A stretch of DNA of 64,000 nt from Oscillospiraceae bacterium (lineage in GTDB: Bacteria > Bacillota > Clostridia > Lachnospirales > Lachnospiraceae). Both the position numbers and the translations under genes were made by a program. The stretch spans positions 124,001 to 188,000 of the forward strand of contig JAETOO010000005.1 in assembly GCA_021771715.1 (NCBI GenBank). The letters run 5' to 3'. Shown piece after piece: positions 1 through 64,000 of the stretch (the first letter of the stretch is position 1; the number at the start of each line of letters is the position of its first letter). The notes under the pieces were generated by a model. It saw only the letters and a program-made list of their open reading frames with translations. It had not been told where the DNA came from and searched no databases.

Positions 1-1
1 T

Positions 2-523
2 GACCGGATCGCCGGAGCGTATTTTGACGAGGACGGATACGTGGACGGGACGTTTAACACGCATTTTCTGAAGCTTGACCAGGCGGAGCGCGCGGCGAAG
101 CTCGAGATTGCAAAGGCGATTCCGTTTGCGGAGACGAACGTAAAGTTGAAGGAGTACGCGTTTTCAGACGATGCGAGGAAGACGGGGGGTATCCGGCAGC
201 TGCTCTTGGCGCTGAGGGACTGCGAGCTGAAAAATGATGCGCTGCTGGATCTGCTCTATGAGAGAATCGGGGAGGAGTACCGTGCGGCAGGGCCGTTCGG
301 AGTCTTTTTCTTTCACGGCAGCTACGATGTGCCTAGAAGGGCGTCGGACAAGGCAGAGCAGTGGGAGTCAGAGGAGGTCTATCGGTTCCTGATCTGTGCC
401 GTCTGTCCGATCAGCGGGGACTATGAGCCGGGCAGGCCGGAATGCGGGTTCCTCTTTCCGGCATTTACGGATCGCTGCCCGAATCCGGACTGGATCGATG
501 TGTATGCGGCGATGCGGGAATGA
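2..523 (+). CDS. DUF4317-type protein, 5' end outside window, short C-terminus
   Basis: The reading frame is open from the window edge, so the true start lies upstream; a GTG at 41 is only an internal codon. About 173 residues are visible. The pattern of YFDEDG, then TFNTHFLKL, then a stretch with YDVPRRASD, VYRFLICAVCP and GFLFPAFTDR resembles the N-terminal half of DUF4317 proteins, a clostridial family of unknown function that I remember as roughly 400 residues. Here the protein stops soon after the GFLFPAF motif, so the C-terminal half seems to be missing. The stop codon lies inside the first unit of a tandem repeat (511-676), which may have replaced the normal 3' end. It could be a truncated paralogue or a pseudogene; the family call is from memory. 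Confidence 0.6.
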   Translation, partial: DRIAGAYFDEDGYVDGTFNTHFLKLDQAERAAKLEIAKAIPFAETNVKLKEYAFSDDARKTGGIRQLLLALRDCELKNDALLDLLYERIGEEYRAAGPFGVFFFHGSYDVPRRASDKAEQWESEEVYRFLICAVCPISGDYEPGRPECGFLFPAFTDRCPNPDWIDVYAAMRE

Positions 524-676
524 GCACGTGTATGCGGCTGTGTCGGGATAAAACATGCATACAGTGATGTAGGAATGAATATGTACGTGCAGCAGTGCCG
601 GGATGAATATGTGTATACAGTTGTGCCGGGATGAATATATGCGTGCAGCGGTGCCGGGATGAATGTGTATACGGTT
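511..676. repeat. Tandem repeat, six units of 26-29 bp, across a stop codon
   Basis: Six degenerate units start at 511, 540, 566, 595, 623 and 651. The common core is close to GTGCCGGGATGAATATG followed by GTGTATACAG. The first unit contains the last codons and the TGA of the DUF4317-type gene. There are no spacers between units, so this is not CRISPR. The rest of the gap up to the helicase (677-779) shows nothing else apart from the helicase ribosome binding site. Confidence 0.8.
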
Positions 677-779
677 GTGCCAGAACCGGGGAAGAGGAAA
701 GAGAATCTTTGCGTCTGATTCGGAAGAGATGGCGGGTCTTTATATCTAACCCGGAAGAGATAGGTGGGGGAGGAGACGC

Positions 780-3149
780 ATGCGGACGAGAGAGAGTCTG
801 TGCGGAGCGAAAGATACGGCGGACGTAGTTCAGGCTGAGAAGAGACGGGATAGTGATTCTGTGAACGAGATGTATCAAGATACCTTTTTTGGGAAGAAAA
901 TAGATCAGACTGCGCCCCCAGAATATGAAAAAAGTCAGACTGCCTATATCGGGCGTGTGGAAGTGCAGGCTGGCGGGTTTCTGTATGAGGAAGGCGGGGA
1001 GGATCTGTTGGATGACCTGAATCCGTCTCAGCGGGAGGCGGTGACGGCGACGGAGGGGTATATCCGCGTGGTTGCGGGGGCGGGCTCCGGCAAGACGCGC
1101 GCGCTTTCGAGGCGCTTTGCGTATCTGGTCAACGAGCTGGGGATTCTGCCGGGCAATATCCTCTGTGTCACATTTACGAACAAGTCTGCAAACGAGATGC
1201 AGCGCCGGATTCACAACCTGACCGGGGACAATGACACGGGCTATATCAACACCTTTCACGGGTTCTGTGTCTCGATCCTGCAGGAGGACAGCTACGCGGT
1301 GCAGTATCCGAAGAGTTTTCTCGTGCTCGACAATTCCGATATCGACGAGATGCTGAAGCTGATCTATGAGGAGCGCGGTCTGACACTGCGGGATATGACG
1401 TTTGGGAATGCGCGCGATATGATCGAGCAGCGGAAGCTGTTCAAGGAGCCGGAGTATTATCTGGATCTGATTACGATGTCGCTCGAGACGCTGCGGCAGA
1501 AATATCAGAATGCGTCCGAGCCCGGGGATATCATTTTCTATGGCTATCTGTATCAGGAGAAAAAGTGCTTCGGGCTTGACTACAATGATCTGATTAAATT
1601 TTCCCTCTATATTTTTGAACAGAGCGAGGAAATCCGGCTCAAGTGGCAGCAGCGGCTCGAATATATCATGATTGATGAGTTTCAGGATATTGACAGACTG
1701 CAGTATCAGCTGATGGAGGTGCTGTGCGGCTACCATAAGAATCTGTTTATTGTGGGTGACCCGGATCAGACGATCTACACGTGGCGCGGCGCGAATGTGA
1801 GATATCTGCTCGACTTCGACCGGGTGTTCCCCAAGGTGCGGACAATCATGATGATGCAGAACTATCGGTCGACGCCGCAGATTCTTGCTGCCGCAAACTC
1901 CTTGATTGAAAAGAATACACAGCGGTTGAAGAAAGAGCTGCTCCCGGTATTGCCGGATGGCCCGGAGGTGTACTGCCATCATGCGGCCAACGCAGAGGCA
2001 GAGGCGAAATGGATCGCCGGGCAGATGAAGGAGCTCCATGACAGAGGGATTGCGTGGAAGGAGATGACGGTCCTGTACCGGGCGCACTATGTGACGCGGA
2101 ACGTCGAAGAGGTGCTGCTTCGGGAGGAGATTCCTTACAATATTTACAGTGGGGTCCAGTTCTTTGGGCGGATGGAGATTAAGGATGCGCTCTGCTATCT
2201 GCGGATGATCGCGTACAAGGATGATCTTTCGTTTCTGCGGATTGCGAATGTGCCAAAGCGGAATCTTGGCGAGCGGCGCATGAAATTCCTGAATGCGTAT
2301 GCGCAGGAGAATGGTCTGTCGCTCTACGATGCGCTGAGGCAGACGCTGGAGCATGAACTGATCCGCGGGACGGGTGCGGCAGCGTTTGTGGCCCTGGTGG
2401 AGCGGTTTTCGAAGGAGTACGCGCAGAGGCAGGTATCGGAGGTGCTCGCCAAACTGCTGGATGAGAGCGGGTATGAGCGGATGCTGCGCACGGAGGGGAG
2501 CCAGGAGCGGCTGGACAACCTCGCAGAGCTGAAACAGTCGGTTTATGAGTATGAGACGACGTGCGGCGAGGAGGCGACGCTGGAGCAGTACCTCGCGCGG
2601 GTTGCGCTGTTTACAAACAGCGATGCGGATGTGGGCGGGGACAAGGTAAAGCTGATGACCGTGCACGCCGCGAAGGGGCTGGAATTTCCGTACGTATTTT
2701 TGTGCGGGATGAATGAAGGTATTTTCCCGTCCCGGAAGGTGCGGACGCAGCAGGGCATGGAGGAAGAGCGCCGGCTCGCATTTGTGGCGGTGACGCGCGC
2801 CATGCAGGGCCTGTACTTGTCGGATGCGGAGGGGCGGAATTTCGACGGGAGTCCGCGTTATCCGTCCCGTTTTCTGCTGGATATCGATCCGGCGCTTCTG
2901 CATTTTACAGAGAAGCCGAAGGACAGCCTGATCGCGGAGGCGCGGTCGTACATCGCGATGAGCAGGAAATTCCTGGCTGACGATGCGGGGAGACAGCTGC
3001 TCGCGGTCGGGACGAGAGTCAGGCACGGCGTGTTCGGCACCGGGACGGTGGAAGCGCTGGATCTCGAGAAGGGCGCGTACCGGATTCGCTTCGACGAGCT
3101 CCCCACACCGAGGTCAATTTCATTTCGCGCGAAGCTGGTGTGCGTCTGA
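780..3149 (+). CDS. UvrD/PcrA-like superfamily 1 DNA helicase
   Basis: This 789-residue protein is an ATP-dependent 3'-5' DNA helicase of the UvrD/Rep/PcrA class, expected to act in repair and in clearing replication forks. Visible motifs in order are a Q-motif (LNPSQREAV), Walker A (AGAGSGKT, about residue 99-106), motif II DEFQDID (about 299), motif III GDPDQTIYTWRGA (about 325), motif IV QNYRSTPQIL and the late motif MTVHAAKGLEFPYVFLCG. The C-terminus (VGTRVRHGVFGTGTVEAL) looks like the PcrA-type Tudor-like domain that contacts RNA polymerase. The ATG at 780 follows GGAGGAG at good distance. About 75 residues precede the helicase core and look poorly conserved. The last codons are the first unit of a 40-bp tandem repeat. 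Confidence 0.9.
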   Translation: MRTRESLCGAKDTADVVQAEKRRDSDSVNEMYQDTFFGKKIDQTAPPEYEKSQTAYIGRVEVQAGGFLYEEGGEDLLDDLNPSQREAVTATEGYIRVVAGAGSGKTRALSRRFAYLVNELGILPGNILCVTFTNKSANEMQRRIHNLTGDNDTGYINTFHGFCVSILQEDSYAVQYPKSFLVLDNSDIDEMLKLIYEERGLTLRDMTFGNARDMIEQRKLFKEPEYYLDLITMSLETLRQKYQNASEPGDIIFYGYLYQEKKCFGLDYNDLIKFSLYIFEQSEEIRLKWQQRLEYIMIDEFQDIDRLQYQLMEVLCGYHKNLFIVGDPDQTIYTWRGANVRYLLDFDRVFPKVRTIMMMQNYRSTPQILAAANSLIEKNTQRLKKELLPVLPDGPEVYCHHAANAEAEAKWIAGQMKELHDRGIAWKEMTVLYRAHYVTRNVEEVLLREEIPYNIYSGVQFFGRMEIKDALCYLRMIAYKDDLSFLRIANVPKRNLGERRMKFLNAYAQENGLSLYDALRQTLEHELIRGTGAAAFVALVERFSKEYAQRQVSEVLAKLLDESGYERMLRTEGSQERLDNLAELKQSVYEYETTCGEEATLEQYLARVALFTNSDADVGGDKVKLMTVHAAKGLEFPYVFLCGMNEGIFPSRKVRTQQGMEEERRLAFVAVTRAMQGLYLSDAEGRNFDGSPRYPSRFLLDIDPALLHFTEKPKDSLIAEARSYIAMSRKFLADDAGRQLLAVGTRVRHGVFGTGTVEALDLEKGAYRIRFDELPTPRSISFRAKLVCV

Positions 3150-3405
3150 GAAAGCGGGAATCCGTCAGGCAAAACAGGTGTGCGGCTGAAAAGTCGGAAG
3201 ACAATCAAGCAAAACAGGTGTGCAGCTGGGAAGGCGGGAGGCTGTCAGGCAAAACGTGTGTGCAGCTGGGAAGGCGGGAGGCTATTAGGCAAAACGTGTG
3301 TGCAGCTGGGAAGGCGGGAAGCTGTCAGGCAAAACAGGTGTGAGGCTGAAAAGTCGGAAGATGATCAAGCAAAACAGGTGTGCAGCTGAAAAGTCGGAAG
3401 ACAGT
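3140..3405. repeat. 40-bp tandem repeat, about 6.6 units, starting in the helicase stop region
   Basis: Units begin at 3140, 3180, 3220, 3260, 3300, 3340 and 3380, a strict 40-bp period. Two variants alternate, one with GCTGAAAAGTCGGAAGA and one with GCTGGGAAGGCGGGA, each followed by a CAGGCAAAAC-like block. The first unit contains the last three codons and TGA of the helicase gene. The array fills nearly the whole gap to the next gene (start 3459). A 40-bp period keeps no reading frame, so it is not a coding extension. No promoter or terminator is evident in it. Confidence 0.9.
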
Positions 3406-3458
3406 TTCAAGGGAAGTGTCTGCAAGATAGAAGTTTTGTGCGTGACAGGGAGGATAGA

Positions 3459-5729
3459 ATGAGAGGAAAGACGGTAATCAGGATCAACGAGTTGAAGCTG
3501 CGGCCGGATCACACGCAGCAGGAGCTGGAGCATGAGATCCGCATGCTTCTGCAGCTGCGGGGGCAGTCTTTTCAATATGAAGTGATGCGCCGCTCGATTG
3601 ATGCGAGGAAGAAGCCGGAGCTGTTTTTTGTGTACACGGTGGATGTGAGCGTGGACCATCCGCAGGCAGTCCTGAAGCGCGCGAAGAAGAAGCGGGCAGT
3701 GCTCTGTGAGCGATGGGATTACGAATTTCCAGGTACGGCAATGGAGATGGAGTGCATTGCGGAGGAAGCGGAAGGGCGTGATGGACGTCGTGCGCCAGCG
3801 GGAGAACAGGGCTGTGGAGCGATGCATCGCCCGCCGGTGGTAGTCGGAAGCGGCCCGGCAGGGCTTTTCTGTGCGCTGATGCTCGCGCGCGCCGGCTTAC
3901 GGCCGATTGTCCTGGAGCGCGGGGAGCGGGTCGAGGCACGGGTGGAGACGGTGAACCGCTTCTGGCAGACGGGAGAGCTGAATCTGCGCTCGAATGTGCA
4001 GTTCGGGGAAGGCGGAGCAGGAACGTTCTCCGATGGAAAGCTGAATACGCTGATCAAGGATCCGGACGGGAGGATCCGCTTTGTGCTGCAGGAATTTGTG
4101 AGAGCGGGAGCGGATCCTTCGATCCTGTATGACCACAAGCCGCATATCGGCACAGATGTGCTGGTCGGCGTGGTCAGGCACATCCGCTGCGAGATCGAGC
4201 AACTCGGCGGAACGTTTCTGTTTGAAAGCTGTCTGACAGGGATTTCCGAGGGAGGATGCAGGGTAGACGGTGGGGCAGAGAGCGTATCGGCAGAGCATGC
4301 AGGGCAGTCAGACGGCGTGTGTGGGGATGTATCGCAGGTAGGCAGAACGGCAGACGGTACGTGTGAGGTAATATCACAGTCAGGCAAGTCTGTAGACGGT
4401 ATATGGGAGGATGACACGCAGTCAGGCAAGGCAGCGGATGGTATGCGGGAGGATGCATTGCGGACAGACAAGCCCGCGGATGAAGAGGACGGACATGTCT
4501 CGCAGCCGCCTGCGCGCTATATACTGGAGATCAACGGTGGGGAGCGCACGCTGGAGGCGGATGATGTGGTGCTTGCGATCGGGCACAGCGCGCGGGACAC
4601 GTTTGAGCTGTTACAGCGGTCGGGCTTCGCGCTGCAGCCGAAGGCGTTCGCGGTCGGGCTGCGCATGGAGCATCCGCAGCAGATGATCAATGAAGCGATG
4701 TACGGACGCGACTGCCCGTATGAGCTCGGGGCAGCGCCCTACAAGGTGACGCACAAGTGTGCAGACGGCCGGGGCGTGTATTCCTTTTGCATGTGCCCAG
4801 GAGGCTATGTGGTGAATGCCTCCTCCGAGGAGGGACGCCTCGCGGTAAACGGGATGAGCTACAGCGGACGCGGCAGTCAGAATGCGAACAGCGCGATCGT
4901 CGTCACCGTGACGCCGGAGGACTATCATGCAACCTCCCCGCTGGACGGAGTGGCGTTCCAGCGGGAGTTGGAGGAGCGTGCATACCGCTGCGGAAACGGG
5001 AAAATTCCGGTGCAGTATTTCCAGGATTTCTGCAGAGACGATGAGGCGAGGACGAGTCGCGGCGATGGCAGTTGTGAGGTGAGGGCGAGTCGCAGTGACG
5101 GCGGCTGTGAGGCGAGGGCGAGTCGCAGTGACGGTGGTTGTGAGGCGAGGACGAGTCGTAACGACGGCAGTTGTGAGGTGAGGACGAGTCGCAACGACGG
5201 CAGCTATGAGGCGAGGACGAGTTGCAGCGACGGCGGCTGTGAGGTGAGGACGAGTCGTAACGACGGCAGTTGTGAGGTGAGAACGAGTCGTGATGACAGC
5301 GGCTGTGAGGCAACGTCCGAGAAATGGGAACAGAAAGACAGCCGGACCGAAACTGTGGAAACACATGTATGTGTGACACCGGAAGAAACCGCCCTCTCGC
5401 CGGAAATCAAAGGTCAGTATACCTTTGCGGACGTCCGCTCCGTGCTCCCGGAAGCGTTGAATCAGGCATTGATCGAGGGAATTCACGCGTTTGGACGGCG
5501 GATTCCCGGCTTTGACCGCGGGGATGCGCTTTTGTCGGCGGTGGAGAGCCGCACCTCCTCCCCGGTCCGTATCCTGCGCGATCCAGCCACCTGCCAGGCA
5601 GTCATGCACCCCGGCATCTATCCCTGCGGAGAGGGCGCCGGCTACGCCGGAGGAATTACCTCAGCCGCAGTCGACGGAATCCGCATCGCCGAGGCGATGT
5701 GCAGGAGTTATAGTTCAGCCAGCCGCTGA
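3459..5729 (+). CDS. FAD-dependent oxidoreductase (COG2509 type) with two repeat insertions
   Basis: This 756-residue protein matches the family of NAD(FAD)-utilizing dehydrogenases. It has an N-terminal RNA-binding-like region, then a dinucleotide fold VVGSGPAGLFCALMLARAG at about residue 127, an ERGERV ribose-binding end, FGEGGAGTFSDGKL, and a C-terminal FAD motif PCGEGAGYAGGITSAAVDG. The reaction is unknown. Members are usually about 530 residues by my recollection; the excess is two low-complexity insertions, residues about 280-348 (14-residue repeats) and about 528-630 (11-residue repeats). The core motifs are intact on both sides, so the protein is probably still folded. The ATG at 3459 follows GGGAGG; an upstream in-frame GTG at 3438 has no such site. 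Confidence 0.85.
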   Translation: MRGKTVIRINELKLRPDHTQQELEHEIRMLLQLRGQSFQYEVMRRSIDARKKPELFFVYTVDVSVDHPQAVLKRAKKKRAVLCERWDYEFPGTAMEMECIAEEAEGRDGRRAPAGEQGCGAMHRPPVVVGSGPAGLFCALMLARAGLRPIVLERGERVEARVETVNRFWQTGELNLRSNVQFGEGGAGTFSDGKLNTLIKDPDGRIRFVLQEFVRAGADPSILYDHKPHIGTDVLVGVVRHIRCEIEQLGGTFLFESCLTGISEGGCRVDGGAESVSAEHAGQSDGVCGDVSQVGRTADGTCEVISQSGKSVDGIWEDDTQSGKAADGMREDALRTDKPADEEDGHVSQPPARYILEINGGERTLEADDVVLAIGHSARDTFELLQRSGFALQPKAFAVGLRMEHPQQMINEAMYGRDCPYELGAAPYKVTHKCADGRGVYSFCMCPGGYVVNASSEEGRLAVNGMSYSGRGSQNANSAIVVTVTPEDYHATSPLDGVAFQRELEERAYRCGNGKIPVQYFQDFCRDDEARTSRGDGSCEVRASRSDGGCEARASRSDGGCEARTSRNDGSCEVRTSRNDGSYEARTSCSDGGCEVRTSRNDGSCEVRTSRDDSGCEATSEKWEQKDSRTETVETHVCVTPEETALSPEIKGQYTFADVRSVLPEALNQALIEGIHAFGRRIPGFDRGDALLSAVESRTSSPVRILRDPATCQAVMHPGIYPCGEGAGYAGGITSAAVDGIRIAEAMCRSYSSASR
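4303..4490. repeat. In-frame 42-bp tandem repeat in the FAD oxidoreductase
   Basis: Units start at about 4303 (short), 4341, 4383, 4425 and 4467 (partial). Each encodes about 14 residues of the form GKxxDGxxEDxxxS. The period is a multiple of three, so the reading frame is kept. The insertion sits between the FAD domain and the following beta-strand ARYILEINGG. Confidence 0.85.
5043..5306. repeat. In-frame 33-bp tandem repeat, eight units, in the FAD oxidoreductase
   Basis: Eight units of exactly 33 bp run from 5043 to 5306. Each encodes 11 residues close to CEVRTSRNDGS. Units differ by scattered substitutions with no length change, as expected if frame-keeping is selected. One cysteine per unit is conserved in seven of eight units. 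Confidence 0.92.
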
Positions 5730-5866
5730 CAGAGAAGATCGCAGAGCCACACGAAAGTGCAAAAGCAAGTCTTTATAAGCAGTGTACAGGAGACAGTAGT
5801 TTAGCCAGCCACTGCCAGAGCAGATTGCAGGGCCGTCGGGAAGCGACTATAGCGAGTCTTTACAAG
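5717..5866. repeat. Diverged duplication (86-bp offset) of the oxidoreductase 3' end
   Basis: The segment from AGCCAGCCGCTGACAGAG at 5717, which holds the stop codon, is matched by AGCCAGCCACTGCCAGAG at 5803. Both copies continue with similar sequence ending TCTTTATAAG or TCTTTACAAG. The second copy is the left end of the 262-bp palindromic element at 5809-6070, so the gene tail itself resembles a partial copy of that element. Confidence 0.6.
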
Positions 5867-6070
5867 GACTTAGGTCTCAGAAGGCCGGAGTATCTGCAAA
5901 AATCCTGCGTTCCAGCAGGATTTTTAGACGGCATTGTCCGAGCAAAATGTGCATCAGGCACATTTTGTGAGTTGCCGGCGGCAGATGCGCAGGCATTCTG
6001 AGGCCTTAGTCCTTGTAGACGAGCGATTCGGAGCGTCCCGGCGGCCCTGCAATCTGCTCGTCCGGTTTTA
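5809..6070. mobile_element. 262-bp palindromic non-coding element, copy 1
   Basis: The left arm 5817-5897 is an imperfect inverted copy of the right arm 5981-6061, giving a stem of about 80 bp. The centre holds two hairpins: AAAAATCCTGC / GCAGGATTTTT (5898-5925) and CAAAATGTGC / GCACATTTTG (5943-5967), the second enclosed by a CGGC/GCCG stem. A second copy in the same orientation lies at 26911-27171. The first hairpin could act as a bidirectional terminator behind the oxidoreductase gene. No open reading frame of note is present. It looks like a MITE-type element or a repeated structured RNA. The remaining gap 6071-6258 shows no convincing promoter. Confidence 0.8.
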
Positions 6071-6258
6071 TAATATAACTGCAGCCCTCCTCCGGTAAGA
6101 AAAAATTAATAGTCTGGGTGTATACTTTCCATCAAAATTATGTTAGAATAACAAAATGATTCGAGCCATGCCGTGTGAAATAGGTTTCTCGCGCGTCCTC
6201 GCATCATGATGTCTGCACAGCAGGCAGAGCGGTTCTGGGGAGAGAGCCGGGTAACGAT

Positions 6259-7044
6259 ATGTTTGATTTGAAGCAGGATGAAAACATTGTTCCGTTTGCA
6301 GATGGGTACGGCTGCAGTGAGACAACGCCGGATTCCCCCTATACCATGCGGAATATTCCGGCAGAGGAGCGGCCATACGAGAAATGCATCGCAAACGGCG
6401 CGGAGGCTCTGAGTGATGCGGAGCTGCTCGCCGTGATTCTGCGGACGGGCGCGCACGGGGAGTCGGTTCTGGAGCTGTCGCGCAAGATACTGGCGCAGCA
6501 CAGGGACGGCCTTCTCGGCATCTATCACATGTCGATTGCAGATCTGCAGAAGATCCGCGGTCTGGGAAAAGTCAAGGCGGTTCAGCTCAAGTGTGTGGCG
6601 GAGCTGTCGAGACGCATCGCGCGGGCCGGTTTTTCGGAGCGCATGACCTTTCGGGATCCCGGCACAGTCGCAGAGTATTATATGGAGACGATGCGGCACG
6701 AGGAGCAGGAGATCCTGATTCTTGCGATGCTGAACAGCAAAGGAAGGCTGATTCAGGACAAGGTGATTGCCAGGGGCACGGTGAACGGGGCCCTGATTTC
6801 GCCGAGGGAGATCTTTATTGAGGCGGTGCGCCACCAGGCAGTCAGCATCCTGCTGGTGCACAATCATCCGAGTGGAATTCCGGATCCGAGCAGGGAGGAT
6901 TTGATGCTGACAGAGATGGTCCGTCGCTCCGGAGAGATGCTGGGCATCGAGTTGATAGACCATATTATTATCGGGGACAGGCAGGCCGTCAGCATGAGGG
7001 AGCAGGGGTTCTGGCTGGATCGGAGACAAAGCACTGAGGGGTAG
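6259..7044 (+). CDS. radC: RadC-family JAB-domain protein
   Basis: The 261-residue protein has an N-terminal helix-hairpin-helix region (ALSDAELLAVILRTG, LQKIRGLGKVKAVQLK) and a C-terminal JAMM/MPN domain with HNHPSGIPDPSRED at about 201-214, which carries the metal-binding His and Asp residues. RadC is linked to DNA repair or recombination by old genetics, but its activity is unsettled. It is the first gene of the shape cluster and ends 5 bp before mreB, an order common in Bacillota. The ATG at 6259 has only a weak GGGGAG upstream at long spacing; an internal ATG at 6346 (YTMRNIPAEERPYEK) is an alternative, but the region before it fits longer homologues. Confidence 0.93.
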   Translation: MFDLKQDENIVPFADGYGCSETTPDSPYTMRNIPAEERPYEKCIANGAEALSDAELLAVILRTGAHGESVLELSRKILAQHRDGLLGIYHMSIADLQKIRGLGKVKAVQLKCVAELSRRIARAGFSERMTFRDPGTVAEYYMETMRHEEQEILILAMLNSKGRLIQDKVIARGTVNGALISPREIFIEAVRHQAVSILLVHNHPSGIPDPSREDLMLTEMVRRSGEMLGIELIDHIIIGDRQAVSMREQGFWLDRRQSTEG

Positions 7045-7049
7045 AGTAC

Positions 7050-8069
7050 ATGCTGTTTCAAAAAGTATGCGGAGTCGATCTGGGTACGGACACGATTAAG
7101 ATAAAGGATAAAAACGGCAAAAAATTTCTGTATGACAAAAATGTGGTGGCGCTTCGCAATGATCGCAGAGTGCTGGCGGTGGGCAGCGCTGCGTATGAGA
7201 TCTATGAGAAGAATCCCCGGGACGTTCAGGTCGTCTGGCCGATGGCAAACGGCGTGGTGGCGAATCTGACGGAGGCGGAGATTGTTCTCTCGCATTTGCT
7301 GAAGGGCTTTTCCGGCATGTTCGGAAAGGACGCGTCGCTCTGTATCGCGGTGCCGAGCGATATCACGCAGGTGGAGAAGCGCGCGTTTTTCCAGGTCATG
7401 AGCAGCAAGATCGGCGCGGGCAGGATCCGGCTGATCGACAAGGGAATCGCCGACGCGGTGAGTGCAGGGCTGCCCGTGCTGTCCTCGCGGGGGCATATGG
7501 TGGTCAACATCGGCGCCGACACGACGGAGATTTCCGTGATCTCCTCGGGCAAGGTGATCCTCGCGCAGACGCTGAAGGTCGGCGGCAGGAGATTTGACGA
7601 GGATATCAGCACGATGGTCCGGCGCAAATTCAACCTGAGCATCGGGCGGAAGACGGCGGAGTCGCTGAAAAACAATCTGGCGTTCATGATCAACGGCCCG
7701 CGGCTCGAGCAGAAGGTGTTCGGCATCCACACGCTGTCCGGCCTTCCGAAGTCGGACATGATCCCTTCGCTCGCGGTGAGCGTCGCGATTATCGACACGG
7801 TGGACTCGATTGTGGAGTCGATCAACTCGGTGTTCAATCGAATCCCCCCGCAGCTGATGAAGGACATCGAGCGCGAGGGACTCTACCTGAGCGGCGGGGT
7901 GTCCATGATCCAGAATCTTCCGGAGTACATCCGCAAGGAGATCGGGATACCGCTCCACCACATGCAGGACCCGAAGAACAGCACGGTCCGCGGCCTGGTG
8001 GAGATCCTGAACAATAAAGACCTGAGACAGTCAACGTATTCGTTAAGTGACTTGGCTGGGATGAGATAG
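7050..8069 (+). CDS. mreB: Rod shape-determining actin homologue MreB
   Basis: The 339-residue protein is an actin-fold ATPase that forms membrane-bound filaments guiding the elongation machinery. Phosphate 1 motif VDLGTDTIKI is at the N-terminus, followed by AVPSDITQVEKRAF, the phosphate 2 region MVVNIGADTTEISVI and the late GLYLSGGVSMIQNLPEYI. The length fits the family. It begins the mreBCD block, 5 bp after radC and 9 bp before mreC. Confidence 0.96.
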   Translation: MLFQKVCGVDLGTDTIKIKDKNGKKFLYDKNVVALRNDRRVLAVGSAAYEIYEKNPRDVQVVWPMANGVVANLTEAEIVLSHLLKGFSGMFGKDASLCIAVPSDITQVEKRAFFQVMSSKIGAGRIRLIDKGIADAVSAGLPVLSSRGHMVVNIGADTTEISVISSGKVILAQTLKVGGRRFDEDISTMVRRKFNLSIGRKTAESLKNNLAFMINGPRLEQKVFGIHTLSGLPKSDMIPSLAVSVAIIDTVDSIVESINSVFNRIPPQLMKDIEREGLYLSGGVSMIQNLPEYIRKEIGIPLHHMQDPKNSTVRGLVEILNNKDLRQSTYSLSDLAGMR

Positions 8070-8078
8070 AGGCTGGCT

Positions 8079-9083
8079 ATGAAGAAGAAGACGAATGACA
8101 ATTTAAAAAACAAGTATTTGCTGATCGGGCTGAGCGTTCTGTGTGTCGCGCTGATCGCGGTTTCTTTTTTGGAGAGCGAGGCGATCGCCCCGGTGAAGCA
8201 GGTCAGCGGGTTCGTGATCACGCCGATTCAGAAGGGGATCAACGGGTTCGGCGCTTGGCTGTCCGGACTCACGGACAATTTCGAGGACGCGGTGACGCTG
8301 CGCGCGAAAAATGAGGAGCTCCAGGCCAGAGTCGACACGCTGACGGAGGAGAACAGCCTGCTGGTGCAGGACAAGGAGGAGCTGGCGAGGCTGCGGGAGC
8401 TGTTTGAGCTCGACCAGCAGTATGACGAGTATGAGAAGGTCGGCGCGCGCGTGATCGCGATGGAGACCGGGAACTGGTTCCAGCTCTTCACGATCGACAA
8501 GGGCAGCAACGACGGGATCCGGCGGGATGCGAATGTGATCTCGGGCGGCGGGCTCGTCGGCATCGTGACCGAGGTGGGGCCGAACTGGGCGACGGTCCGG
8601 TCGATCATCGACGACAACAGCAATGTGAGCGCGATGGTCTCGACGACGCAGGACCGCTGCATCATCGCGGGTGATCTGCGATTGATCGACGAGGGCTCTC
8701 TGAATCTCGTCAAGCTGACGGACACGGAGAACAAGGTGCATGTGGGAGACAAGGTGGTGACCTCCTACATAAGTGAAAAGTTCCTGCCCGGCATCCTGAT
8801 CGGGTACATCAGCGAACTGAACAATGATTCGAACAACCTGACGAAGTCCGGCTTCATCACGCCGGTCGTCGATTTCCGCCACCTGCAGGAGGTGTTGGTC
8901 ATACTGGAGCTGAAGGAGTACGTGCCGTCCGACTCTGTCTCGGAGCCGGAGGGCGAGGGGACGCAGGGTGCAGAGCCGGAGGACTCCGGTACGTCCGGCA
9001 CAGAGCCGACCGATCCGGAGGATCCCACGGCATCCACGGAGTCCACACCGGCGGCTGAGACGGGCACGCAGCCGGAGGGCTGA
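8079..9083 (+). CDS. mreC: Rod shape-determining protein MreC
   Basis: This is a 334-residue bitopic protein with a short cytoplasmic N-terminus, a membrane helix at about residues 12-30, a coiled coil (about 65-110, TLRAKNEELQARVDTLTEEN) and the beta-barrel MreC domain (VIAMETGNWFQLFTIDKGSNDGI, VGIVTEVGPNWATVRSIID). It links MreB to PBP2 and RodA. The last 45 residues are an acidic, Pro/Thr/Ser-rich tail that probably reaches into the wall. mreD follows closely. Confidence 0.95.
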   Translation: MKKKTNDNLKNKYLLIGLSVLCVALIAVSFLESEAIAPVKQVSGFVITPIQKGINGFGAWLSGLTDNFEDAVTLRAKNEELQARVDTLTEENSLLVQDKEELARLRELFELDQQYDEYEKVGARVIAMETGNWFQLFTIDKGSNDGIRRDANVISGGGLVGIVTEVGPNWATVRSIIDDNSNVSAMVSTTQDRCIIAGDLRLIDEGSLNLVKLTDTENKVHVGDKVVTSYISEKFLPGILIGYISELNNDSNNLTKSGFITPVVDFRHLQEVLVILELKEYVPSDSVSEPEGEGTQGAEPEDSGTSGTEPTDPEDPTASTESTPAAETGTQPEG

Positions 9084-9147
9084 ACGCAGAATATAGTTTT
9101 TGATTCAGGTACAGAAATTTAAGTTTGATGAGAAAGGAGTCCGGTTC

Positions 9148-9669
9148 ATGCGGCGCAAGGTTACAATGGCGGTCCTGATCCTGGTGGGGATTATTCTGCA
9201 GTCTACGGTCTGCCAGATGATCTCGATCGCTTCCATAAAGCCCAATCTGCTGATCATCCTGATTGTCTCCTTCGGCCTGATGCGCGGCCGCAGGGACGGC
9301 ATGCTCACGGGCTTCTTCTGCGGTCTTCTGACAGATATTTTTTTCAACAGCATCATCGGCTTCAACGCATTGATTTACCTGTGGGTCGGCTACTTCAGCG
9401 GCTACTTTTATCGCATTTTCTATGACGATGACATCAAGACGCCGCTGTTTCTGATCTCGATCTCCGATCTGGTGTACGGGATCGTGCAGTACGGCTTTAT
9501 GTTTCTGATGCGCGGTCGGATCCACTTTTTCTACTATCTGGGGCGGGTGATCCTGCCGGAGGTATTCTACACGCTGATGGTGACGATCGTAGTCTATCGT
9601 CTTCTGTATGCGATCAACAAGTGGCTGTGCATGACAGATAAAGGGGGTGTCGACAGCTTTGTTTCATGA
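9148..9669 (+). CDS. mreD: Rod shape-determining membrane protein MreD
   Basis: The 173-residue protein is hydrophobic, with about five membrane helices and the family-typical SIASIKPNLLIILIVSFGLMRGRRDGMLTGFFCGLLTDIFF pattern seen here in pieces (PNLLIILIVSFGL, GMLTGFFCGLLTDIFF). The ATG at 9148 follows GAAAGGAG at ideal spacing, so the longer frame from TTG 9100 is rejected. Its 3' end overlaps the start of the PBP2 gene, indicating translational coupling. Confidence 0.93.
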   Translation: MRRKVTMAVLILVGIILQSTVCQMISIASIKPNLLIILIVSFGLMRGRRDGMLTGFFCGLLTDIFFNSIIGFNALIYLWVGYFSGYFYRIFYDDDIKTPLFLISISDLVYGIVQYGFMFLMRGRIHFFYYLGRVILPEVFYTLMVTIVVYRLLYAINKWLCMTDKGGVDSFVS

Positions 9670-12601
9670 TATCGGAAAACGGGTGTCCAAAATGGTGAAT
9701 GCAAGGACCATCATCCTGGGTCTTGTGATCGTTCTGATGGCGGTGGCCATGATCTGGCGCCTGTTTTATCTGCAGGTCGTAAAGGGCGAGTCGTATCAGG
9801 AGAATTTCAAGCTGATGATTCGCAAGGAGCGCACCCTGAAAAGCTCCCGCGGCAGCATTTTTGACCGGAACGGGAAGCCAATCGCGTACAATGAATTGTC
9901 GTACTGTGTGACCTACGAGGACACTACGGGGAGCGACCAGACGCTGCACGAGAGCAATCTCTCGATGAACAGTGTGCTGTACCATGTGATCAAGATGATC
10001 GAGGGGCAGGGGGATTCCGTCGTCGACGATTTTGAGATCGAGCAGGCGGAGGACGGCTCCTGGGTTTACAATGTGTCCGGGTTCACGCTGAACCGGTTCA
10101 AGGCGGATCTGTTCGGAGAGACGTACATCGAGGATCTGGACGCGGATGAGCTGAATATCACGGCGGATGATCTGATGGACATGCTGTGCGATGCGAAGCA
10201 TTACGGGCTTCTGGATCCGAAGATCACGGCCGAGGAGCGCGAGGAGTACGGTCTGCCGGAGAGCTACACGGACCGGGAGCTGCTGCAGCTCGTGTCCTTC
10301 CGGGCGGCGGTCGCGGCGCACAGCTTCCAGCGCTACCAGAGCGTGACGATCGCGGAGGGTGTGAGCGAGGAGACGGTGGCGAAGATCATGGAGAACGCGG
10401 CGGACTTCCCGGGAATCGAGATCTCGGAGGAGTACCGCAGAGTCTATGCGGATGCGGAGTATCTGGCGCCGCTGATCGGGTATACCGGAAAGATCTCCTC
10501 GGAGGAGCTTGAGCGGCTCAAGGAGGAGGATGAGACGTACGACGCGAATGATATTGTCGGAAAGACCGGCCTGGAGAGCGTGCTGGAGACGACGCTGCAG
10601 GGCGACAAGGGCTCCGAGACGCTCTACGTCGACAGTCTGGGGCGGACGCTGGAGGTGGAGTCCCGCGTGGAGCCGCAGGCCGGAAACGATGTTATTTTGA
10701 CGATCGACATGGATCTGCAGAGGGCGGCCTACCAGATCCTGGAGCAGTACATCGCGGGCATTATCTGTGAGAAGCTGGTGGATCTGGAGGAGTTTAACGC
10801 GGACCTCGTCGAGTCCGCCGACCAGCTGCTGATCCCGGTCTACGATGTGTACTACGCGCTGTTCGAGAACAACGTGCTGGACGTGGGTCATCTGAAGGCG
10901 AAGGATGCGACGGACAATGAGAGGGAGGTCTACAACGCATTCCTCGTGAAGGCGTCGGAGATTTTCGCGACGATCAAGAGTGAACTGCTCTCGGACAATC
11001 CGACCGTCTACGCTGAGCTTGAGGAGGAGTACCAGGCGTACGAGTCCTACATCGTAAATGACATGCTGATGAGGGACACCGGGATTCTGAATCAGGACGC
11101 GGTCGACACGACGGACCCGGTCTACCGGCAGTGGACGGAGGAGGAGACGATCAGCCTCAAGGAGTTTTTGACGTACGCGATCCAGAAGAACTGGCTTGAC
11201 ATTACGAAGATCGCGAGTGATACTGAGTATATGGATACGCAGGAGATGTTTGCGGCTCTGGCGGACTACATTGCCGACTATCTGTATGAGGACGACAATT
11301 TCTGTAAGCAGGTGTACCGGTATCTGCTGAAGGAGGACCGTATCAATGAGGCGGAGATCTGCCTGCTCCTGTTTGACCAGGGCGTGCTGGAGATGGACAC
11401 GGACGCGTACCAGAGGCTCACGGACGGCTCCCTGAGCGGCTACAGCTTTATCTATGACAAGATCTGGAATCTCGAGATCCGCCCGTGCCAGCTGGCACTG
11501 TCCCCGTGCTCCGGGTCGCTGGTGCTGACAGACCCGAATACGGGCGAGACACTTGCGTGTGTGACGTATCCGGGGTACGACAACAACCGCCTCGCGAATG
11601 AGATGGACTCTGATTACTTTATCAAGCTGAATATGGACAAGTCGTCCCCGTTCTACAGCCGTGCGACGCAGGAGGCGATTGCGCCTGGCTCGACATTCAA
11701 AGTCGTGACGGCGACGGCAGGCTACATGGAGGGCGTCGTGAACCTGGGGGAGGGCATCAACTGTACCGGTAAGTTCGAGCTGCCGCCGTTTGACGTGCAG
11801 CCGATCAAGTGCTGGAACACCTGGGGGCACGGAGTGGAGACGCTGCAGACGGCGATCAGCGACTCGTGCAACTATTTCTTCAATATGGTCGGCTACCGGC
11901 TGAGCACGACGAGCGGCGAGTACGTCGACGCGGACGGAATCGCTCAGCTGACCAAGTATGCGTCGATGTACGGTTTGGATGCGAAGTCCGGGCTCGAGGT
12001 GCCGGAGACGATGCCGAATGTCTCGCAGGAGGATGCGGCGCGTTCCTCGATGGGACAGTCCAAGCATCTGTACACGACAGCAGGGCTGGCGCGCTATGTC
12101 AGCACGATCGCGAACAGCGGCACGTGCTATGACCTGACGCTGGTCAAGGCGATCACAGACTCGGCGGGCGGTGTGCTCGAGGAGAATCAGGCGGATGTGC
12201 ACAGCACGCTGGAGCTCCCGCAGGAGCTCTGGGACGCGATCCATGCCGGCATGCGCGGCGTGGTACAGAAGCACACGGTGTTCAACGCGACATATGCGCC
12301 GGAGTTTAACGGGGCGAACGGCATGGCGGTGGCCGGTAAGACCGGTACGGCACAGCAGACGAAGGACAAGCCCAACCACGGTCTGTTTATCGGATATGCG
12401 CCGTACGACAATCCCCAGATCGCGCTGGCGGTGCGTATCACGAACGGATATACGTCGGCGAACGCGGCGCTCGCCGCGCGGGATGTTATTTCCTGGTATT
12501 TCAAGCTGAAGGATGAGAGTGAGCTGATCACAGGACATGCCTCCAAGGCATATGGAAGCTATGATACTTCAACGACTCCGGCCACAGCGTTTACGGATTG
12601 A
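9659..12601 (+). CDS. mrdA: Penicillin-binding protein 2 (elongation transpeptidase)
   Basis: A 980-residue class B PBP that crosslinks peptidoglycan together with RodA. It has one membrane helix near residues 20-42, a dimerization/pedestal region (RGSIFDRNGKPIAYN, IVGKTGLESVLETTLQG) and a transpeptidase domain with the SxxK motif GSTFK (Ser about 678), SxN at SDSCNYFFN and KTG at VAGKTGTAQQ. It is long for PBP2 because of a largely helical insertion of about 200 residues (roughly 370-600) between the pedestal and the catalytic domain. The start is probably TTG 9659, 10 nt after AAAGGGGGT and overlapping mreD; a GTG at 9647 lies too close to that site and ATG 9692 lacks one. Confidence 0.93.
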   Translation: MFHDIGKRVSKMVNARTIILGLVIVLMAVAMIWRLFYLQVVKGESYQENFKLMIRKERTLKSSRGSIFDRNGKPIAYNELSYCVTYEDTTGSDQTLHESNLSMNSVLYHVIKMIEGQGDSVVDDFEIEQAEDGSWVYNVSGFTLNRFKADLFGETYIEDLDADELNITADDLMDMLCDAKHYGLLDPKITAEEREEYGLPESYTDRELLQLVSFRAAVAAHSFQRYQSVTIAEGVSEETVAKIMENAADFPGIEISEEYRRVYADAEYLAPLIGYTGKISSEELERLKEEDETYDANDIVGKTGLESVLETTLQGDKGSETLYVDSLGRTLEVESRVEPQAGNDVILTIDMDLQRAAYQILEQYIAGIICEKLVDLEEFNADLVESADQLLIPVYDVYYALFENNVLDVGHLKAKDATDNEREVYNAFLVKASEIFATIKSELLSDNPTVYAELEEEYQAYESYIVNDMLMRDTGILNQDAVDTTDPVYRQWTEEETISLKEFLTYAIQKNWLDITKIASDTEYMDTQEMFAALADYIADYLYEDDNFCKQVYRYLLKEDRINEAEICLLLFDQGVLEMDTDAYQRLTDGSLSGYSFIYDKIWNLEIRPCQLALSPCSGSLVLTDPNTGETLACVTYPGYDNNRLANEMDSDYFIKLNMDKSSPFYSRATQEAIAPGSTFKVVTATAGYMEGVVNLGEGINCTGKFELPPFDVQPIKCWNTWGHGVETLQTAISDSCNYFFNMVGYRLSTTSGEYVDADGIAQLTKYASMYGLDAKSGLEVPETMPNVSQEDAARSSMGQSKHLYTTAGLARYVSTIANSGTCYDLTLVKAITDSAGGVLEENQADVHSTLELPQELWDAIHAGMRGVVQKHTVFNATYAPEFNGANGMAVAGKTGTAQQTKDKPNHGLFIGYAPYDNPQIALAVRITNGYTSANAALAARDVISWYFKLKDESELITGHASKAYGSYDTSTTPATAFTD

Positions 12602-12615
12602 TGGAGGAAGGTACG

Positions 12616-13293
12616 ATGGGCCGAAATGCAGTGATTCTGAAGAGCAATCCTTACGGATTGATTCTGAGTCTCGATCCGGACCTGCCGTTTGAGGAGCTGC
12701 TCCAGGCGGTGGGAGAAAAGTTTGCGGCGTCCGCCGGGTTCTTCAAGAATGCGAAGCTGGCGCTGACCTTCCGGGGACGGAAGCTTACAAAGGAGCAGGA
12801 GGATCTGCTGATAGACGAGATTGTGCGAAATTCAAAGATACAGGTTGTCTGCATTGTGGACGAGGAAAAGCAGTCCGAGGAGCTCTATCGCAGGGCGGTC
12901 GAGAGCGCGCTGGAGAAGAAAAAGGAGGAGGACGGGCACTTTTACCGCGGGACACTGCGCTCCGGGCAGGTGCTCGAGACGGAGACGAGCGTCGTCATCA
13001 TCGGGGACGTCAATCCGGGCGCCCAGGTTGTCTCGAAGGGCAACATCGTGGTGCTCGGCTGCTGCATGGGCAATCTGTACGCAGGGGCGGGAGGCGACCG
13101 CAGCTGCTTTGCGGCGGCGCTGACGATGAAGCCGATGCAGGTGCGCATCGCGGACAAGATCGCGCGCAGCGCGATCGTAAAAAAGAAGGACAGCGGGGAC
13201 TACCCACTTGATCCAAAGATTGTATACATCAAGGAGGACCACCTTCAGATCAAGCCGATCACGAGTGAGAATCTCTGTGAATATCTGACGTGA
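12616..13293 (+). CDS. minC: Septum site-determining protein MinC
   Basis: The 225-residue protein has an N-terminal FtsZ-inhibiting domain and a C-terminal beta-helix domain with the typical GQVLETETSVVIIGDVNPGA and GNIVVLGCCMGNLYAGAGGD patterns. It blocks Z-ring assembly away from midcell in a complex with MinD. The ATG at 12616 follows GGAGGAAGG. It is the first of three min genes placed between PBP2 and rodA, so division-site selection and elongation genes share one apparent transcript. Confidence 0.93.
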   Translation: MGRNAVILKSNPYGLILSLDPDLPFEELLQAVGEKFAASAGFFKNAKLALTFRGRKLTKEQEDLLIDEIVRNSKIQVVCIVDEEKQSEELYRRAVESALEKKKEEDGHFYRGTLRSGQVLETETSVVIIGDVNPGAQVVSKGNIVVLGCCMGNLYAGAGGDRSCFAAALTMKPMQVRIADKIARSAIVKKKDSGDYPLDPKIVYIKEDHLQIKPITSENLCEYLT

Positions 13294-13372
13294 TGCCGGA
13301 TTCGGGAGGTATGAGATACGGCAGAGGCGCATGTGCGCCGCGGGGAGATTATCGGAAATCGGAGGTAGGAGT

Positions 13373-14161
13373 ATGAGTAGCGTAATTGTGGTAACATCCG
13401 GAAAGGGAGGGGTCGGGAAGACGACCTCGACCGCGAACATCGGCGCCGGGCTGGCGCGGATGAATAAAAAGGTGGTGTTGGTCGACACGGATATCGGTCT
13501 TCGGAATCTGGATGTCGTGATGGGGCTTGAGAACCGGATTATCTACAATCTGGTCGATGTCATCGAGGGGAACTGCCGGATCAAGCAGGCGCTGATCAAG
13601 GACAAGCACTATTCGAACCTGTACCTGCTGCCGTCCGCGCAGACGCGGGACAAGAGCGCGGTGAGCCCGGAGCAGATGATCAAGTTGGTCGACGGGCTGA
13701 AGCCGATCTTTGACTACATTATTCTGGACTGCCCGGCCGGCATTGAGCAGGGCTTCCGCAACGCGATCGCGGCGGCGGACCGGGCGGTGGTGGTGACGAC
13801 GCCGGAGGTGTCGGCGATCCGTGACGCGGACCGGATCATCGGTCTGCTCGAGGCGGACGGGATCAGACAGATCGATCTCGTGCTGAACCGGATCCGCGTG
13901 GACATGGTGAAGCGCGGGGAGATGATGTCGACTGAGGACGTCCTGGATATCCTCGCGGTCAACCTGCTCGGGGCGATTCCGGACGAGGAGAGCGTCGTGA
14001 TTGCGGCGAACCACGGGGAGTCGGTGATCGGCAGCGATACACAGGTGGGGCAGGCGTATATGAACATCGCGCGCAGGCTCACCGGGGAGACCGTGCCCTT
14101 GCTCGAGCTTCAGGCGGGCAGCTCGTTTCTGCAGCGCGTCCGGGCTCTTTTCGTGAGATAG
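13373..14161 (+). CDS. minD: Septum site-determining ATPase MinD
   Basis: A 262-residue ParA/MinD-type ATPase with the deviant Walker A GKGGVGKTTS at residues 10-19, VDTDIGLRNLDVVMGLENR, the Walker B region YIILDCPAGIEQGF and a basic/hydrophobic C-terminal amphipathic helix (SFLQRVRALFVR) that binds membrane. It recruits MinC and responds to MinE, which follows 14 bp downstream. The ATG at 13373 follows GGAGGTAGGAG. Confidence 0.97.
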   Translation: MSSVIVVTSGKGGVGKTTSTANIGAGLARMNKKVVLVDTDIGLRNLDVVMGLENRIIYNLVDVIEGNCRIKQALIKDKHYSNLYLLPSAQTRDKSAVSPEQMIKLVDGLKPIFDYIILDCPAGIEQGFRNAIAAADRAVVVTTPEVSAIRDADRIIGLLEADGIRQIDLVLNRIRVDMVKRGEMMSTEDVLDILAVNLLGAIPDEESVVIAANHGESVIGSDTQVGQAYMNIARRLTGETVPLLELQAGSSFLQRVRALFVR

Positions 14162-14175
14162 CGGGAGGGCGGAAC

Positions 14176-14421
14176 ATGGACAGCTGCGGACATCGTTCTC
14201 ACGGCGGATCAGGAGAGGTTGCGCGGGTGCGCGCGAAGCTCACCGTCGCATCAGACCGGCTCGGCTGCGGGCAGGGTGAATTACAGCAGATGCAGAAGGA
14301 GCTCATGGCGGTGCTCGCAAAGTACATGAATCTCGGGGGAGACGGGTTGGAGATACGGATGGACATTGTTCGCAGGATAAAGCAAGGAGTGCAGGATGTT
14401 AAGACAATACAGATTAAGTGA
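14176..14421 (+). CDS. minE: Cell division topological specificity factor MinE
   Basis: The 81-residue protein contains the MinE C-terminal dimerization pattern ARVRAKLTVASDRLGCGQGELQQMQKELMAVLAKYM. The N-terminal 15 residues differ from the usual anti-MinCD helix: a His/Ser/Gly-rich stretch (MDSCGHRSHGGSGEV) replaces the hydrophobic membrane-targeting sequence, which is unusual. The 3' end overlaps rodA by 26 bp. MinE normally drives MinD ATP turnover. Confidence 0.88.
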   Translation: MDSCGHRSHGGSGEVARVRAKLTVASDRLGCGQGELQQMQKELMAVLAKYMNLGGDGLEIRMDIVRRIKQGVQDVKTIQIK

Positions 14422-15496
14422 TTACCGCTTTCGGCTGATCCTCTGGGTGGTGGCTCTGGCGGTGCTTGGCATTTTGATTATCGGCAGCGCAAACGATGAT
14501 TTTCAGAGAAAGCAGTTCTACGGGCTCTTGCTCGGCGTGGCGGTGATGGTGGTGGTCTCCCTATTCGACTACACCTGGCTGCTGAATTTTTACTGGCTGA
14601 TCTACCTGGGAGGCACCGGACTGCTGGCCGCGGTGCTGCTGGTCGGCGTCTCGCGCAACGGGGCGCAGCGCTGGCTGAACGTCGGCTTTCAGTTTCAGCC
14701 GTCCGATATCGTAAAAATCATGCTGATCCTGTTTTTTGCGAAGTTTTTCGAGCAGCACGAGGATGAGATCAGCAAATTCCGGACGATTCTGATGTCTGTG
14801 GCGCTCATCGGCGTGCAGCTGTTCCTGATCCTCAAGGAGCCGGATCTGTCGACGACGATCGTCACGGCGCTCGTGTTCTGTGTGCTGATCTTCATGGCGG
14901 GCTTAAGCTACAAGATTGTGGGAGGGATCCTGATCGTCTGCATCCCGCTCGCGGTCATCGTGATGAGCGTCCTGATGCAGCCCGACCAGAAGCTGATCAA
15001 CAACTATCAGCTGAAGCGCGTCTACGCGTGGCTGCGCCCGGAGGAGTACCCGCAGGAGGCGTTTCAGCAGCAGAATTCGATCAAGGCGATCGGTTCCGGG
15101 CAGCTCTACGGCAAGGGGCTCGACAACGACGAGGTCATCTCGGTCAAAAACGGCAACTTTATCCCGGAGCCGCAGACTGATTTTATCTTTGCGGTGGCGG
15201 GGGAGGAGCTCGGCTTTCTGGGCTGCTGCATCATCGTCCTGCTGGAGTTTTTGATCGCGCTGGAGTGCCTTTTGATTGGAAGGAGGGCCAAAGTGCTGTC
15301 GGGGACACTGATCTGCTGCGGCATGGCCGCGCTGGTGTTCTTTCAGACCTTTGTAAATGTGTCCGTCACGACCGGGCTGATGCCGAACACGGGCATCACG
15401 CTTCCGTTCGTGAGCTACGGGCTGACGTCTCTGGTCAGCTTCTGCATCGGGATCGGCCTGGTGCTGAACGTGGGACTGCAGACGAAAAAATACTGA
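14396..15496 (+). CDS. rodA: SEDS glycosyltransferase RodA
   Basis: The 366-residue protein has about ten membrane helices and SEDS-family signatures: GAQRWLNVGFQFQPSDIVKIMLILF, LKEPDLSTTIV, PEPQTDFIFAVAGEELGF and MPNTGITLPFVSYGLTS, seen in order. It polymerises peptidoglycan with PBP2, encoded upstream in the same cluster. The ATG at 14396 lies inside minE after AAGGAG, so the two are translationally coupled. Confidence 0.93.
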   Translation: MLRQYRLSDYRFRLILWVVALAVLGILIIGSANDDFQRKQFYGLLLGVAVMVVVSLFDYTWLLNFYWLIYLGGTGLLAAVLLVGVSRNGAQRWLNVGFQFQPSDIVKIMLILFFAKFFEQHEDEISKFRTILMSVALIGVQLFLILKEPDLSTTIVTALVFCVLIFMAGLSYKIVGGILIVCIPLAVIVMSVLMQPDQKLINNYQLKRVYAWLRPEEYPQEAFQQQNSIKAIGSGQLYGKGLDNDEVISVKNGNFIPEPQTDFIFAVAGEELGFLGCCIIVLLEFLIALECLLIGRRAKVLSGTLICCGMAALVFFQTFVNVSVTTGLMPNTGITLPFVSYGLTSLVSFCIGIGLVLNVGLQTKKY

Positions 15497-15531
15497 CAAC
15501 CTACACAGTCTGATGAGGGAGGTATTGAGGA

Positions 15532-15927
15532 ATGAATGTAGCGTTTATTGCACATGATTCAAAGAAAAAGCTGATGCAGAATCTTTGTATCGCGTATCGG
15601 AGCATTTTGGTGCGGCATGAGCTGTATGCGACCGGGACGACCGGGAGACTGATCGAGGAGGCGACGAACCTGACCGTCCACAAGTTTCTCGCCGGCCATA
15701 TCGGCGGGGAGGAGCAGCTCGGCGCGATGATCGAGCAGAATCAGATCGACCTGGTTATCTTTTTCCGCGATCCGCTGACCACACAGCACAACGAGCCGGA
15801 TATCAACAAGGCGCTCCGCCTCTGCGACATCCACAACGTGCCGCTCGCGACGAACATTGCTTCGGCTGAGATACTGCTGAAATCACTGGAAAGAGGAGAC
15901 TTAGAGTGGCGTGAGATGTACAAATAA
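15532..15927 (+). CDS. mgsA: Methylglyoxal synthase
   Basis: The 131-residue protein converts dihydroxyacetone phosphate to methylglyoxal and phosphate in the cytosol. Family motifs are IAHDSKKKLM at the N-terminus, TGTTGRLIEEAT, LAGHIGGEEQLGAMI with FFRDPLTTQ, and the end NIASAEILLKSL. It lies 35 bp after rodA and overlaps the next gene by 17 bp, so it is probably expressed with the shape cluster. Confidence 0.96.
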   Translation: MNVAFIAHDSKKKLMQNLCIAYRSILVRHELYATGTTGRLIEEATNLTVHKFLAGHIGGEEQLGAMIEQNQIDLVIFFRDPLTTQHNEPDINKALRLCDIHNVPLATNIASAEILLKSLERGDLEWREMYK

Positions 15928-16993
15928 TGCAGAACAGCCCGACGGGTACACGGCGCGCGAATGGGCGCGCATCCGCGAGAAGGAGGAGCTTGAGAAGAAA
16001 AAGCAGCAAAAGCTGTTGCTGGCGATGCTGCTCCTTTTGTGTGCCACGGCGCTGATGATTTTTCTGGTCTACTATTTTGTGGTGCGCTCCCACGACTATG
16101 AGCTGTTTTACCCGTACGACAGGGCCGACACGACATTTGGCGCCGGCAGCAGCTTTCTGACCGGGAACGTGGCCGAGCCGTTCGCCTCGGGGCTGTGTGT
16201 GGCGGACGGGGATACGAACAGCGTGGCGCTGACGCTGAACGCGTACTCGGCGGGATTGTTCGACATGAACGGAGAGCAGACCGTCTACGCGAAGGATATT
16301 TTTACGAGGCGCTCCCCTGCGAGTATCACGAAGGTGATGACCGCGCTGGTGACGCTGAAATACGGAAATCTGGACGATCTGGTGACGGTGACGGAGACGG
16401 CGAAGGATATCGAGTACGGCTCCTCCGTCTGCGACATCAAGGTGGGGGATGTGCTTTCTCTGCGGCAGTTGCTCTACGGGCTGATGGTGGCCTCCGGAAA
16501 TGACGCCGCGATGATGATCGCCGAGCATGTCGGGGGATCTGTCGACCAGTTTGTCGCGATGATGAACCAGGAGGCGGCAGCGCTTGGCGCTACGGACTCC
16601 CACTTTATGAATCCGCACGGCCTGACGGCCGAGGATCACTATACCTCGATCTATGACATCTACCTGATCTATCAGGCGGCGCTGGAGTACGATATTTTTC
16701 AGGACATCATCAGCAGGAAGAACTATTACGCGGAGTACAAGCGCGCGGACGGATCGGATGTGGCTGTGACCTGGGAGTCGACGAACCACTATTTCACAAA
16801 CGATGCGCAGGCGCCGGATCACGTGACCGTCTACGGCGGCAAGACCGGTACGACGGACGACGCGGGAGCCTGTCTGTCGCTGCTCTCCAAGGACAAGTAC
16901 GGCAATCCGTATTTGTCGGTGATCCTGCACGCGGAGTCCAAGGACACGCTCTACCAGGAGATGAACGCGCTGCTGGCTCTGATTGAGGACTGA
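15911..16993 (+). CDS. D-alanyl-D-alanine carboxypeptidase, S11 family
   Basis: The 360-residue protein is a low-molecular-weight PBP that trims the terminal D-Ala of peptidoglycan stem peptides. It has a charged cytoplasmic N-terminus, a membrane anchor at about residues 36-58, and the catalytic motifs SITK in SPASITKVMTALV, SGN in MVASGNDAAMM and KTG in YGGKTGTTDDAG. Unlike many DacA proteins it is anchored at the N-terminus and lacks a C-terminal amphipathic helix. It starts at a GTG inside mgsA with GAGGAG upstream. The next feature downstream is an interspersed repeat. Confidence 0.9.
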   Translation: MRCTNNAEQPDGYTAREWARIREKEELEKKKQQKLLLAMLLLLCATALMIFLVYYFVVRSHDYELFYPYDRADTTFGAGSSFLTGNVAEPFASGLCVADGDTNSVALTLNAYSAGLFDMNGEQTVYAKDIFTRRSPASITKVMTALVTLKYGNLDDLVTVTETAKDIEYGSSVCDIKVGDVLSLRQLLYGLMVASGNDAAMMIAEHVGGSVDQFVAMMNQEAAALGATDSHFMNPHGLTAEDHYTSIYDIYLIYQAALEYDIFQDIISRKNYYAEYKRADGSDVAVTWESTNHYFTNDAQAPDHVTVYGGKTGTTDDAGACLSLLSKDKYGNPYLSVILHAESKDTLYQEMNALLALIED

Positions 16994-17001
16994 GTGGCCA
17001 G

Positions 17002-17167
17002 CCAGGACGCCATGCAAGCCGCAGACCCGCTTGCTGCGCAAGCTATCCGCCGCTTTGCGGCTCCTGTCTGTGGCTGAATGGGCATTCCGCCCATTCAAAA
17101 ATGGTAATACAGCCCTTAGCAAGCAAGCTTGCACGGTCTGTCTTCCCATTTTTTTTGCATGGCTGAA
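17002..17167 (+). mobile_element. Interspersed structured element, copy 1 (MITE-like)
   Basis: This about 166-bp segment is nearly identical to the reverse strand of 55741-55956. It is bordered by short inverted ends GCCATGCAA (17009) and TTGCATGGC (17155). It contains small palindromes: GCTTGC/GCAAGC, GCCGC/GCGGC and AATGGGC/GCCCATT, and ends in a T-run of eight. The short open frame through it is conserved in both copies only because the DNA is. It directly follows the carboxypeptidase gene and may work as its terminator. A degenerate fragment may occur at 18069-18115. Confidence 0.75.
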
Positions 17168-17212
17168 TTGTTATGCAAATAAGTGAAATAGACGATTAAA
17201 TAGATTTGGGTG

Positions 17213-17241
17213 TTGTAATTTATGTATAAATAGTCTATAAT
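17213..17241 (+). promoter_or_regulatory. Sigma-A type promoter for the P-loop protein gene
   Basis: TTGTAA at 17213 and TATAAT at 17236 are separated by 17 bp, 44 bp before the start codon at 17285, which has an AAAGGAGG site. It lies just downstream of the interspersed element. Confidence 0.75.
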
Positions 17242-17284
17242 GACAGCATGAATATTTTATCCGCTACTAAAGGAGGAGATTACC

Positions 17285-17704
17285 ATGATACAGTTAATCG
17301 TAGGCGCGAAGGGAAAGGGCAAGACAAAAATTTTACTGGACAAGGTAAACAGTGAGATCAAGGAAGCACACGGCAGCATCGTCTATCTTGACAAGAGCAC
17401 GAAGCACATGTTTGAGCTCAACAACAAGATCCGTCTGATCGATGTTTCCGGATTTGATCTGGAGTCCAGCGGTGAGTTTATCGGATTCATCTACGGAGTG
17501 CTTTCTCAGGACCATGACCTTGAGCAGATGTATTTGGACAGCTTCCTGAAGATCTCGCTCACGGACGCGTCGACTGCGAACGATGTGCTGCGCAGACTGG
17601 ATGCGATCAGCAAAAAGTTTGGCGTGACCTTCGTGATCAGCATTTCCCTGGATGCTTCCGAGATCGCGGAGGATCTGAAGGAAACCATTATTGCGGAATT
17701 ATAA
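17285..17704 (+). CDS. Small P-loop protein of unknown function
   Basis: I do not recognise a named family. The 139-residue protein begins MIQLIVGAKGKGKTK, with a clear Walker A-like GAKGKGKT at residues 7-14. It has a possible Walker B in the strand TFVISISLDASE near the end, and an acidic C-terminus. It is soluble, with no membrane segment. It has its own promoter and a strong AAAGGAGG ribosome binding site, so is probably well expressed. Similar small ATPase-like proteins occur in Lachnospiraceae, to my recollection, but their role is unknown. Confidence 0.75.
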   Translation: MIQLIVGAKGKGKTKILLDKVNSEIKEAHGSIVYLDKSTKHMFELNNKIRLIDVSGFDLESSGEFIGFIYGVLSQDHDLEQMYLDSFLKISLTDASTANDVLRRLDAISKKFGVTFVISISLDASEIAEDLKETIIAEL

Positions 17705-17740
17705 GGAATACATAGGAACGAGCGCATTGCAAAACTGTTA

Positions 17741-17796
17741 GAAGCTACAAGTACTGGTGTACGTTCAATCGGGTAACTGCCAGTGCTTGTAGCTTC
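17741..17796. terminator. Long hairpin between convergent genes
   Basis: GAAGCTACAAG (17741) pairs with CTTGTAGCTTC (17786-17796), extended by ACTGG/CCAGT. It separates the P-loop gene (+) from the DUF378 gene (-). No clear T-run follows on either strand, so termination is inferred from position. Confidence 0.5.
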
Positions 17797-17827
17797 GCTG
17801 CATGTTACGGCGTCTTCATGCGGGCGG

Positions 17828-18043
17828 TTACTGGCGCTCCCCGCCGAGCTCTGTGACTCTTCCGTACAGGCTCAGCAGGTACAGGCCGGACAGGCCGACC
17901 AGGGCGTAGATGATTCTGGAGATCCAGGTCATATTTCCGAACAGCATATTGACGAGATCAAGACGGAAAAAGCCGATCAGCCCCCAGTTGATTGCTCCGA
18001 TGATGACCAGGGTGAGTGCGGTATAGTCAAGTCCCTTGCTCAT
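17828..18043 (-). CDS. DUF378 family membrane protein
   Basis: The 71-residue protein has two membrane helices around the signature ALTLVIIGAINWGLIGFFR and a second helix ending LSGLYLLSLY. This fits the DUF378 (YuzA-like) family of small membrane proteins of unknown function. The ATG at 18043 is preceded on the minus strand by AAGGAGGG at good spacing, so the longer frame to 18112 is rejected. It is transcribed away from the HlyD-like gene. Confidence 0.85.
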   Translation of the reverse strand: MSKGLDYTALTLVIIGAINWGLIGFFRLDLVNMLFGNMTWISRIIYALVGLSGLYLLSLYGRVTELGGERQ

Positions 18044-18153
18044 AAAATCCCTCCTTCCTGCGTGATAAAAATTCAGCCATTTTTGAATGGCGCAGCCGCC
18101 TTCGCATGGCATCTGTGAATAGTATATCCGTTCCGCTTTTTTTTATACGATGG

Positions 18154-18182
18154 TTGTAACCTGCCTGCGATCATGGTAAAAT
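18154..18182 (+). promoter_or_regulatory. Promoter for the HlyD-sepF-ylmH block
   Basis: TTGTAA at 18154 and TAAAAT at 18177 with 17-bp spacing lie 37 bp before the TTG start at 18219. Confidence 0.7.
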
Positions 18183-18218
18183 AGACAACAGGCTTATTTT
18201 TATTCTGGAGGGTTTCGG

Positions 18219-19589
18219 TTGCTTAATTGGAAGAAAAACAGCAAAATAACAAAGTACAGAAGATATTCCTTTTTCAATATCGGCACGCTGCTGTTCTTTA
18301 TCGTGTTTTTGTACATGCTGATCTGTCTGTTCATGTACCTGACGGAGCGCCATGTGACGTCGTACGAGGTGACGCGCGGCTCCATCACGGGGAATTACCG
18401 GTTTCACGCGCTGTCGCTGCGCGAGGAGACGGTGGTCAACGCGACCCAGTCGGGCAGTGTGCGCTATTACGTGCGGGAGGGCGCAAAGACCTCCGCGGGC
18501 AGCGCGGTCTGTGCGGTCAATGAGTCCGGTGCGGCGCAGGCGCCGGTCTACGAGGCGTTTTCGTTGAGCACCGAGGAGGCAAAGCGGCTGGGCAATCTGC
18601 TCTCGAGCTTTACGATCAATTTCTCGGAGAATGCGTTTCAGACGACGTACGACCTTCGGTCGAATGTGCAGACGTCGATCGCGGAGATCCTGCAGGATAC
18701 GGCGGATGCGCCGGTCTCGGTCCGCAACCAGTGCGTTGCTCCGCAGGCAGGGTTCGTGGTGTACAACACGGACGGCTATGAGACGGTCACGGAGGAGCAG
18801 CTGACCGCTGAGATGTTCGACGAGAGCAGCTACCATGTGAACAGCCTGCGCCAGAACGCGTCGGTGACGGCGGGCAACCCGGTGTTCAAGCTGCTCGTGA
18901 GCGAGAACTGGGCGCTGTATTTCCCGATGGACGAGAAGCTTCAGACCGAGCTGGTCGGCGTCGAGAGCCTCCAGTTCCGCTTCCTGAAAGATAATGTGAC
19001 GTTCACGGCTCCTTTTGAGATTGTACAGAATGCGAATGGCTGCTTTGGAAAGCTGTCGTTGAGCAATTCTCTGGTGCGCTACGCGACGGATCGCTACCTC
19101 GAGATCGAGCTGGTCATGAAGAAGAAGACCGGACTGAAGATCCCGGAGTCTGCGATTGTCCAGAGGGAGTTTTACGCGATCCCGGAGGAGTATGTGCTGA
19201 AGAATGATGGGACGGAGTCGGAGATCACGCTGAAGGTCGAGCACTTCACGGAGGACGGCGCGTCGAAGGTGCGGTATCAGACCGCGAATGTGTACCAGTA
19301 TGACTCGGAGAAGAAGGAGTACCTGGTGGATCGGCAGCTGCTGAATGAGGGCGATTATATCCAGCTGGAGGACTCGGCGAAGCGGATCCAGATCCAGGAG
19401 AAGGATGTGAAGACGTTGTACGGGGTTTACAATATTAATAAAGGGTATGCGGTGTTCCGGGAGATCACGATGATTGATGAGAATGAGGAGTATTGCATCG
19501 TTGAGAGCAACAATGTGTATGGGCTTGCGGCATACGACTACATCGTGCTGAACGCGGATGAGGTGACGGAGGACGAGATCGTGTACTAG
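18219..19589 (+). CDS. HlyD-like membrane-fusion adaptor protein
   Basis: The 456-residue protein has a basic cytoplasmic start, one membrane helix at about residues 24-42, and an extracellular region with lipoyl/barrel-sandwich features (VTRGSITGNYRFHALSLREETVVNATQSGSVRYYVREGAKTSAG in pieces) and a later beta-barrel (KTGLKIPESAIV). It resembles periplasmic adaptor proteins, but no ABC or pump partner lies nearby; in Lachnospiraceae this gene sits just before yggS-sepF, which suggests a role in division or envelope. The TTG at 18219 follows GGAGGG at 6 bp, and no ATG fits. Confidence 0.8.
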   Translation: MLNWKKNSKITKYRRYSFFNIGTLLFFIVFLYMLICLFMYLTERHVTSYEVTRGSITGNYRFHALSLREETVVNATQSGSVRYYVREGAKTSAGSAVCAVNESGAAQAPVYEAFSLSTEEAKRLGNLLSSFTINFSENAFQTTYDLRSNVQTSIAEILQDTADAPVSVRNQCVAPQAGFVVYNTDGYETVTEEQLTAEMFDESSYHVNSLRQNASVTAGNPVFKLLVSENWALYFPMDEKLQTELVGVESLQFRFLKDNVTFTAPFEIVQNANGCFGKLSLSNSLVRYATDRYLEIELVMKKKTGLKIPESAIVQREFYAIPEEYVLKNDGTESEITLKVEHFTEDGASKVRYQTANVYQYDSEKKEYLVDRQLLNEGDYIQLEDSAKRIQIQEKDVKTLYGVYNINKGYAVFREITMIDENEEYCIVESNNVYGLAAYDYIVLNADEVTEDEIVY

Positions 19590-19607
19590 AATAGGAGGAT
19601 ATGACGG

Positions 19608-20303
19608 ATGGTGAGAGAGAATCTGGCAGAGGTGGAGAGGCGGATTCAGGCGGCTTGTGAGCGCGCGGGGCGCGAGAGGGCGCAGGTGCGGTTGATCGCG
19701 GTCAGCAAGACGAAGCCGGTGGAGCTGCTGACGGAGGCGTATGAGGCGGGGAGCCGGGATTTCGGGGAGAACAAGCCGCAGGAGATCAAGGAAAAGTATC
19801 CGCAGCTGCCGTCCGACATCCGGTGGCACATGATCGGGCATCTGCAGCGCAACAAGATTAAATACGTGATCGACAAGGTCTGCATGATCCACTCGGTGGA
19901 GTCCGTGCGGCTGGCGGAGGCGATCAGCGAGGAGGCCGGGAAGCGCGGGATCGTGATGCCGGTTCTGGTCGAGGTGAACGTGGCGGGGGAGGAGTCCAAA
20001 TTTGGCGTCAGGCCGGAGGAGACGGAAGCGTTTGTCCGCGAAATCTGTCGTTTTCCAAACATTCGTGTCGAAGGACTGATGACGATCGCGCCATTTACAG
20101 AAAATGCCGAAGATAACAGAATTTTCTTCCGCAAATTAAGAAATTTGTATGTTGACATAAAAGCGAAAAACATTGATAATGTGAATATGTGTAATCTCAG
20201 CATGGGTATGACCGGTGATTACGAGGTGGCGATCGAGGAAGGGGCTACGATGGTGCGGGTCGGGACAGGAATTTTCGGCGCGCGGTCATACGGTCAGATA
20301 TAA
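19608..20303 (+). CDS. yggS: Pyridoxal phosphate homeostasis protein YggS/PLPBP
   Basis: The 231-residue protein is a single-domain alanine-racemase-fold PLP carrier. The PLP lysine is Lys34 in LIAVSKTKP; later motifs are DFGENKPQEI, WHMIGHLQRNKIKY, VNVAGEESKFGV and LSMGMTGDYEVAIEEGATMVRVGTGIFG. It usually neighbours sepF in Gram-positive division clusters, as here (21 bp before the sepF start). Confidence 0.95.
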   Translation: MVRENLAEVERRIQAACERAGRERAQVRLIAVSKTKPVELLTEAYEAGSRDFGENKPQEIKEKYPQLPSDIRWHMIGHLQRNKIKYVIDKVCMIHSVESVRLAEAISEEAGKRGIVMPVLVEVNVAGEESKFGVRPEETEAFVREICRFPNIRVEGLMTIAPFTENAEDNRIFFRKLRNLYVDIKAKNIDNVNMCNLSMGMTGDYEVAIEEGATMVRVGTGIFGARSYGQI

Positions 20304-20324
20304 AGGCAGATGGGAGACAACAGA

Positions 20325-20891
20325 ATGGGTGTTTTGGACAGATTTTTGAATGCAATGAAGCTGAATGACGATGAGGATCTGGACGGCGAGGGCTATCTGG
20401 ATGAGGAGTATGACGAGGAGTACGAGGAAGAGCGTCCGAAGAAGCGGATTTTGAGTAAATATGAGGAAGATGACGAGGCGGAGGAGCGCCAGGAGGCGCA
20501 GATGGTGCGCCAGGAGCGCCCGGCGCAGGCGGCGAGGCCGAAGGTCGTCAAGACGAACAATTCCTCGAAGATTGCGCCGATGCGCCCGCGCCGCGGCAAC
20601 GGCATGGAGGTCTGCGTGATCAAGCCGCGCAGCATGGAGGACACGCACGAGATCACGGAGACTCTGCGGGAGAACTGTACGGTAGTGCTGAACATGGAAG
20701 GGATCGACCTGGATCTGGCGCAGCGTATCATTGACTTCTCCTGCGGCTCGTGCTATGCGCTGGACGGCAAGCTGCAGAAGATCAGCAACTACATCTTTAT
20801 CATTACCCCGATGAGTGTCGATATCTCCGGTGATTTTCAGGAGGTTTTGAGCGGCGCGATCGGCGTGCCGAGCTTTGAGAACCGGTTCTGA
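20325..20891 (+). CDS. sepF: Cell division protein SepF
   Basis: The 188-residue protein begins with a membrane-binding amphipathic helix (MGVLDRFLNAMKL), followed by a very acidic linker (residues 14-50) and the SepF core (EVCVIKPRSMEDTHEITETLRENCTVVLNMEG and AQRIIDFSCGSCYALDGKLQKIS, seen in pieces). It bundles FtsZ filaments and anchors them to the membrane. ATG 20325 follows GGGAGA at 8 nt and gives the correct N-terminal helix, so the ATG at 20310 is rejected. Confidence 0.94.
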   Translation: MGVLDRFLNAMKLNDDEDLDGEGYLDEEYDEEYEEERPKKRILSKYEEDDEAEERQEAQMVRQERPAQAARPKVVKTNNSSKIAPMRPRRGNGMEVCVIKPRSMEDTHEITETLRENCTVVLNMEGIDLDLAQRIIDFSCGSCYALDGKLQKISNYIFIITPMSVDISGDFQEVLSGAIGVPSFENRF

Positions 20892-20904
20892 TGAGGAAGG
20901 ATGC

Positions 20905-21708
20905 ATGAACAAGGAAGAGGAATTACTGGCGAAGCGGATTTCGGAGCTCGCAAGGGTCGCGGACCTCAAGTGTTGCGTGACCTTTACGGATTTTCTGAAT
21001 CTGAATGAACAGAATATTCTGCATCAGACCGCCCGAAAGCTCTCGTGGGTGAAGACGGAGACTTTCGGCGGGTATGAGGGAGCCGAGCGTCAGATCGCAG
21101 CTTTTGTGCCTGATGCTCTTTCTTATCTTATGGAGTCTGATGCACAGGAGGAGTCGGCGTGCGCGCGCGCCGGGAGGCTGGGCTGCCCGATCGCCTGTGT
21201 GCAGATCCGGCCGGTGAACGCGAAGTTCGCGGAAGCTCTGACGCACAGGGATATCCTGGGGGCGCTGATGCATCTGGGAATCGAGCGGTGCAAGCTGGGT
21301 GATATCGCGCTGTGCGGCGAGGTGTTTTACCTGTTCTGCCAGGAGCGGCTGGCGGGTGTGATCGCGGAGGACCTGACGCAGATCCGGCACACACAGGTGC
21401 ACTGCGCCGTCTGCGATCTGCAGGATTTTGTGTACACGCCGCGGACGAAGGAGCTTGCGGGCAGCGTCGCGTCGGTCAGGCTCGACTCGGTGATGGCGAT
21501 CGCCTTCGGGTCGTCGCGCAGCAGTCTGCTGTCGCTGATCGAGTCAGGGAAGGTGTTCGTGAACGGGAAGCTGATCACGACGAACGCGTACAGTCTGAAG
21601 GAGGGCGACCTCGTCTCCGTGCGCGGTGAGGGAAAGTTCCGCTACGGCGGGGAGGTCGGACAGACCAAAAAGGGACGCCGCATGGTGAAGGTGGAGAAAT
21701 ATAGTTAG
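20905..21708 (+). CDS. ylmH: YlmH-like S4-domain RNA-binding protein
   Basis: The 267-residue protein has an N-terminal alpha/beta region and a C-terminal S4 domain (VRLDSVMAIAFGSSRSSLLSLIESGKVFVNGKLI). YlmH has been linked to rescue of stalled ribosomes by binding obstructed 50S subunits. The order sepF-ylmH is typical of Bacillota. ATG 20905 follows GAGGAAGG, whereas the longer frame from 20875 lies inside sepF. Confidence 0.9.
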   Translation: MNKEEELLAKRISELARVADLKCCVTFTDFLNLNEQNILHQTARKLSWVKTETFGGYEGAERQIAAFVPDALSYLMESDAQEESACARAGRLGCPIACVQIRPVNAKFAEALTHRDILGALMHLGIERCKLGDIALCGEVFYLFCQERLAGVIAEDLTQIRHTQVHCAVCDLQDFVYTPRTKELAGSVASVRLDSVMAIAFGSSRSSLLSLIESGKVFVNGKLITTNAYSLKEGDLVSVRGEGKFRYGGEVGQTKKGRRMVKVEKYS

Positions 21709-21799
21709 CACATCGGACTTGTGTAGGTTCCTGATGTGTGAGTGTCGGACAAAAGAATGGAACAGAGCAGCACGCAGCTGCCTGGAAAGGGAGGACGAT

Positions 21800-22906
21800 A
21801 TGGGAAAGGGATCGGCGGAGAGACGCATTCACGTAAAGACAGCAGGAGATGCAGGCTATGATATCTGTCTGCAGGACTCGTTTGGAGCGCTGGCGGGGGA
21901 GCTGGCGAAGCTTGGCTGCGAGGGGCGCAGAGTCTGCATTGTGTCGGATTCGAACGTGGCCGGGCGGTATCTGGAGGCTGTAAAGCAGGAGGTTGCAGGC
22001 TGCGCGGCACAGGTGGAGACGTTTGTGTTTCCGGCGGGCGAGGAGAGCAAGACGCTCGCGAACGTGCAGGAGCTCTACGAGGTGCTGATCCGCGCGGGCT
22101 TTGACCGGAAGGATTTTCTGCTCGCGCTCGGCGGCGGGGTGGTCGGGGATCTGACCGGATATGCCGCGGCGACGTACCTGCGCGGTATCCGCTTTATCCA
22201 GGTGCCGACCACGCTGCTCGCGCAGATTGACAGCAGCGTCGGCGGGAAGACGGGCGTGGATTTTGACCAGTATAAAAATATGGTCGGCGCGTTCCACCAG
22301 CCGTCGCTCGTGTACATCAGCATACCGGTGCTGCGGACGCTGCCCGAGGAGCAGTTTGCCAGCGGGATGGGCGAGCTTTTGAAGTACGGGCTGAGCTTCG
22401 ACGCGGAGTTCTACGAGTGGGCGATCGAGCACATGGAGGAGATCGAGGAGCGCGATGCAGAGACGATGGCTTACATGGTCAGCAAGTGCTGCCAGTTGAA
22501 AAAGTACATCGTGGAGAAGGATCCGACGGAGAAGGGCGACCGCGCGCTGCTGAACTTCGGCCATACGGTCGGCCATGCGATCGAGAAGCTGAAGCATTTC
22601 GAGCTGACGCACGGCGCCTGCGTGGCGCTCGGAACCGTGGCGGCCGCGTACATTTCGTGGCAGAGAGGCTATCTGGACGAGGACGAGTTCTACGAGATCC
22701 GGGATATGAACGTCGGCTTCGGGCTCCCGATCTCCTTTGACGGGATCACGGAGGATGCGATCGTCGAGGCGACACGGCACGACAAGAAGATGGACGGCGG
22801 GAAGATCCGCTTCATCCTGCTGAAGAAGCTCGGCAAGGCGTTTATCGCGGAGGATGTGACGGAGAAGGAAATGCGCGAGGCAGTTCGGACGATGAAGGCG
22901 GACTAA
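21800..22906 (+). CDS. aroB: 3-dehydroquinate synthase
   Basis: The 368-residue protein closes DAHP to 3-dehydroquinate in the shikimate pathway, using NAD+ and a divalent metal. Motifs include FPAGEESKTLANVQELYEVL, LALGGGVVGDLTGYAAATYLRG, QVPTTLLAQIDSSVGGKTGVD, the metal-binding Glu in FASGMGELLKYGL and the His residues in NFGHTVGHAIEKL. ATG 21800 follows GGGAGGACGAT. The final 14 codons lie in a 72-bp tandem duplication. Confidence 0.96.
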   Translation: MGKGSAERRIHVKTAGDAGYDICLQDSFGALAGELAKLGCEGRRVCIVSDSNVAGRYLEAVKQEVAGCAAQVETFVFPAGEESKTLANVQELYEVLIRAGFDRKDFLLALGGGVVGDLTGYAAATYLRGIRFIQVPTTLLAQIDSSVGGKTGVDFDQYKNMVGAFHQPSLVYISIPVLRTLPEEQFASGMGELLKYGLSFDAEFYEWAIEHMEEIEERDAETMAYMVSKCCQLKKYIVEKDPTEKGDRALLNFGHTVGHAIEKLKHFELTHGACVALGTVAAAYISWQRGYLDEDEFYEIRDMNVGFGLPISFDGITEDAIVEATRHDKKMDGGKIRFILLKKLGKAFIAEDVTEKEMREAVRTMKAD

Positions 22907-23007
22907 CGGCATGGTTGACGCAGCGATTTGCCGGGGAAGGAGAGGCGCGAGGCAATCCGACGATGAAGGCAGACCAGCGGAATGCCTGACGCAGCGATCC
23001 GCCGGGG
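22864..23007. repeat. 72-bp tandem duplication of the aroB 3' end
   Basis: The block 22864-22935, which contains the last codons and TAA of aroB, is repeated at 22936-23007 with about 80 percent identity (GCGCGAGGCA, GACGATGAAGGC and GACGCAGCGAT recur at the same offset). In the second copy the codon aligned with TAA is CAG. The rest of the gap to lspA contains nothing else notable. Confidence 0.85.
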
Positions 23008-23042
23008 AAAGTGTGCATTTGGACGGATAGAGAGGATAGAGG

Positions 23043-23558
23043 ATGGCGGGAAAGCGTAGAGACAGAGGAAGGTATCCGGCTGGGGCGGTCAGTCTTGTGC
23101 TGCTGACTGCGCTTGATCAGATCACGAAATATTTTGCGGTGCGGTGTTTGAAGGGAAGGGCAGGTATCTCCGTCATTCCGGGCGTGTTTGAGCTGTTCTA
23201 TCTGGAGAACCGCGGGGCGGCGTTCGGGATGTTTGAGAACCGGCAGTGGGTGTTTATCATGATCGCGCTGGCGATGCTCGCGGCGGCGGTCTATGTGTAT
23301 CTGTTTCTGCCCGGGGAAAGACATTTTCACGGGATCCGGTTTTGCATGGTGCTGATCGGGGCGGGGGCCGTCGGGAATATGATTGACCGGCTGGCGTGCC
23401 GCTATGTCGTCGACTTTCTGTACGTCTCGCTGATCGATTTTCCGGTCTTCAACGTGGCGGACTGCTACGTGGTCGTCGGGGCCGCGCTGCTGATTCTCCT
23501 GATTTTTACCGTGTACCGGAATGACAGCTTTGCATGTCTCGATCCGCGGAAGGAATAG
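23043..23558 (+). CDS. lspA: Lipoprotein signal peptidase (signal peptidase II)
   Basis: The 171-residue protein has four membrane helices and cleaves prolipoprotein signal peptides. Catalytic aspartates are Asp115 in GNMIDR and Asp140 in FNVADCY; the ENRGAAFGMF motif is also present. ATG 23043 follows AGAGGATAGAGG. It is followed by an rluD-like gene, the common lspA-rluD order. Confidence 0.95.
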   Translation: MAGKRRDRGRYPAGAVSLVLLTALDQITKYFAVRCLKGRAGISVIPGVFELFYLENRGAAFGMFENRQWVFIMIALAMLAAAVYVYLFLPGERHFHGIRFCMVLIGAGAVGNMIDRLACRYVVDFLYVSLIDFPVFNVADCYVVVGAALLILLIFTVYRNDSFACLDPRKE

Positions 23559-23650
23559 AAATGCATAGCGGCGGATCTCCTGCGGCACAGGCAGAGTTGC
23601 AGTTTGCATGGTTCACGGTTTGGTTGTAGGGAAATATGGGAGAGAATTGC

Positions 23651-24676
23651 ATGGAATTTGAACGGCCTTTGAAGGAGATACCGGAGCTCGAGGACGGCTG
23701 GGAGCCGGAGGATGCGGAGGAGACGGCGGAAGACCCGGGCAGACAGGCGGGGCCGCGCTTCTTTGAGTGGACGGTGGAGGAGACGGAGGAGGAGATGCGG
23801 ATCGACCGGTATCTCTCAGACCGGTTTCCGGAGCTGACGCGCTCTTACGTGCAGCGGATGATCAAGGAGGGAGCGGTGCTCGTGAACGGCGCGGGCGTCA
23901 AGTCCAGCTACCGGGTGGCAGGTGGGGACAAGGTCTTTCTCATGCGCCCGGAGCCGACGGTGCTCTCGATTCGCCCGGAGCCGATTCCTCTGGAGATTCT
24001 CTATGAGGATCAGGATCTGTTGATTGTGAACAAGCCGAAGGGGATGGTCGTGCATCCGGCGGCAGGGCACTACAGCGGCACGCTGGTGAACGCGGTGCTG
24101 TACCACTGCGGGGATTCGCTCTCCGGCATCAACGGGGTGCTGCGGCCCGGGATTGTGCACCGGATCGACCGCGACACGACGGGCTCGCTGATCGTGTGCA
24201 AGAACGACCGGGCGCACCAGTGCATCGCCGGGCAGCTCAAGGAGCACTCGATCACGCGCAAATACCGTGCGCTCGTGCACGGGAGGCTCTCTGCGGACGG
24301 GACAGTGCACGCGGCGATCGGACGGCACCCGCAGAACCGCAAGCAGATGGCGGCCAACGTGCCCAACGGCAAGGATGCCGTGACGCACTATCATATCCTG
24401 GAGCAGTTTGATGGGTATACGTATGTGGAATGTCAGCTGGAGACGGGGAGGACGCACCAGATCCGCGTCCACATGAAGAGCATCGGACACCCGCTGGTGG
24501 GCGATCAGGTCTACGGCCCGTCCCGCTGCCCGTTTCCGGGCCTGCAGGGACAGACGCTGCACGCGATGACGATCGGCTTTCGCCATCCGTCTACCGGGGC
24601 CTACCTGGAGTTCGACGCGCCGCTGCCGGAGTATTTTGAGGAATTGCTGCGGAAGCTGCGGAATCACACCGCGTGA
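23651..24676 (+). CDS. RluA-family pseudouridine synthase (RluD-like)
   Basis: The 341-residue protein has an acidic N-terminal extension of about 40 residues, an S4 RNA-binding domain (MRIDRYLSDRFPELTRSYVQRMIKEGAVLVNG) and the synthase domain. The catalytic Asp is about residue 173 in HRIDRDTTG; the usual family form is HRLDKDTSG. Later motifs are LETGRTHQIRVHMKSIGHPLVGD. ATG 23651 follows GGGAGAG at 6 nt; the ATG at 23636 has poorer spacing. The 3' end overlaps the convergent ttcA-like gene by 13 bp. Confidence 0.92.
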   Translation: MEFERPLKEIPELEDGWEPEDAEETAEDPGRQAGPRFFEWTVEETEEEMRIDRYLSDRFPELTRSYVQRMIKEGAVLVNGAGVKSSYRVAGGDKVFLMRPEPTVLSIRPEPIPLEILYEDQDLLIVNKPKGMVVHPAAGHYSGTLVNAVLYHCGDSLSGINGVLRPGIVHRIDRDTTGSLIVCKNDRAHQCIAGQLKEHSITRKYRALVHGRLSADGTVHAAIGRHPQNRKQMAANVPNGKDAVTHYHILEQFDGYTYVECQLETGRTHQIRVHMKSIGHPLVGDQVYGPSRCPFPGLQGQTLHAMTIGFRHPSTGAYLEFDAPLPEYFEELLRKLRNHTA

Positions 24677-25413
24677 TTACCGCGCACGGTCGGGATGCGG
24701 TCCCGCCACGCCGGGAGATCACTGTTCAGGATCGCGGTGAAGATGCGCTCGAGCGAGCCGGGGTGGTCGCGGGTCAGCCCTGCGAGCAGCTCCTTTGTGT
24801 ACTCGCGCTGGGTGTAGCCGTCGGCCGGGCAGGGGTTCTTCACGGTCGTGATCTGGTATTTGTTGATGAAGCCCTTGATCTCGGGCTCCTCGACGAAGAG
24901 CAGCGGCCGGATCAGGGTCAGATTCATCCGGTCGAGGTGTGTGACCGGGGAGAAGGTGTGGATGCGCCCTTCGAGGAAGAGGGACATCAGGAGCGTCTCG
25001 ACGACGTCATTTTTGTGGTGCGCATAGGCGATTTTGTTGCAGCCGAGCTCGAGGGCTTTTTTGTTGAAAGCCCCTTTTCTCATTTTGGCGCAGAGCGAGC
25101 AGGGATTGCCCTCCCTGCGGTCCTCGAAAATGATTTTTCCGATCTGCGTCTCGACCACGGTGTACGGGACATCGAGCTTTTCTGTGAGCGCGCGGACCGG
25201 TGAGAGATCGAAGCCCTCGTAGCCGAGACTGACCGTGATGGCCTCGATCGTGAACGGATGCGGATAAAAATGGCGTAGGCTGGCGAGCGCATAGAGCAGC
25301 GCGAGGCTGTCCTTGCCGCCGGAGATGCCGACGGCGATCCGGTCTCCAGGCTGTATCATCTGAAATTCGTCGACGGCCTTGCGCGTCAGACTCAGTAATC
25401 GCTGTAATTTCAT
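24664..25413 (-). CDS. TtcA-type tRNA 2-thiocytidine synthetase
   Basis: The 249-residue protein is a PP-loop ATPase with SGGKDS in RIAVGISGGKDSLALLYAL, paired cysteines in NPCSLCAKMRKG and a third in VKNPCPADGY, as expected for the iron-sulfur TtcA/TtuA group that thiolates tRNA. The target position is inferred from the family. The ATG at 25413 is preceded on the minus strand by AAGGGGG; the frame extends to 25551 but without a better start. Confidence 0.88.
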   Translation of the reverse strand: MKLQRLLSLTRKAVDEFQMIQPGDRIAVGISGGKDSLALLYALASLRHFYPHPFTIEAITVSLGYEGFDLSPVRALTEKLDVPYTVVETQIGKIIFEDRREGNPCSLCAKMRKGAFNKKALELGCNKIAYAHHKNDVVETLLMSLFLEGRIHTFSPVTHLDRMNLTLIRPLLFVEEPEIKGFINKYQITTVKNPCPADGYTQREYTKELLAGLTRDHPGSLERIFTAILNSDLPAWRDRIPTVRGNHAV

Positions 25414-25598
25414 AGGAACCCCCTTGTAACATTCAGGACTTTCGTGCATACTGCATGAACGGTAAAATTCTTCTACGAAGATAGCACATAAGCGGCGGCG
25501 CGTCAAGAAACGGGATTGGATTCTGTTCACGGCCCGGCCGGCCGCGGACAATGATGCGTTTTGAGCTGCTTTGAAGACAGCCGGAAAGGATGAGAGAG

Positions 25599-26042
25599 AT
25601 GAAATTTGTCATACAGAGAGTGACGGAGGCCTCCGTCGAGGTGGAGGGAAGCTGTGTCGGGCAGATCGGCCAGGGCTATCTGGTGCTGATCGGCGTCGGA
25701 CAGGAGGATACGGAGGCGACAGCCGACAAGCTTGTGAGGAAGATGCTCGGGCTGCGCATTTTTTCGGATGAGAACGGCAAGACGAACCTGTCCCTGCGCG
25801 ATGTCGGCGGCGCGCTGCTGCTCGTGTCACAGTTCACCCTGTACGCAGACTGCCGGCACGGCAATCGCCCGTCCTTCACGGAGGCCGGTTCCCCGGAAAA
25901 GGCGGAAGCGCTTTATGAGTATATCATCGCCGCGTGCCGGAGGGAGATTCCGACCGTGGAGACGGGCGTGTTCGGCGCAAAGATGAAGGTCCGCCTGTGC
26001 AATGACGGCCCGTTCACGATTCTTCTGGACAGCAGCCTTTAA
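25599..26042 (+). CDS. dtd: D-aminoacyl-tRNA deacylase
   Basis: The 147-residue protein hydrolyses D-aminoacyl-tRNA. Motifs are [13 protein letters not shown] at the start, the [17 protein letters not shown] active-site region and [11 protein letters not shown] at the end (usually NDGPVT). ATG 25599 follows AAAGGATGAGAG and gives the conserved N-terminus. It is followed 6 bp later by an HNH gene. Confidence 0.95.
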
Positions 26043-26048
26043 CGTGCC

Positions 26049-26654
26049 ATGTACATAGAGATACTTACGACGAGCCGCTCGCGCAAGGACCCGTACCGGG
26101 CGTTCCGGCGGTTCCTGTCCGTCCGGCGGACCGGAAAAAACATGTACCGCGTGCAGGCCGAGGAGCAGCAGCTGCGAAAAGTGCGCCGGATCTGCAGGCG
26201 GCGCCACTACGAGCTGGTGCGCACCTACCCGGAAAACCGCGGCCGCAGCGACAGCTACCGGCAGGCCTTCCTGCGCCACTATCCGCGACCCTTCGGCGGC
26301 TACCGCTGCCGGTACTGCCACCGCCGTCTGTCCGACCGCAAGCTGATGATCGACCACATCTATCCCGTCTACCGGGCAAAGACAGGGAACGGTTTCTGGC
26401 TGCGGCTGCTCGGCATCGACGACGTAAACGACATCCGCAACCTCGCCCCCGCCTGCCGTCGCTGCAACACAAAAAAAGGCAGAAGCGCCGGCATCTGGAT
26501 CCTCCGGGCGATCCTTGGAAAATACGAACTCTACTGGATCGTGCGCCGATTGCTGCAGGCAGCAATCATACTTGCCCTCCTTCTTGCAGGCCAGAGACTT
26601 TTGCTGATGGTACAGAGCGGCCAGGGACTGACATCCATCTTTCCAATGCAATAA
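26049..26654 (+). CDS. HNH-type nuclease-like protein with C-terminal hydrophobic segment
   Basis: The 201-residue protein has a zinc-ribbon HNH core: Cys87 and Cys90 (CRYCHRRLS), Asp102-His103 (MIDHIYPVYR), NDIRNLAPACRRCNTKKG with the second CxxC. The start is very basic. Residues about 165-190 (YWIVRRLLQAAIILALLLAG) form a likely membrane helix, unusual for an HNH nuclease. The final 10 residues and stop are the first unit of a 41-bp tandem array, so the natural C-terminus may have been altered. Substrate unknown; no restriction, phage or toxin partner is adjacent. Confidence 0.75.
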   Translation: MYIEILTTSRSRKDPYRAFRRFLSVRRTGKNMYRVQAEEQQLRKVRRICRRRHYELVRTYPENRGRSDSYRQAFLRHYPRPFGGYRCRYCHRRLSDRKLMIDHIYPVYRAKTGNGFWLRLLGIDDVNDIRNLAPACRRCNTKKGRSAGIWILRAILGKYELYWIVRRLLQAAIILALLLAGQRLLLMVQSGQGLTSIFPMQ

Positions 26655-26870
26655 AGAGGTCCAGGGACTGACGCCCATCTTTCCAATGCAATAAAGAGTC
26701 TCCAGGGACTGACGCTCATCTTTCCAATGCAATAAAGAGTTTCCGGGGACTGACGCTCATCTTTCCAATGCAATAAAGAGTCTCCAGGGACTGACGCCCA
26801 TCTTCCCAATGCAATAAAGAGTCTCCGGAGACTGACGCCCATCTTTCCAATGCAATAAAGGATCTCCAGG
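26621..26870. repeat. 40-41-bp tandem repeat, six units, starting in the HNH gene
   Basis: Units begin at 26621, 26661, 26702, 26743, 26784, 26825 and a last partial at 26866. The core is CCAGGGACTGACGC then CATCTTTCCAATGCAATAAAG. The first unit encodes the last residues and TAA of the HNH gene; each unit repeats that TAA. It is contiguous with no spacers. The stretch 26871-26910 leads into the palindromic element. Confidence 0.92.
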
Positions 26871-26910
26871 GCCTATCAGCGATCTTAGCCGCAGATTACC
26901 ATTCGCCCAA

Positions 26911-27171
26911 CCACTGTCAGAGAAGATTGCAGGGCCGCCGGAACGCGACTATAGCGAGTCTTTACAAGCACTTGGGTCTCAGAAGGTCGGAGCATCTGTA
27001 AAAATCCTGCCTTCCGGCAGGATTTTTAGCCGGCTCTGTCTGAGAAAAATGTGCATCCGGCACATTTTTCGAGTTGCCGGCGGCAGATGCGCAGACCTTC
27101 TGAGACCCTAGTACTTGTAGACGAGCGATTCGGAGCGTTCCGGCGGCCCTGCAATCTTCTCGTCCGTTTTA
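26911..27171. mobile_element. 262-bp palindromic non-coding element, copy 2
   Basis: This is the second copy of the element at 5809-6070, in the same orientation and about 85 to 90 percent identical. The left and right arms again form a long stem, and the two inner hairpins are kept (AAAAATCCTGC / GCAGGATTTTT and AAAAATGTGC / GCACATTTTT). Several differences between copies are paired, for example the ends of the second hairpin and the AAGGTC/GACCTT pair of the outer stem, which supports a conserved fold. Confidence 0.8.
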
Positions 27172-27224
27172 GCGACATCCGTTTTAGCGACATCCGTTTT
27201 AGCGACATCCGTTTTAGCCACATC
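27165..27224. repeat. 15-bp tandem repeat, four units
   Basis: CGTTTTAGCGACATC is repeated at 27165, 27180, 27195 and 27210, with one substitution in the last unit. The first unit overlaps the right end of the palindromic element, so the array appears to be an expansion at the element border. Confidence 0.95.
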
Positions 27225-27244
27225 CTGTTTATCTAAAAAAACAC

Positions 27245-27303
27245 TTGACAACCCCAGAATCCGAGTTATAATAGACTCAAACATATGAATAATTGTTCAT
27301 ATG
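27245..27303 (+). promoter_or_regulatory. Promoter and SmtB/CadC-type operator of the metal-efflux operon
   Basis: TTGACA (27245) and TATAAT (27267) are perfect matches with 16-bp spacing. A near-perfect 22-bp inverted repeat at 27282-27303 has half-sites CATATGAA and TTCATATG and covers the likely transcription start. ATATGAAnnnnnnTTCATAT is the known form of SmtB/CadC-family operators, so the ArsR-type protein at 29565-29927 is the likely repressor, released by Zn, Cd or a similar metal. Confidence 0.85.
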
Positions 27304-27345
27304 AAATACCATGAGAACTAATCAAAAGGAAAGGATGGCCCCAAG

Positions 27346-27564
27346 ATGAAGAAGACGTACAAGATTGATGTGGACTGCGCAAACTGTGCAAACAAGATGG
27401 AGGATGCCGCGAAAAAGACCACCGGTGTCAAGGACGCCACAGTAAACTTCATGACCCTGAAGATGATCGTGGAGTTTGAGGACGGACAGGACCCGAAGAC
27501 CGTCATGCAGGAGGTTCGGAAGAACTGCAAAAAGGTCGAGGACGACTGCGAGATTTTCCTGTAA
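27346..27564 (+). CDS. Heavy-metal-associated (HMA) domain protein
   Basis: The 72-residue protein is a single ferredoxin-like HMA domain with metal ligands Cys11 and Cys14 in DVDCANCANKM. It probably hands metal to, or takes it from, the P-type ATPase encoded 46 bp downstream. That ATPase has no HMA domain of its own, so this looks like a detached N-terminal domain. First gene after the operator. Confidence 0.9.
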   Translation: MKKTYKIDVDCANCANKMEDAAKKTTGVKDATVNFMTLKMIVEFEDGQDPKTVMQEVRKNCKKVEDDCEIFL

Positions 27565-27610
27565 AGCAGAGAGCCAGACCGCGCAGCGGATGGCGAGGGA
27601 GGTCGGAGAG

Positions 27611-29479
27611 ATGAGCAAAAAGCAGAAAAAGATGCTGATTCGTATCCTTGTGGCAGCGGCGCTGATGATTCTTCTGCCGTTTCTTCCACTGAAAGGCTAT
27701 CTAGAGTTTGCACTGTTTATGGTGCCGTACCTGGTGATCGGATACGATATCCTGATCAAGGCAGGGAAAGGGATTCGGAACAGACAGGTATTTGACGAGA
27801 ATTTCCTGATGGCAGTCGCGACGCTCGGCGCGATCCTGCTGCGCGACTACAAGGAAGGCGTCGCCGTCATGCTGTTCTATCAGGTCGGCGAACTGTTCCA
27901 GAGCTATGCGGTCGGGAAGAGCAGGCGGAATATCAGTGATCTGATGGATATCCGCCCGGACTATGCGAATGTGGAGATCGACGGCAAGCTGGAGCAGGTG
28001 GACCCGGATGAGGTCGAGATCGGCACGACGATCATCGTGCAGCCGGGCGAGAAGGTGCCGATCGACGGCGTGATCCTGGAGGGAAAGACTTCTCTGAATA
28101 CGAGTGCGCTGACCGGTGAGAGCCTGCCGCGCGAGGCGGCGGAGGGCGACGAGGTCATCAGCGGCTGCATCAACATGACCGGCCTGCTCCGCATCCGCAC
28201 GACGAAGGAATTCGGGGAGTCGACCGTCTCAAAGATCCTGGAGCTCGTGGAAAATTCCAGCTCGCGCAAGTCGCGGTCGGAGAATTTCATATCCAGATTT
28301 GCGCGGATCTACACCCCTGCGGTCTGCTACGGAGCGCTCGCGCTTGCAGTGCTCCCACCGCTCGTGCGGCTTCTGTTTCTGGGGCTCTCCCCGGAGTGGG
28401 GCGACTGGATCTACCGCGCCCTGACCTTCCTCGTCATCAGCTGCCCGTGCGCGCTGGTGATCAGCATCCCGCTGAGCTTTTTTGCCGGAATCGGAGGAGC
28501 CAGCAAGGAAGGGGTGCTCGTGAAGGGGTCCAATTACCTTGAGACGCTCTCGCAGACGAAGCTGGTCGTGTTCGACAAGACCGGGACGATGACGCAGGGA
28601 GTCTTTGAGGTCAGCGGCGTCCACCACAGCAGCATGGAGGACAAGAAGCTGCTCGAGTACGCGGCGCTCGCCGAGAGTGCCTCCTCGCACCCGATCAGCA
28701 AGAGTCTGCAGCGCGCCTACGGGGAACCGCTCGACCGCAGCAGGGTCTCCGACATCGAGGAAATCAGCGGAAACGGCGTGACGGCAAAGGTCGACAGCAG
28801 GCTGGTTGCGGCCGGAAATGCGAAGCTGATGCGGCGGCTCGGCGTGAATTATCAGGAGTGTCACCACGTCGGGACGGTCGTGCACATCGCGATCGACGGG
28901 GCGTACGCGGGCCACATCCTGATCTCGGATGTGATCAAGCCGCACGCAAAGCAGGCGATCGCAAATCTGAAAAAATCGGGCGTCACAAGGACGATCATGC
29001 TGACCGGCGACATGAAAAAGGTCGCGGATCAGGTCGCGGCGGAGCTCGGGATCGACGAGGTCCACTCGGAGCTGCTGCCGGCGGATAAGGTGGCGAAAGT
29101 CGAGGAGCTGCTCGCGGGCAAGGGACCGAAGGAAAAGCTCGCGTTTGTGGGGGACGGCATCAACGATGCCCCGGTGCTCTCGCGGGCGGACATCGGAATC
29201 GCGATGGGGGCGATGGGCTCCGACGCGGCGATCGAGGCGGCGGACATTGTGCTGATGGACGATGACCCGCTGAAGATCGCGAAGGCGATCCGGATTTCAA
29301 GAAAATGCCTCCGCATCGTCTATGAGAACATTTATTTCGCGATCGGCGTCAAGCTGTTCTGCCTGGCACTCGGCGCGCTTGGCATTGCGAATATGTGGAT
29401 GGCCATCTTTGCGGATGTCGGTGTCATGGTGATCGCAGTTCTGAATGCGATCCGGGCGCTGTTCGTGAAGAATCTGTAG
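27611..29479 (+). CDS. Heavy metal P1B-type ATPase (Cd/Zn/Co class)
   Basis: The 622-residue membrane ATPase exports a soft divalent metal. The ion-binding CPC motif is at about 278-280 (SCPCALVISIPLSFF), the phosphorylated Asp is about 322 in DKTGTMTQG, SSHPIS carries the His-Pro pair of P1B pumps, and the hinge is GDGINDAPVLSRADIGIAMG. About eight membrane helices are expected. The N-terminal HMA domain is missing and supplied by the preceding gene. CPC followed by the ISIPLSF context fits Zn/Cd-type ZntA/CadA better than Cu pumps. ATG 27611 follows GGAGAG. Confidence 0.92.
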   Translation: MSKKQKKMLIRILVAAALMILLPFLPLKGYLEFALFMVPYLVIGYDILIKAGKGIRNRQVFDENFLMAVATLGAILLRDYKEGVAVMLFYQVGELFQSYAVGKSRRNISDLMDIRPDYANVEIDGKLEQVDPDEVEIGTTIIVQPGEKVPIDGVILEGKTSLNTSALTGESLPREAAEGDEVISGCINMTGLLRIRTTKEFGESTVSKILELVENSSSRKSRSENFISRFARIYTPAVCYGALALAVLPPLVRLLFLGLSPEWGDWIYRALTFLVISCPCALVISIPLSFFAGIGGASKEGVLVKGSNYLETLSQTKLVVFDKTGTMTQGVFEVSGVHHSSMEDKKLLEYAALAESASSHPISKSLQRAYGEPLDRSRVSDIEEISGNGVTAKVDSRLVAAGNAKLMRRLGVNYQECHHVGTVVHIAIDGAYAGHILISDVIKPHAKQAIANLKKSGVTRTIMLTGDMKKVADQVAAELGIDEVHSELLPADKVAKVEELLAGKGPKEKLAFVGDGINDAPVLSRADIGIAMGAMGSDAAIEAADIVLMDDDPLKIAKAIRISRKCLRIVYENIYFAIGVKLFCLALGALGIANMWMAIFADVGVMVIAVLNAIRALFVKNL

Positions 29480-29505
29480 GGAAAAGATACGGACCGGATC
29501 TCCTC

Positions 29506-29534
29506 TTGCAGGAATCCGGTTCGTGCTGTATAGT
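29506..29534 (+). promoter_or_regulatory. Possible internal promoter for the arsR-type gene
   Basis: TTGCAG (29506) and TATAGT (29529) are 17 bp apart. An inverted repeat ACCGGAT/ATCCGGT overlaps the -35 element and spacer, which could be a regulatory site or part of a weak terminator of the ATPase gene. Confidence 0.5.
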
Positions 29535-29564
29535 AGAGAGAAAGCGATGGAAAGGAGACGGAAC

Positions 29565-29927
29565 ATGGCTCTGAGAGAGAATGAATGCTGTGAGGAGATC
29601 GAGGTACACGAGGGGCTTTTGAAGATTGTGCGCGAGACGATGCCGGAGGAGACCGAGCTGTATGATCTCGCGGAGCTGTTTAAGGTGTTCGGGGATTCCA
29701 CGCGGATCCGGATTCTGTTTGTGCTGTTCGAGGCGGAGGTGTGCGTCTGTGATCTCGCGGAGGCGCTTTCCATGACGCAGTCTGCGATCTCGCACCAGCT
29801 GCGGATCCTGAAGCAGAGCAGGCTGGTGAAGAGCCGCAGGGAGGGGAAATCCATCTTTTACTCTCTGGCGGACGAGCATGTGCGCACGATCATCGCACAG
29901 GGACAGGAGCATATCGAGGAGAGCTGA
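29565..29927 (+). CDS. ArsR/SmtB-family metal-sensing repressor
   Basis: The 120-residue winged-helix protein has the alpha-3 metal motif EVCVCDLAEAL, the cysteine pair of CadC-type sensors, the recognition helix SMTQSAISHQLRILKQS and the wing SRREGKSIFYSL. A His in DEHVRTIIAQGQEHIEE suggests an alpha-5 site as well. It probably represses the operon through the operator at 27282-27303. ATG 29565 follows AAAGGAG. Confidence 0.9.
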   Translation: MALRENECCEEIEVHEGLLKIVRETMPEETELYDLAELFKVFGDSTRIRILFVLFEAEVCVCDLAEALSMTQSAISHQLRILKQSRLVKSRREGKSIFYSLADEHVRTIIAQGQEHIEES

Positions 29928-30041
29928 GGGACGGATGTTCGCTCAAGACAGGATGAGGCTTCGCAGGTGTGACGAAGCAACGGTCAGAGGGAGATATGGG
30001 CGTTCTCCTGAGGCAGGATGTGTCAGCAGAGAATAACAGAA

Positions 30042-30081
30042 AAGCGGATCCGGATGTCTGTTGTCAGAACCGGATCCGCTT
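30042..30081 (-). terminator. Terminator of the Gx transporter gene
   Basis: AAGCGGATCCGG and CCGGATCCGCTT form a 12-bp stem around a 16-nt loop, followed on the minus strand by TTTCTGTT. The distal arm overlaps the last codons of the gene. Confidence 0.7.
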
Positions 30082-30606
30082 CTCTGTCTCCGCTGTCACG
30101 ATCCCGATCAGAAGACCGGTGAGGACACCCGAGACGAGCAATGCAGGCGCATAGTAGACGAGCGAGGTGTTCTCGACGATCAGCATCGCGATGAGCAGCT
30201 GTCCGAGGTTGTGTGAGACGCCGCCCAGGACGCTGATCAGGATGGCGGAGAAGTCCGTTTTCTGTTTCGCGAAGGCCATGACCGCGAGGCTCAGCGCAGC
30301 GCCGGCCAGGCTGTAGACGATGCCGAAGAGGCTGCCGAAGAGAAAGCCGATGATCAGGATCCGGAGGACGGAGACGAGTGCGGCCTCCTTCCAGGAGTAG
30401 CGGATCAGGAGGAAGAGCACGGCGAGGTTTGCCAGGCCGAGCTTGACGCCCGGGATCCCGACGAAGACGGGGATCAGCGACTCGATGTAGCCCAGGATGG
30501 ATGCGAGGGCAGTGAACAGGCCTAAGTAGGCAATTTTGTAGTAATCGTGTCTCATAGGAGTATGCAGCAGCGCCGGCGGATGTGCCGGCGTTTTCCTTTC
30601 TTTCAT
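30064..30606 (-). CDS. Gx transporter family membrane protein
   Basis: The 180-residue protein has five to six membrane helices and the family pattern YLGLFTALASILGYIESLIPVFVGIPGVKLGLANLAVLFLL (seen in pieces), SVLGGVSHNLGQLLIAM. Gx_transp proteins (also named heptaprenyl diphosphate synthase component I) are predicted transporters of unknown substrate. The start is uncertain: ATG 30606 gives a basic extra 17 residues, while ATG 30555 gives a start closer to typical members. A GCCGGC/GCCGGC hairpin lies between the two, which could hide or expose the start. Confidence 0.82.
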   Translation of the reverse strand: MKERKTPAHPPALLHTPMRHDYYKIAYLGLFTALASILGYIESLIPVFVGIPGVKLGLANLAVLFLLIRYSWKEAALVSVLRILIIGFLFGSLFGIVYSLAGAALSLAVMAFAKQKTDFSAILISVLGGVSHNLGQLLIAMLIVENTSLVYYAPALLVSGVLTGLLIGIVTAETEKRIRF

Positions 30607-30636
30607 AAAATATACGGCATTTCACAAGATGACGGT

Positions 30637-30768
30637 ATTCCATTGCGCTGCAATGTACATTGCAGAAATATTCCATTGCGCCGCGTTGTGCACCGCAGAA
30701 ATATTCCGTCGCGCCGCGTTGTGCATCGCAGAAATATTCCGTCGCGCTGTGTCGTACACTGTAGGAAT
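30637..30768. repeat. 33-bp tandem repeat, four units, intergenic
   Basis: Four units at 30637, 30670, 30703 and 30736 share ATTCC(A/G)TTGCGCCGCG then TTGTGCA and GCAGAAAT. The array lies between the divergent Gx and GH42 genes. Because the period is 33 bp, several frames stay open through it, but none has a supported start. The rest of 30607-30948 holds the GH42 promoter and nothing else recognised. Confidence 0.92.
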
Positions 30769-30876
30769 CTGGATGTAACGCGTCCTTTGGTGACTGGCAG
30801 CACATCTCTCGGGATGCCGGAAGTGCGAACGATAACAGTCTAGCATATTCGCAGAGGAAAAGCAAGAAATCTGAGC

Positions 30877-30905
30877 TTGCGCGGGGGAAGAGTGTCTCTT
30901 ATAAT
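30877..30905 (+). promoter_or_regulatory. Promoter of the GH42 beta-galactosidase gene
   Basis: TTGCGC (30877) and TATAAT (30900) with 17-bp spacing are 44 bp before the start at 30949. Confidence 0.65.
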
Positions 30906-30948
30906 AAAAGCAACACAGAAAAAAATACGTTTGTATCAGGAGGACTGT

Positions 30949-32970
30949 ATGGATAAGCTGTTGTATGGAATTGCGTATTATGATGAGTACATGCCGTGTG
31001 ACCGGCTCGCCGAGGACGTGCGGATGATGAAGGCGGCGGGGATCAACGTCGTGCGGATCGCGGAGTCGACGTGGAGCACGCATGAGCCGCAGGAGGGCGT
31101 GTTTGATTTCAGCCATGTGACGCGCGTGCTGGACGCGATGGAGGAGGCGGGAATCTCCGTGATCGTCGGGACGCCGACGTACGCGGTGCCGACCTGGATG
31201 GTAAAGCTGCACCCGGACATTCTGGCGACGACCAGGGAAGGGCGCGGACTCTACGGCCCGCGGCAGATCATGGATATCACACACCCGGCCTACCTCTTCT
31301 ACGCGGAGCGGATCATCCGCAGACTGATGGAGGTGACGGCACATAGGAAGTGCGTGATCGGGTTCCAGCTCGACAATGAGACAAAGTATTATGGCACGGC
31401 GGGGCCGAATGTGCAGGAGCGCTTTGTCAAGTATCTGAGAAAGAAATTCCGGGACGATCTGGATGCGATGAACCGCGAGTTCGGTCTGGATTACTGGAGC
31501 AACCGGATCAATGCGTGGGAGGATTTCCCGGATGTGCGCGGGACGATCAACGGCAGCCTGGGCGCGGAGTTTCAGAAGTTCCAGCGGACGCTGGTGGACG
31601 AGTTTCTGATGTGGCAGTCAGGAATCGTGCGGGAGTATGCGCGCGAGGATCAGTTTATCACGCACAATTTTGACTTTGACTGGCGCGGCTACACGTACGG
31701 CGTGCAGCCGCAGGTGGATCACAAGCACGCGGCGCGGGCGCTGACGGTGGCCGGGGCGGACATCTACCATCCGACCCAGGACGATCTGACCGGGGCGGAG
31801 ATCGCGTTCGGCGGGGATCTGACGCGCTCCCTGAAGAACGACAACTACCTGATTCTCGAGACGGAGGCGCAGGGCTTTCCGTGCTGGATGCCGTACGACG
31901 GCCAGCTGCGGCTGCAGGCGTTCAGCCATCTGGCGAGCGGCGCCAACATGGTGGAATACTGGCACTGGCATTCGATCCACAACTCGTTCGAGACGTACTG
32001 GAAGGGGCTTTTGAGCCACGACTTTAAGGAGAATGAGACGTACCGGGCGGCGAAGGAGATCGGAAGGGAGTTTGCCGAGCTGAGCCCCCACCTGGTCAAT
32101 CTGAAAAAGCACAACCGCGTGGCAATGCTGCTCAGCAACGAGTCGCTGACGGCGCTGCAGTGGTTCCCGATCAATCTGGCGTCCGGCGACGCGCCGCTTG
32201 GCTACAATGAGGTCGTCCGCTACGTCTACGACCAGCTGTACCGCCTGAACGTGGAGTGCGACGTGCTCTGGCCGGAGGCGACGCGGGAGGATCTGGCGGC
32301 CTACGACCTGCTCGTCGTGCCGGCACTGTACGCGGCGCCCGAGCGGCTGCTGCAGGACATCAGCGACTACGTGGAGCAGGGCGGCCACCTGCTGGCGACG
32401 TTCAAGACCGCGTTTGCAGACGAGCACCTGAAGGTCTACCACGACGCGCAGCCGCACCTCCTGGATCGCTGCCTCGGGATATCCTACAGCCACTTTACGT
32501 ATCCGAAGCAGCTGCGCTTGAAGTCCGACACCTATACCTGCGCGGACACCGGGGTGCGGAACTTCCTCGAGCTGGTCAACCCGGCGGGCGATCAGGTGCA
32601 GGTGCTCGCGTCCTACGACCACCCGAGCTGGGGAAAATTCGCGGCCGTCACGCGGAACCGATTCGGCAGGGGCAGCGCGACGTACCTGGGCTGCTGGACC
32701 GGCGACGAGCTGCTCCGGGAGATCCTGCTTGACGTGCTGAAGGATGCCGGCCTTGGCGAGACGCTTTCGGACACCGGGTTCCCGGTGATCCTCCGCCGCG
32801 GCACCAACGGGCTCGGCAAAGAGATCGTGTACTATCTGAATTATTCCGGCGAGGCGCAGACCGTGACGTACCGCGGGGCGGACGGAGTGGAGCTTTTGAA
32901 ACGTGAGCCGGTGACAGACGGCCATCCGCTTGCGCTTGGCGCATGGGATCTGAAGATTGTAGAGCGGTAA
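30949..32970 (+). CDS. GH42-family beta-galactosidase
   Basis: The 673-residue protein is a glycoside hydrolase of family 42, cutting beta-galactosides in the cytosol. The N-terminal barrel has IAYYDEYMP and NVVRIAESTWSTHEP; the acid/base Glu is about residue 144 in GFQLDNETKYYG, and the nucleophile is in ILETEAQGF (about residue 304-306). A Cys-independent trimerization/amidotransferase-like domain follows (LLVVPALYA, GGHLLATFKTAF). No signal peptide. ATG 30949 follows AGGAGG. No sugar transporter is adjacent; the nearest is the GPH-type transporter at 38.7 kb. Confidence 0.92.
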   Translation: MDKLLYGIAYYDEYMPCDRLAEDVRMMKAAGINVVRIAESTWSTHEPQEGVFDFSHVTRVLDAMEEAGISVIVGTPTYAVPTWMVKLHPDILATTREGRGLYGPRQIMDITHPAYLFYAERIIRRLMEVTAHRKCVIGFQLDNETKYYGTAGPNVQERFVKYLRKKFRDDLDAMNREFGLDYWSNRINAWEDFPDVRGTINGSLGAEFQKFQRTLVDEFLMWQSGIVREYAREDQFITHNFDFDWRGYTYGVQPQVDHKHAARALTVAGADIYHPTQDDLTGAEIAFGGDLTRSLKNDNYLILETEAQGFPCWMPYDGQLRLQAFSHLASGANMVEYWHWHSIHNSFETYWKGLLSHDFKENETYRAAKEIGREFAELSPHLVNLKKHNRVAMLLSNESLTALQWFPINLASGDAPLGYNEVVRYVYDQLYRLNVECDVLWPEATREDLAAYDLLVVPALYAAPERLLQDISDYVEQGGHLLATFKTAFADEHLKVYHDAQPHLLDRCLGISYSHFTYPKQLRLKSDTYTCADTGVRNFLELVNPAGDQVQVLASYDHPSWGKFAAVTRNRFGRGSATYLGCWTGDELLREILLDVLKDAGLGETLSDTGFPVILRRGTNGLGKEIVYYLNYSGEAQTVTYRGADGVELLKREPVTDGHPLALGAWDLKIVER

Positions 32971-32979
32971 GGGTTCTTT

Positions 32980-33018
32980 GGGGGACCGTTCGATCCTGGC
33001 GGAATGGTCCCCCCTTTC
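32980..33018 (+). terminator. Terminator after the beta-galactosidase gene
   Basis: GGGGGACC and GGTCCCCC form an 8-bp stem followed by CTTTCT, 10 bp after the stop codon. Confidence 0.8.
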
Positions 33019-33052
33019 TGGGCTGTAAAGAGCGGTAAAATTCGTCCGGGAC

Positions 33053-33081
33053 TTGACAATCTTCGCCTGTCGTTTTACAAT
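33053..33081 (+). promoter_or_regulatory. Promoter of the riboswitch-controlled ABC operon
   Basis: TTGACA (33053) and TACAAT (33076) are 17 bp apart, immediately upstream of the cobalamin riboswitch. Confidence 0.85.
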
Positions 33082-33089
33082 AAATGAGT

Positions 33090-33275
33090 ATTTTATCTCA
33101 ATTACAAGAGCAACAAGTTTCCGGTAAAACGGAATGAAAAGGGAAACCGGTGTGAATCCGGTACGGTCCCGCCACTGTGAGAGGGAGTCCTCTGTCGGTA
33201 TGCCATTGCGCGAGCGAGAAGGCGGCAGAGAGCGAAGAACTTGAGTCAGGAGACCTGCTTGTGCTGAATCGGCTG
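33090..33275 (+). promoter_or_regulatory. Cobalamin (B12) riboswitch
   Basis: The leader contains the cobalamin riboswitch core in order: GAAAAGGGAAACCGGTGTGAATCCGG (33135-33160, split motif), the B12 box region GTCCCGCCACTGTGA (ending 33180) and the downstream AGTCAGGAGACCTGC (33244-33258). It is followed by an intrinsic terminator at 33320, so B12 binding probably ends transcription early and represses the ABC importer genes. Confidence 0.93.
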
Positions 33276-33319
33276 AGTTATTCTTACGGTGGATGAGAAG
33301 GACTGGTGATATGTCTGCG

Positions 33320-33349
33320 AATGCGTCCGTAACTGGACGCATTTTTTTT
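33320..33349 (+). terminator. Intrinsic terminator serving the cobalamin riboswitch
   Basis: AATGCGTCC and GGACGCATT form a 9-bp stem with a six-base loop and a run of eight T. It lies 62 bp before the first structural gene and after the riboswitch, as expected for an attenuation platform. Confidence 0.9.
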
Positions 33350-33410
33350 ACCTCTGATCGGTCCTCTCTTGGCGGCAGCTCTGCATTCCCAGTTTTCGGA
33401 GGTGGACAGA

Positions 33411-34349
33411 ATGGACAAAAGACAATGCTGCAGAAGACTTCTGCAGATCGCGGTCGTGCTGGTCGGGATCAGTTTTCTGACCTTTGCGCTCACCTACCTC
33501 GCGCCCGGAGATCCGGTGCGCTCCATGTATGCGGCGAACGGCACAATCCCAAGCGAGGCGGTGCTGCAGCAGACGCGGGAGGAGATGGGGCTGAACCGGC
33601 CCTTCCTGGTGCAGTATTTTGACTGGCTGACGGGCTGCCTGCGCGGCGACTTCGGCAGATCCTACTCGCTGAAAAAGCCGGTGGCCGAGCTGCTTGCGGC
33701 GAGACTCTGGCCCACCTTGAAGCTGTCGCTGCTGTCCCTGCTTTTGATGCTTCTGTTCGCGGTCCCGTTCGGGATGCTCTCCGCCGTCTACAAAGGGAAG
33801 CCGGTCGATTACCTCGTGCGCGGGTGCACCTTCTTCGGGGTGTCGATGCCGAATTTCTGGGTCGGGCTGCTGCTCCTCTACGTCGTGGCGCTCGAGCTGA
33901 AGCTGGTCCCGGTCGTGTCCTCCGGGAAGGGCTTCGACAAACTCATTCTGCCCGCGGTCACGCTCGCGTTTGCGATGGCGGCCAAGTATACGCGCCAGGT
34001 GCGCACCGCCGTGCTCGAGGAGCTGAATCAGGACTACGTGGCAGGGGCGCGTGCGCGCGGGATCAGAGAGCGCACGATCCTCTGGAGGCACGTCTTCCCG
34101 AACGCCCTGCTCCCGCTGATCACGATGCTCGGGCTCTCGCTTGGCTCGCTGCTCGGGGGCACCGCGGTCGTCGAGGTGATTTTTTCCTACCCGGGCCTCG
34201 GCAATCTGGCGATCAAGGCGATTCAGGCGATGGATTATCCGCTGATCCAAGGCTACGTGCTCTGGACTGCGCTGATCTACATGGCGCTGAATCTTCTGGT
34301 CGACATTTCCTACAACTATGTGGATCCGCGGATCAGGGAAAAGAGGTAA
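33411..34349 (+). CDS. ABC transporter permease, DppB/NikB type
   Basis: The 312-residue protein has about six membrane helices with TYLAPGDPVRSMY at the N-terminus, GMLSAVYKGKPVDYLVR and the coupling-helix EAA motif YVAGARARGIRERTILWRHVFPNALLPLIT. It belongs to the peptide/nickel permease family. First gene behind the cobalamin riboswitch; ATG 33411 follows GGAGGT. Confidence 0.9.
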   Translation: MDKRQCCRRLLQIAVVLVGISFLTFALTYLAPGDPVRSMYAANGTIPSEAVLQQTREEMGLNRPFLVQYFDWLTGCLRGDFGRSYSLKKPVAELLAARLWPTLKLSLLSLLLMLLFAVPFGMLSAVYKGKPVDYLVRGCTFFGVSMPNFWVGLLLLYVVALELKLVPVVSSGKGFDKLILPAVTLAFAMAAKYTRQVRTAVLEELNQDYVAGARARGIRERTILWRHVFPNALLPLITMLGLSLGSLLGGTAVVEVIFSYPGLGNLAIKAIQAMDYPLIQGYVLWTALIYMALNLLVDISYNYVDPRIREKR

Positions 34350-34354
34350 GTGGT

Positions 34355-35167
34355 ATGAAAAAGAAACATGTTCTGTTTGTGAGTTTTCTGTGCCTGGCGC
34401 TCCTGATCGTGCTGGCGGCGGTCCTGGCCCCGTATCTGGTGCCGTACGATCCGTTTGCGGCATCGCTGACCGACGCGCTGAAGCCGCCGTCCGCGGAGCA
34501 TCTGTTCGGCACGGACAAGCTCGGGCGGGATCTGTTTTCCCGTGTGATCTACGGCAGCAGAGCATCGCTTGCCTCGGCGCTGGCCCTGGTGGCCTGCATC
34601 TTTGCGCTGGGATCCGTGGTCGGGATCGCGGCCGGATACTTCGGAGGGTGGATCGACGCCGTCCTCATGCGGCTCGCGGACATGATGATCTCGTTTCCGG
34701 GGATGGTGCTGGCGATCGCGGTGGCCGGGATTCTCGGGGCGAGCATGACGAACGCGGTGATCGCGGTGGCGCTGGTGAGCTGGACGAAGTACGCCAGACT
34801 CTCGCGCAGCCTGGTGCTCAAGATCAAAGGCTGTGAGTACCTTGCGGCCGCGCGGCTGACCGGCTCGCGAACCGGACACATCATGTGGCGGTACCTGTTC
34901 CCGAACGCAGTGCCGACGCTGGTGATCACGGCGGCGACCGACATCGGCAGCATGATGCTCGAGCTGGCCGGACTGTCGTTTCTGGGGTTTGGCGCGCAGG
35001 CGCCGATGGCAGAGTGGGGCTTGATGCTGAGCGAGGGACGTAGCTATATGCAGAAGGCGCCCTGGATGATGGTGTTCCCGGGCCTTGCGATTTTTTGTGT
35101 AGTTGTCGTATTCAATCTCCTCGGGGACAGTCTGCGGGATGTCCTGGACCCGAGGGAGGAAGAATAA
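34355..35167 (+). CDS. ABC transporter permease, DppC/NikC type
   Basis: The 270-residue protein has the family pattern HLFGTDKLGRDLFSRVIYGSRASL after the first helix, ISFPGMVLAIAVAGILG and EYLAAARLTGSRTGHIMWRYLFPNAVPTL. It pairs with the preceding permease; spacing is 5 bp. The ATG at 34355 follows AGAGG. Longer frames reaching back into dppB are not real. Confidence 0.9.
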   Translation: MKKKHVLFVSFLCLALLIVLAAVLAPYLVPYDPFAASLTDALKPPSAEHLFGTDKLGRDLFSRVIYGSRASLASALALVACIFALGSVVGIAAGYFGGWIDAVLMRLADMMISFPGMVLAIAVAGILGASMTNAVIAVALVSWTKYARLSRSLVLKIKGCEYLAAARLTGSRTGHIMWRYLFPNAVPTLVITAATDIGSMMLELAGLSFLGFGAQAPMAEWGLMLSEGRSYMQKAPWMMVFPGLAIFCVVVVFNLLGDSLRDVLDPREEE

Positions 35168-35235
35168 AGAAAGATAAATAAAGGAAACAGCGCCCTGCAA
35201 GACGGATGGTTTCGGAAAAACGGAGGAAAAAAGCA

Positions 35236-36843
35236 ATGAAGAGAGTTTCAAAGGCAGTGGCGGCAGGGATTGCCGCGGCAATGATGTGCACGGCAATGGT
35301 CTCGGCGGCAGCACAGGAGCATCTGAATTTCGGCTGCTACATGTATGCGGCGTCGTTTGACCCGGCTGCGTACCAGAATGCGGCGTGGCAGGGGATGCGG
35401 CTTGGCGTCACGGAGGCGCTGTTCCGGTTCAACGACGATATGACGGTGTCGGGCTGTCTGTGCGACACGTACGAGGTGTCCGAGGATCACAAGACCTGGA
35501 CATTGCACATCCGGGACGGCGTGAAGTTCTCGAACGGGGACGACTGCAATGCGCAGGCGGTGGCGGACAGCCTGCAGCGGTTGTACAACGTGTGCGCGAG
35601 GGAGGAATACAGTTCAACCCCGTCTACTTACATTGACATGGCTTCGATCACCGCGGACGCGGAGGCGAACACGGTGACGCTGGTGACGAACGTGGCGTAT
35701 GCCGATCTGACGGCGACGCTGTGCTTCCCGTTTTACACGATCATTGACGTGGAGGGCGACCTGGATGATGAGTCCCACGATTACACGGAGTCTGTCATCG
35801 GCACGGGCCCGTACGTGGTGGATTCCTTTGACGTGACGACGAAAAATGCGGAGCTGGTGCGCAATGAGAATTACTGGAAGGGGGAGGTGCCGTACGCGAG
35901 CGTCAGCGCGACCTTCATCGAGGACGACACGACGAAGGCGCTGGCGATCCAGAGCGGCGATATCGACCTGACCGAGAATGTGACGACGGCGAGCGACCTC
36001 GCGACGCTCGAGGCAGACGATACGTACTACGTCTCCAAGACCTCGAGCATGCGGACCGGCTTTGCCTACCTCAATTTCGCGGGCGTGCTCGGCAATGACG
36101 ACCTGCGCCGCGCCGTATGCATGGCGGTTGACGGACAGACGCTGTGTGACGTGACGGTGGGCGGCATGTACACGTACGGCTACGCGGTGCTTCCGTCGTC
36201 GCTCGTGTATGATTACGATTCGCTCGTCTATGCGTATGGGTATGACGTCGAGGGAGCAAAGAAGCTTCTGGACGACGCCGGGATCGTGGACACGGACGGA
36301 GACGGCATCCGGGAGCTGAACGGGGAGAACATCACGCTGCGCTATATCACGTATGTGAACCGCTGCCTGAGCGATTTCGCGGAGGCGATTCAGGTGTCGC
36401 TCGCGGAGATCGGCATCAACGTCGAGATCACGAACACAGACAGCGATACGGAGTGGAATCTGATGCAGGCGGGAGCGTACGATCTGTGCGACTCGAACTG
36501 GACGACGGTGGGCACCGGGGATCCGACCGCGTTTCTGCTGAACTGGTACGGAGACGGCGGCGCGAACCTCTACGACGGCGAGAATGCCGAGGCGACGAAC
36601 TACTGCAATTACGTGAGCGAGGAGTATGACGAGCTCTATGAGGCATTCACGGCGTCCACGGACGTGGAGGAGCGCAACCGCCTTGTCGCGCAGATGGAGC
36701 AGGTGCTGCTGGACGACTGCGCGGTGCTGGTACACGGCTACTACAATTCGGCGTTCATCAGCAACGCGACGAAGGTCACAGGGGCGGAGATCTCTACGAT
36801 CGACTACTACTGGCTGAGCTCTGACATCAAGCCGGTCGAGTAA
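35236..36843 (+). CDS. ABC transporter substrate-binding protein, SBP family 5
   Basis: The 535-residue protein has a signal peptide (basic MKRVSK, hydrophobic to about residue 25, likely cut near SAAAQ) and the family 5 pattern LCDTYEVSEDHKTWTLHIRDGVKFSNGD and SVIGTGPYVVDSFD. No lipobox cysteine follows the hydrophobic stretch, so unlike most Gram-positive binding proteins it does not look like a lipoprotein. Sequence around the binding site does not identify the ligand; peptide, nickel, cobalt or a corrinoid precursor are all possible given the riboswitch. ATG 35236 follows GGAGG. Confidence 0.88.
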   Translation: MKRVSKAVAAGIAAAMMCTAMVSAAAQEHLNFGCYMYAASFDPAAYQNAAWQGMRLGVTEALFRFNDDMTVSGCLCDTYEVSEDHKTWTLHIRDGVKFSNGDDCNAQAVADSLQRLYNVCAREEYSSTPSTYIDMASITADAEANTVTLVTNVAYADLTATLCFPFYTIIDVEGDLDDESHDYTESVIGTGPYVVDSFDVTTKNAELVRNENYWKGEVPYASVSATFIEDDTTKALAIQSGDIDLTENVTTASDLATLEADDTYYVSKTSSMRTGFAYLNFAGVLGNDDLRRAVCMAVDGQTLCDVTVGGMYTYGYAVLPSSLVYDYDSLVYAYGYDVEGAKKLLDDAGIVDTDGDGIRELNGENITLRYITYVNRCLSDFAEAIQVSLAEIGINVEITNTDSDTEWNLMQAGAYDLCDSNWTTVGTGDPTAFLLNWYGDGGANLYDGENAEATNYCNYVSEEYDELYEAFTASTDVEERNRLVAQMEQVLLDDCAVLVHGYYNSAFISNATKVTGAEISTIDYYWLSSDIKPVE

Positions 36844-36935
36844 GGACAGGCTGCGAGCGATAACGCGTTTTGTGATGCGTGAACAGGAATGATCCGGCGG
36901 CATTAAGGGCCGGAGGCGACAGGAGGAAGGAAGCG

Positions 36936-37733
36936 ATGGAGCTATTGGAAATCCGGGATCTCTCGGTTGGCTACGGGAAACATCCCAGGCCGGCGGTCGC
37001 GCATGTCTCCCTGCAGGTGAGGCAGGGCGAGGTGGTCAGCATCGTCGGCGAGAGCGGCAGCGGGAAAACGACGGTGATCCGTGCGGTGATGGGACTGCTC
37101 CCGTCGGGCGGGCGTGTGACGGGCGGAGAGATCCTGTTTGAGGGAAGCTCACTGCTCGGCCGCACAAAGGAGGAGCTGAGGGCGCTGCGGGGCTCGCGCA
37201 TCTCCATGATCTTTCAGGACTCCGGAGCCATGATCAATCCGATCCGCCGGATCGGCGACCAGTATGTGGAGTACATTCGGACGCACGAGAAACTGTCGAA
37301 AAAGGACGCGTTTGCCAGGGGCGTCGAGATGCTGGAGCGGATGCGGCTGCCGGACGGGAAGAACATCATGAACAGCTATCCGTTCCAGCTCTCGGGAGGG
37401 ATGCGGCAGCGCGTGGGAATCGCGATGGCCATGACCTTCGAGCCGCGGCTGCTGCTTGCGGATGAGCCGACGAGCGCGCTGGACGTGACGACGCAGGCAC
37501 AGATCGTGCGCCAGATCATGGAGCTGCGCGAGCGCTGGAACACGTCTGTGATCATCGTGACGCACAATATCGGCGTGGCTGCGTACATGGCGGATGAGCT
37601 GCTCGTGATGCAGCACGGAAAGGTGGTCGAGCGGGGGACGCGGGAGGACGTGATACAGCACCCGGCGGACGACTATACGCGGAGACTGCTCGCAGCCGTG
37701 CCCCAGATGGGAGGAAAACGATATGTCTCATGA
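36936..37733 (+). CDS. ABC transporter ATP-binding protein, DppD/NikD type
   Basis: The 265-residue ATPase has Walker A GESGSGKTT, Q-loop MIFQDSGAMINP, signature QLSGGMRQRVGIAMAM and Walker B LLLADEPTSALD. It energises the importer. It overlaps the next gene by 11 bp. ATG 36936 follows AGGAGG. Confidence 0.93.
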   Translation: MELLEIRDLSVGYGKHPRPAVAHVSLQVRQGEVVSIVGESGSGKTTVIRAVMGLLPSGGRVTGGEILFEGSSLLGRTKEELRALRGSRISMIFQDSGAMINPIRRIGDQYVEYIRTHEKLSKKDAFARGVEMLERMRLPDGKNIMNSYPFQLSGGMRQRVGIAMAMTFEPRLLLADEPTSALDVTTQAQIVRQIMELRERWNTSVIIVTHNIGVAAYMADELLVMQHGKVVERGTREDVIQHPADDYTRRLLAAVPQMGGKRYVS

Positions 37734-38679
37734 ACCGATTCTGACGGCCAGACACGTGACGAAGCAGTTCCCGGCGGCCAATGGCCGGCTGCTGACGGCA
37801 TGTGACGATGTGAATCTGACGGTCTGTCAGGGCAGGACGCTCGGGATCGTCGGCGAGAGCGGCTGCGGCAAGTCCACCTTTGTGAAAATGCTGGTCGGAC
37901 TTCTTGCGCCCACCGAGGGCGAGATTCTGTTTCACGGGGACGATATCACAAAGCTGAAGGGCGAGGCGCTGCGGCAGAACCGCAGGAAGATCCAGATGGT
38001 CTTCCAGGACGCGTGGGCGGCCTTCAATCCGAAAATGCGGGTTGTGGACATCGTCACGGAGCCGCTGCTGAATTTCGGCCTGATCCGGCGGTCGGAGCGG
38101 GCGGCGAAGGCGCAGGAGCTGCTGGAGATGGTGCATCTGCCCAAGGAGTACATCGACCGCTATCCGCACAGCATGAGCGGCGGGCAGCGGCAGCGCGTGG
38201 GGATCGCCCGGGCGCTTGCGCTCGAGCCGGAGATCATCGTGTGCGACGAGGCGACGTGCGCGCTGGACGTCTCAGTGCAGGACCGGATCGTCGAGCTGCT
38301 GGTCGAGCTCCAGCAAAAGAAAGGAATCTCGTTCGTCTTCATCTGCCACGATGTGGCCCTGGTGCAGTCCCTCTCCCACCAGATGGCGGTCATGTATCTG
38401 GGAAATGTCGTGGAGGTGTTGCCGGGCCATCTGGTAGGCACGGAGGCGCTGCACCCCTACACGCAGGCGCTGATCGGCGCCATTTTCTCTACAAGAATGG
38501 ATTTCACGAAAAAGATCGAGAGCATCGAGAGCGAGGCGCCCAGCCCGCTGGATGTACCGGCGGGCTGCCCGTTTCAGAACCGCTGCGGGCACTGCATGGA
38601 GCGCTGCAGGCGGGAGAAGCCGAAGCTTGTGGAGATCGAACAGCACCATGAGGTGGCGTGCCATCTGTTTTCACGGTAG
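37723..38679 (+). CDS. ABC transporter ATP-binding protein, DppF/NikE type
   Basis: The 318-residue ATPase has Walker A GESGCGKST, Q-loop MVFQDAWAAFNP, signature SMSGGQRQRVGIARAL, Walker B EIIVCDEATCALD and a C-terminal oligopeptide-type extension with Cys residues (GCPFQNRCGHCMERCRREKP), typical of this subfamily. Last gene of the riboswitch operon. Confidence 0.93.
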   Translation: MSHEPILTARHVTKQFPAANGRLLTACDDVNLTVCQGRTLGIVGESGCGKSTFVKMLVGLLAPTEGEILFHGDDITKLKGEALRQNRRKIQMVFQDAWAAFNPKMRVVDIVTEPLLNFGLIRRSERAAKAQELLEMVHLPKEYIDRYPHSMSGGQRQRVGIARALALEPEIIVCDEATCALDVSVQDRIVELLVELQQKKGISFVFICHDVALVQSLSHQMAVMYLGNVVEVLPGHLVGTEALHPYTQALIGAIFSTRMDFTKKIESIESEAPSPLDVPAGCPFQNRCGHCMERCRREKPKLVEIEQHHEVACHLFSR

Positions 38680-38706
38680 CTGTGCGATCTTGTGGACGGT
38701 ATGTCG

Positions 38707-40068
38707 TCAGTTGCTGTGATGTTCTATAATTCCGTTAATTTTCTTCTCGTTGTAGAACAGGAAAATCGCTGCTCCCGCAAAGCAGAAGGCAGCTGCGCCG
38801 AATGCGGCGATGCGGTAGCCCACGCCTGTTGCGGCTCCGATTGTGGAGACGGCGGTGAAGATCAGCATGGACACGCTTTGTCCCATCTTGAATGCGAACG
38901 TGCGGGCTGCGTAGAACATTCCCTCGCGGTTGTTTCCGGTTGTCATGGCGTCACTCTGCGCAATGTCCGCGACCACTGCCTGGGGCAGAATGCCGAAAAT
39001 CGCCATAGGAAGTGCCGCGACAGCAGTCAGGAGCAGGCCCTGCACAGCGGGGGAGAGGAAGGAAATGGTTCCCAGACACCCCGTGTACAGGTAGGCGATG
39101 CAGAATATGCCGAAGGCCACGAGAATCAGCTTTTTCTTTCCGAGCTTCGGCGTCAGCTTGTTGATCGGGACGTAGAAAATCAGGGAGAGCGCGGTCATGC
39201 CCACAAAGTAGATGGTGGTCATGGACTCCGGCAGCTTCAGGAGGCTCGTGGTAAAAAAGGGCAGCCCCGTCTGGAACATGGTGATCGCAATCCAGTAAAA
39301 AATATCGGAGCCCACAAACTTGCAGAATTCCCGGTTGCGGAAGGTAGCCGCCAGGGAGCCAAAGGCCCCGTCGCTGGTGGGAACCGTGTTGACGTACTCT
39401 TTTTCCTTGATGGTCAGCACCGGGACCTCCATACACACGAACGCAAGCACCGCCATCACCGTGAAGGTGACCCGGATCGCAGTTACGCGGCTCAGGGAAG
39501 GAATCAGCGTTCCCCAGATGGCAGGAGCCAGGTACGCCACCGCCGTGCCGGCGATAAAGGTAAAGGAGATCACGGTGGAGATGTTGAGGCGCTCCTGCTG
39601 GTCGTGTCCGAGCTCCGGGATCAGCGCGTTGTAGGGCGTGCAGTAGGCGGTGATGGAAAAATAGTAAACCATGACCATGACAAACAAAAATGCAGCGTTC
39701 ACGAAGCTGGTCTTAGACACAGGCGACCAGAATACCAGCACTGTGGCCAGCGACAGCGGCAGGGCTGCGAATTTCATAAACGGAATGCGCCGTCCGTCCC
39801 TGGAGGTACAGCGGTCCGACCAGGAGGCGATCAGCGGGTCCGTCACCGCGTCAAAAATCCGCCCGAAGGCCGTGATGCCGCCGATCACCGTGAAGATTCC
39901 GAGCACCACCAGCCCCTGGGGGATGAACACCGTCTGCCCCTGGGTGATCGATGCCTCGTCCGGCTGGTAAAAATAGACCAGCCAGTTGGAGATGATCCCG
40001 GACAAAAGGGACCATCCGAACTGTCCCGTGGCAAAAAGCCAGATCTTTCCTGTCGTCAGTTTTTTCAT
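38707..40068 (-). CDS. GPH-type (MelB-like) sugar transporter
   Basis: The 453-residue protein has about twelve membrane helices and the GPH-family pattern FGRIFDAVTDPLIASWSDRCTSRDGRRIPFM, in which Asp residues of helix 2 bind the cation, then YYFSITAYCTPYNALIPEL and VADIAQSDAMTTGNNREGMFYA. It moves glycosides with H+ or Na+. It lies downstream of the TetR gene on the same strand, 68 bp apart, and is probably its target. Substrate unknown. Confidence 0.88.
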   Translation of the reverse strand: MKKLTTGKIWLFATGQFGWSLLSGIISNWLVYFYQPDEASITQGQTVFIPQGLVVLGIFTVIGGITAFGRIFDAVTDPLIASWSDRCTSRDGRRIPFMKFAALPLSLATVLVFWSPVSKTSFVNAAFLFVMVMVYYFSITAYCTPYNALIPELGHDQQERLNISTVISFTFIAGTAVAYLAPAIWGTLIPSLSRVTAIRVTFTVMAVLAFVCMEVPVLTIKEKEYVNTVPTSDGAFGSLAATFRNREFCKFVGSDIFYWIAITMFQTGLPFFTTSLLKLPESMTTIYFVGMTALSLIFYVPINKLTPKLGKKKLILVAFGIFCIAYLYTGCLGTISFLSPAVQGLLLTAVAALPMAIFGILPQAVVADIAQSDAMTTGNNREGMFYAARTFAFKMGQSVSMLIFTAVSTIGAATGVGYRIAAFGAAAFCFAGAAIFLFYNEKKINGIIEHHSN

Positions 40069-40136
40069 TGTAAAACCCCCGTTTCTGTTTTTTTATTCTT
40101 GCTTTTCTTTCTGGATCAGAAGACTGCCGGCAGTCC

Positions 40137-40784
40137 TCAGACGGACAATCCCTTCACCAGCAGTTCCCCCGCGATTTTTACCTGCAGGGCCAGGTCAATG
40201 TGCTCGTCGGAGGAGAGGACCTTGCCGTTGGATGCCAGCTTCTGCATCAGGCTCAGCATGGTATGCGTGACAGAGAAATAGATTTCATCGACGCTGTAGG
40301 TAAATTGCAGGCTTCCGTCCGCCAGCCCCTTTTCCAGCGCGTCTGTCACGTAGGATTTTAAGTCGAGGATCGTATGCTCATACTCCGCCAGGCGCTGCTG
40401 GGAGATCTGATCGTTCTGCACAAACACGTCAAACTCCTGCAGGAATTTTAGGAAGTCAAATTCCTCCGTGAAAATTGACAGGAAGATGGCAAAAATCTGT
40501 TCCAGCTGTTCCTTGCCGCTTCCTTCCCGGTATTCCGCCGCCTCGAGCGCGCCCAGATAGCGTCCCGATACCTTCTGCCAGTAGGCGATCCCGCTCTGAA
40601 TCGCCAGCTCTGCCTTGGTCTCGAAATACCGGTAGATCGTCGCGGGCCCGACCCCTGCCTCCTTTGCCACGTCCTCCACAGAGGTGTCCTCGATTCCTTT
40701 CTCGCAGAACAGCTTCAGGGCGGCAGCCAGTATTTTGGCGGAGCGGAGCGCGGCGTTTTGCTGCCATTTCGATGTAGGCTCCAT
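40137..40784 (-). CDS. TetR-family transcriptional regulator
   Basis: The 215-residue protein has an N-terminal HTH (SAKILAAALKLFCEKGIEDTSVEDVAKEAGVGPATIYRYFETK) and a variable ligand-binding half. It probably controls itself and the GPH transporter through the palindrome at 40878-40894. ATG 40784 is preceded on the minus strand by AAAGGAGG, so the longer frame is rejected. Confidence 0.9.
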   Translation of the reverse strand: MEPTSKWQQNAALRSAKILAAALKLFCEKGIEDTSVEDVAKEAGVGPATIYRYFETKAELAIQSGIAYWQKVSGRYLGALEAAEYREGSGKEQLEQIFAIFLSIFTEEFDFLKFLQEFDVFVQNDQISQQRLAEYEHTILDLKSYVTDALEKGLADGSLQFTYSVDEIYFSVTHTMLSLMQKLASNGKVLSSDEHIDLALQVKIAGELLVKGLSV

Positions 40785-40877
40785 GTGCGCCTCCTTTCTC
40801 TCAAGTTCCGTTTTTGATGTCCGCAGGCAACCTGGCATGGATCGCTTTCGGTGTCGCCTGCCTTCCCTGCATATTTC

Positions 40878-40914
40878 TGATAGTAATACTATCATATTTT
40901 ATATGGAATTGCAA
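40878..40914 (-). promoter_or_regulatory. Promoter and operator of the tetR-transporter operon
   Basis: On the minus strand TTGCAA (40909-40914) and TAGTAT (40886-40891) are 17 bp apart. A perfect palindrome TGATAGTA-A-TACTATCA (40878-40894) covers the -10 element, as expected for autorepression by the TetR protein. Confidence 0.78.
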
Positions 40915-40973
40915 GAGTGCCTTGCAGCCATTTTGGCACAGACTTGTTGCGTTGTCGTTTGAGCCGACTTTCC

Positions 40974-41002
40974 TTGACAGAATTTGGATAAACCAGTATA
41001 GT
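40974..41002 (+). promoter_or_regulatory. Promoter of the fumarase operon
   Basis: TTGACA (40974) and TATAGT (40997) are 17 bp apart. The leader to 41131 contains a hairpin TGCTTCGG/CCGGAGCA with a following run of five T (41021-41048). Confidence 0.75.
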
Positions 41003-41020
41003 AGAGGGCAGGAAGGGAAG

Positions 41021-41048
41021 TGCTTCGGGGGAAATCCGGAGCATTTTT
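41021..41048 (+). terminator. Terminator-like hairpin in the fumarase leader
   Basis: TGCTTCGG and CCGGAGCA form an 8-bp stem (one G-T pair) with a seven-base loop and T5, only about 12 bp after the predicted transcription start. It may attenuate the operon; the short leader holds no recognised riboswitch. Confidence 0.45.
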
Positions 41049-41131
41049 CCTGTGAGCAGCGAGCCGGGAAGCCGTGCATGGATGATTGGCGGCCGGTCTG
41101 CTGCGTTTCTTTGAGGAAGGGGGTATCTTTT

Positions 41132-41974
41132 TTGAGAGAGATAGAGGCAGGGACGATCACGGAGGTGGTCGCGCGGCTGTGTGTGGAGGCGAACGAGCAT
41201 CTGCCCGGGGATATTCAGGCGGCGCTGAAACGCTGCAGGGCGTGTGAGGACTGGGAGATCGCGCAGGGCGTGCTGGATCAGATTATCGAGAATTACGAGA
41301 TCGCGGACGCGCAGTGCGTGCCGGTCTGCCAGGACACGGGGATGGCCTGTGTGTTTCTGGAGATCGGGCAGGACGTGCATATCACAGGCGGCGATCTGAC
41401 CGAGGCGGTCGATGAGGGCGTGCGCCGGGGCTACCAGGAGGGCTATCTGCGCAAGTCCGTCGTGCAGGATCCGGTGCGCCGCGGCAACACCGGGGACAAC
41501 ACGCCGGCGATGCTCTACACGGAGATCGTGCCGGGAGAGCAGATCCGGGTGACGGTCGGGCCGAAAGGCTTTGGCAGTGAAAATATGAGCGCGATCCGCA
41601 TGTTCAAGCCGTCCGCGGGGCTGCAGGGGATCAAGGATTTCATTCTGGAGACGGTGGAGGCGGCGGGGCCGAACCCGTGTCCTCCGATGGTCGTGGGAGT
41701 GGGGATCGGCGGCACCTTCGACAAGGCGGCGCTGCTCGCGAAAAAGGCGCTGATGCGCCCGATCGACTCTGAGCATCCGGATCCGTTCTACGCCGCACTC
41801 GAGCGGGAGATGCTGGAGCGCATCAACGAGCTCGGGATCGGGCCGCAGGGGTTCGGCGGGCGGACGACGGCGCTCGGGCTCAACATTGAGACGATGCCGA
41901 CGCACATCGCGGGGATGCCGTGTGCGATCAATATCAGCTGTCATGTGACACGCCATAAGACGGAGGTGATTTAG
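41132..41974 (+). CDS. Class I fumarate hydratase, alpha subunit
   Basis: The 280-residue protein is the iron-sulfur alpha subunit of a two-subunit fumarase (TtdA/FumA-N type), interconverting fumarate and malate. Motifs are CVPVCQDTGMACVFLEIG, VVQDPVRRGNTGDNTPAMLYTEIV, GSENMSAIRMFKPSAG and NPCPPMVVGVGIGGTFDKAALLAKKAL, with cysteines suited to the 4Fe-4S cluster. Start TTG 41132 follows AAGGGGG at 8 nt and gives a normal length; upstream ATGs add unrelated sequence. Tartrate dehydratase is an alternative. Confidence 0.88.
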   Translation: MREIEAGTITEVVARLCVEANEHLPGDIQAALKRCRACEDWEIAQGVLDQIIENYEIADAQCVPVCQDTGMACVFLEIGQDVHITGGDLTEAVDEGVRRGYQEGYLRKSVVQDPVRRGNTGDNTPAMLYTEIVPGEQIRVTVGPKGFGSENMSAIRMFKPSAGLQGIKDFILETVEAAGPNPCPPMVVGVGIGGTFDKAALLAKKALMRPIDSEHPDPFYAALEREMLERINELGIGPQGFGGRTTALGLNIETMPTHIAGMPCAINISCHVTRHKTEVI

Positions 41975-42544
41975 ATGGAGAGGCATATTACGCTGCCGCT
42001 GACCAGGGAGCTGGCGCGGACGCTGCACGCCGGGGACACGGTGTATCTGACCGGGACCATTTATACCTCCCGCGATGCGGGGCATAAGCGCATGTGTGAG
42101 GCGCTCGCGCGGGGAGAGCAGCTTCCGTTTGACCCGAAGGATGCGACGATCTACTATGTCGGCCCGTCTCCGGCGAAGCCGGGACAGGTCATCGGCTCTG
42201 CCGGCCCGACCACGAGCGGGCGCATGGACGCGTACGCGCCCACGATGATGTCCGTCGGCGCGCGCGGCATGATCGGGAAGGGAGCGCGGCTGCCGGAGGT
42301 CGTCGAGGCGATGAAGCAGTACGACGGCGTCTACTTCGGCGCGATCGGAGGCGCGGGCGCGCTGCTGGCGAAGTGCATCAAGGAGGCGGAGCTGATCGCG
42401 TACGAGGACCTCGGTGCGGAGGCGCTGCGGAAGCTCTATGTGGAGGAGATGCCGCTCGTGGTGATCATTGACTGCGAGGGGAAGAATCTGTATGAGGACG
42501 GGAGAGCGGCGTATCTCGCGAGAAAAAATGGTTCCTGTACTTGA
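41975..42544 (+). CDS. Class I fumarate hydratase, beta subunit
   Basis: The 189-residue protein carries the beta-subunit signatures GDTVYLTGTIYTSRDAGHKRM, YYVGPSPAKPGQVIGSAGPTTSGRMD and YFGAIGGAGALLAKCIKEAELIAYEDLG. It starts one base after the alpha-subunit stop, with GGAGG inside the alpha gene. Confidence 0.9.
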   Translation: MERHITLPLTRELARTLHAGDTVYLTGTIYTSRDAGHKRMCEALARGEQLPFDPKDATIYYVGPSPAKPGQVIGSAGPTTSGRMDAYAPTMMSVGARGMIGKGARLPEVVEAMKQYDGVYFGAIGGAGALLAKCIKEAELIAYEDLGAEALRKLYVEEMPLVVIIDCEGKNLYEDGRAAYLARKNGSCT

Positions 42545-42591
42545 CAGCGCGTGAAGAATAGGGTAAACTGTCATAAGTTAGATGAAACTAA
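42541..42591 (+). promoter_or_regulatory. Promoter with TTAG-N5-ACTAA operator before the DUF2325 gene
   Basis: TTGACA (42541, overlapping the fumarase beta stop) and TAAACT (42564) are 17 bp apart. TTAGATGAAACTAA at 42578-42591 sits at the likely transcription start. The same 14-bp pattern recurs at 42665, 43125 and 43707, before the iron-uptake genes. Confidence 0.7.
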
Positions 42592-42598
42592 TTAAATT

Positions 42599-42655
42599 GG
42601 AGCTCTTCGTGGGATTTCCTGACGTGGATTCGAGAGCGAAGTGCTCCATCTTTTT
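42599..42655 (+). terminator. Terminator-like hairpin between fumarase and DUF2325 genes
   Basis: GGAGCTCTTCG and CGAAGTGCTCC form an 11-bp stem with one mismatch, then ATCTTTTT. It can end the fumarase transcript, but it also lies in the leader of the promoter at 42541, so it could attenuate the DUF2325 transcript. Confidence 0.7.
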
Positions 42656-42664
42656 ATCAAATAG

Positions 42665-42678
42665 TTAGTCTTAACTAA
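42665..42678. promoter_or_regulatory. TTAG-N5-ACTAA operator, second site
   Basis: TTAGTCTTAACTAA, a near-perfect palindrome, 108 bp before the DUF2325 start. It is the best-conserved member of the four sites. Confidence 0.65.
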
Positions 42679-42786
42679 TTAAAAAAGAAATAGAAAGCGG
42701 TTAGGATATCAGGCGTCTAGCGTGGAGATGCAAGAGTTATCCTGCCAGCGGCGGGAAGCGGATTTGAAAGAGTACGGAGGTGTGTT

Positions 42787-43071
42787 ATGAGCGTGGTAAT
42801 TATCGGAGGAAATGAGCGGATGGTCTGTCAGTATTCGGATATCTGCAGGGCTTACGGGTGCAAGGCGAAGGTGTTTGCGAAGGAGAGCGGTCCGCTGCGC
42901 AAGAAGATCGGCTGTCCGGATCTGATGATCCTGTTTACGAGCACGGTCTCGCACAAGATGGTGATTGCGGCGGCACAGGAGGCGAAGCGGGGGAACATTC
43001 CGGTGGCGCGCATCCACACGAGCAGCGCGGCGGCACTCAAGGGCGTCCTCGAGGAATACTGCGTCCGATGA
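42787..43071 (+). CDS. DUF2325 domain protein
   Basis: The 94-residue protein has the DUF2325 pattern SVVIIGGNERM at the start, ESGPLRKKIGCPDLMILFTSTVSHKM in the middle and IPVARIHTSSAAALKGVLEEY at the end. Function unknown; the fold is predicted as Rossmann-like. It lies ahead of feoA under the same operator type, which suggests an iron- or metal-linked role. ATG 42787 follows ACGGAGGTG. Confidence 0.85.
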   Translation: MSVVIIGGNERMVCQYSDICRAYGCKAKVFAKESGPLRKKIGCPDLMILFTSTVSHKMVIAAAQEAKRGNIPVARIHTSSAAALKGVLEEYCVR

Positions 43072-43107
43072 CCGGCTGTTAATGAGAAATATTTTCAATA
43101 AAAATTA

Positions 43108-43138
43108 TTGACATCTAATAAAAATTAGCATAGACTAA
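43108..43138 (+). promoter_or_regulatory. Promoter and overlapping operators of the feoA genes
   Basis: TTGACA (43108) and TAGACT (43131) are 17 bp apart. Two overlapping inverted motifs cover them: CTAATAAAAATTAG (43115-43128) and TTAGCATAGACTAA (43125-43138). A repressor here would block polymerase directly. Confidence 0.72.
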
Positions 43139-43202
43139 CATATGAAAAAGGGGAAATGAAAAAAGGAATCAACAAGGGTGAGTAGAAGAGGAGGACGAGA
43201 GA

Positions 43203-43412
43203 ATGCCGCTTTCGATGGTAGGAATCGGGGAAGAGAATGTCATTAAAAAGGTGGGCGGAAAAGAGGAGACGCGGTTGTTTCTGGAACGGCTCGGCTTTGT
43301 GACAGGCGGTATGGTGACCGTCGTTTCCGAGGTCGGCGGAAATATGATCGTCAATGTAAAGGATTCCCGCGTCGCGATCGGAAAGGATATGGCGAACAAG
43401 ATTATCGTCTGA
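43203..43412 (+). CDS. feoA: FeoA-family protein (first)
   Basis: The 69-residue SH3-like protein has the FeoA pattern ETRLFLERLGFVTGGMVTVVSEVGGNMIVNVKDSRVAIGKDMANKI, seen in pieces. FeoA proteins regulate or assist FeoB in ferrous iron uptake. Followed by a second, different FeoA. Confidence 0.88.
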   Translation: MPLSMVGIGEENVIKKVGGKEETRLFLERLGFVTGGMVTVVSEVGGNMIVNVKDSRVAIGKDMANKIIV

Positions 43413-43461
43413 GCCATCCCGGCAGCGATCGGGAAGAATGGGAGGAAAGAAGGAGAGCAGT

Positions 43462-43683
43462 ATGAGAACATTAAGAGACGTTGCCTGCGGGCAGACCGTT
43501 ACGGTCAGGAGGCTTCACGGCGAGGGACCTGTGAAGAGACGTATCATGGACATGGGGATCACGAAGGGCGTATCCATTTTTGTCAGAAAGGTGGCTCCGC
43601 TCGGCGACCCTGTCGAGGTCACGGTCCGCGGCTATGAGCTTTCTCTGAGAAAGTCGGATGCCGGCACGATCGAAGTAGAGTAG
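43462..43683 (+). CDS. feoA: FeoA-family protein (second)
   Basis: The 73-residue protein shows MRTLRDVACGQTVTVRRLHGEG, RRIMDMGITKGV and VRKVAPLGDPVEVTVRGYELSLRKSDA, the standard FeoA form. ATG 43462 follows AAGGAGAG; the longer frame from 43438 is rejected. Confidence 0.93.
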   Translation: MRTLRDVACGQTVTVRRLHGEGPVKRRIMDMGITKGVSIFVRKVAPLGDPVEVTVRGYELSLRKSDAGTIEVE

Positions 43684-43706
43684 GATAAATTTTTTTTGAG
43701 CATAGG

Positions 43707-43720
43707 TTAGCGAAAACTAA
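43707..43720. promoter_or_regulatory. TTAG-N5-ACTAA operator upstream of feoB
   Basis: TTAGCGAAAACTAA lies 24 bp after the second feoA stop and 213 bp before feoB. The gap 43684-43932 otherwise holds no recognised gene; a short TTG-started frame near 43832 runs into feoB and is unsupported. Confidence 0.6.
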
Positions 43721-43932
43721 TCACAGAAAGTCTGGGCAGACAAGAAAGAGGTCAGACAAACCCGAAAAGAAGTATGACGTATTTCTGGCCGGGCGGATAC
43801 GGGACAGAAGGACCGGAAGAGGAGTCTCTTGTCAAAGCGCGTTCGGTATGACACGCGGGAAACAGCAGAGATTCTGGAACGGCTGTCCGGAAAATCGGAT
43901 TCGATAGAAAATCAGAAAGAAGGAATGAAGAG

Positions 43933-46425
43933 ATGGCGATTAAGATTGCACTTGCCGGTAATCCGAACTGCGGCAAGACGACACTGTTCAATGCACTGAC
44001 CGGCTCGAACCAGTTTGTGGGAAACTGGCCGGGCGTCACGGTGGAAAAGAAGGAGGGAAAACTGAAGGGGAACAAGGACGTTGTGATTATGGACCTTCCG
44101 GGTATCTATTCCTTGTCTCCGTACACATTGGAGGAGGTCGTCGCGCGGAACTACTTGATCAGCGAGCGGCCGGATGCGATTATCAATATCGTGGACGGCA
44201 CCAACATCGAGCGGAACCTGTATTTGTCGACCCAGATTATGGAGCTGGGCATTCCGGTCGTGATGGCCGTGAACATGATGGATATCCTGGAGAAGAGCGG
44301 TGATGTGATCCACACGGATCGGCTGAGCAAGCGCCTGGGCTGCGAGGTGGTCGAGATTTCCGCACTGAAGGGCACCGGGATCCAGAAGGTGGCGGAGAAG
44401 GCGGTCGGGCTGGCCGGGAGAAAAATGGCGGCCAGGGCAGTTCACGAGTTCCATCCCGATGTGGAGGCCGCGATTGAGGCAGTCGAGGGGAGGCTTGGCA
44501 CGATCCCAAAGGAACAGAGACGGTTCTTTGCGATCAAGCTGCTCGAGAAGGACGACAAGATTCATGAGCAGATGACACAGGTGCCGGAGGTTTCCGCTGA
44601 GATCAAGGCACTGGAAGACCGTTTTGACGATGACACCGAGAGCATTATCACAAATGAGCGGTATGTCTACATATCAAAAATCATTGGCGAGTGCGTGACG
44701 AAGAAGTCCTCAAAGGAGAAGCTCACAACCTCCGACAAGATCGATCGTGTGGTGACAAACCGCTGGCTGGCGCTGCCGATTTTTGCGCTGGTGATGTGGC
44801 TGGTCTACTATGTGTCCGTTACGACCGTCGGCACGATTGCGACAGACTGGGCGAACGACGGCGTGTTCGGAGACGGCTGGCACCTGTTCGGCGTCGGCAC
44901 GGGCGAGTATGAGGAGTTGGCCCAGGAGTACGGCGGAGCCGCCGAGGTGGTAAACGCGTTCGTGGCGGATGCGGGAGCGGACGACGTGGCTGCGGCTCTG
45001 GATGCGGAGTCCGAGGAGTTTGACGCGGAGGCGGCAAAGACTGCGCTGGAAGAGTTTGCGGTAGATGTCAGGGAGGATGCGACCGTCTCATATATGGTGC
45101 AGGATGAAGAGACCCTGGCGGAGGAGGAGACCTCCGCGACGGGTGCAGATTTCCAGGAAGCTGTCGCGGTATTGGATGCGTATGGATATGTGGAGCCGGA
45201 TCCGTCTGAATACGGCATCTGGGTACCAGGTATTCCGACTCTGCTTGAGGGTGTGCTCTCGAAGCTGAACTGTGCCGAATGGCTGCACGGGCTGGTGATG
45301 GACGGCATTGTCGCAGGTGTCGGAGCCGTGCTTGGCTTCGTGCCGCAGATCCTGATCCTGTTTCTTTTCCTAGCGTTTCTGGAGGGCTGCGGGTACATGG
45401 CGCGCATCGCGTTTATCATGGACCGGATCTTCCGCAAGTTCGGGCTTTCCGGTAAGTCTTTTATCCCGATGCTGATCGGCTCCGGCTGCGGCATCCCGGG
45501 TATCATGGCGTCCCGCACGATCGAGAACGACCGGGACCGCAAGATGACGATTATGACGACAACCTTTATCCCTTGCGGCGCGAAGCTTCCGTTCATCGCG
45601 ATGGTGGCAGGCGCGGTGTTCGGCGGCGCGTCCTGGGTGGCTCCGTCCGCGTACTTCCTCGGAATTGCGGCGATCATCTGCTCCGGCATTATTCTGAAGA
45701 AGACGAAGCTGTTCTCCGGCGACCCGGCTCCGTTTGTCATGGAGCTCCCGGCCTACCATCTGCCGACGGCCGGCAGCGTGCTGCGCAGCATGTGGGAGCG
45801 CGGCTGGTCGTTCATCAAGAAGGCAGGCACGATCATCCTGCTCTCGACGATTGTGATCTGGTTTACGACGTACTTTGGATTTGCGGGCGGCGCGTTCCGG
45901 ATGCTCGGCGAGGATGAGATCGAGTACAGCCTCCTGGCGACGATCGGAAAGGGTCTGAGCTGGATCTTCATCCCGCAGGGCTTCGGTAACTGGCAGGCGG
46001 CAGTCGCTTCGATCACGGGCCTTGTGGCGAAGGAGAATATCGTCGGCACGATGGGAATCCTGTTCGGCGGCGGAGATGTGAGCGCGTATGCGGCGATCGG
46101 AGCGACGTTTACGGTGCTGAGCGGCTATGCGTTCCTCGCGTTTAACCTTCTGTGCGCACCGTGTTTTGCGGCGATGGGCGCGATCAAGAGAGAGATGAAC
46201 AACGCGAGGTGGTTCTGGATCGCGATCGGATATCAGTGCGGCTTTGCATGGCTGGTTTCCATGTGTGTGTACCAGATCGGTACGCTCGTCACAGGCGGCG
46301 GGTTCGGCATCTGGACCGTCATCGCAATCGCTGTGGTGATCGCGTTCGTGTACCTGCTGTTCCGCCCGTACAAGGAGAGCGCAACGCTGAAGGTTGATGT
46401 GAAGAAAACGGTTGGCGCGAAGTAA
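43933..46425 (+). CDS. feoB: Ferrous iron transporter FeoB
   Basis: The 830-residue protein has an N-terminal G domain (G1 GNPNCGKTT at about residue 8-16, G2 region GNWPGVTVEKKEG, G3 DLPGIYSL, G4 NMMD) and a GDI region, then about eight membrane helices with Gate motifs LIGSGCGIPGIMASRTI and FIPCGAKLPFIAM. An insertion of about 110 acidic residues (roughly 300-425, rich in Asp, Glu and Ala) follows the first membrane helix and probably faces outside. ATG 43933 follows AAGGAATGAAGAG. Confidence 0.96.
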   Translation: MAIKIALAGNPNCGKTTLFNALTGSNQFVGNWPGVTVEKKEGKLKGNKDVVIMDLPGIYSLSPYTLEEVVARNYLISERPDAIINIVDGTNIERNLYLSTQIMELGIPVVMAVNMMDILEKSGDVIHTDRLSKRLGCEVVEISALKGTGIQKVAEKAVGLAGRKMAARAVHEFHPDVEAAIEAVEGRLGTIPKEQRRFFAIKLLEKDDKIHEQMTQVPEVSAEIKALEDRFDDDTESIITNERYVYISKIIGECVTKKSSKEKLTTSDKIDRVVTNRWLALPIFALVMWLVYYVSVTTVGTIATDWANDGVFGDGWHLFGVGTGEYEELAQEYGGAAEVVNAFVADAGADDVAAALDAESEEFDAEAAKTALEEFAVDVREDATVSYMVQDEETLAEEETSATGADFQEAVAVLDAYGYVEPDPSEYGIWVPGIPTLLEGVLSKLNCAEWLHGLVMDGIVAGVGAVLGFVPQILILFLFLAFLEGCGYMARIAFIMDRIFRKFGLSGKSFIPMLIGSGCGIPGIMASRTIENDRDRKMTIMTTTFIPCGAKLPFIAMVAGAVFGGASWVAPSAYFLGIAAIICSGIILKKTKLFSGDPAPFVMELPAYHLPTAGSVLRSMWERGWSFIKKAGTIILLSTIVIWFTTYFGFAGGAFRMLGEDEIEYSLLATIGKGLSWIFIPQGFGNWQAAVASITGLVAKENIVGTMGILFGGGDVSAYAAIGATFTVLSGYAFLAFNLLCAPCFAAMGAIKREMNNARWFWIAIGYQCGFAWLVSMCVYQIGTLVTGGGFGIWTVIAIAVVIAFVYLLFRPYKESATLKVDVKKTVGAK

Positions 46426-46451
46426 GAAAGAGTCAGTAGGGAGGATTGCAT

Positions 46452-46586
46452 ATGGGAAATTTGATTGTCGGGGCAGCGGTGCTTCTCGTGGTCGGGCTTG
46501 CGGTGAGGAGCATGCGCAGGGACAGGAAAAACGGAAAATCCGTTCAGTGCGGCGGGAACTGCAGTCACTGCGGTCACTGCCACTGA
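46452..46586 (+). CDS. FeoB-associated Cys-rich membrane protein
   Basis: This 44-residue protein starts at ATG 46452 after GGGAGGATTGCAT and begins MGNLIVGAAVLLVVGLAVRS, a single membrane helix, then a basic stretch and a C-terminus VQCGGNCSHCGHCH with four Cys and three His. This is the form of FeoB-associated Cys-rich proteins found next to feoB in Clostridia. It probably helps FeoB handle Fe2+. Confidence 0.88.
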   Translation: MGNLIVGAAVLLVVGLAVRSMRRDRKNGKSVQCGGNCSHCGHCH

Positions 46587-46593
46587 GGTGGGT

Positions 46594-46713
46594 CAGGTGC
46601 GTCGGACAGCGTGCGGGCGACGGTGCGACCGGGCAGGTGCGTCAGACAGCGTGCGGGCGACGGTGTGACCGGGCAGGTGCGTCGGACAGCGTGCGGGCGA
46701 TGGTGTGACCGGA
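46594..46713. repeat. 40-bp tandem repeat, three units, before the Fur-like gene
   Basis: Three units at 46594, 46634 and 46674 share CAGGTGCGTCGGACAGCGTG then CGGGCGACGGTGTGACCGG. It starts 7 bp after the stop of the Cys-rich protein gene. The last unit runs into the GGAAGGG that serves as ribosome binding site of the Fur-like gene. Confidence 0.9.
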
Positions 46714-46723
46714 AGGGATGACG

Positions 46724-47233
46724 ATGCAGAGGGAAGAGATTATTGAGAGCCTGAAGGCGCAGGGCTGCCGGATCACGAAGCAGCGGCTGACGCTTCTGGA
46801 TGTGATTCTGGAGGAGGACTGCTCCTGCTGCAAGGAGATTTACTACAAGGCCTCCCTGAAGGATTCCGGCATCGGGATGGCGACGGTATACCGGATGGTG
46901 AATATGCTGGAGCAGATCGGCGCGATCGGACGGAGAAGTATCTATCCGCGGTGCAGCGGCGAGCAGGGGGAACAGAAGACCGATTCGGAGCCGGGCTGCA
47001 GCGGCGCGCAGGAGACGCAGAAGACCGATTCGGAGCCGGGCTGCAGCGGCGAACAGGGGATGCAGAAGACTGATTCGAAGCCGGGCTGCAGCATCGAGCT
47101 GAGCGACCACACGGTCTTCTGCCTGTCGCCGGAGCGGCTGCGGGATGTGATGCAGGCCGGGCTGCGCGCATGCGGCTACATCGGCGATCAGGAAATCGAG
47201 ACCATCCTGCTTCGGGCAGTCAGATCGCGTTAA
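46724..47233 (+). CDS. Fur-family-like regulator with a repeat insertion
   Basis: The 169-residue protein has a Fur-type winged helix (EIIESLKAQGCRITKQRLTLLDVILEED, CCKEIYYKASLKDSGIGMATVYRMVNMLEQIGAI). Where Fur proteins carry the His-rich metal and dimerization region, it has three 15-residue repeats (CSGEQGEQKTDSEPG type, residues about 78-122) and a short tail ending RLRDVMQAGLRACGYIGDQEIETILLRAV. The typical HHH metal ligands and CxxC zinc site are not evident, although each repeat brings one Cys. It may be a DNA-binding protein that has lost or changed metal sensing. Start ATG 46724 fits GGAAGGG better than ATG 46718. Confidence 0.78.
   Translation: MQREEIIESLKAQGCRITKQRLTLLDVILEEDCSCCKEIYYKASLKDSGIGMATVYRMVNMLEQIGAIGRRSIYPRCSGEQGEQKTDSEPGCSGAQETQKTDSEPGCSGEQGMQKTDSKPGCSIELSDHTVFCLSPERLRDVMQAGLRACGYIGDQEIETILLRAVRSR
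46957..47091. repeat. In-frame 45-bp tandem repeat in the Fur-like gene
   Basis: Three copies of a 45-bp unit (GGCTGCAGCGGCGAACAG core, with CAGAAGACCGATTCG) encode three 15-residue repeats. The copies are more than 85 percent identical, so the expansion looks recent. Confidence 0.88.
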
Positions 47234-47279
47234 TATCCACAGAAATAACCGCCGAAGGAGATTGATATTATTTTTATTA

Positions 47280-47417
47280 TTGCGTATAGCGTTTGCCGGC
47301 GAAGCAGAAAAGGCGGGCTTTACAACTGAGGGAGAAATGCAGGATTATATGAAGGAAATCCGAAAGGAAGTAAGAGGTTACGATGGCGGAATTCCTGGAA
47401 CGATATTAGAAACATAA
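47280..47417 (+). pseudogene. Short open frame resembling an antitoxin tail
   Basis: A frame from TTG 47280 to TAA 47417 encodes about 45 residues with AEKAGFTTEGEMQDYMKEI and RKEVRGYDGGIPGTI. The part AGFTTEGEMQDYMKEIRKEVRGY resembles the C-terminal tail of Phd/AbrB-type antitoxins. No ribosome binding site fits well and no N-terminal domain is present, so it is more likely a gene remnant than an active gene. Low confidence. Confidence 0.25.
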
Positions 47418-47418
47418 A

Positions 47419-47465
47419 GGCAGGCAGCGTGCAGAAATAAAAAGTACGCTGCCTGCCATTTTTGT
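47419..47465. terminator. Bidirectional terminator
   Basis: GGCAGGCAGCGT and ACGCTGCCTGCC form a 12-bp stem followed by ATTTTTGTT on the plus strand. It lies between the Fur-like region (+) and the ATP-grasp gene (-), and can serve both directions. Confidence 0.85.
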
Positions 47466-47473
47466 TCAGGGCT

Positions 47474-48670
47474 TCAGGCGTTGCATTTAAGGATATCGTC
47501 GTAGAATTCCTCCATCTCCTTGCGCGTCTCGAAGACTGCGACGTACATCTGGTTGCCCATAGCGGTCGCGAGCGCGTCCGGCATGCGGTCGTTCATCTTC
47601 ATGCAGTGGCCGTACTTCTTCAGAATATCGGCGTGCGTCATCGCGAAGTCCTTGCCGTCTCGGCGGCCGGCGAACGCGCAGTAGGAGTGCTGGCCCACGG
47701 GCATGGTCGAGCGGTCGAAGGCGATCATGTCCGCCCAGATCTTGTAGACATCCGTGCTGTGCGCGAAGTCCATCATATCCGGGGTGAAGCCGCCGCACGG
47801 GCGCATATTGACCTCGAGCGCGACGATGTCGCCCTTCTTGCCAAGGCCCTCCTGGTCGGCGAGCAGGCGGAAAAATTCAAAGTGGACGAAGCGGCTCCTG
47901 ACGCCGAAGCTCTTCACCGTCGCGCGGCCCGCAGCCCGGGTGTCGTCCGGGAGATCCTTCAGGATGTAGTAGATCGAGTTGTCGTTGTTGTTGACGATGT
48001 CCATGATCGACATCGGTGTCACGTTTCCGGTCTCAAACATGGGCTCGCCTTTTGAGTCGATGATCGCGTCGTAGGAGTTGACCTCTCCGTTGATGTACTC
48101 CTCCATGATGTACTGCGTGTCCGGCCACTTGTACTCGAAAAAGCTTTTCATCTGCGCGTCGTTCTCCAGACGGAAGGTGTGCGACGCGCCGACGCCGTTG
48201 TCAGGCTTCGCGACGACTGGGTAGCCGACCTTCCCGGCGAAGGCGAGGCAGTTCTCGAGGTCGTCCACCATGTGGTAGCGCGCGACCGGAATGCCGGCTT
48301 TCTGGTAAAATTCCTTCATCCTGGACTTGAATTTGATCCGGGGCATGTCCGACACCTGGAAGCCGCTCTGGATGTTGAAATCGGTGCGCAGCTTGGCGTC
48401 GCGCTCGAGCCAGTATTCGTTGTTCGACTCGAGCCAGTCGATCCGGCCGTGCTTGTACGTCAGGAAAGCGACCGCGCGGTAGACCTCGTCCTCGTTTTCG
48501 AGGTTGCTGACCTTGTAGTACTCGTTCAGGCTTTCTTTTAAATGCTGCGGGAGCTCATCGTACGGCTGATCTCCGATGCCAAGCACGTTCAGTCCGTTTT
48601 TCTTGAGCTCCCGGCAGAACATCCAGTAGTTCGTTGGGAAGTTCGGTGAGATAAAGATAAAATTTTTCAT
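47474..48670 (-). CDS. ATP-grasp ligase of unknown substrate
   Basis: The 398-residue protein has the ATP-grasp fold: a Rossmann-like start (FIFISPNFPTNYWMFC), the nucleotide-binding region GYPVVAKPDNGVGASHTFRL, MEEYINGEVNSYDAIID and the metal-binding ALEVNMRPCGGFTPDMMDFA. Such enzymes join a carboxylate to an amine or thiol with ATP. The partner is unknown. Two alpha/beta-hydrolase genes follow upstream on the same strand and an LTA-synthase-like gene is divergent from them. ATG 48670 is preceded by AAGGAGG on the minus strand. Confidence 0.85.
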   Translation of the reverse strand: MKNFIFISPNFPTNYWMFCRELKKNGLNVLGIGDQPYDELPQHLKESLNEYYKVSNLENEDEVYRAVAFLTYKHGRIDWLESNNEYWLERDAKLRTDFNIQSGFQVSDMPRIKFKSRMKEFYQKAGIPVARYHMVDDLENCLAFAGKVGYPVVAKPDNGVGASHTFRLENDAQMKSFFEYKWPDTQYIMEEYINGEVNSYDAIIDSKGEPMFETGNVTPMSIMDIVNNNDNSIYYILKDLPDDTRAAGRATVKSFGVRSRFVHFEFFRLLADQEGLGKKGDIVALEVNMRPCGGFTPDMMDFAHSTDVYKIWADMIAFDRSTMPVGQHSYCAFAGRRDGKDFAMTHADILKKYGHCMKMNDRMPDALATAMGNQMYVAVFETRKEMEEFYDDILKCNA

Positions 48671-48763
48671 AACGTTCCTCCTTGTGACAGTGCGGTCAGG
48701 ACAGACCGGTCCTGCGGATTCACACGGCAGACCTTGCCGCGGATCAGATCTTTTGTGTCAGAT

Positions 48764-48913
48764 GCCGGCTCAATCGTCCGTCTCGTCGAGCAGATACAGG
48801 GCGGTGCTCAGACGACTGCTTACCGGCAGGCGCGGGGCGATGCGTCAGTCGTCGGTCTCGTCGAGCAGATACGGCAGGAAATAGGTCGTCTGCCGGTACC
48901 ACCAGTCCCAGTC
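48764..48913. repeat. 75-bp duplication of the esterase 3' end
   Basis: GTCTCGTCGAGCAGATAC occurs at 48780 and 48855, an offset of 75 bp, with similar sequence on both sides. The copy at 48855 is the true end of the esterase gene (stop at 48845-48847, minus strand); the other lies just downstream of the stop. It fills much of the gap between the esterase and ATP-grasp genes. Confidence 0.75.
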
Positions 48914-49609
48914 ATGCGCACAGTCGTATCCCCAGAGGTCGACCCAGGCGTGGATGCCTTTTTCCTGGAAGAGCTCGCCGAGCTGGCGCGTTGACTGCGG
49001 AAGCTCCCAGGGGCCCTGCCCGGCGCAGAAGACCGCTTTTTTGAGGTTGTACAGCTCGATGTACGGGTGATCGGCGGGCATGTTGGCCAGGAAGTGGACG
49101 GGAGAATTCTGGTAGACGAGGTCGTCCATGTAGCTGCCAAAGCCGTACTCTGCGTTGTAGATCCCGCTCAGGGCCAGAAGACGGTCGAACAGATCCGGAC
49201 GCCGCAGATACAGGTTCGCCGCGTGGGTTGCGCCGAGGCTGCAGCCGAACGCCAGGATGCCGGGATAGCCCTCCCAGCCGTTGCGCTCGTTGACCATCGT
49301 GCGCATGAAGGGGACGAGCTCGTCCGTGATAAAGCGGATCCACTGCTCGTAGCGCTCGATCCGGCACCTCGGGTCAAAGCTGCGGTTCGACCATGTCTCC
49401 TGGTCCACGGTGTCGATCGAGAATACCATGATCTTTCCGGCGTCGATCCACGGGGCGCAGACATCGGCCATCTTGTAGTTCTCGAAGTCATAGAACCGGC
49501 CGTCCTGGCACGGGATGAACAGCACCGGCCGCCCGGCGTGCCCCCAGACCTTGCATTCCATGTCGCGGTTCATAGCGGGGCTGTAGCTCTTGAAATATTG
49601 TGTTTCCAT
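48845..49609 (-). CDS. Alpha/beta-hydrolase esterase
   Basis: The 254-residue protein has a nucleophile elbow GCSLGATHAANLYL and a late His in GYDCAHDWDWWYRQT, consistent with a Ser-Asp-His hydrolase of the esterase D/feruloyl esterase-like group. No signal peptide, so it acts in the cytosol. ATG 49609 is preceded by AGGAGG on the minus strand. Its substrate is unknown; it pairs with the next esterase gene. Confidence 0.85.
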   Translation of the reverse strand: METQYFKSYSPAMNRDMECKVWGHAGRPVLFIPCQDGRFYDFENYKMADVCAPWIDAGKIMVFSIDTVDQETWSNRSFDPRCRIERYEQWIRFITDELVPFMRTMVNERNGWEGYPGILAFGCSLGATHAANLYLRRPDLFDRLLALSGIYNAEYGFGSYMDDLVYQNSPVHFLANMPADHPYIELYNLKKAVFCAGQGPWELPQSTRQLGELFQEKGIHAWVDLWGYDCAHDWDWWYRQTTYFLPYLLDETDD

Positions 49610-49754
49610 AGGATTCCTCCTGTGATGGTGGTGCGTCCCTTTTTGCAGTCAGCACAAGGAGACGCAGGAGTGTTTTGCAGCAGGCTGCGGGATATTTCCG
49701 CGGACAGGCCGGGCAGCCATGCCTGCAGCGGGGTATTCGACTTTTCGATCCGCG

Positions 49755-50519
49755 CTACGGCTCGTACATCAGGGTATGTAAGACGAAGGGCAGCTGCTTT
49801 TCCCAGCTCACCTCACAGTGATTCCCGAACGGAACGATGCGGCTCGTGAGGAAGGCCTTTTTCTGCAGCAGCAGAAGCGTCATCCGCTCAAACTGGGCCT
49901 GCATCTCCTTGTGAAAACTGATTTCCCGGGAGCCGTAGTCCAGATAGATCACGGTGTCCGCTCCAAGCCGTGCTTCCTTCACGAGCGATTCCAGCTTCTG
50001 ATTCGCGGTCCAGATCGAGGGTGAGAGCGCGGCGGCTCTCGAGAATACGGAATTGTATCTGAGCACCGCGTACAGGCTCATCAGGCCGCCCATCGAGCTG
50101 CCTGCGATGTACGTGTGTGCGCGGTCGGGCAGTGTCCGGTAGCTGCGGTCGATCTCTTCCTTGAAGGTGTGGATCAGCCAGTGCATCGTCTGGTCGCCGC
50201 GCCCTTCGATCGCGCCGAGCTTCGGGTCCGAGAAGGAGTACGGAGCGTACTCTCTGAGCCTGCCGTTGTCCGGGTCATGGCTGCACTCGATGGCGGCGAT
50301 GATCAGCTGGGTGTTGGTGAAGTCCATATACTCCTTCATGCCCCAGCACTTTCCGTAGGTGGCATCAGAATCAAAAAAGACGTTGTGGCCGTCAAACATG
50401 TACAGGACAGGGTAGCGTCTGTCCGGATCATATTCATAGGATTCCGGCAGGTAGAGATACGCGGTGCGCGGGTCATCGCCGTCTCTGGCCGGAAATGGCA
50501 GGGTCCATTTTTTTACCAC
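49755..50519 (-). CDS. Alpha/beta-hydrolase esterase (putative esterase family)
   Basis: The 254-residue protein shows YPVLYMFDGHNVFFDSDATYGKCWGM, the nucleophile elbow AGSSMGGLMSLYA and a late NHCEVSWEKQLP with the catalytic His. It belongs to the putative esterase (Fes/YbbA-like) group. It is the first gene of the minus-strand trio esterase-esterase-ATP-grasp. Gap 49610-49754 to the second esterase shows nothing recognised. Confidence 0.85.
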   Translation of the reverse strand: MVKKWTLPFPARDGDDPRTAYLYLPESYEYDPDRRYPVLYMFDGHNVFFDSDATYGKCWGMKEYMDFTNTQLIIAAIECSHDPDNGRLREYAPYSFSDPKLGAIEGRGDQTMHWLIHTFKEEIDRSYRTLPDRAHTYIAGSSMGGLMSLYAVLRYNSVFSRAAALSPSIWTANQKLESLVKEARLGADTVIYLDYGSREISFHKEMQAQFERMTLLLLQKKAFLTSRIVPFGNHCEVSWEKQLPFVLHTLMYEP

Positions 50520-50634
50520 AATAAAGGCTCCTCTCTGTGTAAAGCTTGCGGCAGTCGGAAGAGACCGGCTGCCTTTGTGGACATTATACGCGGGTTTTGG
50601 TGGAAATACAAGGAAAACAAAGTTTACATTTTTG

Positions 50635-50663
50635 TTGAATTAAGGGGAAACTTGTTGTAAGAT
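50635..50663 (+). promoter_or_regulatory. Promoter of the LTA-synthase-like gene
   Basis: TTGAAT (50635) and TAAGAT (50658) are 17 bp apart, about 40 bp before the start codon. Confidence 0.6.
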
Positions 50664-50702
50664 AGACAGCGTGAGAGAGGGCAGGGGGATCAAATTCTGA
50701 AG

Positions 50703-53267
50703 ATGAGACACTTAATTAAGCGGGAAAACTGGGGATTTCAGAGGATTGTACTTTTGCTGTTTGTGCTGCTTTGCGCGTTTGTCGCGATCCGGCACCGGCG
50801 GTTTTTTGACGGGGAGATGACGGAGACCTCGATCGGGTGGGAGCTGACGAACGGGCCGACGGACCGGACGGAGCTCGGACCGGAGAGTGTGCTGGAGCAG
50901 GTCTTTTATCCGCAGAAGGATGTCCTGAACCTGATCTACGTGGCGGTCAACGGACACGGAGAGACCGGAAAGATGGTCGTCACGGTCCGCGATGAGGCCG
51001 GGGACGAGGTGGCGAGGCGCGAGATCACCTGCAGCGAAATGGTCCCGGCCGGGGCGCAGGGCATCTGGTTCAATGAGCGGGTGACTCCGCGGGCGAAGTA
51101 TTCGTACACCGTGACGTTTGAGGGCGTGGAGGACGGTGTTCCGGTGATCCAGACGGCGCCGTGCCTGACGAAGCGGGAGCTCGGGGAGCTGACGATCGAC
51201 GGAGAGGTGCAGGAGGAGCGCATCTACGGGCTTTTCGTGTATCAGACGCACTACACGGACAGCGTGTCCTGGCGCGGCTGCATGGGGATCCTGTGCGTGA
51301 TGCTTCTCTTCCTTATTTTATATCGGAGCGTTCCGGTGTGGCATACACGGCTGTTTCCGGTGTTTGCCATTGGGCACGCTGCGCTCGGGGTGCTGATGAT
51401 TGAGTTTGTGATCGGGACGCCGCTGCGCGACCTCGGGTGGAGCAATCTGCTGTGCAACCTGGTCCTGTGCAGCACGGGATTTTTTGTTCTGTATCTTCTT
51501 GCCTGGAAGGAGCGGGCGGCGGTCCTGGTCGGATCAGTGCTCTGCCTGGTGATCGGCATCGCGGAGTATTACGTGATCGAGTTCCGCGGGCTGCCGATTG
51601 TGCTCTCGGATATTCTGAGCATCCGCACGGCGGAGGATGTGGCCGGCACGTACGCGTTTGACGTGACGGAGCGGATGGTGGTCTCTGTGCTGCTGCTCGC
51701 GGCGCTGTTCCTCCTGGAGACGCGGGTGCGGTTTGTGAAGTATCCGCTGCGCGTCCGCGGGGTGGTGCTCGCGGCGATGGCGGTCTTCAGCATCTGCGGA
51801 TTCGGCTGCATCGATTCGCTGCCGCTGCTGCAGAATGACAAGGACGGTCATTTCTTCTGGAACATGCCGAAGTCATATATGGAGCACGGGTATCTTCTGA
51901 GCACCTACATCTATGAGAAGTTCCAGGTGGTGAAGAAGCCGGAGGGGTACTCCGGGGAAGCGGTGAGGCTGCTGGCGCAGGAGCTGACGGAGGCGCAGGA
52001 GGCGAAGGCGCAGGGGCAGGCACAGAAGACAGAGACACAGAAGGCGAATGCACAGAGGGCAGAGGAGCAGACGCAAAGGACAGAGGCGCAGAAATCGGAG
52101 GCTGGCCAGATCGCAGGAGCGTCCGGGCAGGGCGCGGCGCCCGATCAGACGGATGGAACGCAGCTGCCGAATATCATCGCGATCATGAATGAGTCTTACA
52201 CGGATTTTGCGAGTGTCGGCGGCCTCGAGACGTCGATCCCGGTCACGCCGTTCATCGACTCTCTGACGGAGAATACGATCAAGGGGAACCTGTACGTCTC
52301 GGTGTACGGCAGCGGGACGGCGAACTCGGAGTTTGAGTTCCTGACCGGGAGCACGATGAAGTTTCTCCCGAACGGCAGCATTCCCTACCAGGCGTACATC
52401 GACTCGGAGCTGCCGTCGCTGGCCTCGTATCTGAAGGAGTACGGCTACTATACGCTGGCGGCCCACTTTGCACAGCGGACGAACTGGAAGCGGGACAAGG
52501 TGTACCCGCTGCTCGGCTTTGACACGTATCTCTCGGATGAGTTCTCCGGGAACATGGTGGAGACGGTGCACAACCGGATCTCGGACCGCGCGAACTACGA
52601 GCAGATCCTGAAATGCTATGAGGAGTGGAAGGAGAAGAAGGAGACGGAGCACTTTTTCTGCTTTAATATCACGTTCCAGAACCACGGCGGCTACAAGACC
52701 GGCTACCGCTGCGACGATCCGCCGCACTACACGGGCGGCCCGGCGGAGGGCGATGTCGACGAGTACCTCTCCCTGCTCCACGTATCGGATCAGGCGTTTG
52801 AGGAGCTGGTGCGGTATTTCGAGAAGGAGGAGGAGCCGACGGTCATCCTGATGTTCGGCGATCACTGGCCGCGGCTCGACGACGCCTTTGTCGATTCCGT
52901 CACGACGCGCAACCCGGACGCGGGGGTCCTGGAGACGGCGCAGCAGAAGTACCAGACGATGTTTCTGCTGTGGGCGAACTACGACATCGAGGAGGCACAG
53001 ATCGACCGCCTGAGTGCGAACTACCTCTCGACGCTGCTCCTTGAGACAGCCGGTGTCCCGCTGAACGGCTACTATTCCTTCCTGGATGAGCTGGCCGGGG
53101 ACGTGCCGGTGGTCAACAGCCTGGGCTACATGACGCCGGACGGCGCCTGCTACGGCGCAGCCGAGGAGCTCGGCGCGGACCTCGCAGAGCGATTGTCGGA
53201 CTATGAGCTGCTGGAGTACGAGAACCTCTTTGGAAAGACGGAGGGGCTGGATTCTTTCTATAATTAA
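50703..53267 (+). CDS. LTA-synthase-family membrane sulfatase-like protein
   Basis: The 854-residue protein has a membrane helix at the N-terminus, an extracellular beta-rich region (residues about 50-190), four to five more helices (about 195-380), a charged repeat linker rich in AQKTE (about 420-475) and a sulfatase-like domain. Likely metal and catalytic residues are in NIIAIMNESYTDF (Glu), the Thr of GSGTANSEFEFLTGST and MFGDHWPRLDD (Asp-His). The family transfers glycerol phosphate or related groups to build wall polymers. The extra extracellular region before the helices is unusual for LtaS. Confidence 0.87.
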   Translation: MRHLIKRENWGFQRIVLLLFVLLCAFVAIRHRRFFDGEMTETSIGWELTNGPTDRTELGPESVLEQVFYPQKDVLNLIYVAVNGHGETGKMVVTVRDEAGDEVARREITCSEMVPAGAQGIWFNERVTPRAKYSYTVTFEGVEDGVPVIQTAPCLTKRELGELTIDGEVQEERIYGLFVYQTHYTDSVSWRGCMGILCVMLLFLILYRSVPVWHTRLFPVFAIGHAALGVLMIEFVIGTPLRDLGWSNLLCNLVLCSTGFFVLYLLAWKERAAVLVGSVLCLVIGIAEYYVIEFRGLPIVLSDILSIRTAEDVAGTYAFDVTERMVVSVLLLAALFLLETRVRFVKYPLRVRGVVLAAMAVFSICGFGCIDSLPLLQNDKDGHFFWNMPKSYMEHGYLLSTYIYEKFQVVKKPEGYSGEAVRLLAQELTEAQEAKAQGQAQKTETQKANAQRAEEQTQRTEAQKSEAGQIAGASGQGAAPDQTDGTQLPNIIAIMNESYTDFASVGGLETSIPVTPFIDSLTENTIKGNLYVSVYGSGTANSEFEFLTGSTMKFLPNGSIPYQAYIDSELPSLASYLKEYGYYTLAAHFAQRTNWKRDKVYPLLGFDTYLSDEFSGNMVETVHNRISDRANYEQILKCYEEWKEKKETEHFFCFNITFQNHGGYKTGYRCDDPPHYTGGPAEGDVDEYLSLLHVSDQAFEELVRYFEKEEEPTVILMFGDHWPRLDDAFVDSVTTRNPDAGVLETAQQKYQTMFLLWANYDIEEAQIDRLSANYLSTLLLETAGVPLNGYYSFLDELAGDVPVVNSLGYMTPDGACYGAAEELGADLAERLSDYELLEYENLFGKTEGLDSFYN

Positions 53268-53331
53268 GGTTTTCGTCCGGATAACCGTTAAAGTTCTCCG
53301 CAAAGTATTTCCAAAAATACAGAAATTCCAG

Positions 53332-53360
53332 TTGACGTAATGTGTCAGATGTGTTAATAT
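53332..53360 (+). promoter_or_regulatory. Promoter of the rplU-prp-rpmA operon
   Basis: TTGACG (53332) and TAATAT (53355) are 17 bp apart. The leader of about 80 nt up to rplU contains ATGCCGCACA, which can pair with TGTGCCAT at the ribosome binding site; this may be the site of L21-type leader control, but I cannot confirm a known leader family. Confidence 0.7.
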
Positions 53361-53444
53361 TCTAGGGTATGCCGCACAAAGAGGTCTAAATGTCATATCT
53401 GACTACCGTATTTGGCGAGTAATGATAAACAGGAGGTGTGCCAT

Positions 53445-53750
53445 ATGTACGCAATTATTGCAACAGGTGGTAAACAGTACAAAGTAGCCGAGGGCGATAT
53501 CATTAACGTAGAGAAGCTTGGTGTGGAAGCTGGCGAGATTGTTACGTTTGATCAGGTGCTTGCAGTGAGCAATGACGGACTTAAGGTCGGCGCGGACGTT
53601 GCAGATGCAACCGTTACCGCTACCGTCGTTAAGAATGCGAAGGCAAAGAAAGTCATCGTTTACAAGTACAAGAGAAAAACGGGTTACCACAAGAAAAACG
53701 GTCACAGACAGCAGTACACACAGGTAAAGATTGAAAAGATCAACGGTTAA
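53445..53750 (+). CDS. rplU: 50S ribosomal protein L21
   Basis: The 101-residue protein begins [18 protein letters not shown] and ends with [21 protein letters not shown], both L21 signatures. ATG 53445 follows AGGAGGTG. First gene of the L21-Prp-L27 operon. Confidence 0.98.
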
Positions 53751-53754
53751 TCGT

Positions 53755-54081
53755 ATGATTACCTTTACGCTGTGGAGGTCTGGCCAGCAGTACAGGGGCT
53801 TTTCCTCGGAGGGACATGCAGGGTATGCGGACGAGGGGATGGATGTGGTCTGTGCCGCTGTCTCCGCTCTTGTGATCAACACTGTGAACGCGGTTGAGGC
53901 GTTTACGGAGGATCCGTTTGAGGTGGAGCAGGCAGAGGACGGCGGTTTCCTCCAGCTCACATTTCCGGAGGCTCCCGGCGAGAGGGCAGCGCTGCTGATG
54001 GACAGCCTGGTGCTCGGCATGCAGCAGATCGAGGCCGAGTACGGAAATCAATTTGTTACCTTAGTATATGAGGAGGTGTAA
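53755..54081 (+). CDS. prp: Ribosomal-processing cysteine protease Prp
   Basis: The 108-residue protein carries the catalytic His in [22 protein letters not shown] and the catalytic Cys in the same block. It removes the N-terminal extension of L27 in Firmicutes. It starts 5 bp after rplU without a clear ribosome binding site, so it may be coupled to rplU translation. Confidence 0.94.
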
Positions 54082-54083
54082 CT

Positions 54084-54371
54084 ATGTTAAAGATGAACCT
54101 TCAGTTCTTCGCTCATAAAAAGGGAGTTGGCTCCACAAAGAACGGCAGAGACTCCGAGTCGAAGAGACTTGGCGCGAAGAGAGCGGACGGCCAGTTCGTA
54201 AAGGCAGGAAATATTCTGTACAGACAGCGTGGCACAAAGATCCATCCGGGCCTGAACGTAGGCCGCGGTGGTGATGATACACTGTTTGCAATGGCTGACG
54301 GCGTTGTCAGATTTGAGAGAAAGGGAAGAGACAAGAAGCAGGTTTCGGTCCTTCCGGTAGAAGCAGAATAA
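54084..54371 (+). CDS. rpmA: 50S ribosomal protein L27
   Basis: The 95-residue protein begins [25 protein letters not shown] before AHKKG is the Prp cleavage site, so the first nine residues should be cut to expose the functional N-terminus near the peptidyl-transferase centre. ATG 54084 follows GAGGAGGTG. Confidence 0.98.
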
Positions 54372-54380
54372 GAATGGACG

Positions 54381-54418
54381 CAGGCTTCAAATCAGGACGT
54401 GGTTTGAAGCCTGTTTTT
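54381..54418 (+). terminator. Terminator after rpmA
   Basis: CAGGCTTCAAA and TTTGAAGCCTG form an 11-bp stem followed by five T, 10 bp after the rpmA stop and before obg. Confidence 0.88.
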
Positions 54419-54444
54419 CACTTCATAGATCAGGAGAGAACGAT

Positions 54445-55737
54445 ATGTTTGCGGACAGAGCAAGGATTATCATCCGCTCCGGCAAGGGCGGCGATGGTCA
54501 CGTCAGCTTCCGGCGCGAGCTGTTTGTGCCGGACGGCGGTCCGGACGGCGGCGACGGCGGCAAGGGCGGCGACGTGATATTTGAAGTTGACAAAGGATTA
54601 AATACACTGATTGAGTACCGCCACAGGAGAAAGTTCTCGGCCAAGGACGGGGAGCCGGGCGGAAAGAAGCGCTGTCACGGCGCGAACGGCGAGGATATCG
54701 TGCTGCGCGTGCCGGAGGGGACGGTCGTCAAGGAGGCGGAGAGCGGACAGGTGATCGCCGATATGTCCGGGGAGAACAGCCGCCAGGTGATCCTGAAGGG
54801 CGGCCGCGGCGGCAACGGAAATATGCACTACGCGACGGCCACGATGCAGGCGCCCAAATACGCGCAGCCCGGGCAGGACGCGCGCGAGCTCGAGGTGTTT
54901 CTGGAGCTTAAGGTGATCGCGGATGTCGGGCTGGTCGGATTTCCGAATGTCGGGAAGTCGACGCTGCTCTCCCGCGTGACCAACGCGACGCCAAAGATCG
55001 CGAACTACCATTTCACGACGCTTTCCCCGAATCTGGGAGTCGTGGATCTGGACGGCGGAGGATTCGTCATCGCGGATATCCCGGGCTTGATTGAGGGGGC
55101 CTCACAGGGTGTCGGATTGGGGCTGGAGTTCCTGCGCCATATTGAGCGGACCAAGGTGATCGTGCACATGGTCGACGCGGCCTCGGTCGAGGGGCGTGAT
55201 CCCGTCGACGACATTGCGAAGATCAACCAGGAGCTGGAGAGCTACGATGCGTCGCTTTTGAAAAAGCCTCAGGTGATCGCGGCGAACAAGGTGGATGCGA
55301 TCTATGCCGGGGACGGCGAGGACCCGGTGCAGCGGCTGCGCGATGTGTTCGAGCCGCAGGGCATCCGGGTGTTTGCGATCTCCGCGGTCAGCGGGCAGGG
55401 CTTGAAGGAGCTTCTGTACCATGTGCAGGGGATGCTGCAGGCGCTTCCGAAGGAACCGACGGTGTTTGAGCAGGAGTACGATCCGGAGCTCCATCTGAAG
55501 ACCGGGAACCTTCCGTTTACCGTCGAGAAGTCGGAGGAGGAGGAGAACACCTTCATCGTGGAGGGGCCGCGCATCGAGAAGATGCTTGGCTATACAAATC
55601 TGGAGTCCGAGAAGGGCTTCCAGTTCTTCCAGAACTTCCTCAAGGATAACGGCATCCTGGATCAGCTCGAGGCGCTCGGCGTAAAAGACGGCGACACGAT
55701 CCGCATGTATGGGTTACAGTTTGATTACTATAAGTAA
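54445..55737 (+). CDS. obg: GTPase Obg
   Basis: The 430-residue protein has the glycine-rich Obg fold (IIIRSGKGGDGHVSFRRELF, GGPDGGDGGKGGDVIF), the G domain (G1 GFPNVGKSTLL, G3 DIPGLIEGASQGVGLG, G4 NKVD) and a C-terminal OCT domain (TFIVEGPRIEKMLGYTN). It acts in 50S assembly and stress control. It follows rpmA as in most Bacillota. Confidence 0.97.
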   Translation: MFADRARIIIRSGKGGDGHVSFRRELFVPDGGPDGGDGGKGGDVIFEVDKGLNTLIEYRHRRKFSAKDGEPGGKKRCHGANGEDIVLRVPEGTVVKEAESGQVIADMSGENSRQVILKGGRGGNGNMHYATATMQAPKYAQPGQDARELEVFLELKVIADVGLVGFPNVGKSTLLSRVTNATPKIANYHFTTLSPNLGVVDLDGGGFVIADIPGLIEGASQGVGLGLEFLRHIERTKVIVHMVDAASVEGRDPVDDIAKINQELESYDASLLKKPQVIAANKVDAIYAGDGEDPVQRLRDVFEPQGIRVFAISAVSGQGLKELLYHVQGMLQALPKEPTVFEQEYDPELHLKTGNLPFTVEKSEEEENTFIVEGPRIEKMLGYTNLESEKGFQFFQNFLKDNGILDQLEALGVKDGDTIRMYGLQFDYYK

Positions 55738-55740
55738 AGT

Positions 55741-55956
55741 TCAGCCATGCATAAAAAATGGGAAGACAGACCGTGCAAGCTTGCTTGCTAAGGGCTGTAT
55801 TACCATTTTTGAATGGGCGGAGCGGTGCTGAGTCCCAGTGGGACTCGTTTAGCACCGACCGAAGCGAAGCGTAGACCCATTCAGCCACAGACAGGAGCCG
55901 CAAAGCGGCAGATAGCTTGCGCAGCAAGCGCGTCTGCGGCTTGCATGGCGTCCTGG
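55741..55956 (-). mobile_element. Interspersed structured element, copy 2 (MITE-like)
   Basis: In reverse orientation this 216-bp segment matches 17002-17167 almost base for base, with the inverted ends GCCATGCA (55745) and TTGCATGGC (55941). It carries about 55 extra bases in the middle, themselves a hairpin (CGGTGCTGAGTCCCA region at about 55823 pairs with GGACTCGTTTAGCACCG). It starts 3 bp after the obg stop and can supply a terminator. The rest of the gap up to 56027 holds only the yhbY ribosome binding site. Confidence 0.78.
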
Positions 55957-56027
55957 ATAAGTATAAAGGATTTGCGGAAGATACTTGATTTGGACAGTGA
56001 GATAAAGTAAAATAGTTGGAGGATATT

Positions 56028-56333
56028 ATGACGAGCAAGCAGCGCGCATATTTAAAGAGCCTTGCGATGACAATGGATCCGATTTTTCAGATCGGGAAAT
56101 CGAGTCTGACTCCGGAGCTGACGGCTGCGGTCGCGGAGGCGCTCGAGGCACGGGAGCTGATCAAGATCAGCGTGCTCCAGAACTGTATGGATGACCCGAA
56201 CGAGCTCGCGCAGATGGTGGCGGAGCGCACCCGGTCCCAGGTCGTACAGGTCATCGGGAAGAAGATTGTCCTGTACAAAGAGGGCAAGGACGACAAGAAA
56301 AAAATCGAGCTCCCAAAGGCGGGGCGGAAGTAG
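56028..56333 (+). CDS. yhbY: YhbY-type (CRM domain) RNA-binding protein
   Basis: The 101-residue protein has the CRM pattern MTSKQRAYLKSLAMTMDPIFQIGKSSLTPEL and VQVIGKKIVLYKEG. It binds pre-50S particles. ATG 56028 follows TTGGAGGATATT. First of a ribosome/NAD block with nadD, yqeK and rsfS. Confidence 0.93.
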   Translation: MTSKQRAYLKSLAMTMDPIFQIGKSSLTPELTAAVAEALEARELIKISVLQNCMDDPNELAQMVAERTRSQVVQVIGKKIVLYKEGKDDKKKIELPKAGRK

Positions 56334-56361
56334 GGCGGTGTGACTGCGAGGAGGACTGGCT

Positions 56362-56979
<618 letters not shown>

Positions 56980-57146
56980 CGGAAAACAGGTATGGAGTGT
57001 GGTTGCAGCGCTTAAGAAGAGCAGTCTGTACTGCAGCGTCTGCGGGTGGCAGAAAAAGTGGACGGAGGCGTCAAGCGCATGGTTGAAGTTGCAGAGTCCG
57101 TCTGCTGTGAAAATATAGAAATCGGAACACAGAGGGTAAGGAAGAG

Positions 57147-57737
57147 ATGAGCACGTACAATCTTGGAAAGATGCAGAAGAAGCTGAAGAAATATATGGAT
57201 GACGGGAGGTATGAGCATACGCTTGGCGTGATGTACACAGCCGCGGCGCTTGCGATGTGCTACGGGGAGGATATCGAGCGGGCCCAGGTGGCCGGATTGC
57301 TCCACGACTGCGCGAAGTGCATTCCGAATGAGAAAAAGCTGAAGCTCTGCAAGCAGCACGGGATTCCGGTGTCTGAGATTGAGAAATCATCCCCCTATCT
57401 GCTGCACGCGAGCCTTGGCGCCTATATCGCGAGGGAAAAGTATGATATCAGCGATCCGGAGATCCTGAGCGCGATCGCGTGTCACACGACGGGAAAGCCG
57501 GACATGACCCTGCTGGAGAGGATTATTTTTATTTCCGATTATATAGAACCAATGCGGTCCAAGGCGTCTAATCTGCCGAAGATCCGCCGGCTGGCATTTG
57601 AGGATCTGGATCTCGCGGTCTACATGACGCTGCGGGATACGCTCGCGTATCTGGAGACCGAGAAGACAGCGCTGGATCACCAGACGACGGTCGCATACGA
57701 ATATTACAGGACTTTGATTGAAGAAAGGGAGGCATAG
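57147..57737 (+). CDS. yqeK: YqeK-type HD-domain hydrolase
   Basis: The 196-residue protein has the HD pattern RYEHTLGVMYTAAALA with AGLLHDCAKC, and later HTTGKPDMTLLERIIFISDYIEPMR. YqeK proteins hydrolyse diadenosine tetraphosphate symmetrically. The order nadD-yqeK-rsfS is standard. Confidence 0.93.
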   Translation: MSTYNLGKMQKKLKKYMDDGRYEHTLGVMYTAAALAMCYGEDIERAQVAGLLHDCAKCIPNEKKLKLCKQHGIPVSEIEKSSPYLLHASLGAYIAREKYDISDPEILSAIACHTTGKPDMTLLERIIFISDYIEPMRSKASNLPKIRRLAFEDLDLAVYMTLRDTLAYLETEKTALDHQTTVAYEYYRTLIEEREA

Positions 57738-57740
57738 TAT

Positions 57741-58097
57741 ATGGCAGACAGGAAATCGAAGGAGATGGCAAGGCTCGCATACGATGCGCTTGCAGAAAAG
57801 AAGGCACAGGATATCAAGATTATCAATATCGAGGGCGTTTCCGTGATCGCCGACTACTTTATTATCGCCTCCGGTACGAACCACAATCAGGTGCAGGCGA
57901 TGGCTGACAGCGTGGAGGAAGCGCTGGGCAGAGCAGGCCATCCGGCGAGGCAGACGGAGGGCTACCAGACGGCGAACTGGATTCTGATGGATTTTGGCGA
58001 TATCATCGTGCATGTGTTTGACACGGAGAACCGCCTGTTTTACGATCTCGAGCGGATCTGGAGAGACGGGAAGGAAATCGCGGTGGAAGAGCTGTGA
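57741..58097 (+). CDS. rsfS: Ribosomal silencing factor RsfS
   Basis: The 118-residue protein has DIKIINIEGVSVIADYFIIASGTNHNQVQAMAD and WILMDFGDIIVHVFDTENRLFYDLERIW, seen in pieces, diagnostic of RsfS. It binds L14 and blocks subunit joining in starvation. It starts 3 bp after yqeK. Confidence 0.96.
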   Translation: MADRKSKEMARLAYDALAEKKAQDIKIINIEGVSVIADYFIIASGTNHNQVQAMADSVEEALGRAGHPARQTEGYQTANWILMDFGDIIVHVFDTENRLFYDLERIWRDGKEIAVEEL

Positions 58098-58131
58098 GAG
58101 AACTTGAGACTGGGAATGGGAGATAGAGGAC

Positions 58132-58935
58132 ATGGCAGTAGATAAGACATTTTTGATGAGGAGTATACAGAAGAGAGAAGAGATGATCGTGGCATATTGC
58201 GCGTATACGAATATGCCGTTTGTGATCTGTGATCCGGAGACGTTCAACGATCAGATCTGGATTTTTGAGACGGAGGAGCAGCTGAAGGAATTTGCGAAGC
58301 CGTACACGGAGAAGAAGATCATGCTCAAGGGCATCAAGTATCCGAACAAGAATTTCCTGGGCTTTTTCTCCATGCTGTTCACGATCGGGGTAAATGAGCT
58401 GGTATTCGTGAACGACAAGGGCCAGGAGAGGCTGGAGCTCGGGGAGCTTGTGAAGCGCCCTGATTTTTCGAAGCTTCCGAAGGAGCAGCAGCCGGTCACG
58501 AATCCGGAGCTGCAGCTGACCGGGCTCTATTTTATGCAGGAGGCAGCCCGCCCGGTTCCGAACGAGGAGAAGCATGCTGCTGAGCTGGAGGAGGAGCTGG
58601 CGGCGAACCTGTTCAAGGCGCGCTACATTGTCCCGCTCGAGCTGCTCGAGGGGCCGGAGAGCGACATGGAAAAGCTGAAGAATAAGAAGTACCGTCTCCC
58701 GATTCTGAAGAACAAGAACGGCGATATGCTTCAGCCGCTGTTCACGGACCCGAATGAGCTGGCGAAGTTTGACCGTGAGAAGAAGCTCAAGGCGCTCGCG
58801 ATGCCGTTTGCGAATCTGACGAAGGTGCTGATCAAGGATTCGAAGGGATTTCTGCTGAACCCGGCAGGCTTCCACATCGCGATGCCGAAGGAGCTGGTAG
58901 AGGGACTGCCGAAGCGGTTCGGGCAGGACGCGTAG
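58132..58935 (+). CDS. SseB-family protein
   Basis: The 267-residue protein resembles SseB-type proteins: two related alpha/beta halves, the first with NMPFVICDPETFNDQIWIFETEEQLKEFAKPY and the second with KYRLPILKNKNGDMLQPLFTDPNELAKFD. The C-terminus FLLNPAGFHIAMPKELV matches the SseB end motif. Function unknown; it is soluble. It lies 34 bp after rsfS, followed by a terminator. Confidence 0.75.
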   Translation: MAVDKTFLMRSIQKREEMIVAYCAYTNMPFVICDPETFNDQIWIFETEEQLKEFAKPYTEKKIMLKGIKYPNKNFLGFFSMLFTIGVNELVFVNDKGQERLELGELVKRPDFSKLPKEQQPVTNPELQLTGLYFMQEAARPVPNEEKHAAELEEELAANLFKARYIVPLELLEGPESDMEKLKNKKYRLPILKNKNGDMLQPLFTDPNELAKFDREKKLKALAMPFANLTKVLIKDSKGFLLNPAGFHIAMPKELVEGLPKRFGQDA

Positions 58936-59010
58936 ATTGTGCAGGGCACATAGAGAGAAGTGCGTCCGGCTGTGGTGAGCCGGGGCAGATAATAAGTGAA
59001 GAGAACAAAA

Positions 59011-59060
59011 AGAATATCCCGCGGACGGATGTTAAGTGTCCATACGCGGGATATTTCTAT
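59011..59060 (+). terminator. Terminator after the SseB-family gene
   Basis: AATATCCCGCG and CGCGGGATATT form an 11-bp stem followed by TCTATTC. It ends the yhbY-nadD-yqeK-rsfS-SseB transcript. Confidence 0.78.
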
Positions 59061-59180
59061 TCGTAAAATATCTGTGCAACAGATTATTATGTTCGCCGGT
59101 TTGATATTCATTCTGTTTCTGTAAAATGATGGTTACATTTAAATATTCACAATAACCAGTAGGCAGCCAAAAACTAAAAA

Positions 59181-59205
59181 GTTTACATAATTTAATTACG
59201 TAAAC
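59181..59205. promoter_or_regulatory. 25-bp palindromic site between convergent genes
   Basis: The arms GTTTACATAATT and AATTACGTAAAC are inverted copies with one mismatch pair. A related site lies at 62864-62888. The 11 bases AGTTTACATAA match the XerD half-site I recall from Bacillus subtilis dif. The surrounding gap 58936-59293 is AT-rich and otherwise holds only the terminator at 59011 and the lexA tail duplication. Confidence 0.5.
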
Positions 59206-59235
59206 AGAACAAAAAAATGTTATGACCGGAAATTC

Positions 59236-59351
59236 GGAGCAGAAACAGAACACGTCGAGTACCTTGCCTGGAATCTGGCCACCGCGGTGTGCATCAGAAG
59301 AAGCGGAACACGCCGAACACCTTGCCCAGAATCTGGCAGTCGTCGACGATG
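59236..59351. repeat. 58-bp duplication of the lexA 3' end
   Basis: The pattern GAACACG, ACCTTGCC, AGAATCTGGC-type blocks occurs at 59248 and again at 59306, a 58-bp offset. The second copy is the true lexA end with its stop (59294-59296, minus strand); the downstream copy lacks a stop at the equivalent position. Confidence 0.75.
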
Positions 59352-59908
59352 ATCGGTTCCATCGTGTCATTCTCAGGCTGGAGGCGGTAGTGGCCGTTCT
59401 CCTTGTAGTAAGTCTTGACGGTCGCGGAATCCTCAATCAGTGCGACGACGATGTCTCCGTTATTTGCGGTCGGCTGCTGCATGACGAGAACGCTGTCACC
59501 GTCGAGAATCCCCGCATTGATCATGCTCTCGCCCTTGACCTTGAGGATAAAGGCCTGCTCATTCGGCATGTACTCGGCCGGGATCGGGAAGTAGCAGTCG
59601 ATATTCTGCTCAGCGAGGATCGGCTGGCCGGCGGCCACGGTGCCGACGATCGGCACGTTCACCATCTCGCGGCGGAGCATATTGAAGGACTCGTCGAGAA
59701 TCTCGATCGCGCGCGGCTTCGTCGGGTCGCGACGGATGTAGCCGTTCTTCTCGAGGGACTCGAGGTGAGAGTGGACGGATGAGGTGGACTTCAGTCCGAC
59801 CGCCTGGCAGATCTCGCGCACTGCAGGCGGGAAACCGCGCTCCAGAATCTCATTTTTTATATAATTAAGAATTTCTTCCTGCTTTTTGGAAATAGGTCTT
59901 TCTTCCAT
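59294..59908 (-). CDS. lexA: SOS repressor LexA
   Basis: The 204-residue protein has an N-terminal winged helix ([44 protein letters not shown]) and the S24 peptidase domain with the Ala-Gly cleavage site in GTVAAGQPI, Ser in [12 protein letters not shown] and Lys in ATVKTYYKE. It represses the SOS regulon until RecA triggers self-cleavage. ATG 59908 is preceded by AGGAGG on the minus strand. Confidence 0.96.
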
Positions 59909-59940
59909 AGATGAATCCTCCTGTCGATTCCTTTTGCCTG

Positions 59941-59993
59941 AGTATAACACAGAATCGGGGAATTGGCAAACAAATGTTTAGAATATTTGTTTG
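59941..59993 (-). promoter_or_regulatory. lexA promoter with probable LexA box
   Basis: On the minus strand TTGCCA (59964-59969) and TATACT (59941-59946) are 17 bp apart. An inverted repeat CAAACAAAT / ATTTGTTTG spans 59967-59993 and contains AAACAAATGTTT, close to the GAACnnnnGTTC form of Gram-positive LexA boxes. Overlap with the -35 element fits autorepression. Confidence 0.7.
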
Positions 59994-60030
59994 GGTATTT
60001 TCCGCAGGGGAGCGGGATAGCTGTATATAA

Positions 60031-60160
60031 ACAAAAAAACAAAGGCAGATAACCTAAGTTACCTGCCTGAAATGTTGAATGAAATAGGTGGGTGACAATC
60101 CACATCTCCTAACTATGGGCGACGGCCGCCTGTTCCGTCCTCAGATTCCATTCAATAACA
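60031..60160 (-). ncRNA. Possible small structured RNA with terminator
   Basis: On the minus strand, a stem formed by TTGAATGGAAT-like and ATTTCATTCAAC-like ends (60073-60160) encloses a GC-rich loop region, and is followed by a strong terminator: AGGCAGGTAAC and GTTATCTGCCT with TTAG loop and T-rich tail (60031-60068). It lies directly after the PBECR-type gene and before lexA. It could be a separate RNA or the 3' end of the PBECR transcript. Confidence 0.4.
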
Positions 60161-60188
60161 GTTTATGTATCTGTAGCTTCATTATACA

Positions 60189-60563
60189 TTATTTTGGGGT
60201 TGTGTCAAGTTTTTTCAGGGTGCCTTTTTCAATATATCGTTCCGCGTTACAAGTGCTGAGTAAATGCAGTGTCTTTGCAAAACATTTGCCGCTGGAAGTG
60301 ACTTTTGCTGCTACGCGTATGTATTCGCCCTGAATTTCGTACAATTTCACGAAAAGGATAGAGGCATCTTTGGGGTTAAGTCCGACATAGTCAGGTGAAT
60401 TGATAATCAGACCGATATCGGAAAGATATGTATCATATTCATATGGATGTCGGTTTTTAATATGCTCAATGTTAGTTTCGCCGATATAAACAGGGGTATT
60501 TGGTTTCATATCCAAATTTAAAAGGTCGATAATTGGTTTAGAAATATAGCCAACCGGTTCCAT
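60189..60563 (-). CDS. PBECR-type nuclease-like domain protein
   Basis: The 124-residue protein contains NIEHIKNRHPYEYDTYLSD, YVGLNPKDASILFVKLYEI and YIRVAAKVTSSGKCFAKTLHLLS, a pattern I recognise from the PBECR group (barnase-EndoU-colicin E5/D-RelE-like), often toxins or phage polyvalent-protein parts. Expected catalytic residues include His in IKNRHP and the late Lys/Thr. It is much more AT-rich than its neighbours, which suggests transfer. No antitoxin gene is obvious; the adjacent structured RNA is a candidate partner. ATG 60563 follows AGAGGT. Confidence 0.65.
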   Translation of the reverse strand: MEPVGYISKPIIDLLNLDMKPNTPVYIGETNIEHIKNRHPYEYDTYLSDIGLIINSPDYVGLNPKDASILFVKLYEIQGEYIRVAAKVTSSGKCFAKTLHLLSTCNAERYIEKGTLKKLDTTPK

Positions 60564-60745
60564 AGCAATACCTCTTTTAGGATTTTTATCATTCCGTGCA
60601 CATCGCTCTAAAAACGCCTGCTACCTTTTTGTTAGGATAACATATACATGAAAAATATTCAACAAAAACAGAATAGTTTTCTTTTTATATATAAGCATTG
60701 AACCTAATTTAAGAATCGCTTAATAATTCAATTTCTTTTGTTTTC

Positions 60746-60774
60746 TTGTTTTCCTGCCCCGTGGGTGCTATAAT
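60746..60774 (+). promoter_or_regulatory. Promoter of the DUF1002 gene
   Basis: TTGTTT (60746) and TATAAT (60769) are 17 bp apart, with a leader of about 105 nt. The remainder of 60564-60882 is an AT-rich stretch without genes, matching the AT-rich PBECR gene. Confidence 0.7.
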
Positions 60775-60882
60775 GAGTTGACTAAACAGCCGGGCTGTGA
60801 CATAGCGGATTGATATGGGCGATCTGAGTATGGAACGGTGTGGCATCTATGAGAACTATACAGATGAAAGAGAGGATATCGT

Positions 60883-62793
60883 ATGAAAAGAAACATGCTT
60901 GCTTTGGCGATGAGCGCGCTGATGCTCGCGTCGGCGGTTCCGGGCGTTCCGGTATCTGCGGACGGACAGAAGGTCGTGACGCTCGGCGCAGATCTTTCTG
61001 AGGAGCAGAAAAATGCAATTCTCCGCTACTTTGGTGTGGCGGGACAGAGCATTCAGACGCTGACGATCACGAACCAGGATGAGCGGAACCACCTTGGCTC
61101 CTATGTGCCGCTGGAGCAGATCGGCACGCGGACTTACAGCTGTGCGCTGGTGTGCCCGACGACCTCGGGCGGCATCCAGGTGAAGACGGCGAACCTGTCC
61201 TGGGTGACGAGCAACATGATTGCGACGACACTTTCTACCTCTGGCGTGGTGAACTGCGACGTGCTCGCGGCGTCTCCGTTCGAGGTGTCCGGGACCGGTG
61301 CGCTGACGGGCATCCTGATGGCGTATGAGTCGGCGAGCGGGGAGAAGCTCGACGAGACGAAGAAGGAGATCGCGACGCAGGAGATGATCGCGACGACGAC
61401 GATCGCCAACACGGTCGGACAGCAGCAGGCGACGGAGATCGTCAATGACACAAAGATGCAGGTCATCCAGGGCAACCAGGTGAATGAGATGACGTCGAAC
61501 GATATCGACATCATTGTCAACGAGGTGGCGGAGGAGAAACAGATCTCGCTCACCGATGAGGACCGGGAGCTGCTGACTTCCCTGCTGGAAGAGATCGCCG
61601 CCCAGGACTATGACTATGATGAGATGAAGGAGACGCTGGAGCGCGTCGAGGTCAACGTGAACAACACGATCGAGAACACGACGGTGATCCAGACCGGCGA
61701 GACAAGCGCGGCAGACCAGCAGAGCGAAGCAGCCCCGCAGACCGAGGCTGCACAGAATGAGACGCCGGAGACGCTTGCCCCGGACAGCATTCTGATGAAC
61801 ACAGACGAATCCGCGCTCGGTGATACGGCAACCTTTGACGCGACTGATACCTCGGCGCTCGACGAGACGGAGGCCCCGGCGCAGCAGGAGACGGCACCGC
61901 AGACGGACGCTGCGGGAGGCTTCGAGATTACCTCCTCGGACGAATACACGGATACACCGGAGACGACTGCGCCAAGCGAGACGCCGGCGGACGTACAGAG
62001 CGAGACGCCAGCGGACGGCAGTGCGGATGTGCAGAGTGAGACGCCTGCAGACGGCAGTGCGGACGTACAGAGTGAAACTCCGGCGGACGGCCAGCCGGTG
62101 ACGCTGAATCTGGAGATGATCCCGCTGGATGAGTTTGTGCTTGCACCGGTTACATCCGAGTCGACCGCGTATGAGGTATACCAGGCCGGAATGGATGAGC
62201 TGACGGTCAGCTTCGAGCGCGGGGACATCATCGCCGGCTCCGGAACTGTGTCCCTGTACAATGCGGCGGATTCCTCTCTGGTGGAGACGATCAACATGAG
62301 TGATCCGAAGAAGGTGTCCATCGTGCCGCTGGACGACGAGGAGCTGCTGGATCTTGGCTGGAGCAGCGGATACAAGGCGGTCATCTCGCTCACAGAGACG
62401 CTGAAGCAGGATACGACCTATTTTGTATCGCTCTCGCAGGATGCATTTGCCACGGCGGATGGGATCGGCACTTCCGAGGCGACGCCGGACAGCTACACAT
62501 GGATCTTCCAGACCGCCCCGTATGGGTTCCGCATCGTGAAGCCGGAGGACGGGTTTGCGGCAGGCGGCACTGCGGCGGGAGAAATTCTGATGGATGGCAC
62601 TGCGGCCGGCTATGCGTGCATTGAGAATGCGGATGCGTCGATGATCAGCTTTGACCAGACCGAGTTCTGGGCGAACGGAAGACTGAATGCGATGTTTGTA
62701 CAGCCGGGCGAGACGACCTTCCAGGTGTCCTTCTACGATATCATGGGCGGAACGCTGCTGTACACCGTTAACTATACGGTAGAAGTGCGATAG
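60883..62793 (+). CDS. Secreted DUF1002 protein with repeat-rich linker
   Basis: The 636-residue protein has a signal peptide (MKRNMLALAMSALMLASAVPGVPVSA), a DUF1002 domain (residues about 30-270: VVTLGADLSEEQKNAILRYFG, NVAxx, TGILMAYESASGEKLDE-type motifs), an acidic Ser/Thr/Glu/Pro-rich linker (about 275-410) with 12-residue repeats, and a C-terminal beta-rich domain (about 420-636) that looks like an Ig-like surface module. No LPXTG or membrane anchor is seen. Function unknown; likely cell-surface or secreted. Confidence 0.82.
   Translation: MKRNMLALAMSALMLASAVPGVPVSADGQKVVTLGADLSEEQKNAILRYFGVAGQSIQTLTITNQDERNHLGSYVPLEQIGTRTYSCALVCPTTSGGIQVKTANLSWVTSNMIATTLSTSGVVNCDVLAASPFEVSGTGALTGILMAYESASGEKLDETKKEIATQEMIATTTIANTVGQQQATEIVNDTKMQVIQGNQVNEMTSNDIDIIVNEVAEEKQISLTDEDRELLTSLLEEIAAQDYDYDEMKETLERVEVNVNNTIENTTVIQTGETSAADQQSEAAPQTEAAQNETPETLAPDSILMNTDESALGDTATFDATDTSALDETEAPAQQETAPQTDAAGGFEITSSDEYTDTPETTAPSETPADVQSETPADGSADVQSETPADGSADVQSETPADGQPVTLNLEMIPLDEFVLAPVTSESTAYEVYQAGMDELTVSFERGDIIAGSGTVSLYNAADSSLVETINMSDPKKVSIVPLDDEELLDLGWSSGYKAVISLTETLKQDTTYFVSLSQDAFATADGIGTSEATPDSYTWIFQTAPYGFRIVKPEDGFAAGGTAAGEILMDGTAAGYACIENADASMISFDQTEFWANGRLNAMFVQPGETTFQVSFYDIMGGTLLYTVNYTVEVR
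61990..62097. repeat. In-frame 36-bp tandem repeat in the DUF1002 gene
   Basis: Three 36-bp units encode the 12-residue repeat DVQSETPADGSA with near-identical DNA. The linker probably varies in length between strains. Confidence 0.88.
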
Positions 62794-62804
62794 ACGATTG
62801 AATG

Positions 62805-62854
62805 AAAAACCGGATTGCTCCAGGTCAGAAGGGCTTGGGCAATCCGGTTTTTTT
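62805..62854. terminator. Terminator after the DUF1002 gene
   Basis: AAAAACCGGATTGC and GCAATCCGGTTTTT form a 14-bp stem with a run of seven T. The A-run on the left arm lets it serve the opposite strand too (HicB-like gene). Confidence 0.9.
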
Positions 62855-62863
62855 ATGAGGATA

Positions 62864-62888
62864 GTTTACGTAATATAATTATGTGAAG
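62864..62888. promoter_or_regulatory. 25-bp palindromic site, second copy
   Basis: GTTTACGTAATATAATTA then TGTGAAG matches the site at 59181 at 20 of 25 positions and lies in the same setting, between convergent genes. Confidence 0.45.
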
Positions 62889-62899
62889 CAAAGGAACGC

Positions 62900-63178
62900 T
62901 TACTCGTCCCAGCCGTCGGTGAGACGCATGATGGCTGAGATATTGCGGACAAATTCGTTTTCCCTCAGCGAAAGATCCTCGGCGTGGGAGATGGGAGGGA
63001 GGTTCCCCTCAAACTCCGTCAGCTCGACGTAGAGCCAGTCATACATCGCATGGTAGGCATTTTCAAGGCACTCATTTAAATCGTCTCCCTCGGCCTCACA
63101 GGAGGCGAGATCGGGGAAGACGGCCTTGAAGGTACCGGTTTCCGTCTGATGGATCACCGCAGGATATGCAAACGTCAT
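62900..63178 (-). CDS. HicB-like antitoxin-family protein (orphan)
   Basis: The 92-residue protein has the HicB partial RNase H-like fold: MTFAYPAVIHQTETGTFKAVFPDLASCEAEGDDLNECLENAYHAMYDWL. The C-terminus LRENEFVRNISAIMRLTDGWDE is not a clear DNA-binding domain. No hicA gene is next to it (upstream is aspS), so it is a solitary HicB-like protein. ATG 63178 is preceded by AAAGGAG on the minus strand. Confidence 0.82.
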   Translation of the reverse strand: MTFAYPAVIHQTETGTFKAVFPDLASCEAEGDDLNECLENAYHAMYDWLYVELTEFEGNLPPISHAEDLSLRENEFVRNISAIMRLTDGWDE

Positions 63179-63220
63179 AAAATTCTCCTTTCTGCGGCAG
63201 TGCCGTCTGTCTGGAAGCTG

Positions 63221-64000
63221 TCAGTTTTCTTCCTCTTTGAGATCCAGCTTGATATGGACGTCTGAGAGCTGCTTCGGGTCCACAGCGGACGGCGCGCCCA
63301 TCATGACATCCTGTGCCGTCTTGTTCATCGGGAACGGGATGATCTCGCGGATGCTGTCCTCACCGGCGAGCAGCATGACCATGCGGTCGACGCCCGGCGC
63401 GATTCCGGCATGCGGCGGAGCGCCGTAGCAGAACGCGTTGTACATAGCCGGGAATTTTGCCTTTACATCGTTTTCACCGAGCCCGACGAGCTCGAACGCC
63501 TTGACCATGATCTCCGGGTCATGGTTCCGGACCGCGCCGGAGGAGAGCTCTACGCCGTTGCAGACCAGGTCATACTGGTAGGCGTTGATGTCGAGCGGGT
63601 TCTGGTTCATCAGGGCATCCAATCCGCCCTGCGGCATCGAGAACGGATTGTGGCAGAACTCGAGCTCGCCGGATTCCTCGCCGATCTCGTACATCGGGAA
63701 GTCGACAATCCAGCAGAACTCGTAGCAGTCTGTCCGCATGTGTCCTTCGGCTGCAGCGCCGAGGTATTTGCGGAGGACGCCGGAGGTCTTCTGGGCCGCC
63801 TGCTTCTTGCCGGCGCACACGCCGATGAAGTCGCCCGGCTTGAGGCCAAGCGCTTCCTTGACAGCCTCGGAGCGCTCCTGGAGGAACTTCGCGATGCCGC
63901 CGGTGAGCGTGCCATTCTCGTCGACCTTGAACCAGTAGCACTTGTTGCCTGCCTGCACCTCGATATCCGCCATCATCTTGTCGATGGCCTTTCTGGTGCC
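63221..64000 (-). CDS. aspS: Aspartyl-tRNA synthetase, C-terminal part
   Basis: About 259 C-terminal residues are visible; the gene runs off the right edge. It is a class II synthetase of the bacterial type: the GAD insertion domain end (KFLQERSEAVKEALGLKPGDFIGVCAGKK), motif region FCWIVDFPMYE, FCHNPFSMPQ, YDLVCNGVELSSGAVRNHDPEIM and motif 3 GAPPHAGIAPGVDRMVMLLAGEDSIREIIPFP. It charges tRNA-Asp (or also tRNA-Asn). The 3' end is 42 bp before the HicB-like gene on the same strand. Confidence 0.95.
   Translation of the reverse strand, partial: GTRKAIDKMMADIEVQAGNKCYWFKVDENGTLTGGIAKFLQERSEAVKEALGLKPGDFIGVCAGKKQAAQKTSGVLRKYLGAAAEGHMRTDCYEFCWIVDFPMYEIGEESGELEFCHNPFSMPQGGLDALMNQNPLDINAYQYDLVCNGVELSSGAVRNHDPEIMVKAFELVGLGENDVKAKFPAMYNAFCYGAPPHAGIAPGVDRMVMLLAGEDSIREIIPFPMNKTAQDVMMGAPSAVDPKQLSDVHIKLDLKEEEN

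What the first reader, a model, noticed from the sequence alone, without database searches (positions are those of the whole stretch)
511..59351. Recurrent tandem duplications that begin in the last codons of genes and run past the stop
Seven separate loci show the same geometry: a tandem array or duplication whose first unit contains the final codons and the stop of a gene. They are the DUF4317 gene (511), helicase (3140), FAD oxidoreductase (5717), aroB (22864), HNH gene (26621), esterase (48764-48913, minus strand) and lexA (59236-59351, minus strand). Periods differ (26-29, 40, 86, 72, 41, 75, 58 bp) and the sequences are unrelated, so this is a process and not one repeat family. At aroB and lexA the extra copy lacks the stop. 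Placement at gene ends on both strands is hard to explain by chance slippage alone; it may reflect tolerance of slippage only there, or a mechanism linked to transcription ends.
Basis: seen in the sequence. Interest (0 to 1): 0.75.

Follow-up and report, generated by a model that had tools for sequence, protein, structure and literature searches.

The report
Genome-wide minisatellites, tolerated outside gene starts
The repeats at gene ends are real, but they look like the part of a genome-wide crop of short tandem duplications that happens to fall on gene ends; such duplications are mainly kept away from gene starts and from positions that would break a reading frame.

Summary
Five of the seven loci are genuine tandem duplications spanning a stop codon. 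A sixth (DUF4317) is an array that starts clearly only about 50 bp past the stop. The seventh (FAD gene) is the solo end of a dispersed palindromic element, and that fragment supplies the stop. I tested the proposed enrichment on 1.65 Mb (39%) of the same genome: 180 strong arrays (10.9 per 100 kb), of which 93 lie inside genes, 57 between genes, 25 across a stop, 4 across a start and 1 across both. Within array-bearing same-direction intergenic regions, stop-straddling is near uniform expectation (17 of 59 against 14.1, p=0.20), and in convergent regions equal to it (7 of 15 against 7.0). Against uniform placement over all intergenic sequence, straddlers are about twofold in excess (25 against 13-15); I could not fully explain this away. 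All 93 coding arrays have periods divisible by three, against 6 of 25 across stops. Best reading: one lineage-wide minisatellite process acting everywhere, filtered by selection. A mechanism tied to gene ends is not required, though not excluded. The surprising part is the density, and arrays with different units in the MutL linker of 5 of 9 species. The closest published parallel is the repeats of archaeal Borgs.

The parts
501..681 (+). Array, period 28 (56), clear from about 559-575; degenerate units reach back over the stop (521-523) of a DUF4317 gene
   Evidence: TRF 575-681; 64%-identical unit at 501-556; beats shuffles
3137..3402 (+). 40-bp array, 6.7 copies, across the stop (3147-3149) of a UvrD-type helicase gene
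   Evidence: TRF; two orthologues at 70-73% identity align to residue 786-787 of 789 and have no repeat there
5711..5781 (+). Solo left end of the dispersed palindromic element; supplies the stop (5727-5729) of the FAD-protein gene
   Evidence: blastn to element 76.6% over 64 bp and lag-86 match to the next copy
5795..6078 (+). Full copy of the dispersed palindromic element
22853..23009 (+). 71-bp duplication, 2.2 copies, across the aroB stop (22904-22906)
   Evidence: TRF; the 20 best relatives align to residue 366-368 of 368; in 19 of 20 no repeat at the end scores above the shuffles, in one a short one 61-86 nt past the stop does, 11 v 8
26621..26871 (+). 41-bp array, 6.1 copies, 91% matches, across the stop (26652-26654) of an HNH gene
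   Evidence: TRF; HNH match
26897..27180 (+). Full copy of the dispersed palindromic element; -171 kcal/mol as RNA
48770..48872 (-). Two-copy duplication (lag 75) across the esterase gene stop (48845-48847)
59241..59337 (-). Two-copy, decayed duplication (lag 58) with the lexA stop (59294-59296) between the matched parts
   Evidence: LexA aligns to residue 204 of 204 in 12 of 12 same-genus relatives, none of which has this duplication
5042..5311 (+). 33-bp in-frame array (8.2 copies) inside the FAD-protein gene
46952..47099 (+). 45-bp in-frame array (3.3 copies) inside a Fur-family gene
61987..62091 (+). 36-bp in-frame array inside a DUF1002 gene
30636..30747 (.). 33-bp array between two divergent gene starts (counter-example to the stop geometry)
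46594..46712 (+). 40-bp array, 3 copies, filling most of the gap between the FeoB-associated gene and fur
27163..27230 (+). 15-bp array, 4.5 copies, intergenic, at the edge of the palindromic element

Best explanation
The genome undergoes frequent tandem duplication of short segments (118 of 180 arrays have periods of 28-48 bp) that then expand into minisatellites. Births appear to fall without much regard to gene ends. What survives is set by selection: inside genes only in-frame units, mostly hydrophilic; around stops any unit length, because the first copy keeps the gene end intact and later copies are untranslated; around start codons very little, because the ribosome site, start and promoter would be disturbed. 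The gene-end loci are the share of this process that lands on stops, plus one piece of a dispersed element. Shown: the distribution, the frame filter and the avoidance of starts. Inferred: that selection is the filter, and that births arise by replication slippage or unequal exchange and grow by further slippage or recombination.
For: On 1,645,814 bp and 1266 called genes, TRF score >=100 gives 180 arrays: 93 in CDS, 57 intergenic, 25 across a stop, 4 across a start, 1 across both. Periods divisible by 3: 93 of 93 in CDS, 25 of 57 intergenic, 6 of 25 across stops. An independent lag detector finds 168 repeats, 88 of 88 in CDS divisible by 3, and 0 in block-shuffled sequence. In 59 co-directional regions positions do not differ from uniform (KS p=0.68; 17 straddlers v 14.1, p=0.20); in convergent ones 7 of 15 v 7.0. 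Array coverage is 0.018 in the last 20 nt of genes and 0.034-0.081 past stops, but 0.004-0.005 at starts. There are 15 arrays in 23.9 kb of convergent, 63 in 179 kb of co-directional and 6 in 44 kb of divergent intergenic DNA. Corrected for frame, the CDS rate (93x3 per 1396 kb = 0.20 per kb) is close to the intergenic rate (57 per 250 kb = 0.23 per kb; my arithmetic). Mismatches between neighbouring coding units favour the third codon position (1134 v 831 and 758). MutL linkers of 5 of 9 orthologues fetched carry arrays with different units. In 630 kb of genus relatives 9 of 9 coding arrays are divisible by three, with 15 intergenic and 2 across stops.
Against: A genome-wide null that places one unit at random over gene junctions expects 13.0 or 13.5-14.8 stop-straddlers of 82, even with 100 nt forbidden upstream of starts; 25 are seen. 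If the 25 arrays across stops are counted with the 57 intergenic ones, the non-coding rate is 0.33 per kb, above the coding 0.20. Edge density is 0.86 per 1000 positions at 0-19 nt past stops and 0.40-0.44 at 1-40 nt before them, against 0.2-0.3 further out; part of this is that a long array has to fit in the gap, which the within-region test allows for. In the within-region test the first tenth holds 10 of 59 (5.9 expected), values outside 0-1 were clipped, and the unclipped mean is 0.36. With the last 100 or 150 nt before starts forbidden, array edges before +20 are in mild excess (p=0.03, 0.029). That test takes as given which regions carry arrays; these are shorter than length-weighting predicts (median 222 v 289). 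Repeats recur past lexA in relatives. Gene calls are my own and not curated. The coverage ramp by itself does not exclude births near stops.
Confidence: 0.78

Rival explanations
1. Gene ends are true hot spots: transcription termination, R-loops or convergent transcription provoke duplications there.
For: About twofold excess over the genome-wide one-unit null (25 v 13.0-14.8); edge peak at 0-19 nt; highest density in convergent regions; 5 of 12 same-genus relatives have other repeats within 280 nt past lexA; arrays are G- and A-skewed on the sense strand relative to other co-directional intergenic DNA (GC skew 0.319 v 0.255, p=0.016; A-T 0.107 v 0.06, p=0.001).
Against: At or near uniform within array-bearing co-directional and convergent regions; 93 of 180 arrays lie inside genes; coding arrays show a skew in the same direction.
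Confidence: 0.14
2. Genes grew into pre-existing intergenic arrays by losing their original stop, so the stop falls in the first unit.
For: True in kind for the FAD gene, whose stop lies in an element fragment.
Against: aroB, lexA and the helicase align to within 0-3 residues of their last residue with relatives that lack the duplication: 20 best aroB relatives, 12 same-genus lexA relatives, 2 helicase orthologues.
Confidence: 0.04
3. The arrays are selected at gene ends, for example as terminators or mRNA stabilisers.
For: They persist although neighbouring units have decayed to 74-81% median identity.
Against: Sequences unrelated and periods different; the aroB, lexA and helicase duplications are not shared by relatives. 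No shared structure was sought across arrays.
Confidence: 0.03
4. Artefact of assembly or chance similarity.
For: None found; no reads were available.
Against: Units differ by substitutions, coding arrays keep frame in 93 of 93 cases, block shuffles give 0.
Confidence: 0.01

Closest known systems
Bacterial minisatellites / VNTR loci (name recalled; reviews seen only in search listings)
   Same: Head-to-tail units of tens of bp, in genes in frame and between genes in any length
   Different: Density of 10.9 per 100 kb at TRF >=100 is far above the baselines sampled: 0.44 in 80 aroB loci, 0 in 50 kb of E. coli, 4.1 in genus relatives
Tandem-repeat regions of archaeal Borg elements (PMC9879509; outline and abstract, sections 2.1.3 and 2.1.4 and twelve passages seen)
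   Same: About half in ORFs, all of those with unit lengths divisible by three; intergenic ones mostly not; units nearly all unique; composition bias in both classes; [quoted passage not shown]
   Different: Here a bacterial (Lachnospiraceae-related) genome; units imperfect (median 74-81% between neighbours) where that paper took only perfect ones; G and A skew rather than A alone
Palindromic dispersed repeats / MITE-like elements (recalled), for the 5717 locus
   Same: Dispersed short palindromes with inverted ends, all 22 sampled places outside called genes
   Different: Very long near-perfect hairpin (99 predicted pairs) with 24 compensated pairs; no match in 20 relatives or in 72,556 plasmid records

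Membership tests
Minisatellite / VNTR | Head-to-tail units of about 10-100 bp | tested here: met
Minisatellite / VNTR | Unit number varies between strains | not testable with these tools
   No strain of this species met; best orthologues of the three genes searched are 73-88% identical
Minisatellite / VNTR | Coding arrays keep the reading frame | tested here: met
   93 of 93; 88 of 88
Borg-type tandem repeats | Perfect units, at least 3 | tested here: not met
   Median neighbour identity 0.79 (CDS), 0.81 (intergenic), 0.74 (across stops)
Borg-type tandem repeats | Units in ORFs divisible by three, intergenic ones mostly not | tested here: met
   93 of 93 in CDS; 25 of 57 intergenic (44%), somewhat above the Borgs' 14-38%
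Borg-type tandem repeats | Units unique within the genome | tested here: met
   One related pair among 180 arrays
Borg-type tandem repeats | Encode disordered segments | tested here: inconclusive
   Disorder-promoting residues 0.87 in arrays v 0.68 in the rest of the same proteins; no disorder predictor run
   Not significantly enriched within regions; about twofold over a genome-wide null
MITE-like element (5717 locus) | Terminal inverted repeats | tested here: met
   Arms and outer inverted ends
MITE-like element (5717 locus) | Target-site duplication and a partner transposase | not tested
   No target duplication was obvious by eye in 11 printed flanks; no transposase sought

The most novel reading that the evidence does not exclude
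This genus of Lachnospiraceae-type bacteria has a standing, genome-wide tandem-duplication process, a bacterial counterpart of the Borg repeats, that writes mostly 28-48-bp minisatellites at about the same rate in genes and between them, remodels the linkers of housekeeping proteins such as MutL repeatedly and independently, and leaves gene-end arrays as by-products.
Probability: 0.3. Interest if true: 0.65.

Novelty: new member of a known kind. Interest (0 to 1): 0.4.

Why it matters
The gene-end pattern is probably a map of survivors that looks like a map of births. The same data give a usable contrast: a lineage where short tandem duplications are frequent enough to measure, beside relatives where they seem rarer, so the cause of minisatellite birth in bacteria could be sought by comparison. 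The near equality of frame-corrected coding and intergenic rates is a testable claim.

Tried and rejected
Loss of repair genes as the cause: the PolA 5' nuclease domain, SbcD, MutL and RecJ are all found in this genome. MutL's linker is enlarged (longest ORF 801 aa v 673-730 in the eight orthologues fetched); whether that affects function is unknown. Other repair genes were not searched.

A sharp lower limit of the period at about 28 bp, suggesting a recombination length threshold: dropped, because two-copy repeats shorter than about 25 bp cannot reach either detector's cut-off. With copies >=4 the mode at 30-41 bp remains but shorter periods appear as well.

Array-length and two-unit nulls for straddling (41.1 and 23.4 expected of 82 v 25 seen) were computed and not preferred, because a duplication that contains a stop has it in its first unit. 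An earlier run on 863 kb with simpler gene calls (59 in CDS, 27 intergenic, 17 across stops, 2 across starts, 1 both) was superseded, which adds 139 genes, called in gaps that were mostly of low GC.

Rows dropped: of 87 non-CDS arrays the one across both ends was left out; of the other 86, 84 had both neighbours. Of the 63 co-directional ones, three across starts and one straddler with no room were left out, so 59 entered the uniformity test with 17 of the 18 straddlers. In one search, 2 of 13 element copies could not be anchored. In one search only 36 of 75 candidates were scored for this genome, so the copy number is a lower bound.

Corrections made on re-reading: one search's positions past lexA are in unoriented loci; one search gives the strand, and the text uses that. 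The extra check covers the 20 best of 80 aroB loci, 12 same-genus lexA loci and 2 helicase orthologues.

Literature: eight counted searches; only named Lachnospiraceae (0 papers). No paper in their listings was seen to describe this pattern in bacteria; most subscription journals are not held. PMC9879509 was seen in part (outline and abstract, two sections, twelve passages); other papers only as search listings.
Full report
What is there. The window is G000:C52:124001-188000 of a 4.18-Mb, 54-contig genome. The nearest named aroB matches are Lachnospiraceae metagenome genomes at 78-81% identity. All seven loci have a lag match above 60 shuffles. Three are TRF arrays that include a stop (helicase, aroB, HNH), two are decayed two-copy duplications on both sides of a stop (esterase, lexA), and one (DUF4317) is an array clear only from about 559, past the stop at 521-523, with a 64%-identical unit reaching back over it. 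The seventh is something else: at the FAD gene, 5719-5781 matches the end of a dispersed palindromic element, a full copy follows at once, and the gene's stop lies in the fragment. The window also holds six arrays that the finding leaves out, three inside genes and three between genes, one of these between two divergent gene starts.

I took 1,645,814 bp of the same genome (39%; and the window), called 1266 genes with a two-model caller and ran TRF. At score >=100 there are 180 arrays: 93 inside genes, 57 intergenic, 25 across a stop, 4 across a start, 1 across both. Stop against start is 25 to 4. Whether 25 is many depends on the null. Placing one unit at random over all junctions gives 13.0-14.8 of 82, whatever zone upstream of starts up to 100 nt is forbidden, so 25 is about twofold high; edges also peak 0-19 nt past stops. 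Placing the unit at random within the very intergenic regions that carry an array gives 14.1 of 59 in co-directional regions (17 seen, p=0.20; positions not different from uniform, KS p=0.68, though the first tenth holds 10 of 59 and the unclipped mean is 0.36) and 7.0 of 15 in convergent ones (7 seen). Forbidding the last 100 or 150 nt before starts makes the near-stop share mildly high (p about 0.03). The gap between the two nulls goes with uneven density by region length: 0.20-0.24 per kb in co-directional regions up to 50 bp, 0.41-0.48 at 51-200 bp, 0.20-0.25 above 200 bp. I read this as no need for a stop-directed mechanism, with an excess of up to twofold not excluded.

What sets the pattern. 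Coding arrays have periods divisible by three in 93 of 93 cases, those across stops in 6 of 25, intergenic ones in 25 of 57. A second detector gives 88 of 88 in coding sequence and none in shuffled sequence. Mismatches between neighbouring coding units favour the third codon position (1134 v 831 and 758 at positions 1 and 2), so they look translated and constrained. Array coverage is 0.004-0.005 from 60 nt inside starts to 19 nt upstream of them and passes 0.05 only beyond about 100 nt, whereas it is already 0.034 in the first 20 nt after stops. Density falls from convergent to co-directional to divergent regions (15 in 23.9 kb, 63 in 179 kb, 6 in 44 kb), as avoidance of starts predicts. If two thirds of coding births are lost to frame, the implied coding rate (0.20 per kb) is close to the purely intergenic one (0.23 per kb; 0.33 if arrays across stops are added), by arithmetic. 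Coding arrays are rich in S, E, Q, G and A and poor in hydrophobic residues such as F, Y, L and I.

Age and origin. aroB, lexA and the helicase align to within 0-3 residues of their ends with relatives, and the 20 best aroB relatives, 12 same-genus lexA relatives and 2 helicase orthologues do not have these duplications, so at these three loci the array most likely came after the stop. Five of the 12 lexA relatives do have other repeats within 280 nt past the stop, with periods 40, 45, 12, 17 and 10: the same flank hit again with different units, which fits tolerance and would fit a hot spot too. Relatives in the same genus have 26 arrays in 630 kb, 4.1 per 100 kb; four genomes of the same order have 1 in 120 kb; 80 aroB loci of mostly Lachnospiraceae have 2 in 454 kb, and 50 kb of E. 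coli has none. This genome has 180 in 1646 kb, 10.9 per 100 kb. Metagenome assemblies may lose arrays and aroB loci are core regions, so these ratios are rough. In the linker of MutL, 5 of 9 orthologues fetched (14 of 15 genomes had a match) carry arrays (periods 24; 42; 39 and 39; 42 and 36; 42) whose unit peptides look unrelated by eye. Known suspects for slippage, PolA 5' nuclease, SbcD, MutL and RecJ, are present. How duplications are born is inference: slippage or unequal exchange.

Comparison. [quoted passage not shown] The units here are imperfect, so it is not the same class by that paper's threshold.

The dispersed element. At least 36 places in this genome match over 143 bp or more (80-94% identity to the query copy) and none in 20 relatives; none in 72,556 plasmid records. 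All 22 places in the sample lie outside called genes. Nine copies aligned give a 99-pair hairpin with 24 pairs in which at least one copy changed both sides and kept the pair. Either the structure is selected or the two arms are corrected against each other.

Noticed in passing
window 5795-6078 and 26897-27180; at least 36 places genome-wide: Genome-specific ~260-bp palindromic element: 238-bp core between inverted arms, two inner hairpins that look like terminators, 24 of 99 pairs compensated across nine copies; no match in 20 relatives.
   Followed up: partly
G000:C52:279766-281907 (L245) and MutL orthologues L247-L254: MutL linker carries tandem arrays with different units in 5 of 9 orthologues fetched; this genome's MutL ORF is 801 aa.
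   Followed up: partly
L226, L228, L229, L231, L232 (lexA loci of same-genus relatives): Unrelated repeats (periods 40, 45, 12, 17, 10) lie within 280 nt past the lexA stop in 5 of 12 relatives.
   Followed up: partly
window 46952-47099: Three 15-residue repeats inside a Fur-family protein; the five matches in relatives stop at residues 75-84, about where the array begins.
   Followed up: no
window 5042-5311: Eight 11-residue repeats, the first two printed ones ending in Cys, inside an FAD-dependent protein.
   Followed up: no
window 60081-60149 (-): Skipping-rope RNA (RF02924), 40.3 bits against a cut-off of 36.7.
   Followed up: no
window 33098-33276 (+): Cobalamin riboswitch (RF00174) upstream of the gene at 33411.
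   Followed up: no
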